Under the pieces are notes generated by a model. The model saw nothing but the letters and a program-made list of their open reading frames with translations. It did not search any database and was not told the DNA's origin. Position numbers and translations under genes: made by a program. A stretch of 64,000 nt of DNA from Cheilinus undulatus (taxonomy: Eukaryota; Chordata; Actinopteri; Labriformes; Labridae). The first letter of the stretch is position 1. Each line of letters begins with the position of its first letter. Where the stretch lies: contig NC_054878.1 in the NCBI RefSeq assembly GCF_018320785.1, positions 43,189,023 through 43,253,022 of the forward strand, in the 5' to 3' direction. This document shows, piece by piece, positions 1-64,000 of this stretch.

Positions 1-169
1 TCCTATTTTGGAAGAGGTATGATGGTGCAACAGCAAAGTAGAAAGCCTTGACAACAAGACAACAAATCCCCACAGAGGAGAAAATCCACCCCTGTGGCTA
101 GGAAGAAATCCAAGTAAAGGGAGTTCTTTCACAGTAAATCACAATAAATTTTAAACAGGAAAAAATATA

Positions 170-1470
170 TAGTGCTGTGAGAAAGTACCTACCCTTTTCT
201 TACTTGTCTGCATATTTGTCACTCTTGAATATTCAGATCATCAAACAAACTTTAATATTAGACAAAGATAACCTGAGTTAAAACAAAGTGCATTTCATTT
301 TTAGATGATGATTTCACTGAACAAGGGAAAAAGCCATCCAAAACCTGCATGGCCCTATGTGACAAGGTCATTGCCCCCTAAACACAAACTAAGAATTTAG
401 TCCCACTCCTCTTTGCATACTTGTTTTAATTCAGCCACATTGGAGGTTTTTCTATCATAAACTGCCTCCTTTGGGTTATGCCAAAGCATCTCAATCAGAT
501 TAAAGTCCAGACTTTGACTAGGCCACCTCAAAACCTTTGTTTTGTTTGAAGCCATTCAGAGGTGGACTTGCTGGTGATTCAGATCATTGTCCTGCTGCAT
601 AATCCAAGTTTGCTTGAGGATGAGGTCATGAACTGATGGATGGACATTCTCATTCAAAATGTTCATGGCTCCATCAATTGGTCCAGTTCCTGCTACAACA
701 CACCTTACAAAAGTTCAAGATCTGTCCTGTCAGTTCAAACAATATTTTTTCAAAAGTCTTGGGGATCATCAGGATTCTTTTTATTCAAATGTGAGACAAG
801 CTTTTGTGTTCTTTTTGGCTGCAGTGGTTTTGGCCTTGGACCACTCCCATGGAGGCAAGTGAGGCCTGCAGGTCTTTAGATGTTGTTCTGGGTTCTTATG
901 GGACCTCCTAGATGAAGCGCAGATGCACTCTTGGAGTAATTTTGGTTGGCCGGCCACTCCTGAGAAGGATCACTCCTGTCCCAAGTTTTCTCCACTTGTG
1001 GATAATGGCTCTCACTGTGGTTCACTGGAGTTTCAAAGCCTTATAAATGTCTTTGTAGCCCTTTCTAGACTGATAGATGTCAATCTATTAGTATTTACAA
1101 GGTGCCATGATATGTTGCTTTTTGAGATCTTGTAGCCTACTTCACTTTGTCAGAGGTTCTGTTTAAAGGATTTCTGGATTCAGTAGGTGTGGCAGTAGTC
1201 AGGTCTGGGTGTGGGTAGTGAAATTGAACTCAGCTTTCCAAAAAACTATGGTTAATCACAGATAATTCATGATTAAACATGGGTGGGCAATTACTTTCTC
1301 ACATCAGTGCAGGTAGGTTTGGATGGCTTGTCCCTTATTAAATGAAATGAAATTTATTTACTCGAGATCTCTTTTTCTGATTATGAAATTTGTTTGAAGA
1401 TCTGAAACATTTAAGTCTGACAAATATGCAAAAATAAGAAAGGAGGGGGACAATACTTTTTACAGCACTG
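170..1470 (-). mobile_element. Tc1-like transposon, decayed, minus strand
   Basis: The ends read (TA)TAGTGCTGTGAGAAAGTA and, inverted, (TA)CAGTGCTGTAAAAAGTA, each followed by related sequence for about 100 bp, with TA on both outer sides. The minus strand between about 500 and 400 reads like the end of a Tc1 transposase (SLDFNLIEMLWH then EEW, corresponding to the usual DLNPIENLW and EEW). Many frame breaks are present and no intact transposase remains. The same family recurs at 39385-39860 and 43088-45530. Confidence 0.75.
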
Positions 1471-2147
1471 TATCTATGACCAGTTGAACATTTATATAAT
1501 AATAGAAAAATATTGTTAGCAATGGGGATACACCAAACTATAACGGTGTAAACTATAACTATAGTGGTACAGACCTAAAACTTAAGGTCTTCAACTGAAG
1601 TTTAAGGAACGAGAATAAATGAAGGAATTACTTCAGCTGACTTTAATCCTGCCTAAGGTAGATGAAGCCCAAATTAGTTTTTTTTAAGTATCTCCCAAGT
1701 GCTGTTAAACAGGGCAAGGATTTTTTAACAGCTCTTCCAAACATCTTTGTTTTATTTTAGATTCTTAGCTACATTATTTTACTTTGGATGCAGACTAAAA
1801 ATTATTTCACAAAAGCAAAAAACTACCAGTGTCTAAATTGTTACTGCCCTTCAGAACTGACCTTTTTGATAAGCCACAGCACAAACAACTGTCGTGTAAT
1901 GATGTGCTTTAACTTTGTAATGCTCAAATCAAGTTAAACCTGAGGGTTATCACCAAATCTAAACTCAGTATAAAAACTTCAGTGAGGGTTTGAGCAGTCA
2001 CTGGAGAAAGCATCGTGGAAAAAAAAAAAAAAAACAAAGAAATCAGTTTATACTTGAGAAAAAGATTTGTTGATGCTCACACAGCAGTAGAAGGATCTCC
2101 AAAGTTATAACAGCGCTCCCAAGAGTCAAGAATTGGACTGAGAAGTA

Positions 2148-2639
2148 AAGCTGTGAAAAAATATCGATACAGCAATATATCGCAATACTTTGACATCCAA
2201 TACAATATCGATACTTCAACTCTTAATATCAATTTTTTATAAAAAGTAAAAATTCATATTTTAGCCGAGTTGTTAGTAAAATACGACTTCCGCACCTCCA
2301 CATGGCTTACAAAATAACAACACCTGCACAATTCAAAGCAGACGTTTGGAAGCATTTAGGCTTCAAAGTTAAAACAGGGAGCACAAACAGCGAGTTAGAG
2401 AAAGGAAATGTCGTTTGCAAGCTCTGTCTTGCTGCTGTGAAATATAATGGGAACACCACCAATGTATTGTGTGATTTACATACACATCATCTCTATATTT
2501 TTCTTAGTTAACTGTGTAGAATATCGCTATATATTACAATATCATGATATCCTGATATATCGTGATACCATCGTATCGTGACCCAAGTATCGTGATGCGT
2601 TTCTCATCGTGAGGTTCTTGCCAAAACTCACCCCTACTG
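2148..2639 (+). mobile_element. Non-autonomous hAT-like element with BED-finger relic
   Basis: Flanked by a direct repeat of at least 8 bp (CTGAGAAGTA at 2138-2147 and 2637-2646) inside a Tc1-like transposase. Both arms are built of ATATCGATA/ATATCGTGATA-like sequence in opposite orientation. An internal stretch at 2302-2511 encodes 69 aa with FKADVWKHLGF and NVVCKLC, which resembles the start of a BED zinc finger of hAT transposases. The second half of the finger and the catalytic domain are missing. Confidence 0.65.
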
Positions 2640-2990
2640 AGAAGTATCATGAAGAAACTCAAAAAGAGCCACAAAATATAGAACAAGTCTGGTAGAAGTA
2701 GGAAGAGAAAGATTTCAAAGACTGTTGAAAGAAAACTAGTGAGAGATGTGTCTAAAGACCTCAGAACAACTGCCAAGACACTAGTGAAGAACTTATCCAA
2801 CTCTACTTCTGCAGAAAAGTCACCTTGCATGCTAAGGACAACCTGGAGAAATATTTTGCATACTGGAAGAAAGTCCTTTGGTTAGATAAGATCAAACTAG
2901 AGCTTTTTGGCCATAGAAACACTGCTTATGTTTGGAGAAGAAGGGAGACGCATGCAATCCAAGGAACACCGTCCCCACGACAGTAGGAGT

Positions 2991-3548
2991 CAGTGTTGAT
3001 TTTGGCAGCTATTTTTAATTTTAGTCTTAGTTTTAGTCTTTAAATGAAATGCATTTTGGTTTTAGTCACATTTTAGTCATTTCAACCCTTTTTAGTTTAA
3101 TTTTTATCTAGTTTTAGTTTAGTTTTAGTCGATAAAAACTCAAAACATTTTAGTCAAGTTTTAGTCCATAAAAAGCCCTCGCATTTTAGTCTTTACTTTT
3201 AGTCCAAGCATTTATTTTCTTGCCTAAATTTGGTACCAAATCATGGTAATGTGTTCTCTGCACTCTGCCAAACCTGGGGTCCCTGCTTTCTACAGCTGAG
3301 AGGCAGAATAGATACAGCTGCATTGTTTTTTTGACAAATTTACCCACAGTGGAGAAATATAACAGATTTTGAATGCCCGATGAAAATTACATTACATTTT
3401 AGTCTAGTTTTAGTCATTTTGACAAAAATTAAACTTAGTTTATGTCAGTTTTAGTCATCACAGATCTATTTTTGTTAGTGTTAGTCTAGTTTTTGTCATG
3501 GAAAAAAAGGCTGTCGACGAACATTTTTAGTCGACAAAATGAACACTG
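2991..3548. mobile_element. hAT-like MITE with TTTTAGTC repeats, copy 1
   Basis: Starts CAGTGTTGATTTTGG and ends AACACTG; flanked by GTAGGAGT (2983-2990) and GTAGGGGT (3549-3556), an 8-bp target duplication with one mismatch. The interior is dominated by irregular repeats of ATTTTAGTC/GTTTTAGTC near both ends. No coding capacity was seen. Inserted into the Tc1-like element around it. Confidence 0.8.
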
Positions 3549-3968
3549 GTAGGGGTATTATGCTGTGGTGATGCTTCAGCATAAGTGGCTCCTGGTGAAG
3601 AACTACCACCAGAAGACCAAAGTGAACGTTATTGACTGGCCTGACCAAAGCCCTGGCTTGAATCCCATTGAAAATCTGTGGGGTGAACTGAAGACCAAGG
3701 TCCATGCCAGAAGACCATCAAATCTGGAGGAGCTTGAGAGATTCGCCAAAGAAGAATGGGTTGGGACTCCTCAGGAAACGTGTCTGAGACTTGTTGAAAA
3801 CAACAAAAGACTGCAGGCTGTCATCCAGCAAAAAGAGACACAACTGACTATTAGCTTCAGTGTTCAAAGTAAAATAATGTACACAACCTAAAGAAAACTA
3901 GGATGTTTTAAAAAGGCTGTGTTAAAAATGTCTTGCTGTTTAACAGCTCTTGGGCAAGACCTTTAAAA

Positions 3969-5966
3969 ACTGGCATTTTCATAGGAGGCTAATAATTTCA
4001 TCCTTATATTTGAAGCTGTTATTCTAGTTGCAAGTAAATGCAGTAATTTTCTTATCTGCTGATATAATAATAAAAATGTTGTGCGTCTTTATATAGAGGT
4101 ACTGAAAAGGACTGGAGAGTTACTGATAAGGGTATCAATATAATAAAACTCCACCTCTCTCCCCTATATAGAAAATCCTCTGGTTGGCCATAATGTTCAA
4201 CAAAAATAACATTTTTGCACATGTTAAAATATATCTATAAAATTTCACTAGAAGCCATGGATTAAAAAAGTTGTTCAAAGCAAAATTAGGCACAATAAGG
4301 TTACAACAAATCAACAAATTATTAATTTCACACAGGTTTAGTCGTAATTTTATCATCATTAGGGCCTTAAAATGTTTATGACTATAAAAGGATTGCTGAG
4401 TGAATATAAAATCAACGTGTTTCTCCAAGTTCATACAGATACGAGAATTATCGTTTCCGCTGAAAAATATTCCAACCGTTAATAATCCAACCATACCGTA
4501 TTTTTCCATGGGTGCTCCAATTTGAGATAAAAGACAAATCCTGCTGGTTTGAGGGCATTTGACGCGAAGAACACGCACTTAGACGAGGTAGGTCCCATTC
4601 ATAACAAGGCGTTGTTGTCCACTACAGGCTGTAAAGTCTTGTTTTGGTTCGAGGCTTTGTAACTTCACCTCTTCTTGTACGTGTCAAGCTACCAAGCGCT
4701 AACAGCCGTTGGTCTTGAAGTGCTGAAAAAATAAAAGCTGCGTTTATTTCGACCGACGTTTACTTTAAGAAGAGGAAATTCAAATAAGTCTGATGTGCTC
4801 ATAAAAGCGTTACTTCTGTTTCTGTAAAGATACGGAGGATTTCGGTTCCAAAATTGCATCGATATTTCGTCAAATTTATTCCCGTTTCCAGCAAGGCCTC
4901 TTTATTTTGAAAACCTACTCCGGAAGTCCTTCTGTTTTGCTAGCTAGCTCACTCTACTCCTCTCCAAACGCTGCGGGGGCCGTTGCCTCACTCCATCCCT
5001 GTCCGGGAAAATGACCTCCTCCGTGCATTCTTCCCCATCAGCAGCCTGCACGGAACTCCATCCTTAAAGTAAATCCAGGTCCATGTTGAAAACGAAGCTA
5101 TTTTCCGATCCTTACATGATTAATCGTTAAAGATAACACGCTTCAACAAGCTAATTACTGCTCCCCTGCATCTCTCTACTGCTCGTATCCCCGGCACTGG
5201 CCAGTGTTCGAAGGGCTCTAATTGGTCGAGCCAACAAAGAGGGGCAGGCCGCAGAGTACGCTGCACCATATTTGGAAACGACCGCGATATGTGATTGGTT
5301 GATTTTGATAGACCATGGCGTCAACAAGTGATATACTGCAACAAATGGGGTATTCTGCCCCTTGTTGCATCTGCTTATTTTTTGCACATTTTGTTCATTT
5401 GAAGGTATTGTTAGAGCTTGCCTCCCAATTTAATTTGAGCGAACATTATTTGATAAATTGAATACAGGAGTCTCTTTTTTTATAATGAATCACATCAAGA
5501 AAAATTATTTAGCATACAGAGAAATACAGGTTTAATGAGAAATTAGCAAACTAGGTTTAAAAATGGCTGTACATTGATATTTCAGATAAATATGCAAATG
5601 CTTTTCTGTCATAAATGAGATAGAACAAAATATACGGGACTTAAAACATTGCAGTAATAGCTTGAGTTATACCTCCACCTGCTGGGCAACATGCTTATTA
5701 CAGGGACTCAAGTAAAGGCTTTCAAGGTTAATTTATAAAGACAAAATTGAGGAAAAATGTTTTTTTTATTTTTTTTATTTTCAGTATTTAGAGCTGTAAA
5801 TAAAAGAAAAATCATATAAGCAAACAATACCATGCCAATAAATTAAAGTATTTAAGACAAAAACTAAAAATGCGAATTTTTCCTACCAGTTGTTCAAAGG
5901 TAATTAACTATTAATGCAGAAATTAAAAATAAATAATACATTTAAGCTTAATGTGTAAGTTCTTTG
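3969..5966. other. Stretch with no recognised gene, downstream of gene A
   Basis: About 2 kb beyond the gene A stop codon. The part at 4560-5400 is less AT-rich and has several CpG dinucleotides, so it could be an old promoter or CpG-rich spot. Apart from a hairpin at 5337-5369 and A/T tracts near 5760, I see no supported feature. Confidence 0.4.
5337..5369. repeat. Short perfect-arm hairpin
   Basis: TGCAACAA, AT bulge, GGGG, a seven-base loop, CCCC, TTGTTGCA. Twelve base pairs with a two-base bulge. Function unknown. Confidence 0.6.
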
Positions 5967-8900
5967 TTAGTTTATGGTAGCATAGAGGCTGCTGTGATCA
6001 GCAGCAGAGGAAGATTTCACCATGCTGTATGTCACTGCGTCATCACCACCTCGGATCTAAAGGAAATGAAAGAGGATATTTAAAAATATATATATACACA
6101 TATAAAAAATAGAAGTGAAACCAAAAATACCATAATGAAATGTAAACCCACACAACCTACCCATGAAGACATTACAAAGAATCATCCTAATGTGAACAGA
6201 TCATATCAAACCACAGTAAACAAAGCACAACATTTTAAATTCCACTGTTGATACAAGGATGGTTCATTATTAAATATTTTTGGGGTTCAAGGTTTTTCTT
6301 TGTTTGTTTGTTTTTTTGTCTGTTTAGAAATATAAAAGATATATCGTCACCCCAACTCCCAAAAAATTCAGGTGTGTAAATGAAAAAATAAACAATGCAA
6401 TGGTTTTCAAATCCCCTAAACTCATATACTTTATTCACAATAGAACAGGAGTCATCAAGTACATTTGCACAAGTGCCAGATTTAGTCTCGACAGGAACTC
6501 TGGGGGCCGTACTTTCACATGAACAAGAGTTAAATCAATATTTTGGTCTGACTGAAATATTATTGTAGTAGTATTTGTATTTTCTTTCAAAATGCGGGGT
6601 ATTTTTAGTCATTACCAGTGAGATCTATCCCTATTATCTATAATGCAGCAGGCCAAAAGGAGACAGGCCTGACAACAGGACTGGCTGGGCCCCTGAAAAT
6701 CCCAGAGAATGGGCCCTCCACAATTGTGATTTAGCACCAAATTTAACCCATTCCTCACACTTTTGACCACTTTTTGATACTTTTTTCATCTTTAACCAAA
6801 TGTTTTTGCAAGATTTTAACCCCTTTTGAACCACTTTTCCTGCATGTTTTATCCCTTTTGTGCCATTTGTATCCATTTTTGCCACTTTTCTTCTATTTTT
6901 GCCACTTTTAACCCCTTTTCATGACATTTTTTCAACAATTTTTACAACTTTAAAAACAATTTTTGCCACTTTTAACCCACTCTTGGTACTTTTTGACTCT
7001 TTAACCAACATTTTGCCATTATTTAACCCATTTAAACCATTTTCCTGCATGTTTTATCCCCTTTGTGCCACTCTTTTAACCATATTTGCCACTTGTCATC
7101 AATTTTTGCCATGTTTTTGACCCCTTTTCACTTTTTTGCACTATTTTGTTGCCATTTTTAACCAATTTTTGATACCTTTTGCCCCTTTTTTGCTCCCTTG
7201 CATTTTTTTTTCCAAATTTTAACATCTATTCACAACTTTTTCTGCAAATTTTTGTCCCTTTGTGCCACTCCACAACCCATTGTGCAACTTATCACCCATT
7301 TTTGCTACTCTCTAACCTCTTTTCACCACTTTATCTGGCCGTTGTTGCAGCACTTCTGCCAACCTTAACCCCTTTTGAAATATCTACTGATTATGACAGT
7401 AAATTTCAGTAAAAACAGATCAAATATTAAGTCATTCTAAAACTATTTCAGTATTAATTGTTTGTGGGATGGATTTAACAGCTGCAGACATTTCTGAATT
7501 TAATGATCTTTCGAGGGCCGGACAGGAAGCTTTAGGGGGCCGCCAGTTGATGATCAGTGCAATAGAACATAGAAAACACATCTCATGTTGAAACTGAGAT
7601 ATTTTACAACAGGTCAGAGGATCATTTTAGAGAGATAGAGTCAATCAGCAGTAAATATGGGCAGAGGTTCACCAATCTAATCAAAAACTGCTTCTATAAA
7701 ATGTGGACCAAATTCAGAAAAATTTCCCCAACATACAATTGAGTAGAATATCCCACCACCTACAGTCCATAATATCATCAAAAGATTCAGGGAATCTGGA
7801 GAAATCCCTGTGTGCAAAGGACAAGGCTGAGGGTCAATATTGGAGGCTAGTGATCTTCGGGCTTTCAGGGGTCATTGCATTGAAAACTGGAATGATTCTG
7901 TGTTGGAAATCACTACATGGGCTCAGGAATTCTTCCAGAATTCATTGTCTGTGAACACAGTTGGCTGTATCATCCACAAGTGACAGTTAAAGCTGTATTG
8001 TTTGGCGAGGAAACCATATGTAAACATGGTCCAGAAATAATGCTGACCTCTCTGAGCCAAAACTCATTTAAAATGGACTGAGGCAAATTGGAAAACTGTT
8101 CTGTGGTCAGATTAATCAAAATTTTAAATTCTTTTTCAGAAACCACAGACACTGTGTCCTGAGGACTAAAGAGGAGAGGGACCATCCAGCTTGTTATCAG
8201 TGCACAGTTCAAAAGCCTTCTTCTCTGATGGTATGTGGCTGCATTAGTGGCGTGGGCAGGGTACACATCTGGAAAGGAACTATCAATACTGAAAGGTAGA
8301 TAGCTCACATCCAGACAATGTCTCTTTCATGGAAAGACTTGCATATTTCAGCTACACAACGCTTAACCACATACCACATCCATTACAAGAGCATGGCTTC
8401 ACAGTATAAGAGTCTGGGTGCTAAACTGGCCTGCCTGCAGTCCAGACCTTTCACCAGCAGAAAACATTTGCATCAGAAAAGAAAATCACCACCAAGAAGA
8501 TTCAGGACTGTTTAGCAGCTAGAATCCTATATCAGACAAGAATGTCTCCAAAACCCCACCAACTGATAGATCCAGCAACTGGTCTCCTCACCTCCCAAAT
8601 GATTCCAGACTTTTAAAAGAAGAAGGAATGCTGCACAATAGTATTAATCGCCCTGTCCCTACTTTTTTAAGCTATTATTTTTCATGAAATGGTAAAATGT
8701 GTCAGTTTTAACATCTGGTATATTATGTTCTATTGTGAATAAAATATGGGTTTATGGGGTTTAAAAATATATATATTTTTTTAATTTACATTTTACAAAT
8801 TGCCCCAGTTTTAAAACTAATCAATGGACATCTTACCTTAGTTGTACTGTCGGTCTTTTTGGTGTGGCTGATTGACGCGTACGAAATACCATCTTCAGTT

Positions 8901-11900
8901 TCAGCCTACAATGAAAGACAAGAATCTGTGGATTTCTACGAATTCTGATTTCTTTTCCTCTGCACAAGTGATCGCCAGGGCTGGAAGCATTATGCTGTTT
9001 GGTTTTCCATCTGTCTTCTTGTGAGCGCATGTTTCAAGAGCAATGTACAGATGACATTTTGGAGGCCACAGGTCAAAGGTCAAGGTTGCTAGACCTCATG
9101 GGAGCACAAAATCTCAAGAACATGTTGGATGATTCTCTTCAAACCTTGCTTAAATGCCCACTCCGACTAAAAAATAAACTGAATGCAACCCAGTGATTCT
9201 TCTCAACCTACTAATTTACTTTTATTTTCTGATAATTGTAGGGAAGCATCTAACCAGCAACAGCTGGGGCTCAGCAGGTATAGCTGACCATCTCTCAACT
9301 GTCAAGGGTTTGATCTCCTTCTCCTTAAGTTACATATTTATGTGACACTTAACCTCTAATGTCTTTCCCTGCTGTGCCAAAGGTCTGAATCTGCATGGAT
9401 GAGTATGGATGGGGTTGGTTAATACTGATGGCTACTCTATGTAGCACCATCAGTGTTTAAAAGTAAAGAGACTGGGTGAATGGGTACATGTGATTTCTTT
9501 AAAGTCCTGTTGATCAGTGCTTATTACACCGCGTTCCACATTATTATGCAAATGATATTTTTCTCTGATTTTCCTAAATATTAATGCAAATGACAGTCAG
9601 AATATTTTTCAAGTCATCAGCCATTAGAGCATAATTCAAATGTTTTTGAACAAACTTCATAATGACAAAAATATTTTTTTTTTAAATAAAAACCTCAAAA
9701 TGCACTGTTCCACACTATTAAGCACAACAGCTTTTTAAAACATTTTATAGGTTGTAAAGAACTGAAAATGGTCATATGTAGAAATTGCAGCATCAGGGGG
9801 TCATATTTACTGAAATCAAATCTATTTCAATCAAAAACATCTTAACAGGCCAAGTTCCATGTCAACATAGGAGCCCTTCTTTGATATCACCTTCACTATT
9901 CTTGCATCCATTAAACTTATGAGTTTTTGGAGAGTTTCTGCTTGAATTTCTTTGCAGGATGTCAGAATATCCTCCCAGAGCTGCTGTTTTGATGTGAACT
10001 CCCTCCCACCCTCATAGATCTTTAGCTTGAGGATGCTCCAAAGGTTCTCAATAGGTTGAGGTCAGGGGAGGATGGGGGCCACACCATAAGTTTCTCTCCT
10101 TTTATGCCCATAGCAGCCAATGACACAGAGGGATTCTTTGCAGCATGAGATGCTGCATTGTCATGCATGAAGAAAATTTTGCTACAAAGGCACAATTCTC
10201 TTTTTGTACCATGGAAAAAAGTGGTCAGTCAGAAACTCTATATACTTTGTCTAGGTCATTTTCACACCTTCAGAGACCCTAAAGGGGCCTATCAGCTCTC
10301 TCCTCATGATTCCGGCCCAATCATGACTCCGCCCCCTCCTTGTTGACGTCCCGGCCTCATTGGGACATGGTGGCCATCCACCAACCATTCACTACTCCTC
10401 CATCTGGACCATCCAGGGTTGCACAGCACTCATCAGTAAACAAGACTGTTTGAAAATGAGTCTTCATGTATTTCTGGGCCCACTGCAACCGTTTCTGCTT
10501 GTGAGCATTGGTTAGGGGTGGCTGAATAGTAGGTTTATGCACGACTGCAAGCCTCTGGAGGATCCTACACCTTGAGGTTGGTGGGACTCCAGAGGCACCA
10601 GCAGCTTCAAATACCTGTTTGCTGCTTTGTAATGGTATTTTAGCATCTGCTCTCTTAATCTGATGTATTTGTCCGTCAGAAACCTTCCTCATTATGCCTT
10701 TATCTGCACAAACCCGTCTGTGCTCTGAATCAGCCACAGATTTCTTCACAGTATGATGATCATGCTTAATTTTTCCTGAAATATCAAATGTTTTCATTCC
10801 TTGTCCAAGGCATTACACTATTTGACACTTTTTGGCAGCAGAGATCCTTTTTCTTTCCCATATTGCTGAAACCTGTGGCCTGCTTAATAATGTGGAACAT
10901 GTTGAAAAGAGCATTTTGAGGATTTTATTTTTAAAAAATAATAGTTATCATTATGAAGTTTGTTCAAAAACATTTGAATTATACTCTAACTGCTGATGAC
11001 TTGAAAAATATTCTGACTGTCATTTGCGTTGATATTTAGGAAATCAGAGAAAAACGTTGTTTGCATAATAATGTGGAACGCAGTGTAATAGGCTTTGAAA
11101 ATAATATTTGGAATCATTGTTGTGATTTCTGATGAGTGACTTGTTCAATTCTTTCTGTGGTGTGTTTAAATTCATGCTTGGTTTCCTCTATCAATAATTA
11201 TTCCATCCACTCAACACTGGTTTGCTGTAAAGAAATTGCTGTATTTATAAATGTCTTTCTCTTTTTTAAAAACTCACCACGTTTTCATCCGTCCGGGTTC
11301 TCTTCCCTTAAAAAACAGAAGAACAGAGAAACAGAAACCAAGAGTTTTTTTTTTTTCACCTTCAATAAAGAGAAGTCAGATTGATCCAAGCATATTTCTG
11401 GAAAAACTCTGCTGTTGCTCTTACTTTTGTTTCTCCTTTGTCTTATTAGTACCACAGCAGTTATCAAGAGTGCTGCTAAACCCAGAGGCACAACCATGTA
11501 CAACCACCACGGGACTGAAAAAAAAAAGAGATAGAAAACATTATTGGCTGCAGATTTAAGGTCCTTAAAGAAAGAAAGCTATCCATACAGACAGTTCAAC
11601 CATTAATGACATGCACTTCAGTAGGGTCCCTCAGACTAGGCTGAACTGTTAAAAACATCCATTTGTACCCATGTTCAATAAATTTCTGAATTTGTTTTAC
11701 TATGAAACGTTTTTTAGTCTGTTTTGTTTGCAGTGTGGTTGTTTCAGGAATTTAACTTCCAGATTTTGTTGGTGAATAAAGTTGAATTTCCCCTGTAAGT
11801 CCCTCATTGACCTCTGACAGAACTTCCTGGACTCAGACTTGAGAGCCTTAAAATAAACAGTATGATAAATCCCAGTCTTATGAACACAGAGGCTTTATGT

Positions 11901-14900
11901 GTAAAAAATTAAATGCTTCAAAAATGTTCAAAAGTGCGTACATTTGGGCCAACACTGTTTTGTGGCCCATTTTTACCAAAAACTTGCTAAATTCTATGGA
12001 GAAACTGTACTTATAAGTTACACTGCATGGCCTAGCTTCTAGGCTAGTACAGCCAGCGAGTCATTCTTAAAGGAGCAGTGCTCACTGAAATCACTGGAGG
12101 CTAATGCCACTTGTACAGCTAGGTACCCCATACAGCCTAACTTCAAAAGTACTGAAATATCCCTTAAAGAAGCAATGTTGAACTTATTTTACATGACTGT
12201 GACTGCAGGAAGATGCTACTGTGAGTAGCATCCAGCCACTGCCCTGCTAAACTAGCTTGATTATGGTGCACCTGAGGGAATGGTTCCCAGTGTTGTTTCC
12301 TTGGAACTCCTGAGTTCTTAAGATGAGCCAAAAGAGATGAAAAGCGTGTGGTTAATGTCATTTAATCAATGATTAAAGCATCAGTGCTGACAGCTCCTCC
12401 ACTGTAAATGTTTGTTTGTTTGTTGGATTTAGCTGGTCCCGTATTTTGCTGTAGACACCAACAAACAAAAAGAGACATAAACAAAGGCTAATGACCTATG
12501 AATCAAATGCTGACATACCTTTTTGCTCTGTTTCTGGTGTTTCAATGTTTCCAGGTGGTGTTTTTCCCACCTCTGAATCCATAAATACAGTTTGTTAATT
12601 TTTACATGAGGACAACATGATGTTAAACAGCTAAACAGTACCTTACTCAGTGTTCTTACCTGAGGGTTGGTGATTCAAGGTGAACTGCGCACTTCTGTAA
12701 CTGTTGTTCTCCTTTATTTTACATGTCAACAGCTCATAATTCTTTGAAGTGTAAATAAAGTGAGAAGTCTTAAAGGTCAGTATGACCACGCAGCGAAGTT
12801 TTTGTTCATTTAAGTCTCTATTATCTTCATCCACAGCCCGTGCAGCATACAGCCACTCCATGGTGTGTTCACATGTATTTCTGGTTGACAATCTGCATTT
12901 TACCATCATGTTATCACCATCCTTTTCAACAGTCACTGGTGAAGAGGGAGAAAATGTTAGGGACAGACATTAAGAGTAGCACAGACTTCTTTACCACCAT
13001 GATTGTAGCATATATTGTGTGGTTAACTCACTGGTAACAACAGACACATCAACCACAGCCTGTTTTTCTCTGTTTACTTCCTGAATGCAGAAGTACCGGC
13101 CCACATCCTCTGTTGTGGCGTTCTTTACAACCAGAGAGCAGTTTGCTGTGACTCGTAGTCGGTCTGATTTTTTGTTTGTGCGCTCTGTGACCTGTCCACC
13201 ATCGACTAGGTCAACTGCTGCCATCTTAGCCTGCTTACTGAAGCTCCATGTTGTTCTGGCACAGTTATGGTGACCATTGATGGCATTTTCACAGGGCAGA
13301 GTGACCTCAGCTCCATCTCTGACAATCAAGGAGAGAGAATGTGTAGTTTCAGCTGTAAAAGACAACAGAACAGGGGTTATTTTAAGGATTCAGGTGCCTT
13401 TATCAACATGAATTTTAACACTTTTCAAGAGGTTTTTCCAAGCTTTTACTTCCTCTTACAGCTGTGGTAAATTCTGCATTTACAAAAATACAAATATACT
13501 AGAAAAGATTATTTCACTTCTCTGCAGACCTGCCAACAGAACCCTAGCTGGCCAGGCACTGGAAATCCCAGAGAATGTGCCATACCCAGTAGTGATTTAT
13601 TGATGAAATCAATGCATGTTTGTTGGATCAGTTGCTTGGTTTTAGCATACATCCTCATTATTACTTATTTAATGGTGCTATACATAACATGGACTTTTTT
13701 AAGCCCAGCACCTGTGCACAATGTCAGTATGAAGACTCTGAATAACTTATTTTCCCCATTTTTGGCACTTTCTTGAGACTTTTAAACCATTACTGCAAAT
13801 TTTTAATTACTTTTCACAACTATTTCTGTCAACAGATGCTCCCTGGGTTACACTGTAAAAAAAATTCCGTTAAATTTACGGTAAAACGCTGGCAGCTGTG
13901 GTTACCAGAGATTTACTGTAAAAATTACGGTGAGAATGTGTGAGAAAAAATGGTGTTTTCATTCTACAACTGTAAATATTACAGTTCAAACCTGTTTATT
14001 TTAACTGTAAATTTCTGTTAAAAAAATACAATATTGTAACCGTTTATACAAGGATGTGCTGTAAAAATAACAGTTATACTGTAACCATATTTACGGTAAT
14101 TTGCTGTACAACTTACTGTAATTTGATGTAGAAGTTACAGCTCTATTACAACATTTTCTACAGGGATTGGCTGTAAAAATAACGATAATGAAACAAACCT
14201 GTTTACGGTAAATTACTGTAAAAACACCAGAAATCCTGTAAACCTAAATACAATCTATCTCAGTAATAAAAACAGTAGACCCGTATAATGTTAAACGGTA
14301 TTTTATTATAACTACTTAAATTTTACAGTAAATTACTGGCAGCTGTGGTTACCAGAAATTTACTGTAAAAAATACAGTACAAAACATGAGAAATTACAGC
14401 TGATATTTGCAGATTTTACGGTAGTAGCAAAATACTGCCCAACTTTAAATTTTACAGTAAATTACTGGCAGCTGTGGTTACCAGAAATTTACTGTAAAAA
14501 ATACAGGACAAAACATGAGAAATTACAGCTGATGTTTGCAGATTTTACAGTAGTAGCTTAATACTGCCTTACTTTAAATTTTACGGTAAATTACCAGCAG
14601 CTGTGGTTGCCAGAAATTTACTGTAAAAATACAGTACAAAACATGTGAAATTTCAGTTAATTTGCTAGATTTTTGCAGTAGTGCCCTAATACTCCTACTT
14701 TTAACAAAAGATTCAAGCTCTCTGATAAACAATAAGAAACTCTGCAGTTATATGTTTGCAATAAAAAACCTTTCAACACATCTGATAACTTGTCTGTATA
14801 CTCACAAAGCAGTTTAGATCTTGGAAAAAAGCTTGTGTCCATATGTATGACAGGTAGTCCTTGGTGTAATGCATGAAGATGAAACAAAGTCACTTGCCCC

Positions 14901-17900
14901 TAAATGATTCAAGAGTAATGAGTCCAGTCTTCCACTTGGGAAGCTTCACATGGCCAAGAAACTTCATCTTCTTGAAGACTCGAGCACAGTTCATCAGGTG
15001 TTGTACTTTGGACTGGCTCCATCCTCTCTGCAGGAAGTACATATACAAAGCAAAGTTAGAGTGATTCAGTGCTTCAGTTTAATGCCTACACAGATGTAAA
15101 TTTGAGAAAACTAGGCTCTAATAAGCCATGCTTACAATCAGCACAACAGAATAAAATAAACAGTGTGTACAGTACATACAGATCGCTTCTATAATAGAAT
15201 ATGGTGAAGAAACGCAAATGTACACAAGTGCCAGCTATTAAGTCAGCAATCACCTAACAACAGCCAATTACTTTTTCCATTATTGATTATAATGAGACAG
15301 TTATGAATATTAATTGCAATTTGCTTTTCCTTTATAGTTTAGAGCTGTGGTGCCCAGGCTTGTATCCACTGAGCTCCCCCTCCTTCACATATCCAAGAAG
15401 ATATGGACCCACACAAAAAAGTGACATAGCTATTGCTGTAAAAACTAAACATAAATTTGAATTGATGTCATTATTTAAAGCAGTTTTAATTTTGGCAGAT
15501 ATTTTTAATTTTAGTCTTAGTTTTAGTCTTTAAGTGAAATGAATTTTAGTTTCAGTCACATTTTAGTAATTTCTGTCCATTTAGTTTTAGTCCATAAAAA
15601 GTCCTCACATTTTAGGTTTTACTTTTAGTCCAAGCATTTATTGTCTTACTGAAATCTGGTATCAAGCCATAGTGGGATGTTCTCTGCACCCTGCCAAACC
15701 TGGGGCCCCTTCTTTCTACAGCTGAGAGACAGAAGAGCTACAGCTGCATTGTTTTTTGACAGAATTACCCACAGTGGAGAGATATCATGGATTTTGAATG
15801 TCCGACGAAAACTACATTACATTCTAGTCAAAAACTAAACTTAGTTTTTGTCAGTTTTAGTCATCACAGATCTATTTTTGTTAGTCTTAGTCTAGTTTTT
15901 GTCATGGAAAACAAAGCTGTCGATGAACATTTTTAGTCATAGTTTTAGTCGACGAAATTAACACTGATTTAAAGCTACACACAATAGCCCAAACCACAAG
16001 TCTTAGCAAAAGACCTTGGTATGAACCATTCATAAGGGTTATATTGTGATTTTAGGTAGTTGAACCACAAGATAAATATTTGCAAACTATGCTCTTTATT
16101 TATATATTTACTTGTAAGACCACCCAAATAAATATAGAATTTGCTTTTACATGTAAATATAATATATAATTTTATATATAATTTCTATATAATTTCCCTT
16201 CGGGGATGAATAAAGTTATTATTGTATTGTATTAGGGTAAGCCTACCCATTAAGCCCAGGCACCATTTAAGCCCACTTGCGACTTTGAAGTCAATTTAAA
16301 AAAAAAAAAAAGAGGGGCCTGTCTTATGCTATACATTATTTTGTCCAATCACACAATTTCTTAATTATATGTCAGTTTTTGTTTGACACAATCACATTTG
16401 TAGATATTGAAAAAGGCCCGCCTACATTTGTGCAGTCTCAAGGAGGCTCAGATAAAGTCGCCTCAAAACTTTGGTGTTTTGGGACCCCTCAGAAAGAACC
16501 TCTTTTCAACCATTTTCAGCCACTGACTTGTTAAGTACATTCATATTAAGTAATTTGAGAGATTATTGATTTGTTTTTTTGTGTATAAACAGGTAGTTTT
16601 TTGTAATTTCTTACTATTTAGTTTTATGTGAAAAGATGAGTCATGCTAGCTAGCGTAGCGAGCTAATCACTAGTCAATACATGTAGCCCTACTGATAGAT
16701 ACACTGCTTAATGATTAAAAATGATAAGTACACAAACTAAGTGTTTTCTGATTCATTTTACATAAATCTTACATAAAACTTTGAACAAGAATTCCTTGAT
16801 AATTCAGAAAGTTTGGCAGAAGACGAATAACTGTGATGGCAAGTTCTGCAGCATATTTAGGCTACAGGCATTTCTTTAAACATTTGTTTAATTTTGGTGA
16901 GAACATATTATCTTCATTTCCCTGGTAGTCACTGTAGTACCATTTAAGCCCAGTGTGTTCCATTTAAGCCCATCTTATGTGTTTCAATAGAAAAAAATGA
17001 AATTTTGAGGTTTGATAGCTTTTCGCTGTAATCCTGTGTTGGATGTTGTTATACTAACTTCATTAACACGAGTACATCACAGATCACACACTGACCAGAA
17101 GAATTGTTATGTCAGTTAATTTTGCATAATCATTTGTTTATAGTGAGAAAAATGCCAACAAAAAAGAGGAATTACAGCAACTGTCCTAAAATCATCATTG
17201 TTACAGCCAAACATTAAATCCAAGTTCAATAAGATATTGTTGATTCACTGTAATGTCATTTAATACTTTTAAAAACAAACACATTTTTTTATTTTGTCAA
17301 TATTGAATCAAATTTTGTCAATATTAAATAAAATGTTCAATGAAATGTTAAATACTGAAGCCAATGAAAATTAGTTTTAGGCCTACTTAGTCATGTTTGT
17401 GGTGGTCCATTGTTACAAGCCAAACATTAAAGCCAAGTTCAAAAAATAAATTGTGTTTAACATGTATAACATGTTACTGAATTAATATATGTTTACTACT
17501 TGAAAAATGTAATAATTTTTTTAATTTCTGTCAATAAACGTGGTTGTGGGCTTATTTGGAACACACATGGGCTTAAATGGTACTTAGGTACCAATTAAGC
17601 CCATGCCAGACTTTTGACTTTATTCATAACATTTCTTTAATTTGTTCTCTAAAATATGCATAAGTAAATAAATATACCTTCAAATGAGGGATTAATCCTT
17701 CATTCTAACAAATGATCATGTTTATAAACCATCTTAGTATCTATGAAAAATACGTGAACTTAGATTTTGGTGGGCCTAATGGGTACACTTACCCTAAATG
17801 CTTTGGGGTACAAAAGGATTTTGCTGTAACAAAGATGATGGGCGCTGAATTTTAAATCAATCATAATGAAAACATATGACTCACACAGAAAACTGTATTG

Positions 17901-20900
17901 GCCCCCATATGGTGTGATCATCAGAACACTGAGAACAAGCTGGACAAAGCAGTGGCATGGCAGTATTCTGGGTATTTCTACATGACCAGATTAATGCAGT
18001 GCTTGGTGTAAACTACATAAAATAAACATAAAATGGCTTCATGTTGTTTAAAGAAAGATTAATCTAAAGAATTTATTGAGGTATGTACAAATGCTGTGCA
18101 AGGCTTACCATTATTAATCCTTGATAACTGGCGTCTTTTTAGAAGAGTGGAATACCGGAGACAGTATAAAGTAATGGAGTCCTAGTCACCACTAGCAGAA
18201 GAAACAGGACCTTAAAAAAGAGTAAGGAAAAATAGAAAGACAAGGTAAAGCACCAAATCATGTCAACTTAGAAGTTTTGAACACTTATGTATGCACTGAT
18301 TGCAAAGTACTATCCAATTTTTGAATTCACTCAAAAAAGAGTGGACCCAATCTCTTCTTGTCTCGTGAGCTGAATGTCTTGTCACATCCCTTGTGTTTTG
18401 TGGCAGAAGCTACAGCAGACACAAAATGCAGACATACATGCAGAGTGATCCAGCTGTTAAGCAGTTATCAGACGGGTGTTGCTGTGTTTATATGTTCTTC
18501 TAAAATCAACACTAAGCTGTGACTGGTGCTACCCTCTCCACTTGGAGTGTGTGTTGATCCCACAGCTCTGTAAGTCATCTTGCTTGCCCTTGCGCTTTTT
18601 CTGCTCACAACAGTTTTGGTTTAGAAAAAATGCTGCACATCTATTTCTTTTTTGTTTTTTAAATTTGAAAATTTGGATACTATCAAACCTAAAAATCTGA
18701 ACCAGAATCTTTATTGTCATTGTACACAAGTACAACGAAATTTTGCACAGTTCCATTCAGTGCAATTATTATTACCTCTGCCAAGGAGGTTATGTGATCG
18801 GCAGGGTTTGTTAGTTTGTTTGTTGGCAACATAACCCAAAAAGTTATGGATAGATTCTGATGAAATTTCCAGGAAATGTCAGAAATGGCAAAAGGAAGAA
18901 CTGATTTGATTTTGGGACTGATCCAGATCATTGTCTGGATCTAGGAATTTTTAAAGGACTCTTCACTATTGGGAGATAGGGCTAATGGCGGAGGTCTGCG
19001 CTCTCTGAGTGCTTTTCTAGTTTATTATTGCAACTGCTCTGGGATATGTGCTGTTTTTCAGTCTGTTAGTTTTGGCTCTTATTGTCCTGAACTGTCTTCC
19101 TCAGGATAGCAGTTGTTACAGGTGACAATAACACAGTTATAAAAATAACTGATATTGTATCATATGATGCACACGGCTGGAAGGAAATAAAACATTTTGC
19201 CAGCATTACACTATACCATATAACTACCTCTAAAGAGGAAAAATTATTACCTCTGTAGGAACTCCTGAGTGGATCCCAATGCTGGTCAATGCATAGCATG
19301 AGCTGCCTTGAAGCCTAGCAAGAGGCTCCTGGGAGGATGATAAAAGTAGAAAAGAATTACAAGCAAATCATCCATTACCATCCAAATGAGCCTTTAAAGT
19401 GTTTCTGAGATCCACTTACTACAAAAAACAATACATGGGGCAGGCTTTCCACTGGTACCCCATCTGGCAAGAATGTTTCAACAAGGCAAAAGAGGTTGTC
19501 TTCCTTTTTGTCGAAACAGGAGAGAAGCCCTTTATGTCCTCTGAGCAGCCCTCCAACTGTCCTCTCTGAATCTTGAGCTTTGTGGCATCCTGCAAAAATC
19601 AAGTGAGCTATTAAATCTTTAGTGCCATGACACTGACGTGCACATATCCCCATTGTGCATTTAGGAGGTGCTGGAGCCAACAGGTAGTGCCCAGGACCAC
19701 CACAGTCCACCACCACACTATCCCCCTTATTCCTGGGGCTGCTACTGCAAATGTGAATATGGGCGAAACTTCCGGTGCCAAAATGGAAGTAGGCTACATT
19801 AAATACATGTATTCTAGTACAGCAACTAACTATGGACGCTAACAAAGAACCACAGTTGTTTCAATAGGAATTCTTCTGGAATTTGTAAATATTTATATTT
19901 TTGTTATCACATGTTCACATTGTTTGTATTATAAGCTGTAGATAAGTAAATAAGGAGGATACCACATTATTCCTGGGGGTCTACTGTAGCTATGAATGGA
20001 AGTGGAACTTCCAGTACAGTAACAATAATAGCAAAAACATGATTTTTCCAAAGGCTTACTAAAGTGATTTAGTGTCCACAGTGGTTGTTCTGAAATAAAT
20101 AAATATTTGCTGTAATAAATACTGCTTCATTTTTGTTAAATCAATGAGCTGAAATGTTTTAATCATATTTTCTGTAATGCTCAGTACCTGTTGCTATGTT
20201 CATGGTACTAATACTATGACAAAGTTAAATATGTCTCTCACAACATGCTGTCCACTGTCTAAATGCATCGGGGATGTGATTCTTTTAGTATTAATTTACC
20301 ATTAAATCTTAATACAAAACTTGACATTTACCAAACTGAAGAGCTGGCAACTTGAGTCATGGATAATTTTATAAATATAATTCCCATATTTAAGAGGGAT
20401 TAGTTTGTAAAATGAGAATTTCAGCAACTCCACAAACTAGAAATGTATCTTTTCATACCGATATAAAGCTACTAAAGTTAGCTAAATATGCCCGTGTAGG
20501 TTATCTAAAGTAATGTCATCAATTTGAACTCTCCAGTAGAGGCTAGAGAAATAATAATAATATTATCCCGTCTGAGGTGAAGCAGTCTAAGTTTATGTAG
20601 TTTGGTATTAAAATTGCTTTAATAGTCACGTTTAGCATCTCGTTTCTATGCAAAGTCCCATTTAGATAGAACGGAGCGGAAGTTGCGTCCATATTCATGG
20701 AGGGGTAGGAATAAGCTGGAAAGCCTGCCTCAGGGGACTCTGAACACAGATATGAATATGACTCTGAACACAGATATGAATATGAATATGACTCTGAACA
20801 CAGATATGAATATGAATATGACTCTGAACACAGATATGAATATGAATATGACTCTGAACACAGATATGAATATGACTCTGAACACAGATATGAATGTGAC

Positions 20901-23900
20901 TCTGAACACAGATATGAATGTGACTCTGAACACAGATATGAATGTGACTCTGAACACAGATATGAATATGAATGTGACTCTGAACACAGATATGAATGTG
21001 ACTCTGAACACAGATATGAATGTGACTCTGAACACAGATATGAATATGACTCTGAACACAGATATGAATGTGACTCTGAACACAGATATGAATGTGACTC
21101 TGAACACAGATATGAATGTGACTCTGAACACAGATATGAATGTGACTCTGAACACAGATATGAATGTGACTCTGAACACAGATATGAATGTGACTCTGAA
21201 CACAGATATGAATGTGACTCTGAACACAGATATGAATGTGACTCTGAACACAGATATGAATGTGACTCTGAACACAGATATGAATGTGACTCTGAAGGGG
21301 AAAAATCCTTCACCTTAGGTCGCTCTGAAGCATCAGTGCTGCGGCGGGACTCTCACTTTTTGGCTAGGGGACATCACGGTCCTCACGGTCACTCCCACCT
21401 CATCTGGAAAACTCCGTCCTTTTTCTTTCCCTCTTCCCAGTGTTCCCAGTATCCAACCGCCCGTTTTTGTGCATTTTTCAAAAGTCTGAAGTGGGCGGAG
21501 TTAGCTCTGAGCTTGGGGTTCACTTATGGACCCCAACACAGCAAGTGTTAAACGTTCTCCACGCTAAAATGACAGCAAAAAATACAAATCAAACAGCAAT
21601 GTTGGCTGGTCTAGAACTGAAACAAAATGCCTCCTGACCCATTTAACTTCTACCTATAAACACGTGGTGTTACTGAATGAAAAGAACTCCAGAAATATTT
21701 GACACTACGACAAAAGAAGTTCTACATACCTTACCAATAGCTCGTAGGCTGATGCTCTGGGTGACGTTGAATTAATACACGCCAATGTCCTGCTTTGTAT
21801 TCCATCTTCGTTTGCAGCTCGTTCTACGAGCAGACAGCAACTTTATGAAATATTTCCACAGAAGACACGAAAACGCTGTAGTTTACCAGGCAGCCGTTGG
21901 CGGTTTGATTTTCCAACGAACCACACACGCATGCGTATAAGGTCCTTCTTTCCCCGCGCCTGCGCGAAACCGTATTCACGCATGGCAATTGACTGCAACC
22001 ACAGTGCGCAAACGCATTTCGAGAAAGCAGCACTGTTTGTGTACATGGAGGGAGGTGACTGAAAACTGTTCAGTCTGTAGCTCGTTTCCAAATTGTTCCA
22101 TTTTTAAACACCCAAATCGCTGTTCTAGTACAGACAGAATAGAAGACGTTGCTGTGTAGACAGGGTTGAATGGCGACGGGAAACAGTTTTTCAAAATTAT
22201 TTTTATATATTTATTTTTTATATTGATACAACTTTATTGAACAGATTCCAATAGTTAATACAGCATTGGCACATGAAACAAAACGTATTTACTAGACATA
22301 AATAACCCCACATACAGGTAAAGAGAAGTTTAGATTAAATTACATAAGGTATGAGAAGTAAATTAAAATTTCAGAAACTAAACCATGGTTTCATATTGTT
22401 TTTTTTTAAGAATTTTTTTTTCCCTTAGAAATCAATTTGATAGACTATATGTACAGTTCACATTCATTTTTAAAACTGATTATGGAGGGTTTCTTGTCAT
22501 TCTATTTGCATTCATGTTTAAGTTGTTTAACCAGTAAAAATAACTATTGTATTTATATAATGTATATAAACTATATATTCAACTGTATTATATACATATT
22601 ATATATACAGTATGTATCTCTCTCTCTCTCTCTCTTTATGTATATATAAAATAGTTCTTGTTATATTTCCTATCGGTAATATGTGTCATCCAATTTCAGT
22701 TCTGAAAGATTGACTGAAACATTAAAGTACATCAATGTATTTTGTGTTAGATGCATTAAAGGAAGTGGAATGGCTTTACAAATGCAATGGCATTCTTTGT
22801 GAGAGCAATTAACATCATTCTTTTCCAATAAATCAGTTAAACTAAAATAATTGACCACTTTCATCCATCAAATTAAGAACAAACAAAATGATTTTTGGTA
22901 CCATTCTTGTTTCAATAAGGTTTTCATATTAACTGTAACTGTCCGTTTATTTCACAATGCAGCATTATGTGATGTAGCACTGAGAAACAAATGTGGACAT
23001 AACAACAAATTGGTGCTTGTTCACAGGTTTTGCAGGTTGACAGGTTTTTACTGTATTTTCTACAGAACTTTCCTGATCATGCAGTATTTTTAACCTCTTG
23101 TCCCTGCTAAAATTACGGTATGTGATTGCAATTTTTTTCACAGATTTTTACTGTGAATTTAAATGTACATGAGAGAAAAGTCTGTAATTTTAACAAAATA
23201 CTACTGTAATTTTTAGAGTAATTGCCTGTCTTGAAGATTACAGTATTTTTCCTTTATTTTCACAATCTTCTTTCGTTTAAACGGTACAATTTTGTAATTA
23301 TTACGTACTTTAATTGTAAAAATTTATGTTTCATACCGTTGCTTGATTTACAGCAATTCTGTGTTTTTTATACAGTAATATATGTTTATTTGTTTTACGG
23401 TCTTTTACTGTTGCTATTTGACAGTCTTTTGCCGTATTTTCTACGGACATTTTTTACAGTGTAGCTAAGCAGCATGCAAATCTAGAACCCCCCCCCATAT
23501 GGATAGATACATTGATGACAAAGTGTACTGAATAAATTAAAATGAGTTTAAAAGCAATTATTCATAGTAGCATGAACCAGAATGTGAGGGTGCAATAAGC
23601 TTTAAGCTGTAAAGGAGGAGGCTGGGGTGGAGGATGTCATATCTAAATGGACCACCGTGTTTACAGGAAGAGCTGTGATTGGCTGGGGGAGCTGGGAGGC
23701 AATAATGAAGATCAGCTGGCAAACAGCTGGTCATGGCTGGATGTATGACCAAAGATGGGGGGGCTCAAGTCCATGAAGTTGCACACATCAGTGACTTAAG
23801 ATTCGACTTGGTCTTGCGCTCAAAAGACACAAGACTCGACTTGGACTCGTGGTTTGGGAATTGTGCACAATCTTGGGTTTTTAACTTTCCCATCATAGCC

Positions 23901-26900
23901 TCATGTCCCCCTGTCGCTCTTTTCCCCATCATCCCTTACCCTCTAACTGTTCATGTGTTTGTGCTTCAGCTGTGTGTCTGTGTCGCCCGTGTAAGTCAGG
24001 GGTGCGCCATGTTAACATATCATTTGGTTAATACTTCCTTAATATTATATGTCCATAGGGAACAAAGAAATGTATTCTATGAGCTAAAAATTAAAGACAA
24101 TAGGAATATTAAAAAACACGGTTCACTGAGACAGTGAGAATCAGAGACTGATGGATAAGATGCTTGAAATGATAATTTAGTAACTTAGGAGCCCAGGAGA
24201 TTTCAGCTGGATAAAGTAAAAACTAAGCTTAATTTTACCCTTATAAAGACATTTACACCATAAATGATGACAGAAGTTTTTGAGGAGAATGAGAGGATGA
24301 TACTCAACCTTCTCTGGTGAGGTTCTGAGTGAGAATTAGATTTAATGTCGATGAAACCTGCAGCAATTTTATTTTATTTTAAAATAAAGAATTTAGTGTT
24401 TTATTATTAGTATAAAGTTCCTACTCGTTAAAAAAAAAATCTGACAAATAAGAACATTTAATCTTTAGTGTCTTGGGGCTCTAATTTCGTGGCGCAGCAC
24501 AGGGTGGCGCAGGGTGGCGGAGCGTGGTGCACCCCGCGCAGTGGTAATTTCGTCCGGCGCACCACCGTGCGCAGCCAATTTGGCAATTTGGTAGACCGGG
24601 CTGCGCCGAGATGGGTGTGGCAGCGCACCAGGGGGAGGTGTCGACAGATTCAGCTTGGCGCAGTGACAATTTCGTGCCAAAACACTGCGCGGAAGGTGCG
24701 CTGAAAGCCCGCCAGCTCCAACCTGGCCTATTCTCGGCGCAGGCGAAGCGCGCCCAGTGTAGTGGTAATTTGGCTGACAGGCGCGCAGTGCGCACACGTC
24801 ACCAAAACCTCACAGACAGGTTTCCAGAGGTTCAGGCACATTTCAATGCAATAAACAATCACAGCAACCACTATTTAATGTAACTGTCTGAACCAGCATA
24901 TACATTTGTATCTATATAAATTGTCCCGTCGCATCTGATGTCAGATCAAAGATGTTTGTCACGCGTAATTGAAACTCAACCTGATGGCAGCTGGGAGTGA
25001 TAAAAACTAGCGAGTTCACATCTCTCAGCCAACCACAAACAGCCACGGCATCTGACACGGAGTATATATTCGGCTTCTCTCATCTCATGAAATTCAAAAG
25101 AAAAGAAAAAAGAGAGAGACGCTCGCTGAATAAATGTAAGTCAGTCGGCATCTTAAGGATTTACCTGTGATTGCCCATATTTCTATGTTTTAATCTTTAT
25201 TCTTGACGTGATCTAAAAAGATGGAGTACGTTATTGCAAGGAGGATGAGGAGGAGATACCGGGAGAGATATATCACCAAAGGTTCTCCTATTTGGTGATG
25301 ACAGAGCAGGAATGTAGGTGGATCACAAGCATGATGCCTGGATTAGCCTGCTGCTGTGTTTAATGTAATTGTCACTTAATTTTGTACTCCTATTCATGAC
25401 ATAGGAACAGATTAAATCTGTCCAGCGAGGTGGTCCACATAATGACGCGCATCGTGGCCTCTGATGCGCAGCCCGGTGGCCTCTGCGCTCTCCCAGTTGT
25501 TGTAAAGGTGACAGCGGCTCTGACCTTCTTCGCCACCACGTCTTTCCAGCACACCGTGGCCACGGTGTGCCTTCTTTGCTCTGACAGCTTTTTTTTGGCC
25601 CTTCTCCTTACATCATTGAACCGTTTTTTACATTGGGCAGCGATTCTCAGAATATCTGGGCAAACTTGATTGACAATATTAGTAACTTCCTCCCAGGCAG
25701 TTTTTGCATCATCAGCCCTGGAGGTCTGTTAGCATTACCATATATTCTGGCACTGCGAGCTTGGACCTCCCGGACCAGCACACCAGTTTCCTCCTGGAAG
25801 AAGTTTGGCCACCTGGAGCTGCTGCTGTCTTCGTCCATGGTGGTGGCGAGGTGAAATTGGCACTGCGCCTTGCCCGCAGCGCATTTAAAGGCAAGGAGAG
25901 GCATTCATTTGATTGGTGAAGATTACACTCGGCTCTGTTAAACCCACTCACGCCTTCTCTCCTCCCTCTTTGCCACTTGTGCCGGTGGGAGGGACGGAGG
26001 CGTGGGTGCGCGAAAATTGCAAAATGCCCTGGACACACCCCGTTGGCGAAGCGCAGGGCAAGTGCGCCATGCCTGTGCCTGGTCTACGAAAACAGAGCCC
26101 TAAGTGTCAGTTTGATCATGTCTCTGTAGTGTTGCATATGTACACAGAGAAGAGCTTTATTAAGAGGAGAGCAGATATTGATCATGTTGATGAGGGGAAA
26201 AGAGAGAGCATGTGCTTTGTCTCATACCAGAGGTACATTTGGAAAATAACACATAGTTTCCCAACAACAGAATTGTGGCTAGTGGAAATGCTGAGTGGCT
26301 AGTAACCAGTGGATGGTGTGAAAAAAGTTAATGTCAAGCCCTGGTCATATGTAAGCGTACACATGTGAACGCCGTCGCAAGTCAGCCAGAGACAATAACT
26401 GCCCTACCCTGCTGATGGTGATAACACAGTACAGGCTTTAAATGCCTTTGATAAAACAAGAAGCAGCTCACAGAGGAGACTTGACTTGGACTTGCAAAAA
26501 ATGATGTGCATCTGTGCGTATGACCCACACGCTCTGCATGAACTAACACCAAGCTTCATTTATATGGTTTGAAAGCTTGAGAAGCGATCATTAACAATGA
26601 ATAAAATTAATTGAAAAGGATTGTGGGAAATGTAGTTCCTTCCTCCTTGCAAAGAAAAATGTACACAGCCTTGTACCTTTGCCTTTTCCACCAATTTCAT
26701 GAGTTTCATGAGTATTCAGATAGCTGGTTAGCTTGGTTCAAGCACTACCAGCACTGTAACAAAGATTTTATGAAATGTCCATGGGTATTTCAGTGACAGG
26801 TTTGCTTCCAGAACCTGCACTGTTGAAAAAGTGTCCTTTACATTCTCTCTCCTCCATAACTCCAACTCTGCCCCCTGTCCTGTTTTTCTACTATAAAGAC

Positions 26901-27310
26901 CAAAAAGAAATCTTAAAAGTGTATTTTTCAAAATTTCATTTGAAAGACCTTATTTAACTTCACCAGATAAGTGAACTGTTCAGTCTCAGAGCTGTTTCTA
27001 CCACTAGAGGTATACAGGTACATTGTCAAGCACTTTTAAGCTCTATTTAAAACCCAAGCACCTCTAATACCTTAGAAACACAAAATGAGAGTTCAAGCAT
27101 TCTAAAAGTATAAAGCAGCAGCAAAAACCCTGTATTATTCACACAACATGCGTTTTAAAGTCTGTTAACTGCTGTTTTCAAAGCACCATAAACCTCAAAC
27201 AGCTACTCATTGGGTCTTATAAGTCCAGTATAAAGTGATGTGTCCTTACCTGTAATCTGCAGCACCAGAATCATCAATAAAACCACCTGAAACTGTCTTT
27301 GTTCAACCAT
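5967..27310 (-). CDS. Gene A: inhibitory two-Ig-domain receptor (DICP-like), 8 exons
   Basis: Predicted type I surface receptor. Exons read from high to low coordinate: 27310-27250 (signal peptide, start MVEQRQF, hydrophobic LLMILVL), 13352-13032 (D1), 12935-12660 (D2), 12572-12519 (stalk, rich in T/P/E), 11514-11425 (membrane segment starting VPWWLYMVV, then basic RQRRNK), 11306-11278, 8905-8837 and 6056-5967 (tail). All introns have GT/AG borders and the spliced length is 990 bp (329 aa plus stop). D1 shows TLPC, an extra Cys before TTWSF, NCSLVVK and EDVGRYFC. The tail carries ISYASI, VTYSMV and SLYATI, all matching the ITIM consensus, which recruits SH2 phosphatases such as SHP-1/2. Compared with B and C, the 57-bp tail exon that begins GQSLNP or EQSLDP was not found; because it is phase 0, its loss keeps the frame. 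The first intron is 13.9 kb and full of transposons. Exon borders come from reading alone, without transcript support. The family name is inferred. Confidence 0.8.
6446..7559. mobile_element. hAT-like element carrying a TTTTTGCCAC array, copy 1
   Basis: Ends CAGGAGTCATCAA and, inverted, CACTGATCATCAA; exact 8-bp target duplication CAATAGAA at 6438-6445 and 7560-7567. The centre (about 6735-7400) is an irregular array of roughly 18-20-bp units resembling TTTTTGCCACTTTTAACCC. No transposase is visible. Confidence 0.85.
6735..7400. repeat. Degenerate TTTTTGCCACTTTTAACCC array
   Basis: Pyrimidine-rich quasi-tandem repeat inside the hAT-like element. Related arrays occur at 13735-13810, 30520-31260, 57440-57770 and 60700-60790. 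Confidence 0.75.
9527..11085 (-). mobile_element. Tc1-like transposon with long inverted repeats (intron of gene A)
   Basis: The element is bounded by TA at 9525-9526 and 11086-11087. Its ends (CACCGCGTTCCACATTATTA and, inverted, CACTGCGTTCCACATTATTA) continue as an inverted repeat of over 100 bp. The minus strand 10797-10357 is open for 146 codons and encodes an N-terminal DNA-binding part followed by VLFTDECCATLDGPDGG, the first Asp region of a DDE transposase. Downstream (10356-10000) the reading frame is broken, but a relic of the PSSPDLNPIENLW region is visible near 10065. Non-functional but fairly young. Confidence 0.82.
13735..13810. repeat. Short TTTTTGCCAC-type array fragment
   Basis: Few degenerate units (TTTTTGGCACTTTCTTGAGACTT-like). 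It is preceded at 13530-13600 by sequence resembling the left part of the hAT-like element at 6446 (CCAGAGAATG region), so it is probably an old fragment of that family. Confidence 0.4.
14330..14690. repeat. Three tandem ~120-bp subterminal units
   Basis: Each unit contains a CTGG...CCAG imperfect palindrome, TTTACTGTAAAAAATACAG and ACAAAACATGAGAAATTACAG. The third unit is the most diverged. Confidence 0.75.
15481..15966. mobile_element. hAT-like MITE with TTTTAGTC repeats, copy 2
   Basis: Same family as 2991-3548. Exact 8-bp target duplication ATTTAAAG at 15473-15480 and 15967-15974. Ends CAGTTTTAATTTTGG and TTAACACTG. Confidence 0.85.
16175..16216 (+). mobile_element. LINE 3'-tail fragment
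   Basis: TTTCCCTTCGGGGATGAATAAAG followed by a short TATTATTGTATTG repeat resembles the 3' end of L2-type fish LINEs. Only the tail is recognisable. Confidence 0.4.
16235..17794. mobile_element. TA-flanked element with inverted AAGCCCAT arrays
   Basis: Ends GGGTAAGCCTACCCATTAAG and, inverted, GGGTAAGTGTACCCATTAGG, with TA on both outer sides (16233-16234 and 17795-17796). CCATTTAAGCCCA occurs in one orientation at about 16270 and 16960, and the inverse TGGGCTTAAATGG at about 17570, so the repeats extend well inside. No coding region identified. Probably a Tc1/mariner- or pogo-type non-autonomous element. Confidence 0.65.
18765..19020. repeat. Interspersed fish repeat (CTCTGCCAAGGAGGTTATG family)
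   Basis: Begins ACCTCTGCCAAGGAGGTTATG and ends GGCGGAGGTCTGCGCTCTC, so the ends are roughly inverted (GGAGGT/ACCTC). Resembles the insertions at about 51963-52130 and 63486-63673, which also contain the AACCTCCT and GTTTGTTTGT motifs in the other orientation. Confidence 0.5.
20736..21287. repeat. 24/30-bp minisatellite, 22 units
   Basis: Unit GACTCTGAACACAGATATGAATRT (24 bp), with a 6-bp longer variant in four units: 18 units of 24 bp plus four of 30 bp give exactly 552 bp. The 3' half is nearly uniform (ATGT form) and the 5' part holds the variants, which suggests recent expansion. Both lengths are divisible by three, so several frames on both strands stay open (TLNTDMNV on +, ESHSYLCS and FRVTFISV on -). 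Confidence 0.95.
22617..22636. repeat. (CT)n microsatellite
   Basis: Run of CT dinucleotides flanked by TA-rich sequence. Confidence 0.8.
23462..24475. other. Intronic stretch without recognised gene
   Basis: Within the first intron of gene A. A GACTTGGTCTTGCGCTC...GACTTGGACTCG motif near 23805-23860 has a weaker echo at about 26480 (GACTTGACTTGGACTTG), which may be one old repeat split by the 24476-26100 element. Nothing else supported. Confidence 0.35.
24476..26100. mobile_element. GC-rich DNA transposon relic with Myb/SANT-like gene
   Basis: Ends GGGCTCTAATTTCGTGGCGCAG and, inverted, GGGCTCTGTTTTCGTAGACCAG (inverted repeats, 16 of 22 bases alike). Base composition is far more GC/CpG-rich than the surroundings. 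The left part repeats GCGCAGTGGTAATTTCGTC-like modules. It encodes a broken Myb/SANT-like protein (25838-25390, minus) of a kind that accompanies PIF/Harbinger-type transposases. No transposase is present and no clear target duplication is visible, so the superfamily is uncertain. Confidence 0.6.
25390..25838 (-). pseudogene. Myb/SANT-like DNA-binding protein of a transposon, frameshifted
   Basis: Starts MDEDSSSSRWPNFFQEETGV and continues LVREVQARSARIYGNANRPP. At about 25725 the frame breaks (one base apparently lost) and the homologous reading continues in another frame as DDAKTAWEEVTNIVNQVC, then LRIAAQCKKRFNDVRRRAKKKL, ending at a stop at 25392-25390. The Trp spacing and the CKKRFNDVRRR helix are typical of Myb/SANT-like domains found beside Harbinger-type transposases. 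It belongs to the mobile element around it, not to the receptor cluster. Confidence 0.65.
26101..27249. other. Intronic stretch without recognised gene
   Basis: Promoter-proximal part of the first intron of gene A. No exon, RNA gene or clear repeat was recognised. Confidence 0.4.
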
Positions 27311-27402
27311 CTTCTTATTCTGTCATTCTTTTCCTTAGAGCTCTTCCGTTGTTACACTTCTCTATAAATGCAGTCCCTCATAGGAGTGAACTCTCTGAGT
27401 CT

Positions 27403-27410
27403 CACTTCCT
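27403..27410 (-). promoter_or_regulatory. ETS/PU.1-like site upstream of gene A
   Basis: CACTTCCT on the + strand (AGGAAGTG on the coding strand), about 95 bp upstream of the gene A ATG. It keeps only the GGAA core of the longer motif seen upstream of B-E. Functional role inferred from position and from the known use of ETS/PU.1 sites in leukocyte promoters. Confidence 0.4.
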
Positions 27411-27729
27411 CATGGTGACTGTTGGTCTATTTTGTCATTTGCTGTCCGTTTCTAAGGCAGGCAGTGTGAAACAGCTATGATTTAACTCCACGAGTTAGCA
27501 GAGTCACCAACTGGGACACATTTTTACGGAAGCCCTGAAAGGAAAAGAAAATTCATCCACCTCTGATTCTGATCAAAATCTTTCTTCTTCTCTTGTTTTT
27601 TTAAATTAGGTTTTTTTTCATCTGTGCAAACATGAAATGTGAAAAATGTGTCGTAGTTATGATTCTTTCATCCGTCTAATCTTATCTATGTTATTTATGT
27701 CTTCTTCCTTTGATGGGTTAAGGTTCTTT

Positions 27730-28065
27730 AAATACAGGTCATTCAGACCCCCTTCACTTTTGTCAATTTTATTGTGTTGCAGCCTGATGCTACAGTCAAA
27801 AAAACATCAGTTTTATTCCCATTGATCTACACTTAATACGCCATAACGGCACTGTGAAAACATAATTCTAGAAAAAAGCTAAAAACAAAAGTACCACACC
27901 AACATAAGTATTCAGATCCTTCAAAAATGTGAAATTTAGCTCCAGTTCCTCCCATTTCTCTGGATCTTTGCTGAGATGTTTCTATACCTTGATTGGAGTG
28001 CACCTGTGGTAAATTAAACTGATTGGAAGGTGACTCTGAGGGGGACTGGATTAACATTCTGTCTG
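27730..28065 (-). mobile_element. Tc1-like transposon 3'-end fragment
   Basis: The minus strand reads GGATCTGAATACTTATGTTGG and the preceding CTCCAATCAAGGTATAGAAAC; the + strand left end reads CATTCAGACCCCCTTCAC. These are typical terminal sequences of fish Tc1 elements. The rest is missing. It lies upstream of gene A. Confidence 0.6.
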
Positions 28066-28596
28066 TCACATCTTTACGGGCCAATCAGAGCAACAAAACA
28101 CGTGACGCCATAGCCCCAAACCCAGGTGTGCCGCCACCGAGGACTAAATTCCATAAAGAACTGCATCACGCTAACCATGGCGACTTCAGACATGTCAGTA
28201 CATGACTTGTCGATTTTGAAAAGATAACAACTCACTGCTGTTCTCTGTTCTTATTTTAACAAAGAAATGTGGTCAAGTTCTGATAAAACTGATGCTATCT
28301 TAGCAATCATGCTTACTGAGATGTTTCTCCCCTGGAGGCTCAGTTTTGTCAGGTCACCAGTTCTTGGAAGAGTCCTAGTTGATATAACTCATTGATATAC
28401 ATGGAAATTCAAAATTTAAAATGTATAATATTTTTGGTGAAAATCCCAAGACTTAAAAAAAAAAACGTTTTTATTATCTTTTTCATTATTATGGTGAAAA
28501 TCAAGGTCAACAAAGTGGCCATTTTTCACATATAATGATAAGTGTATACATATTTAAATATAAATAAAGTCAAATGAGTATTTACTTACACATTAA

Positions 28597-28990
28597 AGGG
28601 GATATATTATGCAAAAATCACTTTTTCAGATTTTTCAAACAAAAATATGTACTTCTGGCCTGTCCACAATCCTTTCAAATACCAGAAAAATCTATTCCCT
28701 TCCACCCTCCCTTTCTCCATGTGTGCTGAAACAAGCCGTTCTCAGATTTTACCCACATGATGTCACATGGGGGGGAAACACCCGCCCCCAGGTTTGGTTG
28801 GCCCTCCCCGCTTAGAACAAAATTTCAAACTCCTCCTCTGAATTTCATCTCAGCTGCCAGCTGAAATGCTGGATAGCTCAGTGGTTAAGGTTTTGGTGAG
28901 TGGGCAGGTAGGATTCAGTCACTCATTTACAAAGTGCAATCTACAGGCTGACCTGCTCTATTTGAAAGGTGCCCAGAAAAAAGATTTTTT
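28597..28990 (+). mobile_element. DNA element with tRNA-like segment, truncated copy
   Basis: Begins TAAAGGGGATATATTATGC and is colinear with 32893-33218, including a GGATAGCTCAGTGGTTAAGG tRNA-like box A. Its right half is missing. Confidence 0.55.
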
Positions 28991-29369
28991 CAGTTTTAGT
29001 TACAATAAATAAATGTCACTGTGTTTGAAGAGTAGATAAAGAACAGATTTTTACCAGATAAGAAAAAGAAGAAGTGCATCCCACATTTAAGTCACAAAAA
29101 TAAACTTTATTTTCAAACCAAACACTCAACATTACATATATTAAAAGGAAAAAACCTATACCTTACATTACTGCTTGTTTCACTTCCCTTCAGCCCCCAT
29201 TGGACTGAACAGTAAGGCAGACAGTGTATCCATCCAATTTCTTAATAGTAAATACTGTACCAATGTAAGTTTGTTACCTCTGAATTTTACACAAAATAAT
29301 CATATTACACCCTTTTTAAAGCATTAAAGCTGTCCTATAAATAATTGTAAAATAAAATAACATATTTTT

Positions 29370-29552
29370 AAAGATTTATTTTTTGGGGGGCCTTTTCATG
29401 CCTTTATCCAATAGAGGAAGGACAGTGGATAGACTTGGAGATAGGGAGGAGAGCGGGGAGAGACATGCGGCAGGGGGCCACAGGCCGGATTCGAACCCAG
29501 GCCTCCCGCGTACATGGGTAGCGCCTTAAACCACTCAACCATTTGCGCTCCC
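29370..29552 (-). mobile_element. tRNA-derived SINE, copy 1
   Basis: Minus strand starts GGAGCGCAAATGGTTGAGTGG (box A-like TGGTTGAGTGG) and has GGGTTCGAATCC (box B), followed by a CTCTCC-rich tail that ends in AAATAAATC-like sequence. Close relative at 31216-31039. Confidence 0.75.
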
Positions 29553-29698
29553 TAATATTACATTTCTAATTTTTAAAATAACAGTACAAATATCAGCCAG
29601 CTGCTGCCCTACTGCCCAAACCACACTGCTGTAAATGAGGTATAAAGGTTTAATAGAAGCGTCGTCTGCATATACAATATTACAGAGTGCAGATCTAA

Positions 29699-32600
29699 CT
29701 ATTCTGGTTTGTTGACGGTGGCGTAGAGACTGCTGGGATTGACAAAGGCTCCATTGTCATTAGAGGAAACTTTCACAGTGCTGTAGGTCACTGTGCCATC
29801 ATCATCATCACCACCAGCCTTCAAAATAAGAGACAAGAAAGAACAAAACAGACACGACATGAAGGACGTTGGTCCAAATATTTAAGCATACTGTCACAAT
29901 ACTTAAAGTATGAATGGAACACAGAGAGATATGTAGCAGGCATTCCTCTACAACACATATCAACCAGGGAGTTTTTTGACATACAACCAAAATTCCAAAA
30001 AAGTTTGGCCGCTGCATGAATGCAATGATTATCAAATCTCACAAACACATATTTATTCACAAGCATATAAGATGTTGAAACTGAGACTTTTTAACATTTC
30101 ATGAAAAATATTAGCTTGTTTTGGATTTGATGGTAGCAACACATCTCAAAAAAGTAGGTACATGGCAACAAAAGGCTGGAAAAGTAAGTGAAATACAGCT
30201 GGAGGATTATTTTGCAATTAATTAGGTAAGCTGGCTGCAGGCCAGTGACATTACTGGGTATAAAAGGAGTATTTTGGAGAGGCAGAGTCTGTCAGAAGTA
30301 AAGATAAGCAGAGGTTCACCAATCTGTGAAAAACTGTCTAAAATTGTGGAACAGTGTCTTAAACTTCTAACCTTGTATTTACCCAACCTAAAGACATGCC
30401 TTGTCTTGAGCAGGGGTTCTCAACGTTGGGGTCGGGACCCCATTGGGAGTCTTGAGACACTGAGAGGAGGTCTCCAGATGCCTTAAAAAAACTAAGAAAC
30501 ATTTTGAATTACACTGTCGCCACTTTTCCCACCAATTTTAGCAATTTGAACAGGTTTTTACAACTACAAACCTATTTTTTGTCCATTTAAAACCCTTTCC
30601 ACCACTTTTTTGTGCCTGTTTTTGCCACTTCTAAACCAAATGTTGACACTCTCTGCCTGTTGTTGGCTCTGTTGACACATAATTGCCACTATTAATCCCT
30701 CTTTACCACTTTTTAAGCCACATTTCACAATTTGATATGCCCATTTTTACCAGTTTCTGACTATTTCTGCCTCCACTAACCCTTTTTGCCAGTTCATATC
30801 AATTCCATCTATTTTTGCTACTTTAACACCATGTCAGCCACTTTTGATTCCCCTTTTACCACTTAATATGCACATTTTTGCCACTTTAACTCATTTTTGC
30901 CACTTTTTGGTTAGTTTTTGCCAGTTTTATGTAATTTTTGGCATTTCTATCCCTTTTCTGCCACTTTTAAACTCTAATTTCACTACCTTTTCCACCATTT
31001 TTTGCCATTGTTAACCCATTTCATCTATTTTTTTATTTTAAGATTTATTTTTGGGCATTTTTGTGCCTTTATTAGATAGAGGAGGACAGTGGATAGAGTC
31101 GGAAACAGGGTCAAGAGTGGGGGAGAAACATGTGGTAAAGGGCCTCAGGCTGGATTCGAACCCGGACTGCCCACATACATGGGTAGCACCTTTAACCACT
31201 AGGCCACCTGCTCCCCATTTCAGCTGTTTTTAATGTAGTTTTATTCTGTTTTTAACAAAAGGGTTTACATTTTTAGGAGAGCTACTTACTACACAAATGA
31301 ATCAAAATGTGTTTCTCTGATAAGAGTGGTTATGGTTCAGGCTGAATATAAAATATCACAGTTTAACTTTACAATGGACCATGATTTTGCTGGCCCCCAG
31401 TTTGGCTGGGCCCCAGAAAGATCTCCCATCTTCCCCCCTTATGGACGGCCTTGTCTGCACATGACTATTCCTGAATGTGCATGGCTGTGTTCAACCACCT
31501 TCAGGTACAGTGGGTGTCCCCGATCACTGGCACCTTTACTATTTGGGGGTCGCGGGCTGAAAAGGTTGAGAATCCCTGGTCTTGAGGACCATGAAACATT
31601 AAATTTGACCATGTCTCATGGTCACTTCCTGAGGCTTAAAAAGGACCAGTGACCCAGAGTTTTATGGCCCAGACAGGGTTATCCATGGGCCAAGAGTTTG
31701 ATTTATGACCTATTGTGTAAAATGTTTTACAAACATGCTAATGGCTATGAAAGAGAGTTGGACTGAATGTACAGTTCACATTCGGCAATGGGCATTCTGT
31801 AGTCACGGCTGGTTCTTTCATACCATGGTTGGTGTAAAGTTTCTCCTGCTGATTGTTGTCAGTCTTTTGCAAAATTTCCACCACAAACAACTTAAAGAAA
31901 ATTTTCCTCGATGTAAAATAGCAAAGACCTTGAAATATCATCAACAGATTCAGAGAATCTGGAGGAGTCTCTGTTTGCAAGAGACAAGGCTGAAGGCCAG
32001 CACTGGATCATCTTGATCTTTGGGCCCTCAGATGGCAAACAGGCATGACTGTGTAGAGGAAATCCCTGCATGGGCTCAGGAATACTTCCAGAAATTATTG
32101 TCTGTCAACACAGTTCACCATTATATCTGTCTCATGCAAAGACAAAGTCATATTTGACCATAATCCAGAAACGCTGCTGTCTTTTCTGAGCCAAAGCTCA
32201 TTTAAAATGGACTGAGGCAAAATGGAAAACTGTTCTGTGGTCAGATGAATCAAAATTTTAATTTGTTTTTGGAAACCACAGATGCTGTGTCCTGAGGACT
32301 AAAGAGGAGAGGGACCAACCAGCTTGTTATCATTGCACAGTTCAAAAGCCTTCTTCTCTGATGATATGGGGTTACATTAGTGTCTATGGTGTGGGCAGCT
32401 TACACATCAGGAAGGGAACTATCAATGCTGAGAAAGATGTTTAAGAGCAACATATGCTCCCATCCAGGAAACATCTGTCAGTCATTTACTTTTCCAAACA
32501 GTTGTTTTCGTAGCACCAAATTTTATAAATGGTTATTTATACCTAGAATTGCCATGCGGGTATAATTTACCCTACAAGAACCCAATGATTTTATCTGTTT

Positions 32601-35600
32601 ATTTCACACCAGCAGACAAACTATGGCTGTTGCCATGAAGCAGCCTCTCTCTGTTGCTGTGCTGCCTAATCAGAAGTCACAGATCAACCTTCAACATAAA
32701 AACCACAGGCTAAAAAAAGATTTGTAACTGCGAAGTGTGAAAAGATATGACTAGTGCTTTGAGTGAAATAGAAACTGATGTTTTGGAAATTTCAGGAATG
32801 AGTCATCAGACTATATTTGATGTGACAGATCCACATTCAACAGGGGTCTAGGTCTCTCTATGGTTAATGAGCTGCTCACTGACGATGTTAAAAGGAGACA
32901 TATTATTCAAAAATCACTGTTTCAGGCTTTTCTAACAAAAATATGTGCCCCTGGCCTGTTCACAGTCCCCTCAAGTACCAGAAAAATCCATTCCCTCTCC
33001 CCCTCTCTTTCTCCACCTTTCAGAAAATGTGTGCTGAACCAAGCCGTTCTCAGAGTTTGACCCTGATGACCTCACATGGGGAGTAAGCACCCACCCCCCA
33101 GGTTTGATTGGCCCTCCCCGACTTGGAGGAAAGTTCAGCCCTCCTTTACTGATCCTCTTAGCTACCAGCTGAGATGCTGGATAGCTCAGTGGGTTACCCT
33201 GCTGACTATGGTCTGGGACAGGCCTATTCAATTAGATGCCCAGGGGCCACATGCGGCCCAGAACCAACCCCCAAGTGGCCCAGCCTGTGGTCATGCCAGA
33301 GAAGCAGAGGGCAACCTGTTTTCATAAATTCACACAGTATTTCAGATTGAAAGTAGCCCCAAAGTACCAGCTATAAAACATGTCCTTGTCAACTGTAGCT
33401 ACAGCTGTGCATATTTAGTTTTAATGCAGTTTGTGCCTAGGTAAGATGTGACCAAAATTATTTTTTAACAGTATTTCATTTTATGTTTTCATTCTGTTTA
33501 ATTTGTTTTTATTCAAATGAAAAAAAAATCTACTGCCTCAGGTTATGTTCAAACACAGCTCTGTTGTTGTATTTTTCTGCACTTCTTGATGTGCTTTTGT
33601 CATGTCGCCAAACTTAAAAGGGAGACTATGAATTAAAACGTAATATTTTTCATCAACTTGATCTGTATTGGTTCCAAATTTGACATTACCAGCTGCTGAC
33701 TGGGCGCTGAACATGTCTTGCCCAGCTACATTTCTTGATTTTAAAATTTAGCCCAGTTTAATTTATAATTGAATAGCCCTGGTCTAGGAAATTGATGGTT
33801 TGAATCCCAGTCAGGTCCTGAACTTTGGATAAAGGTGCCTGTAACATCAGGGGTGCTACATCCATTTCCTGAGAGGGGTGTGGTCAGGGGCGGAGTCAGA
33901 CAGGTAATTAACTTTTAAAGCCACAGGGCTGAAACAGAAATCCAATACTGGAGAGTTTTTTCAGCAACAAACTTCACAGGCATGTTTTTGGGGACCTCTG
34001 AAACCAATATAAACTTGTCTTAAAAGAGTAAAATATGTCCCCTTGTAGCCCCACATTATGTAATTACGCCACATTATGTAATAACCCTAACCAAAGGACT
34101 TAGAGTGAGCTCCAAGGTATGCCCTACCCAACCACCTTGCCCTAACTCTAACTTCTTAGTGACTTATGCCTAAACCTAACCCCCCTTCACGGCTCTGGAC
34201 TAAACACCTAACCTTAACCCTAGGACTTAAGGTGGGCTCCAGGGTCTACTCTACTACCTTGCCCTAACCCTAACTGCTTGGTGGCTTACAAAATGTGGTG
34301 TTATTACATAATGAATTGAAAATTTATTACATTATTACATAATACAGCGTTATTACATAATGTGGCGCTACACCCCTTTAAAAAGCTGCTCTTGATCAGT
34401 GCAATTGATGAAAATCAATGCATTCTAATAATAGTTAAATTTTACCCACTGGCTATTTTAGGTATAAAAAGATCCCTGGCAGCCCCAGTGTTAGTGCATA
34501 TGGGCAGCTCACACATCTGGAAAGGCACTATCAATGCTGAAACGTAGAGAGACGTTTCAGAGCAACATGTGCTCCCATCCAGACATCTCTTTCAGGGAAG
34601 GCCTTGACTATTTCAGCAAGACAATGCTAAACCACATACCACATCCATCACAACAGCATGGCTTCACAGTAGAAGAGTCCAGACCTCTCACCTACAAAAA
34701 ACATTTCGAGCATCATTAAAGGAAAAATCCATCAAAGTAGACTCAGGACTGTTGAGCAGCTAGACTCCTTCATCAGACAAGAATGGGACAACATTCCTCT
34801 CCCAAAACTCCATCAACTGGTCTCCTCACTGCCCAGAAGTTTACAGACTGTTGTTAAAAGAGGAGGGGGAGGGGATGCGACACAATGCTAAACATTACCA
34901 TGTCCCTACTTTTTGATAGGTGTTGCTGCTGCCAATTTCAAAATAAGCTAAAATTTTTCATGAAATGGTGAAATATCCCAGTTTCAGCATCTGATATGTT
35001 GTTTATGTTCTATTGTGAATAAAATACGGGTCTTGAGGTTTTACAATCATTAACTTCTGTTTTCCTTTACATTTTACACAGCGTCCCAACTTTTTAGGAA
35101 TTGGGATTTTAAAGTCAGAGATTCTCTCCCACAGTTAAACACTAATACCAGCAAAATTGTGACCATATATTTCAGCATAGATGTGTTCAGCATGCTCTGT
35201 GATGCCTTTGGCTCCATTATAACCAGCTTACCTGTGCTTCACTGTTTCTGTTTCTCTTCTTGGTGAAACTGACAGAAACGTACGCAACACCATCTTCAGG
35301 GTCTGCCTACACAGAGAACACAACACAGAGATGATTAAAGAGAAACATGGGGCATTATTGGCTTAACTGCATGTTTTTACTTCACTTTTTTCCACTGCAA
35401 GAGGAAGTTAGACTCTTCTTAAGAAAAAAAAAAACTTTTTGCTACTATGTTTCACACTGGGCGTCATTTTGAGCTGGGTGTGGGTGTGTGTTCTCTCACG
35501 CTTTCTTGGCTGCTTTCTCGACCGGGCTGAGTCTCTGCAGGGTTCAGACTCTGTCCCTGGAAAGTCAAAGTCAAGTTATAGATTTTACAGTTCTTACTTT

Positions 35601-38600
35601 CATGAAAACTCTTTAAATCTCCCACAAATGTCTCCTTAAGTTAAATCATCGACTACAAATCTGCAAAGATACCTAACTTTGGAGGCTTACTTGCACACAG
35701 TTCCTCTTTGCTGCTAAAATACTTGTCTCATACTACCATGTGACTAATGAGATTATAACTCACAACGCTGTCATCTCTCTGCGTTTTGTTTCCTGTAATG
35801 TAAAAAGAGAGCACTGACAGTAAAAATCAGGGTTATTATAACGATCATAAATACAGCTCCATCTCTAAAGGCTCTTACCTTGAGCTTTCTTCCTTCTGAT
35901 GAACACCACAACAACTATAAGGATTACTAAAACCACAGCAGCCACAATGAGAAACGGCCACCAAGCTGAAAAGAGAATATACATGAAAGTAACTCATCTG
36001 TAGAAACCATCACAAAATCCTCTGTCTGTGTTTTTGCAACAAATCCAATCTGATAAATCTCCACATCAGTGTTCTGTTAGTTCTAATGTTCATGTTTATG
36101 CGTTATAAGGCTCTGGGGCTGGAGGTCTGTCAAAGCTGAAGGGCTGGCAGCATTTATATAATGACGATGTATTTTCAACCACTAAAAACTCACTTTTTTC
36201 ATTAATTTTACTCAACAGCATCATTTCCACCTGGAGCAGTTTCTGCTGATTCTAATGTTTTTCTACACTGTTCAGCCAGCTTGGGTTCAAAATTGTTTTT
36301 TCCCAATAATGCAGATTTTTAAAAATTCAAGATAAAAAAAAGAAAATTTGGATTATTTTTTCAATCTCAGTTACTTAGTAACCATATTCATAGAGCTGTC
36401 AAATGACTGAACTTAATCTCTGAAGTGTTCATGTTAATTGTGACTTATTTCCATTTTTGTCACATTTTAGACGTTTTTTGCTTTTGCATCTGCAACTCCT
36501 TACATATATTTCATTTTGAATTAAACGCTTGATAATTGGCATCCAATTCAGACACGCTTTTATTTTGATAGAAAATAAGGAACTTAAGATAGATTGATGG
36601 TTACAACATCAACTTAACCATAGAAAAAAGATGTTGTAATGGATTAAAAAAGAAAACAAACTAGGTTAAAACCTAGTATATGGCTGACCGCAACTATCTG
36701 GTATGTCTGTTGAAATGCCTGACTAAATTGCGTGGTCTGGCAGAATGATTAGTTATGTTGAATCCTTTTATTATCATAACAGCAAAAACAATTAAATAAT
36801 GCTTAAATAATGCTGTATGTCTTTTTTTACATAAAAATAAATTGCAGTGTGAGTAGTCTACTGTGGTTTCCTTTAAAATAATAGTAATAATAATAACAGT
36901 AATAATAATAATAATAATAACACTGCTTTGTCAAAATATTTCCCAAATAAATCAAACTCTAAACAGAGCACGGGAACAATAAAACCCCCCCCATAAAACT
37001 CAAAGAATGACTGAATTTTACATAATGTTTTGTGTAAAAGCTATGTTACACAGCCTGGTACCAGTCCTATTTATAAGGAATTTATAGTTACTGGTTACTT
37101 AAATTTGTGTAGCTACATTTCCTCCTCTCTCTCTCTCTCTGTCTTTGAGTGGAGACTGAATGGTACACGGAGCCCTGAGCAACATCATCCCCCCTCCACT
37201 ACAGCTTTTCTTTTGATCACATCTGATTGGTTAGCAGTCGTACACACAAACACATGCACCTACACACAGCGCTATTGGTGTTTGCTGTGGCAACAGTGAG
37301 GAGAAAATATCTTCCCTTTATTCTATTCCTTTGTGTGGAGGGGACACATCCCGACAGGAGACAAAAACATCTTTTCTGCCAAGACGTGTTCCTACAGCCA
37401 CATCTGAGCTAATCGCTACCACGCCAGCAGGCCCTGGATATACCGGAAAAGCCCGCCATAATGATTGCAAACCCATGCCGGAACAGACCAGGAGTAGAGT
37501 GAAAACATTTTCTCTGTCATGGAAAGCTTTAACTGATTACCTAGGCCCACAATAGAGAGAGGCCCTTGAGAAACCTGCAGTAAAAATAGTGTTTTTTGTT
37601 TTTTGTTTTTTTTTTTCTCAGTAACTAGTGTCATTATTGAATCAAGAGCTTGAATGAATCTGTCCACAGACTGAATTTGTATCAGAGTAAAATAAAATAC
37701 TGGGGGCCTCTGCTTCTCCTTTAAAATGTCCAAATGGTGAAGTCCAGCACTGTGAACAATTGAAGTGAATTCAGTTTAACCATAGTAAAAAATATTGTTC
37801 ATAAATGGGGAAATTATGGTTCAAAAATACATTAAAATGCATAGATATTTGTAAAAAAATACACAACATTTGTTTCTTGGCTTGCCAGTTAAGGGGGGCC
37901 CTGTGTAATATTCTCTCTGGGGGGCTAAAAATCCCTAGCTACGCCCCTGTGAGAAGCTTTTAGAGTTAATTTTATTCTCTATTTCATACAGAAACGTGGC
38001 CCAGCTCTAGTAAAACGGATGCCAGTACGACCAATGAGAAACAGCAAAAAACTAATTTTACCATAAAAGTCTTGATTTATTTCTAAAATATGTGCCCACT
38101 TTCTAACAAGAGTAAAACTGACAATCTGTGTGAAAGTTTATAATACCTGGTTTATTTTGATCCTCTTCCTCTGTTGTTTCCTCTCCTCTTGATGGTGGGA
38201 CATTAAAGAGCAGCGTTTGACCGCTCCTATTATCTGTCACCTTACAGTACAGCAGCTCTTCAATGTTTGACTTCTGATGAAGATGAGGAGTTTTAAATGA
38301 CACATCAGCTGAACAGGTATGTGAGTTTGTCTCAATGTCTTCCTGACTCCTCTTATACATCCACTGTACTGAGTACCAACATCCAGAATATGTCAACACA
38401 GAGCAGAACAAGAAGAGCTCTGCTTCTGACTCAACTGGTGAAAATGTGAGAAAAGAAAGAGGTAAGTTTATCTTCCTTACATTGTGTATGATTTATAAGC
38501 CGCATGTATACAGTTTGAACTGAAAATACTTACTGTTAATAACAGACAGAGAAACAACGGGATCTTGATTATGATGTTTGCAGATGTAAACACCAACATC

Positions 38601-38985
38601 CTCCGTTGTGACATTCTTTATAACCAGAGAGCAGTTTGCTAGAACATTCAGTCTCTTGGCTTTATCTTTTGAAATCTCTCCTGTTATTTTTCCGTTTTTA
38701 ACCAGCGTCTTTGCATGACTGTCACGATTGTAAAGCCAAGAAGTCTTGTCACAGCTCTGCTTATTTTTAGTCAGATTTCCACACGGTAGAGTCACGTTAT
38801 CTCTGACTCTGACAGTGAAGGAGGGGAAGTCTTCACCAGCCGCTGCTGTTAAAGGAGATAGAAAAACATAAATTAGTGTCAAGGTTTAGAACATAAAACA
38901 CCATTAGGATGTATTTTTAGCACGTTTTTTACTGATAAAAATTCTTACCTGCAATCAGAAGAATCACAATTCCAAACAAAGCCAT
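29699..38985 (-). CDS. Gene B: inhibitory two-Ig-domain receptor (DICP-like), 8 exons
   Basis: Same receptor type as its neighbours. Exons: 38985-38949 (signal, [12 protein letters not shown]), 38845-38534 (D1), 38434-38147 (D2 and stalk in one exon), 35965-35879 (membrane segment AWWPFLIV..., followed by RRKK), 35792-35764, 35556-35500, 35306-35232 and 29818-29699. The sum is 1005 bp (334 aa plus stop) and all phases agree. D1 has VTLPCGN, the extra Cys before KTSWLY, NCSLVIK and EDVGVYIC. D2 keeps its Cys/Trp core and runs straight into an acidic stalk ([14 protein letters not shown]), whereas A, C and D place the stalk in separate exons. ITIM-type sites are VAYVSV in the 35306-35232 exon, and VTYSTV and SLYATV in the last exon. 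The last intron (29819-35231) is stuffed with nested mobile elements. A TTTATT on the + strand near 29106 could be the poly(A) signal, but this is uncertain. Confidence 0.83.
30410..31578. mobile_element. hAT-like element carrying a TTTTTGCCAC array, copy 2
   Basis: Ends CAGGGGTTCTCAACG and, inverted, CAGGGATTCTCAACC; exact 8-bp target duplication GTCTTGAG at about 30402-30409 and 31579-31586. Holds an array of TTTTTGCCACTTTTAACCC-like units (30520-31260) and a SINE (31216-31039). Confidence 0.88.
31039..31216 (-). mobile_element. tRNA-derived SINE, copy 2 (inside the hAT-like element)
   Basis: Minus strand GGGGAGCAGGTGGCCTAGTGG, then GGGTTCGAATCC, CTCTATCCACTGTCCTCC and AAATAAATC. Same layout as 29552-29370. 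Confidence 0.75.
32893..34045 (+). mobile_element. DNA element with tRNA-like segment, interrupted by a hAT-like element
   Basis: Left end AGGAGACATATTATTC; right end, inverted, AAGGGGACATATTTTAC. A tRNA-like segment has box A at 33180 (GGATAGCTCAGTGGGTTA) and box B at about 33799 (GATGGTTTGAATCCC). A hAT-like element (33219-33781) sits between the two boxes. Confidence 0.62.
33219..33781. mobile_element. hAT-like element between tRNA-like boxes
   Basis: Ends CAGGCCTATTCAATTA and, inverted, CAGGGCTATTCAATTA; target duplication GTCTGGGA (33211-33218) and GTCTAGGA (33782-33789), one mismatch. No coding sequence recognised. Confidence 0.82.
34048..34368. mobile_element. TA-flanked MITE
   Basis: Ends GCCCCACATTATGTAATTAC and, inverted, GCGCCACATTATGTAATAAC, with TA outside on both sides. 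The inner part has several CCTAACCCTAAC-like runs. Confidence 0.72.
34490..35115 (+). mobile_element. Mariner-like element, 3' half, copy 3
   Basis: Starts within the transposase region (TATGGGCAGCTCACACATCTGG) and runs to the long inverted repeat ending CAGCGTCCCAACTTTTTAGG. It repeats about 80 bp also found at the cut end of copy 2, so it is probably a separate copy. Confidence 0.65.
35966..38146. other. Intron of gene B between D2/stalk and membrane exons
   Basis: No coding sequence of its own recognised. Contains the AAT and CT simple repeats and, at about 37890-37945, GGGGGGCTAAAAATCCCTAGC followed by TACGCCCCTG, which resembles one end of a hAT-type repeat. The other end was not found. 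Confidence 0.4.
36885..36922. repeat. (AAT)n microsatellite
   Basis: Interrupted run of AAT triplets. Confidence 0.8.
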
Positions 38986-39070
38986 TGTAATCCTTCTGCA
39001 TTGATAGATTGAGCTCCGTGTTCTCCTTGTTCTCACGCCTTTAACGTTCAAAGACTCTGAGTGACAGCTT

Positions 39071-39088
39071 TTACTTCCTGTTATACTT
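39071..39088 (-). promoter_or_regulatory. ETS/PU.1-like conserved box upstream of gene B
   Basis: TTACTTCCTGTTATACTT on the + strand; on the coding strand it contains ACAGGAAGTAA with an ETS core. It lies about 90 bp upstream of the ATG, as in genes C, D and E. Confidence 0.5.
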
Positions 39089-39384
39089 CCTTTAGTGACT
39101 TTTGAGTCTTTTCCTGTATAGCCTCACTAGTCTTTGAGGCCTTTTGGTTGGTAACTAAACAGCTAAAAAGAAAAATAAGATCCCATGTGGACAAATGTGA
39201 ACCTGAACAAAGAGTCTACACGGTTCAGCATGGTGGCACATTGTTCAGGTCGTGGTATTTTTCAGGGTCTGAGAAAATGTTTGTTCCTCTTTGTGGATGG
39301 TGATGTATTTCTAAGAAGTGAGGGGGAAGTCTTTGAGCGTGGGTGCCACAACAGCAGAGCGGTGCTGGCGTTACCACTGTAAAG

Positions 39385-39860
39385 CATACAGTGATGTGAA
39401 AAAGTCAACTAAATCAACTTGAATCAACTGTGATTAACCATGTGATGGAATAATAAGTTCAGTTTCACCAGCCAAACCCAGACCTGATTGCTGCCAGACT
39501 TGTTGAATCCAGAAATCCCTTAAATAGAACCGGGCTGACAAAGAGAAGTAGGCTACAAGATCTCAAAAAGCAACACATCATGGCGCCATCTAAAGAAATT
39601 CAAGAACAGATGACAAACAAAGTCTCCAACATCTATCAGTCTGGAAGGAGTTACAAAGAAATTTCTCCATTGAACCATGTTGAGAGCCATTATCCACAAG
39701 TGGAGAAAACTTTGAACAGTGGTGAACCTTCCCAGGAGTGACCAGCCTACCAAAATGACTCCAAGAGTGCATCAACGACACATCCTGGAGGTCCCAAAAG
39801 AACCCAGAACCCCATCTAAGGACCTGCATGCCTCACTGGACTCTGTTATGGTCAGTGTTT
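39385..39860 (+). mobile_element. Tc1-like transposon 5' fragment
   Basis: Begins CAGTGATGTGAAAAAGTCAAC and reads MAPSKEIQEQMTNKV then YQSGRSYKEISP in the + direction, an N-terminal DNA-binding part of a Tc1 transposase with stops. Cut off before the DDE domain, where the LINE fragment begins. Confidence 0.7.
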
Positions 39861-39944
39861 GGGATTGCTGATGGACAAATCTGTTCATTTGTGCTGTATT
39901 GGCCATCTCGATGCACAGCACACACTATGAAAGCAAAATGTTTA

Positions 39945-41210
39945 CATCTTTAATTCTATGTCACCATGTTTGGGGTCTAAGTGTGGCTCAAAGTGTGTGT
40001 GGGGTCCCCCAGGGGTCAGGGTTGGGACCAAAACTATTTATCTTATATATTAATGATATTTGTAAAATCCTAGTTTAGTTAAATGCATTTTATTTGCTGA
40101 TGACACAAACATTTTTTGTTCTGGTGAGAATTTGCAGCAACTTTTGGATGTCATCACTTCAGAATTCAGTAAAATACAAATATGGTTTGACTAAAATAAA
40201 TTATCACAAAATCTTAACAAAACAAAATCGTGTTATTTGGAAACTGTACAACACACAATCAAATGCAGGTACAAATAGATGGTGTAAATACTGAAAGAGT
40301 AAATGAAAATAAATTCCTGGGAGTGATAATCGATGACAAAATTAGCTGGAAACCTCACATTAAACATATCAAATCCAAACTGTCTCGCAGCATTTCAGTC
40401 CTGCTAAAGCAAAACATGTTCTGGACCAGAAATCACTCCACATTCTCCAGAGAGGCATGGGGAAACACAAAACTTCACTTCAACCACTTTTCATTCTGCA
40501 AAAAAGAGCAATCAGAAGCATTCATAATGTTGATTTTCGGGCACACACAAAGGACTTATATTTTAAAACTAAAACTCTTAAATTTTTTGACTTGGTGGAG
40601 CATAAAACAGCTCAAGTATTATATAAATCAAAGAAGTATCTGCTACCAAAAAAAAAAAATCTGAAAATGTTTTATGAAAAACAGGGGGGTTATAATTTAA
40701 GAGGGAAATCAAATCTAAAGGTTCGCCGTGTTCGCACAACAAAGAAAAGTTTCTGTATCACCATCTGTGGAGTTAAACTGTGGAACAGACTGAGTGCGGA
40801 AATTAAAACAATTTCAAGCATAATTCTGTTTGAAAAGACATACAAAGAAATGATTTTTCAGAGGTATGTCGATGAATAAATACCACAAGGTGCTTGCTTG
40901 CTCCTTGGACTAAAATGTTGCAGGATATGGTACATATATTTTTAAAGGAGGTATGTTGAATGTAAAAACAATTATTGTATGTTTTCTGTGTGAGCAATAT
41001 GATGTTTATTCACATTAACTGTTAATAAATTTGAGACAGTTAAGATTTCAGTAGACTCCTTTTCGCTCATGTAAATTAAGATGCTTAAGAATTTGCAGAT
41101 GAAACTTACTGTTTTGTTTTCATTTCTTAATGTTCACTTATTTGTATTTTCTAAACTGTTTTTAAGTTGTCATTTACATTATCGAAATAAACAAATTAAA
41201 TCAAAATCAA
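39945..41210 (+). mobile_element. 5'-truncated non-LTR retrotransposon, reverse-transcriptase relic
   Basis: The + strand carries CGVPQGSGLGPKLFILYIND (reverse-transcriptase motif region), then a broken ADDT region (FYLLMTQTFFV frame shifted), KFLGVIIDDKISWKPHIKHI and the C-terminal VRRVRTTKKSF...CGVKLWNRLS, ending about 40879. It then has an A-rich 3' end (AATAAACAAATTAAATC...). Frameshifts separate the parts. The C-terminal signature is that of fish L2/CR1-type LINEs. It lies upstream of gene B and is inactive. Confidence 0.75.
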
Positions 41211-42740
41211 ATAAGTAGTGGGTCTGGACCCAAAGTGAAGAAGACATACACCCAATTTGTTTTACTGAGTTTTTTTTCCATAATAACCAGCTTATTTTGG
41301 TCCTTTTCTTGAGATATAAATCTATTTAAATCATTTTCTGGGAAAAACAAAGCTGGTTTTCTCATTTGACTGTATCATTTCTTCAAAATATCAAGAAAAC
41401 CACAGACATTTACACCATATTAAGTGAATTACATCATGGGAATAAAATACTGGTAAGAACTTTAACCCCTTAAAGCCTGAAAACACAAATTATAACCAAA
41501 AAAAATCTCTGTTTTGGAACTGAAATGTTTATTTCACTTTCAACTGGAATAAAAAAAAAATACAAATCTCCATAAAATTCAACATATAGGCCTATATATT
41601 TTTTTTCTATCTCATTTGATACTTAAAGTGTTTTTGGTAACTGATAATCCACTTGAGGGCACTTTTATCATTTGTCAGAATGTATTCAGAATTTTTTTTT
41701 TTTTTTTAGTAATTTATTGATCCTATTGATTAGCTAGAGGTATCATAAAAGTATGTATCAAGTATGATACAACAGGCTTTCAAGGGTTAATATTCCTTAT
41801 TAAATGAATTTATGTTGTTGACAATGTTCAGGAATTTGGGTCATCATTGCTCAGTGAAGAGGTGGTGGTGGGTCCTTAGACTAGACTAGTTGAGAACAAC
41901 TGGTCTAAAGCACTATTGGCACAGGATTAGCATTAACTGTGGACCTTGAGTTATAGTGGAAATGCTGAGTCATCACCTACACTGTTGTTATTTATAGATG
42001 ACCCCTGAGTCAGTGGTACTGATGTACTGAATACTTGGTTGCTGGTAGTTCATTTATATGATGACACTATAACCCTGACTGGTCAACAGTTTGTCACAGG
42101 AATGACATAAACACACAGACTCATATCCACGGGCAATTTAGAGTCACCAACTCTCCTGATCAGCAAGTCTTTAGACTGTGGAAGAAAGCTGGAAAACCCA
42201 CATACACAGGGAGAACAACCAAACTCCACACAGGAAGACCATGTCTAACTGTGATTGAAACAAGAAACCTTCTTGCTGTGTGGTGACACCACTAACCACT
42301 TCACAGCTGTGCAGCCCTTTTATGTATTAAAAGATACTTTCCGATTAAAAAAAACACACCATTGTTGTAACTTCTTAATTTATTTGATGCAAAAAAATAC
42401 CTTATTACACCCACTTAAGTCTAACAGACTATCATAAAAGCTGCCCTGCAACAGAAAATAATGTGGCCATATCCTTATGTCATTTAAAGTTGAAGCTTTT
42501 CTTAATGAAGTGCTGGAAATATCAACCTGATGCAGCTGAGCTCTTGTCCTATAACATCCCAAAAACCCTGCCAAAAATCAGGTGATGCACAGAGAATATA
42601 CAAAATATAAATAAATGTTAAACCATCTTCTGCATAAACAATCCTGCAAACATATCAGTAGCACAGCATGAGTGAACTCTAATGGCAGTCACTCTCTATG
42701 TTTCCTTTCATTTATGAATATCAAACCAGTCTGATGGCAT
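41211..42740. other. Stretch without recognised gene between genes B and C
   Basis: Region between the LINE fragment and the last exon of gene C. T-rich runs near 41695 and a TTTATT at about 42378 that could serve gene C as a poly(A) signal on the minus strand. Nothing else recognised. Confidence 0.4.
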
Positions 42741-42749
42741 GAGCTGCAG

Positions 42750-45700
42750 CTATGATGTCGCTTTCTTGTTGGATTTGTTGACGGTGGCGTAGAGACTGCT
42801 GGGATCGACGGAGGCTTCATTATGAGGAGAGGAAGCTTTCACAGTACTGTATGTCACTGCACCATCATCATCATCACCACCAACCTTCAAAATAAGAGAC
42901 AACAAGCAATAAACACAGTAAAATGGGGCATTGGCCTTCTAATTTAGAGTATAGAAAATCAGTACATACAGAACATATAAACATATTTGTCAAATACAAT
43001 CAGGTCAAAGTTCCAATGGTTGTACAAAAGACATGTGAGGATTGTCATCCAGTATTATAGACCAACAGGTAAAGTAACCACATACAATGCTGTAAAAAAG
43101 TCCAAACCCTACCTGACCCTATGTGAAAAAACATTTCCCCTTCTTGTTAAATCATGAACTAACTGTTTGATTAACCAGGTTTTTTAGAAAGCTAAGTTCA
43201 GTGTCACTAGCCACACCCAGGCCCGATTCCTGTCAGACCTGTTGATTGTAGAAATCCCTTAAATAGAACCTGTCCAACAAAGTGGAGTAGGCTAAAAGAT
43301 CTCCAACACATCATGGAACCATCTAAAGCAATTCAAGAACAGATGAGAAACAAAGTCATTGACATCTATCAGTCTAGCAAGGATTACATGCCATGTCAAA
43401 GGCTTTAGGGTGCCATTGAACCATGATGAGAGCTATTATTCACAAATGGAAAAAACTTGAAACAGTGGCAAACCTTCCCATGAATGGCTGGACAACCAAA
43501 ATGATGCCAAGAGCAGCTATTTTCAATTAAGTCTTAGTTTTAGTCTTTAAATGAAATGCACTTTAATTTTAGTCATAATTCTACCCCTTCTAGATTTAGT
43601 CTAGTTTTAGTCCATCAAATATCCTCACATTTTAGTCTTTACTTTTAGTCCAAGCATTTATTTTCTTTCCTAAATCTGGTACCAAATCATGGTAGTGTGT
43701 TCTCTGCACCCTGCTAAACCTGGGGTCCCTGCTTTCTACAGCTGAGAGGCAGAAGAGCTATAGATGCATTGTTATATCATGGATTTTGAATGTCCGACAA
43801 AAACTACATCACATTTTAGTCTAGTTTTAGTCATCCTGACAAAAACTAAACTTAATTTTTGTCAGTTTTAGTCATCACAGATCTATTTTTGTTAGTCTTA
43901 GCCTAATTTTTGTCATGGAAAAAAGACTGTCAACGAACATTTTTAGTCATAGTTTTAGTCAACGAAGTTAACACTGGGTCACAAAACACATTGAACCACA
44001 GTGAAATTCATTATCCACAAATGGAGAAAACTGAGAACATCAACTCACCTAGGAGGTCACAAAAACCCAAGTAGAGACCAGCAGGCCTCATTTGACTCAG
44101 TTAAGGTCAGTGTTCAAGATCCAACAATAAGAAAAGGACGTGTCAAACACGGCCCCAATAGGGGCTCCAAGGCCAAAACCACTGCTGACCAAAAAGAACG
44201 CAAAGGCTTATCTCACATTTGACAAAAACGTAACAACATATTCCAGCTCTTCCTCAGGGATTCTGAGGCGTTCCCAGGCCACATGAGATATGTAATCCTT
44301 CCAGTGAGTCCTGGGTCTACCCTGAGGTCTCTTCCTGGTTGGGCGCACCTGGAAGACCTCCACAGAGAGCCGTCCAGGAGGCATCTTAACCAGGTTCCCA
44401 AACCACCTTGACTGGCTTGATGAGAGGAGGCAGCAGCCGTATTCTTGAGCTCTATCATCCTGTCTGAGCTCTTCACCTTATCTCTAAGGCTCGTTTCCCA
44501 GAGTTCATGACCATAGGTGAGGGTTGGGAGGTAGTTCAACCAGTGAATTGACAGCTTTGTTTTCCAGCTAAGCTCTCTCTATACCCGGTACAATGCTCAC
44601 AGTACTGCTGATGCTGCACCAATCCCCCCCATCAATCTCCCAGTCCGCTCTAGTCTCATTCATGAACAAAAACCTGAGATTCTTGAACTCCTTCACTTAA
44701 GGCAAGGACTCTCCACCTGATGGGAGCAATCCACAGTTTTCTGTCAGAAGATTATGGCCTTGAACGTGGAGGTACTGACCCTCATCCTGACTACTTTGCA
44801 CTTGGCTACAAACTATTGGGAGCTAGCAGAACCACATCGTCTGCAAAAAGCAGAACTCAAATTCTGAAGTCCTCAAACCAGAAACCTTCCTCCCCCTTAC
44901 TATGCCTCAAGATCCAGTCCATGACAACACAATCATAATCTTAAATATGGGGCAGCCTTAGTGGAGGCCAACAAACACCCAGAACACAGCATTTCATTAT
45001 CAGAGCATGGTACCAATGGTCAAACATGGTGATGGTAGTAGGATAGTCCACTTGTTGGAGAATGTCTAGCCATCAGCTCATGACACCAAACTCATGAGCG
45101 CTTGGGTTCTCCCAGACAGTGACCTCAAAAACACCAGCAAGTCCACCTCTGAATAGTCCAAAAGAAATATAATCAAGGTTTTGGAGTGGTTTAGTCAGAG
45201 TCTGGACTCAAATCTCATTGAAATGCTGTGGCATGACATTAAACAGGCTGTTCAAGCTGGAAAACCCTCAAATGAGACTAAATAAAAACATGTATGCAAA
45301 GAATAGTGGGCCAAAATTCCTCCAAGGCAGTTGTTGCAGCCAAGCGTCGAACAACCAGATATTAGGTCTAGGATTTTCCTAAATAAATAAATGAATGCAT
45401 CATTTAAAAATTTCATTTTGCATTTACTCATTGTCCAAAATCAAAATTAGTTTGATGATCTGAAGCTTTAAAGTGTGACAAGTATGCAACAAAATAAGAA
45501 ATCAGAAAGGGGTTAATACTTTTTGCTGCACTAAACTTCTGTAAATGTCTTCCTATTGAGAGCTTACCCAGGCTTTACCGTTACCCTGCTTGGTGTAGCT
45601 GATGGAGGCGTAAGCAACAACGTCTTCAGGATCCTCCTACACAGGAAAGACAGAGACCACAAGTCATCAGTACATGAGAACTTCAGCCGTGTTGCAGAAC

Positions 45701-48700
45701 TTGGCTTCTCTTTTTCTTGCTGCAGGAGGAAGTCGACTCATCTTGAGACATAAACTGCCCAATTTTGGTACCAATGGGAATAATCAAGCAATCTCACCTT
45801 CTCTTGACCTGTGACTGGACCTGGCTGAGTCACTGCAGGATCCAGACTCTGTTCCTGAAAATTTAGAGTAAAGGTTCTGTTTTTACTGAGAATTGCTTAA
45901 ACGTCATCTTGTTCCTTATTTAAGCCTTACTCATAAAACTCATCAAACAAGGCCTGCTTATGTCCCAGCTCTGTGATGAGACTTTGGCACTAAAATGCCT
46001 TTAGGTAATAACTAGTGATTTGATGATTGAGACACTCACAGCTTTATTCTTTCTCTGTATTTCATTCCCTGTAAAAGACAAAAAGGAGAGAGTTGACATA
46101 GGTTTGTAAAATTATAGTTAAGAACATTTACATTATTTGATGCTCATACCTTGGCTTTTCTTCCGTCTGATGATGACCACCAACATAAAGACAACGAATG
46201 CTGCTAAACCAACAGCAGCAACGACAAACGGCAACCAATCTAGGAGAAGAAAAACGGGAATACATTTTCAGCCAAGCATAAATAAATGTATGAAAATAGC
46301 AAAGCTTGGATGTTGGTACAGTTTTGTGTTCATATAGTACCAATACTGCATCTATTATTTTATCCTTAAATTGCAGCATTCACCATTCTTTAAGGCTAAA
46401 AATTCAATTCTTTAAAGGAATTAATTTAGAAATCTTTTCATCCCCCTGAGATCTCATTCTTTTACATATTCATTATTTATTCGCACCAGAATCATTTCTT
46501 TCTGGATGAACAAACAGGTTCAGCTAATGTCTGAGGCAATTTGGTGAAAATATTAATGACAGCTTCAAAAAAAAAAAAAAAAAAAAAAAACAACAACTTG
46601 GGGTGCTGTGAAAAATGGAAATAAAATCCCAATGATTGTCATAAACCCATATTTTATCAAGCCGCCACTGATAACACATTCCCTGGTGATTGCATTCACA
46701 ATAAAAGCACTTTAACAAAATAACAACTACAGACTTTTATTTGTAGAACTTGATGGAAATAGTTAACTGTGCAAAACAGATGGATTCTCCAGTTTCCGTG
46801 TTTCTCACTAGTGAATCCATCTTGCAAAGCTCCCGTCTGAACCGTTTGGGCCCGGTTAGAAAATGACAGGACCAATCAGTGACGGGGGCAGTACTTTCAG
46901 GTGTGGCAGAGTCTTCACATATGCAAGCAGCAACAAGAGGCTGGTGCAATTATGGCAGAAGACATTAGCGTGGATGCTGCTAAAGCATAAGTTTTATCAG
47001 AACTTGCCAATGTTACTTTGTTAAAAGAACAACAAAGAATAGCAGTGAGTTGTTTTCTTCTCAAAAATAACAAAAGTCATGTACTGACATGTCTACAGTC
47101 GCCATGGTTTACTTTATGCAGTTCTTTATGGAGTTTACTCCTTGGTAGCTGCTACGTCATGTGTTTTGTTGCTCTGATTGGCCTGTAAAGTTGTGACAGA
47201 ACGTTCATCCAATCACCCTCCCAGTTTTTTTAAAGGCTCTGTCCTTTCCAAAACACTGTATGTCGAAGGTTTACCAGATGGACATCCATCTGGTGTGTCA
47301 CCATAGAAAATACCATGTTTGTCATTAATTAAATCTAGCTTTAGCAGGGGTACCAGTGAGTTTCTGCAGCTACAATTCACAGCTGCTTCTGCTTCTCTGA
47401 CATCTTTAATGCCACAGTCTGCGTCTTTGAATCATCATGGTCTTAAAAAAAATGAGTAATCAGATAAGCCACACCTTTAAACAGTTGTCTAAGCCAATGC
47501 TTCCCAACCATTTTTCTTCAAAAGAGAAGAAAAAGCGACACACTGCTGCCAAAAATCAATATACTAAGTTTTAAGTTTGTCACTGATAAAACCTTAAAAA
47601 GGCCTGCATGTTTTTCTGATCAAAATAATTTTGTATAAAGTACTTTATAACTGCTTTATTATGGCTTGAGCCAATATTTGCAAATCTAATTTTGGCAGCC
47701 TCAGAGCAGACAAAGCTTTGCGCCCCCTAAGATCTTTGGCGCACCCCTTGGGCGTCCCAGACCCCAGGTCAGGAACCAATGATCCAAGCTAATTATTTTT
47801 GAATGATTTTTGCTAAAGGCACACCTGAGATCAAGCTTAAATCTCAAGGCACACCATCTTCATATCCAGGCAAAATTGCAAAAATTTTCTTTTAGTACTT
47901 TTAGTTATTGTATGGTTGTAGTAAGAATGCATAGTTGTTCAAATATCATTTAGGAACTACACAAATACATGCTAATATTTATATTTTTCTCTGCATACAT
48001 TTTCAGCTATTTTCACTGTTGTTTGTTACAGCAAGATATTGTTAAAAATCCAAAACTTTTTTTTACCTGTTAGAGGTCAATTTACATCAAATTATCCCAA
48101 AAACATGCATATTTAAAAAAAGGTAGTGTAAGAAATCACCAGAAATAATACAGAAATATAGGACAATCGGGTGTCGTTTGTCGTGCTGTGTACAGGGAGA
48201 TACAACATCCTACAATGACCTGATCACAGCCCGACTAGCTGCTCCTGACTGGTGAGATGGATTTCTGACATGTTTGATATTTTGGTCGTCTGACTCCAGA
48301 CACTCCCACTGTCAGAGCAGAAACATGGGCAGAACAAACTACGCTGGGGAATTTTTTCCTTGGTAAACTGTCAGAAAACGTCCTAAATTACCATGACAAC
48401 AGCTGGACTGACTTTCTGATGCCCCTCCAACCTCGCTATGTTAAAGGAAATAAACAAGCAGGAAATAATCCTACCCACAGACCTGCAGCTGACACGGATG
48501 GTGATGCTGTTTGTGTGTGTGGGATAGAGAGCGAGAGAATATGACTGGAAACACTTCACTCTTAGTGTGTGAGACGTTTTTAAAAGGAAACCCTCCGGAT
48601 TTCTGTCAAGGTCCGTCCCCACTCCACTCGTACAGTGTTAGCAAATAAATCATGCGTGAGGGGCAATGGTGTAACTATCGACAGTGCAACCGGTGCAGCT

Positions 48701-51162
48701 GCAACTGGGCCCAGACGCCGTCAAGGGCCCATGAAGGAAGAAAAAAAAAAGCAGCTGTCCGGAATTACCACAGGCCCCTGTTTTTGTGAATGGAATAGCT
48801 TGGGGCGGGTCGGTAAGGTAACGCTGAGTGGCTGGTATGAGAGGAGGAAATGATGATTTGTCCAATCACCTTGATACCTGTCAGTCATGATGAGTCGCGA
48901 TGATGTGACTTGACGCGAGTTGTTTCTCATTTCAGCAAGAAAAAAAGCAAGTAGGTGAAAGTTGACGAGAAAAGGTAGCATCATCATCATCTTTAGCAAG
49001 CCCAGACAAAAAATCGGCGTGCAAAAGAGGAAGGAAAGAAAGAAGCAGCTTGAGGGTAAAGCTAAATGACCAAATTAGACAAGTTTTTTACTCAGGCAGC
49101 CCAGGCAAAAGTTAGCGTCCCGCCGAGGCTAGCAGTAGCTTGCCAGCTAGCTCCATAGAAGTGCAGAGCGAGGACTTTGGACCTGAGTGGCGTCATAAAT
49201 GACTTTGCTGAGCGCAAGGCCCATAAGATGAGCTTCTAATGAGTGAGTACAGCTTTTCTTTGTTATGAAGGAGAATTAGTGAGTTTTAAATCTATGGCAA
49301 TGTACTTGTAACCTCATGTTGTGCACCTACTGTCTGTAATCCTATTTGCTCCAGGGCCTATCACCGTGATGTTACGCTACTGGTGATGAGAACACTCACT
49401 GCATTTTTCTGTTACTACAGACATCAGACTCAGAGGAGAGGATGCAGATTTACCTCTTTACTTCAAATTAACTACAGCAGCATGAGTGAGTTGTGTTCTG
49501 TTAACTACCTGGCTTCTCTTTAGTGTCAGAGTGAAACATACTGGTGACAGGGCTCTGTCTGAGCTGTTGTTTGTCACATATCACTGTGCCTCACTAGCAG
49601 AAGCATTGTTTTTCTTTTAGGGGGCACATCAGTGCAACACATGCATTTAAACTGGTGATAAAGGTGGTGTTTCAATAATCTGTTCTCTCCACCCACAGCC
49701 ATATAATTCATTCTGAAGTTCACATACTAGGCTCTATCATGAGAATGAGAGTAGGAGGTGATATTTTTACCTGGTGTTTTAGGGTCCGGAGGGGGAGTTT
49801 GGTCGCCTATGTTTCCTTCTTTCTCTGATGACGTATCTTCTTTTGATTCTATTATAGTTTAGATTGATAAAACCATTACTTGACTTTGAATTTGTGTTTT
49901 GACCTTTTGAGGTAATAAGTTTGACATTTTTATCTCAGATTTTGAGCCTTTAAATGAATCAATCTGACCTTTTTTTTTTCTCAAAATCATTTTTCATCAG
50001 TGCTATTTTTACCTGGTGTTTCGGGGTATGGTGGAGGAATGTTTCCTTCTGTCTCTGATGACCTGTCTCCATTTGATTCTTTTATGGTTTAGATTGATGA
50101 AACAGAAAAATATGCAATAATTAGAAAGCATGCAAAACAAGACTGAATTAGAAGAAGTAGAGCATACCTTAACTATGAAATGAATCAAAAAATTCAAGCA
50201 AAAATAAATCAAACACACTAACTGTACCTGATTTCTGACATGACTCAGAGATGGCGTCACACTGCAGAGTTTGTCTGCTCTTTTTATCCGTCACATTACA
50301 AAACAGCTGATCATAGTCTGACCTCTCAGCAGTAGTTGAAAATGCTACAGTGGCTGAGCAGGTATAATGTGTCACTGATATTTCATGATCATCCCCAGTA
50401 TAATACCACTGAATTGTGTGTTCACAGTCTCCATAACCGACCACATTACAGTAAAATCTTGAAGCGGAATCTGTGTCAACTGTAGAAGACATTGACAGAG
50501 AAAGAAGATGAGTTAAGGTTATTTCCACACTGTTAGTATGTTCTTTAAACAGTATGAACTGTTAAAAGAGTGAGCCAGAACTTACTGGTGATCATAGACA
50601 GAAACACAAAAGCGTCTGAAGCTTGTTCTCCTGGTGTGAACTGTCTGCAGGCGTAACGTCCAACATCCTCACGTGTGACATGTTTTATAACCAGAGAACA
50701 GTCCTCTTTAACACGTAGTCTCTCTGATTTAGCTTTAGCTATTTTATTACTTTTACTTATATTTCCATGTGTTATCAGCTCTTCTGCTGTTACACTTAAA
50801 CCAGAACTGTAAAGCCAGGAAGTAGAGTTACAGTTCAGTTGATTTTTGATCACATTCCCACAGGGTAAAGTGACGTCTTCTCCAACTCTGACAGTGATGG
50901 AGGCGGTATTATCTCCAGTTACAGCTGATGGAGCTGAAATAAAGACATGAAATCATACGAATGTGAGATTTGTTGAATGTTTTGAAAAGAAATTTAAATA
51001 ATTGTGGCAAACAGCAAAACGTCCCAATCAAATTGGCACCAGCAAACTTGTCCAACTTAAAACAATGTCAACCCTGTTAAAAACATCTGTCTTTTATCCA
51101 TGTATATGTGTATGCATATTCTTACCTGTAAGGAGAAGCAGCAGTATCCAGAATAAAAGCAT
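42750..51162 (-). CDS. Gene C: inhibitory two-Ig-domain receptor (DICP-like), 10 exons
   Basis: The longest paralog. Exons: 51162-51126 (signal, MLLFWILLLLLT), 50933-50586 (D1), 50479-50228 (D2), 50078-50013 and 49848-49771 (two similar stalk exons, starting ESNGDRSSE and ESKEDTSSE), 46239-46150 (membrane segment, DWLPFVVAAVG... then RRKKS), 46068-46040, 45854-45798, 45636-45568 and 42884-42750. Total 1161 bp (386 aa plus stop), every exon in phase. D1 has VTLPCGN, the extra Cys before STSWLY, EDCSLVIK and EDVGRYAC; D2 has CEHTIQWYY. The tail has VAYASI, VTYSTV and SLYATV, so three ITIM-type sites as in A and B. The two stalk exons and their flanking introns are tandem copies, so they could be spliced together or alternatively. 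The last introns hold a Tc1-like copy (43088-45530). Confidence 0.83.
43514..43976. mobile_element. hAT-like MITE with TTTTAGTC repeats, copy 3 (left end lost)
   Basis: Colinear with 3006-3548 and 15496-15966 and ends AGTTAACACTG. The first ~15 bp of the family are missing, so the target duplication cannot be read. Confidence 0.75.
44222..44940 (-). mobile_element. LINE reverse-transcriptase C-terminal fragment
   Basis: Minus strand reads YLPTLTYGHELW and SLRDKVKSSD, and further upstream the FADD-proximal part, as in the C-terminal region of fish non-LTR retrotransposon polymerases (YVPTLTYGHELWV-type motif). Broken by stops and frameshifts. Confidence 0.7.
46566..46590. repeat. Poly(A) run
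   Basis: About 25 A residues on the + strand within an intron of gene C; possibly the tail of an old retroposed copy. Confidence 0.7.
47495..47781. mobile_element. Short hAT-like element (intron of gene C)
   Basis: Ends CAATGCTTCCCAACC and, inverted, CATTGGTTCCTGACC; flanks GTCTAAGC and ATCCAAGC agree at six of eight positions. No coding sequence. Confidence 0.55.
47790..49770. other. Intron of gene C, mostly unassigned
   Basis: Large intron between the stalk and membrane exons. At 49067-49160 a short + strand frame (MTKLDKFFTQAAQAKVSVPP) looks like the start of a transposon-derived protein but stops after 31 codons. The rest is unassigned. Confidence 0.3.
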
Positions 51163-51237
51163 TTTAATCCGTCTGATCTGACGAGTCTTGCTTCTTGGTC
51201 TCCCTCTTTACTCTCAAGTTCAGAGCACTACAGCTTC

Positions 51238-51254
51238 AACTTCCTGTTATACTT
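51238..51254 (-). promoter_or_regulatory. ETS/PU.1-like conserved box upstream of gene C
   Basis: AACTTCCTGTTATACTT, about 80 bp upstream of the ATG. It is identical over 16 bases to the box upstream of gene B (ACTTCCTGTTATACTT), although the surrounding sequence differs more. Confidence 0.5.
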
Positions 51255-51379
51255 CCCTAAAATGGTAAGTGTTTTTTTTCTACTTTTTTATGCAATTCTG
51301 ACTTGAACTTGAGAAACGTTGTTTCCTCTTAACGCCAGGGCAGCTTTACACCAAACTGTGGAGATCTTCTACTAAATCA

Positions 51380-52300
51380 GTTCTTATAGTTGACAGACTC
51401 CTCAGTGATCAGTTTGACAGCTCAGCCTCATACTGTAATGTGGTGTCACATGGGAGGGGCAAGTAGTTTTGGTGGTTTGAGAATTGCACGTTGCTCATCA
51501 TGGTGGTTAATTTTCTACAAAAAATGGATGAGGAAGTGTTACAGTGTGGTTTGGTGCAGCATCAGCAGAGATGAGCGCATTTAACTCTTTTTACAGGCAT
51601 AAAATACACATCTGGACACTCTGAAGATCAAACTAAAGTTATTCTTGGAGAACTTTAAAATCAAACACACTGATTCTAGATAACTGGTTACTCATTTCTG
51701 TGTCAGCTGCAGTCTATTCTGCTGTTTCACTTCCTCTACTTCTACGCCTTTCTTCATTCATATTAAAATGACTTCGCTAAGTCTTCATATGAATGTTTGC
51801 TAGAGAGCTGAGACGTCACTCTGAACACATTTACATCAAAAACAACACTGGAGGACCGTATGAAGGCTTACAGCCATTTATCAAACAAAACCACAAAGAT
51901 GGTGCATTCAGAAGGTACATTTTAAGCAACAAAATACAGTAGTACAACCCAAATTCCAAAAAAGTGTGTGGATCATCACCAAATTCTAATCGATTCTTCC
52001 CTGTCACGATCCCTGAAAGTTTGATGAAGATCCGACTTTCCATTCTTGAGTTATCTTGTACACATACAAACAAACAGAAAGCTACGGAACCCTTTACATA
52101 ACCTCCTGCCGATTTCATCGGCGTGGGTAAAAAGTTGGGACACTGTGTAAAATGTAAATAAAATCAGAATGACTGTCAAATCTCATAAACCCATATTTTA
52201 TTCACTATAGAACATAAAAACACATCAGATGTTTAAACTCAGACATTTTATCATTTCATGAAAAATATTAGCTCATTTTGAATTGATGGCAGCATCACAT
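51380..52300. repeat. Duplicated upstream block, copy next to gene C
   Basis: Colinear with 62865-63850: GACTCCTCAGTGATCAG, GTTGCTCATCATGGTGG, TTTGGTGCAGCATCA, the CTTCATATGAATGTTTGC segment and a mariner-like copy with the same internal insertion. The first part also recurs at about 58650-58790 upstream of gene D. Confidence 0.75.
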
Positions 52301-53128
52301 CTCAGAAACACAGGGACAGAACCTTGTTTACCAAACATCTGTAAGGTGAGGAGAGCAGTTTCTGGAGTTTTGGGAGTGGAATGTTGTCCCATTCTTGTCT
52401 GATGTAGGATTCTAGCTGCTCAACAGTCCTGGGTCTTCTTTGCCAGATTTTTCTTTCTATGATGCTCCAAATATTTCTGTTGGTAAAAGGTCTGGACTAC
52501 AGACAGGACAGTTCAACACCCAGACTCTTCTCCTGTGAAGCCATGCTGTTGTGATGAAGTATGTGGTTTCAAATTGTCTTGCTGAAATAGTCAAGGCCTT
52601 TGCTGACAGAGACGTTGTCTGAATGGGAAACCTCTCTCTGCTTCTCAGCATTGATAGTTCCTTTCCAGATGTGTAAGCTGCCCACACCATAGACACTAAT
52701 GTAACCCCATACCATCAGAGATGCAGGATTTAGAACTGAGCTCTGATAACAAAATGTTCATTTCCTCTTTAGTCCACAGGACACAGTATCTGTGGTTACC
52801 AAAAAAAAGGAAAAGGTCAAATTTTGATCCATCTGACCACAGAACAGTTTTCCCATCATGTCTCAGTCTATTGTTAATGATCTTTGGCCCTGAGAAGACG
52901 GCAGCATTTCTGGATGGCACAGTGAACTGTGTTAACAGTCAGTGATTTCTGGAAGTGTTCCTGAGTCCATGCAGTGATTTCCAGTACAGAATCATGTCTG
53001 TTTTTAATGCAGTGGCCCCTGAGGGCCCGAACATAAAGAGCATCCAGTACTGACCTTCAGCCTTGTCTCTTGTGCAATTCTCTGAATCTGTTGATGATAT
53101 TATGTTCTCTCTATGGTGGGATATTTGA
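51945..53128 (-). mobile_element. Mariner-like element, copy 4
   Basis: Inverted repeat starts after TA with CAACCCAAATTCCAAAAAAG, interrupted at about 51963-52130 by another repeat. The decayed transposase runs on the minus strand (TVLWSDGSKFDLFLFFGNHR at about 52860-52800) and is cut at about 53128. Confidence 0.7.
51963..52130. mobile_element. Insertion inside a mariner-like inverted repeat
   Basis: GTGTGGATCATCACCAAATT through GATTTCATCGGCGTGGG separates the terminal AAAAAAG from TTGGGACACTG of the host element. The same insertion is in the paralogous copy at about 63486-63673. Confidence 0.6.
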
Positions 53129-53479
53129 ACTCAATATTTTTAAATTATAATACAACAGGAAAATATTACATAAGCAGATACGATACACTACTTTTTCAAG
53201 AACATCATATTATTCTTGGGTTTGATAAAGAGACTCAATAAATGCTTTAATTCCATCAAATCTACAAAACATCGTGTACAAAAACACAGTGAACAAAGAG
53301 CTTAACGATGGCTGAATATTACAATCATCATTTTCTACCATTCAGAAAGAGTTAAAAAACACAGCTGCAAAGCTACATCTTAAAAGCTCTGTTTGATCTT
53401 ACAAAAAAATCTTAAATTGTTGAAATCTTCATCATCAACATATGTATAACTATGTTACATGTTTTTAAAGTCATACAGA

Positions 53480-56400
53480 TCATTTAGTTCTTGCTTGGTG
53501 GATTCTGACAGGAGCGTCATGGCCTCCACAGTTCTCATAGATGACTGAACCAAAAGCTTCATCGTCCTGTACCTGTGGAGACAAAAACTATCGATTTAGA
53601 ATCTAGATTAAATTAATGGAAGTATTTCCTGTTGTTCTGCAGCAAATAAGACGTAAAATAAAGGTAGAAATGTATTTTAGTGGGTCCTAATTATGTAGTG
53701 ATTTTATAGTAATAAGTGGTAATTATCTAGTCATTTCCTCATGAATCAGGTTCAATTGCCAGGTAATAAGTCAACATCTTACCAAGTAATAAATGTAATA
53801 TTAAGGACGTATCTATCTAGTAGTAATTAGGGGTGTGACAAGACAAGATTTTACACTTTTTTTTTTTCAAAAAAATTTATGAGTGGAAAACATCCTTCGG
53901 ATGGCTGAAAGTCATAAGTGGGAAGCATTCAGGTTTATTCAAAAATATTTAAACTAACTCCTCTTGTACTGAATAAGCTATCAGTGCTTACACACAGTTT
54001 ATCTTGTCAAACTCTGACTCAAACTGTACAGTTTAATGTTCTTCAAATCAAACCTTTGATTTGAATAGTCTACCAAATCTTGATTTTACTACACTATACA
54101 CTCATTGCTACAATAATAATAATAATAAAATCATTTAGATTTTTGGAGGTGCACTTCAGGCTACTGCATAGGGGTCCGTGTTGACGCAGAGGGTTACATG
54201 TAGCTATGCAGTCGACGCGACGCAGAAGCATTAATCAGGCTTTAATGTTTGTGCGTTGGTGAGTGAGTGTGTGTCTCTGCTGTCAGATGACAAACAGGGC
54301 TCATTTACCTGGGGCTGGAACTTTGTTGTTTTTTGGAGCTAACAGTGGACTCTATGGAGCTCAGCCTAAGTTTGTTTTGCTACATTTACTGCCGCAGCCT
54401 GTTGCGCTACATGTTAAGCTTCTGACTGATGATAGCACAGCTAACAGCTGATGGATGTGTGACTGACAGACGGTGAGAAGAGAATGAGATGAAGCAGCGA
54501 CTGAATCTAAGTTACAAAATTACAGATAGTGGCACTATGAGTGAGTCTGAGAGCATACATGAACTCATGAAGGCTGCACAGGTTTCCAGCAGCAGCATTT
54601 CATCATTTCACACAGTTATGATGAACTTTTATGCATTGGTGGATCACATACGGCCCTCCAGTAGCGCACGCAGAGGAGGTCAGGGATCAGCTTTGTTTCT
54701 TCATTAGCTGGCAAACCAACAATCTTAAAGTGTCCAGGACATCTTTGTGATCTTTTTTTCTTCCAGTTAGGTTTTGTTTTCTGTCAGGAGAGCTGCTGCT
54801 CCTGGTGTCTGTGCAATATTGATCTCACGAGATGATTTTCACCTCGATAAGACATCTTGTGACTTTTTGAACTCATCACAGCCCCAGTAATAATGTATTA
54901 TTTTTAAGTAATTCCTTGTAATATGGAGGCAGTTCTTTAGTAATGAGGTGGTAGTTTACCCTAACTCTCGAACCCTTGGTATTTTACTGGAACATTTAAC
55001 CCTCTTAAACTAACCATTATAATATTGTGGTCATTCTGAGGTATTTAACCCTAACCTTAACCCAGTAACATTGTGGCAGTTCTCTGGTAATTCAGTGGTA
55101 TTTCATCAATAATTCATAGAGCTAGATGACGCTTTTTTGTATATAAGTTGCTTTATAATTTCCTGGTAATTTCTTTGGCCCTCTACATTAAAATGAGTCT
55201 TTCCTGAATATCCTTTCCGAATGTTTGAACTCACAGCATCAGGATCAATCTGGGTTTTGTTTCCTGTAAAGATAAAAGAGTTGGCATAAGTTTCAACAGT
55301 GTTGATCCACTTTATTGAATGATGCCACTATGAACATTTACATTTGGAGCTTTCTCACCTTTGATTCTGGTCCATATGCTGACAGTCACAACAGCTAGAA
55401 TGAGTGCTGCAAATCCCACAGACACAATGATAAACCTGAGCATGAGACCTGGATGATAAAACAAATACATAGAATCAAAAACAACAATGACTATTATTTT
55501 ACACCTTCAGCCTGGTGTCAGTTTGATGTTGGTACGTCACAGGAAAGAAGGAGCAACATGGGTGGAGCCGAGAAATCTGATTGGTTGCTCCAGTGGTCCC
55601 GCCAAAATTTTACTCTGAAAAGAGATTTAGATTTCTAGGATGATTTTAAAACAGCAAACCCTCTAGGATAAACAAAGGTATAAATAAACTAGGTGAAATA
55701 TTCCTTTAATTGATTCAGTCTCACCATATTTACACTTAGAGCTTTGAAAAATATGTCTACTTCATCTTGACAGTTGTTTGAGAAATCTTAGATACTTGCA
55801 TCATTTTTATGTCAATTAAAATAATTCCATTCCTGATGAAACACCAAGGTTGAAATAATCAGCAGTCTCTAGCAGGGGTGTCAAACTCAAGGCCTGGGGG
55901 ACAAATTCAGTCCACGGTCCAGTTAGACGCGACTTGCAAGATCACCATCCTATTCTTGATATGAGGTCTGCAGATTTCCTCCAGTATAAAAATGTAAACT
56001 GAACCTCAGTGATTTAAAATATCCTTGTTAAGTCATAAAAATGTGAAAAAGTAAAAGAGTCAAAATAATTGGATAAAAACTCAGGGATATGGGGAAAGAA
56101 ATTAATTTTCAATTTTGCAACTCACAATTATGACTGAAAATATGATTTTGACATTTTATTATATTTTTAGACCTACTGACCTTTTTAACTCCTAACTTTG
56201 ACCTTCAATCCCACAATTTTGACTCATACTTTGAAATTTTAACTCATATTTTGACCTTTTACAGTCATGATTTCAAATCTTATCTCTTATTTTGATCTTT
56301 AAAACTCATGATTTTGACTTTCTAGTTTACATATTTCCTTTTTAAAAACATGACTTGACTTTGACTTTTGCTTTTTGACCTTTTGAAGTAATAAGTTTCA

Positions 56401-58434
56401 CATTTTAAACTCAGATTTTGAGCCTTTAAACGCATCATTCTGACTTTTTTAAATCTCAAAATCTTTTTTCATCAGTGCTATTTTTACCTGGTGTTTCGGT
56501 GTATGGTGGAGGATTGTTTCCTTCTTTCTCTGATGACGTGTCTCCTTTTGATTCTTTTATGGTTTAGATTCATAAAACAGAAAAATATGCAATAATTAGA
56601 AAGCATGTCAAACAAGATGAAATGAATCAAAAAATTAAAGCAAAAATAAAAATAATAGACCAGCTGTACCTGATTTCTGACATGACCCAAAGATGGCGTC
56701 ACACTGCAGAGTTTGTCCACTCTTTTTATCCGTCACATTACAAACCAGCTGATCATACTCAGGTATCCCAGCATGAGTTGTAAATGTCACAATGGCTGAA
56801 CAGCTATAATGTATCACTGATATTTCATTATCATCCACAGTATAATACCACTGAATTGTGTGTTCACAGGGTCCATAACTGAACACGCTGCAGAAAATTC
56901 TGAAAGAGTCTACTGGGTCAGCTGTAGAAGATATTGGAAGAGAAAGAAGATGAGTTAATGTAATTTCCACACTGTTAGTATGTTCTTTAAACAGTATGAA
57001 CTGTGAAATCAATGAGTCAGAACTTACTGGTGATAACAGACAGAAACACAAGAGCGTCTGAATCTTGCTCTCCTGGTGTGAACTGTCTGCAGGTGTAACG
57101 TCCAACATCCTCACGTGTGACATGTTTTATAACCAGAGAACAGTCCTCTTTAACACGTAGTCTCTCTGATTTAGCTTCAGCTATTTTACTACTTATCTTT
57201 CCATGTGTTATCAGCTCTTCTGATGCTACATCAAAACGAGGACTGTAGATCCAGGAAGTAGAGTCACAGTTCTGCTGATTTTTGTTAACATTCCCACAGG
57301 GTAAAGTGACGTTTTCCCAAAATCCTACAGTGACGGAGGCGGTGTTATCTCCACTTACAGCTGATGGAGCTGAAATAGAGACATGAAAACATAAGAATGT
57401 GAGATTTGTTATTTTTTTTTTTTTAAAGGGATTTAAAATAACCCATTTACAGCTTTTTGCACATTTTTGCCTCTTCAGTTTTTCACTTTTAATCAACTTT
57501 TGCCACTTTTTGGCCATTTTGCCATTTTTATTTTGCACATATATACTATCTATGTTGTTTTCCACACTTGTTTCCCCACTTTTAACCCATTTTGAAGACT
57601 TTTGCCCATTTTTGCCATTTATTATTTTTCGAACATTATTAAATGTTTCGTGACTTTTTGCCCTTTCCCCCCCACTTCTAACCCACTTTTGCAGCTTGTT
57701 GCACATTTTTGTCTCTTTTTTCCACAGTTTTTGAGCCATTGTCAAAGGTTTTTGCCCATTTTTGCCACTTCCACCCCTCCATACTGCCCCCTACTGTTGA
57801 CAAGCAGTACTACCTCACATAAAAGTGCACTATGCTCATTATTTTCAATCTAATGATGTTCCTGGAGGAATCTACATGGTCTCTCTGACGTGATGAGTGT
57901 CACCACATGGGTTTGCTGATGTGTTAACACCCAGCAAGTTCCACATAGCCACGGTTGCGACACACACCAATGTGTGTAAGGGTGTGAGGGTGCTCCAGTT
58001 CTGCTTGCAGCCCTAAAATTATCATTAAAAAGGTAATTCTTGTTTAAGAAAAAGGGTTTACATTTTTAAAAAGCCTATTTTGTACCACAGCATAACTAAA
58101 TAAGAACAAATATTTTTGTTGCTTGATAATAGCAAACTTTCTCAGGTTATAAGTAAAATATGATTTTCACAGCTTAACTTTATGATGAACCATGATTTTG
58201 CTGACCTCCATGGGCCCCAGAGAGCTCTACCCTTTATCCTCCCCTATGGTTGGCCTTGAACGTATATATACATGCAAATCATCAACGAGCACCAAACTTG
58301 TCTGTCCAACTTAAATCAAGGTCAACACTGTTAATACTGATAAAAACATCTGTAAAATCTGTCTTTTATCAATGAATAAGTTTATGTTTATCCTTACCTG
58401 TACAGAGAAGCATCAGCATCCCAAATAAAATCAT
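53480..58434 (-). CDS. Gene D: ITIM-less, possibly activating two-Ig-domain receptor, 7 exons
   Basis: Exons: 58434-58398 (signal, MILFGMLMLLCT), 57369-57028 (D1), 56921-56670 (D2), 56553-56488 (stalk, ESKGDTSSE), 55448-55359 (membrane), 55263-55235 (GNKTQIDPDA) and 53572-53480 (last exon, 30 codons and stop). Total 909 bp (302 aa plus stop), all phases consistent. D1 and D2 are very close to those of gene C. The membrane exon reads GLMLRFIIVSVGF, placing an arginine at the outer end of the hydrophobic stretch where A-C have Pro, Trp or hydrophobic residues. Receptors that pair with the FcR gamma chain often carry a basic residue near this end; pairing here is an inference. The tail lacks all three ITIM-type sites of A-C. 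Its only tyrosine motif is VIYENC, which fails the ITIM consensus at +3 but contains YxN, a Grb2-type SH2 ligand pattern. The last exon is unrelated in sequence to the last exons of A-C. Confidence 0.8.
55868..55985 (+). mobile_element. hAT-type terminal fragment (intron of gene D)
   Basis: CAGGGGTGTCAAACTCAAGG is a typical hAT-type end. The opposite end could not be located. Confidence 0.4.
57440..57770. repeat. TTTTTGCCAC-type array in the first intron of gene D
   Basis: Irregular TTTTTGCCACTTTTAACCC-like units. The following sequence to about 58265 (CTACTGTTGACAAGCAG, ATGATGAACCATGATTTTGC, GGGCCCCAGAGAGCTC) matches parts of the 30410-31578 element and of the first intron of E. Confidence 0.7.
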
Positions 58435-58515
58435 TTTAATCCTCCTGATCTGATGAATCTTGCCCCTCATTCTCAATCTCTACTCTCAAAAAGTCAGACG
58501 GAGAGTTGTAGCTTT

Positions 58516-58531
58516 AACTTCCTGTTATACT
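58516..58531 (-). promoter_or_regulatory. ETS/PU.1-like conserved box upstream of gene D
   Basis: AACTTCCTGTTATACT, about 85 bp upstream of the ATG. The same box sits at the same distance in E, with identical flanks. Confidence 0.5.
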
Positions 58532-60360
58532 AAACTCAAATGCTGAGCCTTTTGCCCACTTTTTGTGCTCTTCTAACTTTCTGAGAGAAGCTGTTTCTTC
58601 CAAACAGAGAAACTTTTCATCAAAATGTGGAGTTCTTCTACTAAAGTGGTCCTTATAGTTGACAGTCAGACTCCTCAGTGATCAGACTGACAGCTCAGAC
58701 TCCTGCTGTAGTCTGGTGAAACATGGGAGGAGCTGATATTGTTATTGGTGTGAGAATTGTTTGTTCCTCATCACAGTGGTTAACCATGTCTGAGTGCCTA
58801 TATCAGTGTTTCACAAACTTTTTTCCTGGTGACACTTTTTAGAAGGTAAAAGCCACCGTTACCCAACAACTTTCTTTCCCATTCATTATTTCTTGTCTGT
58901 ATTCTGTGTCGTCCACAGCTGATTGGTTAAGCTGGTGCTTGTTGATTCCAGACTCGATCTGGTCCTGACCTGATGCTTTCTATTTAATAAGACTTGAATA
59001 GGCCACTTTACCTCCTTCACATAGGTTTCATTTTAATGCTCGGCTTCTTGGGTCTTCAGCAGCTGTCTGGTCTGGAACAAGGAGTTTATTTATTCTTTAT
59101 TATCATCCAAACATCCATGACTGTCACTTTAGCTCTTTTTGGCTGGTAGAGTGGTTTCTGGCTTTATTATGGAGGAGAGGATGAGTGCACTGCAGAAATA
59201 AATATTGTAGCAAAGACATTCTGAAGACTCATTTGGTGACCCCACAAAAATCCCCCTGACCCACCTGTGGGTTCTGACCCAGGCTTTGGTAATGAGTGGT
59301 CTCTACTGCAGCTTCACCTCACCCTCCTCAGTCTGTCTTCATTTATATGGATTTGACTTCTTTACTGTTATTACATTTTGTAAGACAGGGGTAGACATCC
59401 TGATGTAAACAAAGCTGGAAGACCCACATGTAGACTGTAATTATTGATTAAACACAATGACAAAGAAGACAGAACCAAAAGTTCAGATTTTAAACAGCAG
59501 AAATGTTTAAATAAAGTCCATATCACAAGAAAAACTAAATATCCAAGCTGTGTCTCATTTCAGGGGCTGCATCCTTCAGGGGAGGTCTGAAACAAGACTG
59601 TCTGGTCAAGATGAGTCCCTGAAATTGTGTGTTCACAGTGTCCATGACTGAACACATTACAGTAAAATCTTAAAACAGAATCTGTGTCAACTGTAGAAGA
59701 TACTGGAAGAGAAAGAAGATGAGTTAATGTAATTTCCACATTGTTAGTATGTTCTTTAAATAGTATGAAGTGTGTCATCAGTGAGTCAAAACTTACTGCT
59801 GATCGTAGACAGAAACACAAAAGCGTCTGAAACATGTTTTCCTGATGTGAACTGTCTGCAGGTGTAACGTCCAACATCCTCACGTCTGACATGTTTTATA
59901 ACCAGAGAACAGTCCTCTTTAACACGTAGTCTCTCTGATTTAGCTTCAGCTATCTTACTACTACCTATATTTCCATGTGTTATCAGCTCTTCTGATGCTA
60001 CATTCAAAACAGAACTGTAAAGCCAAGATGTAGTGTAACAGTTCTGCTGATTTTTGATCACATTCCCACAGGGTAAAGTGACGTCTTCTCCAACTCTGAC
60101 AGTGATGGAGGTGGTGTTATCTCCAGTTACAGCTGATGGAGCTGAAATAGAGACATGAAAACATAAGAATGTGAGATTTGTTGAATGTTTTGAAAAGGGA
60201 TTAAAATAAAAACAAAACAACTGAAAAGTGGCCAATCATATCCAGGCCTGCTGATCAACCCAGAGAACAGGCCGTCAATGTATGTGTGTTAGATCAGTAG
60301 CATTAGTGCTAGCATACATTTACCTCATTTTGGAGCTGTAGTGTGTTTAACTATCACTGG

Positions 60361-60639
60361 TGTTACGGCTGGCTCAAAGCCGAACATAACAATGGAAACC
60401 ACACACTCAATGGGTTAAATAATAATCACTTTTATTGAAGTTTTAACCAAGGTTTAACTAAACAAAACCTGAGCGCACACAAAGGAGGTGCTGCTGCTGC
60501 AAGGTGGAGAGAGAGAGTGAGCTGGTTAGCAGATCCTGCCTAAATAGACTCTGGGTCATTAACCACAGGTGCAGACAAGGTGACATCAGCAGTCACTAAA
60601 GGAAACACCCAAAATAAAACAGGAAGCACTCATGTAACA
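60361..60639 (-). mobile_element. Solo LTR
   Basis: Starts TGTTACGG and ends ATGTAACA (TG...CA with inverted TGTTAC/GTAACA); flanked by the 4-bp direct repeat CTGG (60357-60360 and 60640-60643). The minus strand contains CAATAAAAG, a fitting poly(A) signal, so transcription would be on the minus strand. No internal retroelement sequence lies beside it. Confidence 0.7.
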
Positions 60640-60699
60640 CTGGGTTTAGAAAAAATCATTTTTTTCATGCTACTTTTTATCCTTTGTTACCATATTTCT

Positions 60700-60880
60700 T
60701 CTTTTTAGCCACTTCTTGTTACCACTTTTAACCCATTTACAGCTTTTTGTCACATTTTTGCCACTTTTAACCAATAGTTTCCACTTCCATCCATTCATAC
60801 TGCCCCCTACTGTTGACAAGCAGTACTACCTCATATGAAAGTGCACTATGCTCATTATTATTAATCTAATGAGGCTTCTG
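60700..60880. repeat. TTTTTGCCAC-type array fragment in the first intron of E
   Basis: Short array followed by CTGCCCCCTACTGTTGACAA, colinear with the first intron of gene D at about 57680-57870. It shows that D and E share intron sequence by descent. Confidence 0.65.
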
Positions 60881-61330
60881 GGATTAGTGATGGGAATTGA
60901 TAAGATTTTATTGATATCAATACCAGGGCTGTCACTAGGAATGAAAGACAGGGGTGGGGGTGGGGGGTTCGCCCCAAGGGTTGCAGATAATGCATAGAGC
61001 ACATCCCAGATTTTTTTCTCTACACCTTAGCATTTATCAGGACCTATAATCCGGCTCACTCTCTTTTCCTTAGATGACTGTACTTTCCTGAGCCTTCAGG
61101 AGGTCTTCCTTTTTCTTGATAACAGCCTGAGTGAGTTTATGAGCTGGTATTTAAAGGTCTATATGCTGGAATGACTTCATGGAAAAGATGTTGGAAAAAA
61201 GATCCATTAATGCATTTAGTCAAATATAAATGTGGTATATAATATCTAAAAATATATAGTTTATAACTCCTCTCTTATTAGTTTATTTCTGCCTGCCACT
61301 GATATTTCTCTGTCTGAAGACAGTCTATAC

Positions 61331-62217
61331 CAGTGGTTCCCAACGTTATTCTACCAAAAAGCCATATTATCTTAAAATACTTCAGTGAGAGCCATATTCC
61401 AAAGCCAGGGATGTAAGGAAATCCATAGATCAGCTGATCCTTGGTGAAAATAAAATGAAACTGATTATTATTGGATTATTCTGTAATTAAATGGGATGCA
61501 ATAGCCTACATAAAAGTCTTCATAGTGTTAGAGGAAAATATATGTTACTAATAATAAGCATGATTTTCAAAGAGCTGATGAATTAAGGTTGGTTATTTGG
61601 GTATTTATCTCTCACACTGGGACATTTACTGTAGTTCTGTGACTTTATTAACATCAAAGAGATGTTTTCTAGATTTTTTCCACTCATTAATAATGCTTTT
61701 AGCTAAAGGGGGAGGGGCCTCATAGTGGTCTTTGCCCTGGGCCTCAAAATGAGTAAATCCGGCCCTGCCTCACGCCTGCAGCTCTCTACATTGTTCCACT
61801 TTGCCTCATTCTGTAGCGTTGGTTTCCTGTTTCTGCTCTTTTGACAGTTTTTATTATCAGCAGTACATTAAAGATCAACTAAAACACTGTTTGGACAAGT
61901 TTAACTAGATATCAGGTTATCTCAACATGTGATCCGTGTGTGTGAGGGTCACTGATGACCGATGACGCACATCACAATGATCATCATAAAATACCAGTGC
62001 AGGAGAGCATGGGCAGGAAGTGACTGAAGAAACTTGTTAAAATGAGGGCAGAAGAAGCTTCAGTTTGAACACAAAACAGCACACCTCAGTGAATGATCTG
62101 AAGAGACGCAGCACCAGCAGATAATAAAACACGGATTAAAAGTAAATCAAAGTTTTCATTTAGACTTGGCACTAAAGAGCCACAGGTGCCTGGAGAGCCA
62201 TGGGTTGAGTATCTCTG
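61331..62217. mobile_element. hAT-like element (first intron of E)
   Basis: Ends CAGTGGTTCCCAACG and, inverted, CAGAGATACTCAACC; flanks GTCTATAC and CTCTACAC agree at six of eight positions. The ends share AGAGCCATATT/AGAGCCAC-type sequence. No transposase recognised. Confidence 0.55.
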
Positions 62218-62733
62218 CTCTACACATTAAGCAGGAAGTAACGTAACGCTGTGGTGCATTCCTTCATTAGTTCTGTCGCTGTTTTTACTGTAATTATTGT
62301 TAGGGGGGCTGAGGAACATTTTAGGGTGGCTTCAGCCCCCCAAAAATGAAATAATGACATCCCTGATTTTCACAGCTTAATTTTACAATGAACCATGATG
62401 TTGCTGACCTCCATGGGCCCCCAGTTTAGCTGGGCCCCAGACAGCTCTACCCTTTATCCTCCTCTATGGTTGGCCTTGATCATATAAACATGAAAATCAT
62501 CAACGAGCACCAAACTTGTCTGTCCAACTTCAATCAATGTCAACACTGTTAATACTGATAAAAACATCTGTAACATCTGTCCTTTATCAGTGAATAAGTT
62601 TATGTTTATCCTTACCTGTACAGAGAAGCATCAGCATCCCAAATCAAAGCATTTTAATCCTCCTGATCTGATGAATCTTGCCCCTCATTCTCAATCTCTA
62701 CTCTCAAAAAGTCAGATGGAGAGTTGTAGCTTT

Positions 62734-62749
62734 AACTTCCTGTTATACT
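62734..62749 (-). promoter_or_regulatory. ETS/PU.1-like conserved box upstream of pseudogene E
   Basis: AACTTCCTGTTATACT, about 85 bp upstream of the ancestral ATG. The promoter region is therefore preserved even though the coding part is broken. Confidence 0.45.
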
Positions 62750-62864
62750 AAACTCAAATGATGAGCCTTTTCTCCACTTTTTGTTCTCTTCTGACTTTTG
62801 AGAGAAGCTGTTTCCTCATAACACCAGAGCAGCTTCACACCAAACTATGAGTTCTTCTTCTAAA

Positions 62865-63850
62865 GTAGTCCTTATAGTTGACAGTCAGACTCCTCAGTGA
62901 TCAGACTGACAGCTCAGACTCCTGCTGTAGTCTGGTGTCTTAAGGGAGGAGCTGGTAGTTTTGGTGGTGTGAGAATAGCATGTTGCTCATCATGGTGGTT
63001 AATTTTCTGCGAAAATAGATGAGGTAGTGTTACAGTGGGGTTTGGTGCAGCATCAACAGAGATGAACGCATTTCACACTCTGATTTTAAATAACTGGTTA
63101 CTCATTTCTGTTTGTCTGAAGTCTATTCTGCAGTTTCTCTTCCTTCACTTCTCTGCCTTTCTTCATTCACATTAAAATAACTTCACTAAGTCTTCATATG
63201 AATGTTTGCTAGAGAGCTGAGACGTCACTCTTAAAACATTGACATCAAAAACAACACTGGAGGACCGTATGAAGGCTGACAATTACTTATTAAACAAACC
63301 ACAAAGACGGTGCATTAAAGAGTTCAGATTTTAAGCAACAATTTAGACTGAATGAAAACAACAAGCCTAATGACAGTTCCAAACTAGAATGGCCGTCTGC
63401 GGCGGCAGACCCACGCCTAAGCAGCGCCACCGAGGAACTCACGCTCCCACTGATTACTATAGTGTTCAAAATTCGGAGTGTGAGAAAAACCGAACAGGTG
63501 TGTGGATCATCACCAAAATCTAATCGATTCTTCCCTGTCATGATCCCAGTATTCCCTGAAAGTTTGATGAAGATCCGACTTTCCATTCTTGAGTTATCTT
63601 GTACACATACAAACAAACAGAAAGCTACGGAACCCTTTACATAACCTCCTGCCGATTTCATCGGCGTGGGTAAAAAGTTGGGACACTGTGTAAAATGTAA
63701 ATAAAATCAGAATGACTGTCAAATCTCATAAACCCATATTTTATTCACTTTAGAACATAAAAATGTGTCAGATGTTTAAAATCAGACATTTTATCATTCC
63801 ATGAAAAATATTAGCTCATTTTGAATTTGATGTCAGCAACACATCTCAGA
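62865..63850. repeat. Duplicated upstream block, copy next to E
   Basis: Paralogous to 51380-52300. It contains about 150 bp (63330-63480) that is absent from the other copy. Confidence 0.7.
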
Positions 63851-64000
63851 AACACAGGGACAGGGCCGTGTTTACCAAACGTCTGTGAGGTGAGGAGAGC
63901 AGTTTCTGGAGTTTTGGAGAGGAATGTTGTCCCATTGTTGTCTGATGGAGCATTCTAGCTGCTCAACAGTCCTGTCTATTTTGTATTGGTGAAAGGTCTG
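63674..64000 (-). mobile_element. Mariner-like element, copy 5, runs off the window
   Basis: TTGGGACACTGTGTAAAATG and TTTATTCACTTTAGAAC, then CAGCAACACATCTCAGAAAC, as in copy 4. Continues beyond base 64000. Confidence 0.7.

Follow-up and report, generated by a model that had tools for sequence, protein, structure and literature searches.

Clustered genes for two-domain immunoglobulin-like receptors in Cheilinus undulatus: candidate inhibitory and activating types with similar ectodomain cassettes

Five receptor units, all on the minus strand, were modelled in a 64,000-nucleotide stretch of Cheilinus undulatus DNA (the window), namely four complete genes with two Ig-like domains each (U2 to U5) and one decayed unit (U1). 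The window covers approximately 4% of a cluster of about 90 related gene pieces over 1.5 Mb, and each of its genes with an inhibitory-type tail (U3, U4 and U5) appears to have an activating-type partner nearby that is alike in the ectodomain cassette and unlike in the membrane exon. The window probably represents one part of a large, clustered gene family that encodes type I membrane Ig receptors, which are predicted to function as paired receptors on leukocytes and whose cassettes would be exchanged between inhibitory and activating chassis.

Gene models of the five units

The spliced coding sequences of U2, U3, U4 and U5 comprise 909, 1161, 1005 and 990 nt (302, 386, 334 and 329 aa), are all multiples of three and contain no internal stops, and the 29 introns of these models are without exception of the GT..AG type. 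The closed models bear out the initial annotation, which had proposed a tandem cluster of four intact and one decayed Ig-receptor genes on one strand with spliced lengths divisible by three and free of internal stops. It had also assigned the same exon order and phases to the units; the phases were confirmed for U2 to U5 (1 up to the membrane exon, 0 within the tail), but the order was not, since stalk, tail and last exons vary: U3 has two stalk exons, the stalk of U4 is part of the D2 exon, U5 has one tail exon fewer, and U2 has no ITIM exons and a different last exon (Table 1).

Table 1. Receptor units and exons identified in the window
Feature	Position	Strand	Basis
U1, unit	62652..about 59623	-	
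U1 signal exon, decayed	62616..62652	-	reads ATG CTT TGA, early stop
U1 D1 exon, open V-set	59797..60141	-	Pfam V-set, E 8.9e-10
U1 D2 exon remnant	59623..59690	-	homology to U2 and U3 D2 stops at 59623, after about 22 codons
U2, unit	58434..53480	-	
U2 signal exon	58398..58434	-	closed splice model
U2 D1 exon, V-set	57028..57369	-	Pfam V-set, E 7.9e-8; splice borders
U2 D2 exon	56670..56921	-	splice model, D2 profile
U2 stalk exon	56488..56553	-	78% aa identity to U3 stalk exon 1
U2 transmembrane exon with Arg, LMLRFIIVSVGFAALILAVV	55359..55448	-	sequence read; genome matches
U2 tail exon 1, 29 nt, GNKTQIDPDA	55235..55263	-	comparison with sister genes
U2 last exon, VQDDEAFGSVIYENCGGHDAPVRIHQARTK then stop, no ITIM	53480..53572	-	shared by sister genes
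U3, unit	51162..42750	-	
U3 signal exon	51126..51162	-	closed splice model
U3 D1 exon, V-set	50586..50933	-	Pfam V-set, E 1.2e-8; AlphaFold2 model, pLDDT 80.5
U3 D2 exon	50228..50479	-	splice model, D2 profile; predicted model, pLDDT 73
U3 stalk exon 1	50013..50078	-	closed splice model
U3 stalk exon 2, tandem copy of stalk exon 1	49771..49848	-	76.7% identity over 116 nt to 50000-50103
U3 transmembrane exon, hydrophobic core without Arg	46150..46239	-	sequence read
U3 cytoplasmic exons	46068-46040, 45854-45798, 45636-45568, 42884-42750 (span 42750..46068)	-	splice model
U4, unit	38985..29699	-	
U4 signal exon	38949..38985	-	closed splice model
U4 D1 exon, V-set	38534..38845	-	Pfam V-set, E 1.8e-8
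U4 D2 and stalk, one exon	38147..38434	-	splice model, D2 profile
U4 transmembrane exon	35879..35965	-	sequence read
U4 cytoplasmic exons	35792-35764, 35556-35500, 35306-35232, 29818-29699 (span 29699..35792)	-	splice model
U5, unit	27310..5967	-	
U5 signal exon, predicted, MVEQRQFQVVLLMILVLQIT	27250..27310	-	best of 13353-29600 scan; joins in frame
U5 D1 exon, V-set	13032..13352	-	Pfam V-set, E 5e-7
U5 D2 exon	12660..12935	-	splice model, D2 profile
U5 stalk exon	12519..12572	-	splice model
U5 transmembrane exon	11425..11514	-	sequence read
U5 cytoplasmic exons	11306-11278, 8905-8837, 6056-5967 (span 5967..11306)	-	splice model

In each of the five units, D1 matches the Pfam V-set domain (E 5e-7 to 8.9e-10). 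D2, for which no Pfam match above the cut-off was obtained, is taken as a putative second Ig-like domain from a predicted structure that is all-beta at modest confidence (mean pLDDT 73, pTM 0.58). Since the proteins can be aligned with each other along most of their length (pairwise identity 30-62%, obtained with a previous U2 model and with U5 lacking its signal) and genes of the same design are found elsewhere in the genome, the cluster is, judged by sequence comparison, not a chance pattern. The signal exon of U5, 13.9 kb upstream of D1, was predicted solely by a scan for splice donors and hydrophobicity, and a narrower scan that ended at 20.6 kb yielded nothing convincing. In the decayed unit U1, the signal exon is located in a 643-nt stretch with 88.5% identity to the U2 signal region, the D1 core shares 92.6% nucleotide identity with D1 of U3, and the D2 profile covers only the first half of D2 (E 1.2e-4). 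Searches of the window for Rfam families at the gathering score and for tRNA genes gave no matches; within the window, dispersed repeats are frequent, as are remnants of mobile elements.

Signalling types and ectodomain cassettes

The tails of U3 (VAYASI, VTYSTV, SLYATV), U4 (VAYVSV, VTYSTV, SLYATV) and U5 (ISYASI, VTYSMV, SLYATI) carry three ITIM-type motifs each, by which these genes are assigned as putative inhibitory receptors. U2 is assigned as activating type by its membrane arginine and by the absence of ITIM-type motifs in a motif scan. The side-by-side occurrence of inhibitory and activating kinds, suggested in the initial annotation, was thus recovered. A read-through model of U2 (314 aa) was rejected because sister genes diverge past the gtgagt donor of tail exon 1 and a common last exon was found: tail exon 1 is identical through this donor in L069, L070 and L071, of which L069 and L071 soon diverge from U2 beyond it, and the short last exon recurs, preceded by an acceptor of the same kind, in the three sister genes L070, L071 and L072. 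The single tyrosine of the last exon is kept in L071, replaced by Phe in L070 and not kept in L072, and is therefore not conserved in two of the four genes.

Blocks of high nucleotide identity to activating-type genes elsewhere on the same contig (C14) were found for each ITIM-bearing gene. The U3 cassette of D1, D2 and stalk 1 (49868..50998, minus strand) is 90.4% identical to a gene at 43.267 Mb; the membrane exons of this pair are 59.8% identical, and matches beyond the cassette are limited to the second copy of the stalk (79.3%), some sequence upstream of U3 and 58 nt of intron. The U4 cassette (38142..38873, minus strand) is 88.7% identical to a gene at 43.401 Mb, with borders 28 nt upstream of D1 and 5 nt downstream of D2 and membrane exons 64.4% identical; beyond the borders, the 113 nt (first) and 390 nt (second) read in the partner gave no match. 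The U5 cassette (12514..13393, minus strand) is 87.3% identical to a gene at 43.257 Mb, with borders 41 nt upstream of D1 and 5 nt downstream of the stalk exon, beyond which only 48 nt at the first and 273 nt at the second were read in the partner, and with membrane exons 55.6% identical. The U5 partner and U2 share 97.8% identity in the membrane exon, yet only 58.2% in the D1 core. In the U4 and U5 partners, D1, D2 and the membrane exon were read, the latter assigned by order and strand, and it is by this exon that these two genes are provisionally termed activating-type. Members with ITIMs and members with charged membrane segments that share similar ectodomains, as in paired receptors, were accordingly found in three pairs, two of which were compared in D1, D2 and the membrane exon.

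Because the partners are alike in D1 and D2, with or without stalk, and unlike in the membrane exon, the comparison points to cassette exchange that may make or maintain paired receptors. Plain tandem duplication and divergence, by which the pairs would be ordinary sisters with flanks scrambled by mobile elements, is an improbable alternative: the values of 87-90% include the intron DNA of the cassettes while the coding membrane exon falls to 56-64%, and nearly identical membrane exons occur in genes with dissimilar D1, as described for U2 and the U5 partner, although the frequent repeats and mobile-element remnants of the window and the short partner pieces, some with borders resting on 48-113 nt, are in its favour. 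Exchange may not be fully distinguishable from duplication followed by loss of flank homology through insertions, with mobile-element remnants being present. For a wider form of cassette exchange the chances appear just short of even: the ectodomain cassette would be the recombination unit of the 1.5-Mb cluster, copied to and fro between a small number of chassis with ITIMs and a common one with arginine and repeatedly minting activating receptors against the ligands of inhibitory ones, which would constitute an unusually activating-rich, self-renewing paired-receptor system.

In the proposed mechanism, the V-type D1 and the Ig-like D2 would bind a putative ligand. Upon phosphorylation, the three tyrosine motifs of U3, U4 and U5 would recruit SHP-type phosphatases, while U2 and 21 other genes of the cluster in which the arginine was read would be of the activating type, their membrane arginine presumably pairing with an adaptor that carries an ITAM, for example DAP12 or FcR gamma. 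Gene conversion or unequal exchange would copy cassettes of D1 and D2, with or without stalk, between the two chassis and would thereby provide every inhibitory gene of the window with an activating-type partner whose binding face is similar and whose ligand is possibly the same. KIR and LILR are not known from fish. The three cassette-matched pairs make the question of how the innate lymphocytes of fish coordinate their activating and inhibitory receptors directly testable, namely whether partners share ligands and whether cassettes still move within and between related species. For annotation, the locus moreover supplies precise exon boundaries and a last exon of the activating type that is shared among genes.

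Extent of the family and selection

The D1 exon of U3 has 94 matches in its own genome (1.17 Gb), 92 of them inside 1.5 Mb of contig C14. A layout of four cysteines, C-C-W-CSL-YxC, is common to 53 of 55 D1 exons, and the extra cysteine pair in D1 of U3 (C34 and C78) is far apart. For the U2 membrane exon 35 genomic matches were found, and all 27 inspected ones contain the arginine. Of the 90 D1 exons on C14, 27 are followed on the same strand by an exon of this type within 10 kb, and the arginine itself was read in 22 of these 27 genes, including U2. The last (ITIM) exon of U3 has four matches in the genome with an E of 0.01 or lower, one of which contains a stop, and that of U5 retrieved only itself in an insensitive search that missed U3 and U4. 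As a lead, inhibitory genes might be fewer than activating ones in the cluster, the ITIM search being insensitive.

Among the ITIM exons of U3, U4 and U5, dN/dS is 0.34-0.44, compared with 0.46-1.04 for D1 and 0.83-1.29 for D2 among U2 to U5; values close to 1 could also reflect relaxed constraint. Positive selection on D1 or D2 is not claimed, given pooled pN/pS values of 1.07 for D1 (six close paralogs) and 0.88 for D2 (five).

Relation to known receptor families

DICPs are type I receptors with two Ig domains in the ectodomain, occur in inhibitory and activating forms and are clustered in tandem; in zebrafish they are linked to MHC class I. The same plan of two Ig domains, type I topology and ITIM-bearing and charged-membrane forms was found here, and it is this plan rather than sequence on which the likeness to zebrafish and carp DICPs is based. 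True orthology, i.e. a percomorph version of the DICP family to which the initial annotation had likened the units, is a tentative reading. It would agree with this plan, with dicp genes serving as markers of NK-like cells in zebrafish (PMC5340972) and with SHP1 recruitment via the ITIM reported for a gibel carp DICP (PMC8662705). Against it, a two-Ig plan is not specific to DICPs and is also present in NITRs and other families, and the 43 MHC class I exon matches among the scored candidates lie on contigs C16, C11 and C31 and none on C14.

That missing linkage would also suit a distinct, so far unnamed percomorph family that is DICP-like in plan only, which is likewise a possible reading without reaching an even chance. 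The cysteine layout of D1, unlike NILT spacing, and a D2 below the Pfam cut-off, with weak and unclear PDB profile matches (best E 0.0041, a nanobody), point in this direction; the corresponding search with D1 gave many Ig domains among the best 60 matches, including Robo, CEACAM, JAML, TIM-3 and pIgR. A literature text search with five short motifs of these proteins gave no match, and no named counterpart of the cluster was recognised among the listed matches of the literature search. The lack of a name in the resources used is weak evidence, however.

The cluster does not carry the signatures of NITRs and NILTs. NITRs resemble it in having a V-type first domain, a second Ig domain, ITIMs, a charged (Arg) membrane residue in activating forms and large clusters, as described for medaka with 44 genes in three clusters and with map4k2/men1/rtn3 or fgfrl1b as synteny markers (PMC2442602). 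That the genes are NITRs is nevertheless very unlikely, as a J-like FGxG motif is present in just 1 of 55 D1 exons, and as medaka NITRs are, according to the same paper, mostly inhibitory with few activating members, while here Arg membrane exons are common and outnumber the ITIM tails found by an insensitive search. Atlantic salmon NILTs (PMC3022915) share a V-type Ig domain, phase-1 introns with phase-0 ITIM exons and a tandem cluster with mobile elements, but their V domain has extra cysteines spaced CX3C, CX6C or CX7C, which are absent from 50 of 55 D1 exons and from all five D1 domains of the window. Finally, opposing receptors in which gene conversion preserves the similarity of the ligand-binding exons have been described for Siglec-11/16 and for Xenopus CEACAM (PMC5701461, PMC5112662). 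These belong to other Ig families, whereas the present case combines three pairs with a common membrane module of the activating type within one 1.5-Mb cluster.

Gene structures and signalling ends of the five units

The initial annotation had claimed a tandem cluster of four intact genes and one decayed gene on one strand, and this was borne out for the five minus-strand receptor units U1 to U5, numbered in descending coordinate order. U2, U3, U4 and U5 closed as complete proteins of 302, 386, 334 and 329 aa with 29/29 GT..AG introns and no internal stop, the intron phase being 1 as far as the membrane exon and then 0 in the tail, and are well-formed, real genes. U1 stops early, its signal exon reading ATG CTT TGA; homology of its D2 exon is gone after about 22 codons, and its D1 is still open. 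The tandem stalk exons of U3, 77% alike over 116 nt, are judged from this likeness to be an exon duplication. Other features of the window are listed in the table.

D1 was assigned to the V-set by Pfam in all five units. The conserved cysteines of U3 D1 occupy positions 24, 34, 78 and 95, and this four-cysteine layout was kept in 53 of the 55 family D1 exons examined, L061 and L062 being without the first cysteine. D2 reached no cut-off in the Pfam search; a D2 model built from four sequences was all-beta at modest confidence (pLDDT 73, pTM 0.58; D1 model better, pLDDT 80.5), and D2 is thus likely to be an Ig domain.

The further claim that both receptor kinds occur side by side also held. A search for [SIVL]xYxx[ILV] gave three ITIM-type motifs each in U3 (VAYASI, VTYSTV, SLYATV), U4 (VAYVSV, VTYSTV, SLYATV) and U5 (ISYASI, VTYSMV, SLYATI) and none in the U2 protein, whose membrane exon, LMLRFIIVSVGFAALILAVV, carries an arginine close to its outer end. 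PMC2442602 applies a charged membrane residue without ITIM to NITRs as the criterion for activating receptors. A first U2 model reading through a splice donor was dropped, since sister genes diverge past that donor; the last exon of U2, VQDDEAFGSVIYENCGGHDAPVRIHQARTK, lies 1.7 kb beyond it and is also present in three other genes, with an acceptor of the same kind. The single tyrosine of this ITIM-free exon (VIYENC) is conserved in the related gene L071 and lost in L070 and L072, and therefore is not a common signalling motif.

The dN/dS values were 0.34-0.44 for the ITIM exons among U3, U4 and U5, and 0.46-1.04 for D1 and 0.83-1.29 for D2 among U2-U5; pooled over close paralogs, pN/pS was 1.07 in D1 (n = 6 genes) and 0.88 in D2 (n = 5 genes). 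Constraint is stronger on the tails than on the binding part, which may be either diversifying or under relaxed constraint.

The cluster on contig C14

The window occupies C14:43189023-43253022, and its gene family and gene plan suggest a teleost genome. In this genome (1.17 Gb, 46 contigs), U3 D1 had 94 matches, one each on C12 and C5 and 92 on C14 (42.397-43.886 Mb), the latter representing 90 exons because two were second pieces of split exons; U3 D2 had 18 matches. The D1-D2 order is repeated towards the low end of the cluster (table). The tree built from 55 D1 exons had many unresolved forks; in it all twelve exons read from 43.54-43.89 Mb formed a single clade (100/97), and U4 and U5 each grouped with other neighbours, not together.

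The U2 membrane exon had 35 matches, 34 within the cluster and one on C12 adjoining the D1 there, and the arginine was kept in all 27 inspected. By order and strand, 27 of the 90 C14 D1 exons are followed within 10 kb by a membrane exon of this kind, and the arginine was actually read for 22 of these 27 genes, U2 included; a further assignment was discarded, the exons being 643 kb apart. ITIM tails were found with the U3 last exon in U3, U4 and two other genes (one with a stop), with the U5 last exon in U5, and by profile once more in the 200 kb scanned. Since these searches were insensitive, the lower number of ITIM tails than of arginine membrane exons is only a lead.

In the second D1 group, the D2 profile found nothing on the 12 loci read (L049-L060); L049, L050, L053 and L057 seem to have a different second domain after D1 (ECSLLRY...LRWV in L050), and two genes (L080, L081) seem to have an arginine membrane exon. 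The orphan membrane exons are probably decayed genes or belong to D1 exons that were missed. L047, outside the cluster, is possibly an escaped copy. Between the D1 groups, open frames resemble portions of a LIM protein, which we take to be of the CRIP type, and are a possible synteny marker.

Features of the window and of contigs C14 and C12. Identities (%) are for nucleotides, of D1 and D2 cores and membrane exon; partner chassis assigned by order and strand.
Feature	Coordinates	Strand	Partner (C14)	D1	D2	Membrane exon	Remarks
U3 block	window 50998-49868	-	43.267 Mb	94.5	92.6	59.8	second stalk copy, ending at 49758, also aligns (79.3%)
U4 block	window 38873-38142	-	43.401 Mb	94.7	93.9	64.4	edges 28 nt before D1, 5 nt after D2
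U5 block	window 13393-12514	-	43.257 Mb	90.6	82.5	55.6	edges 41 nt before D1, 5 nt after stalk exon
U3 tandem stalk exons	window 49758-50103	-
DDE_3 match	window 3553-3891	+					probable mobile-element remnant
Tc3-type transposase match	window 10357-10812	-					probable mobile-element remnant; under Pfam cut-off
Myb/SANT-like domain	window 25390-25728	-					probable mobile-element remnant
Tandem repeat	window 20736-21296						24 nt x22, several frames open
Repeated D1-D2 order	C14:42.36-42.56 Mb
LIM-like frames (L025, L026)	C14:42.5257-42.5322 Mb
Orphan membrane exons	C14:43.284-43.307 Mb						four matches, no D1 match close by; arginine read in two (L074, L075)
Second D1 group	C14:43.52-43.89 Mb						38 D1 matches
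L047	C12:43.842-43.844 Mb						lone D1-D2 and membrane-exon match (E 0.96)

Paired inhibitory and activating-type genes

For each of the three inhibitory genes of the window, the cluster contains a gene with a closely related ectodomain on an arginine chassis. The local alignments of the three pairs end at or near the edge of the cassette (D1-D2 with or without stalk), and the block identity of 87-90% takes in the introns within it. For U3, the partner sequence read covered over 1.4 kb on the upstream side and 4.6 kb on the downstream side; apart from the block and the second stalk copy, matches were confined to a 58-nt piece of intron and to stretches lying upstream of U3. For U4, the partner was read just 113 nt past the upstream and 390 nt past the downstream border, and for U5 just 48 and 273 nt. 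As a rival explanation, the pairs could stem from duplication, with the flanks then riddled with insertions. The membrane exon of the U5 partner is 97.8% identical to that of U2, and the D1 cores of the two just 58.2%; activating-type genes of the U2 group share 98.9-100% in membrane exons versus 88.7-93.8% in D1; and U2 and the 43.267-Mb gene are 96.5% identical over 836 nt around the membrane exon versus 71.6 and 80.8% in the flanking stretches. From the block edges and membrane-exon identities, domain and membrane modules therefore differ in history, and the simplest reading of the alignments is that cassettes were moved by gene conversion or unequal exchange.

Family membership and proposed function

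Of the candidate families, DICPs are linked to MHC-I in zebrafish; this trait was looked for in the present genome, and none of the MHC-I exon matches among the scored candidates lay on C14. NITR identity is disfavoured because FGxG occurs in just 1/55 D1 exons, and NILT identity because CX3C/CX6C/CX7C, NILT features described in PMC3022915, occur in just 5/55.

Beside the observed gene structures, motifs, arginine and cassette blocks, a function is proposed in which the receptors would be expressed on the leukocyte surface, the ITIMs of U3, U4 and U5 would recruit SHP, the membrane arginine would pair with an ITAM adaptor, and partner genes would have ligands in common. For gibel carp DICP, SHP1 recruitment by a fish ITIM receptor is described in PMC8662705.

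To a specialist in fish immunology the cluster per se would come as no great surprise; the point of interest would be three matched pairs whose similarity is bounded by the cassette. The genes here would work in the manner of paired receptors like Siglec-11/16 and the frog CEACAMs, in which, according to PMC5701461 and PMC5112662, conversion keeps the binding exons alike.
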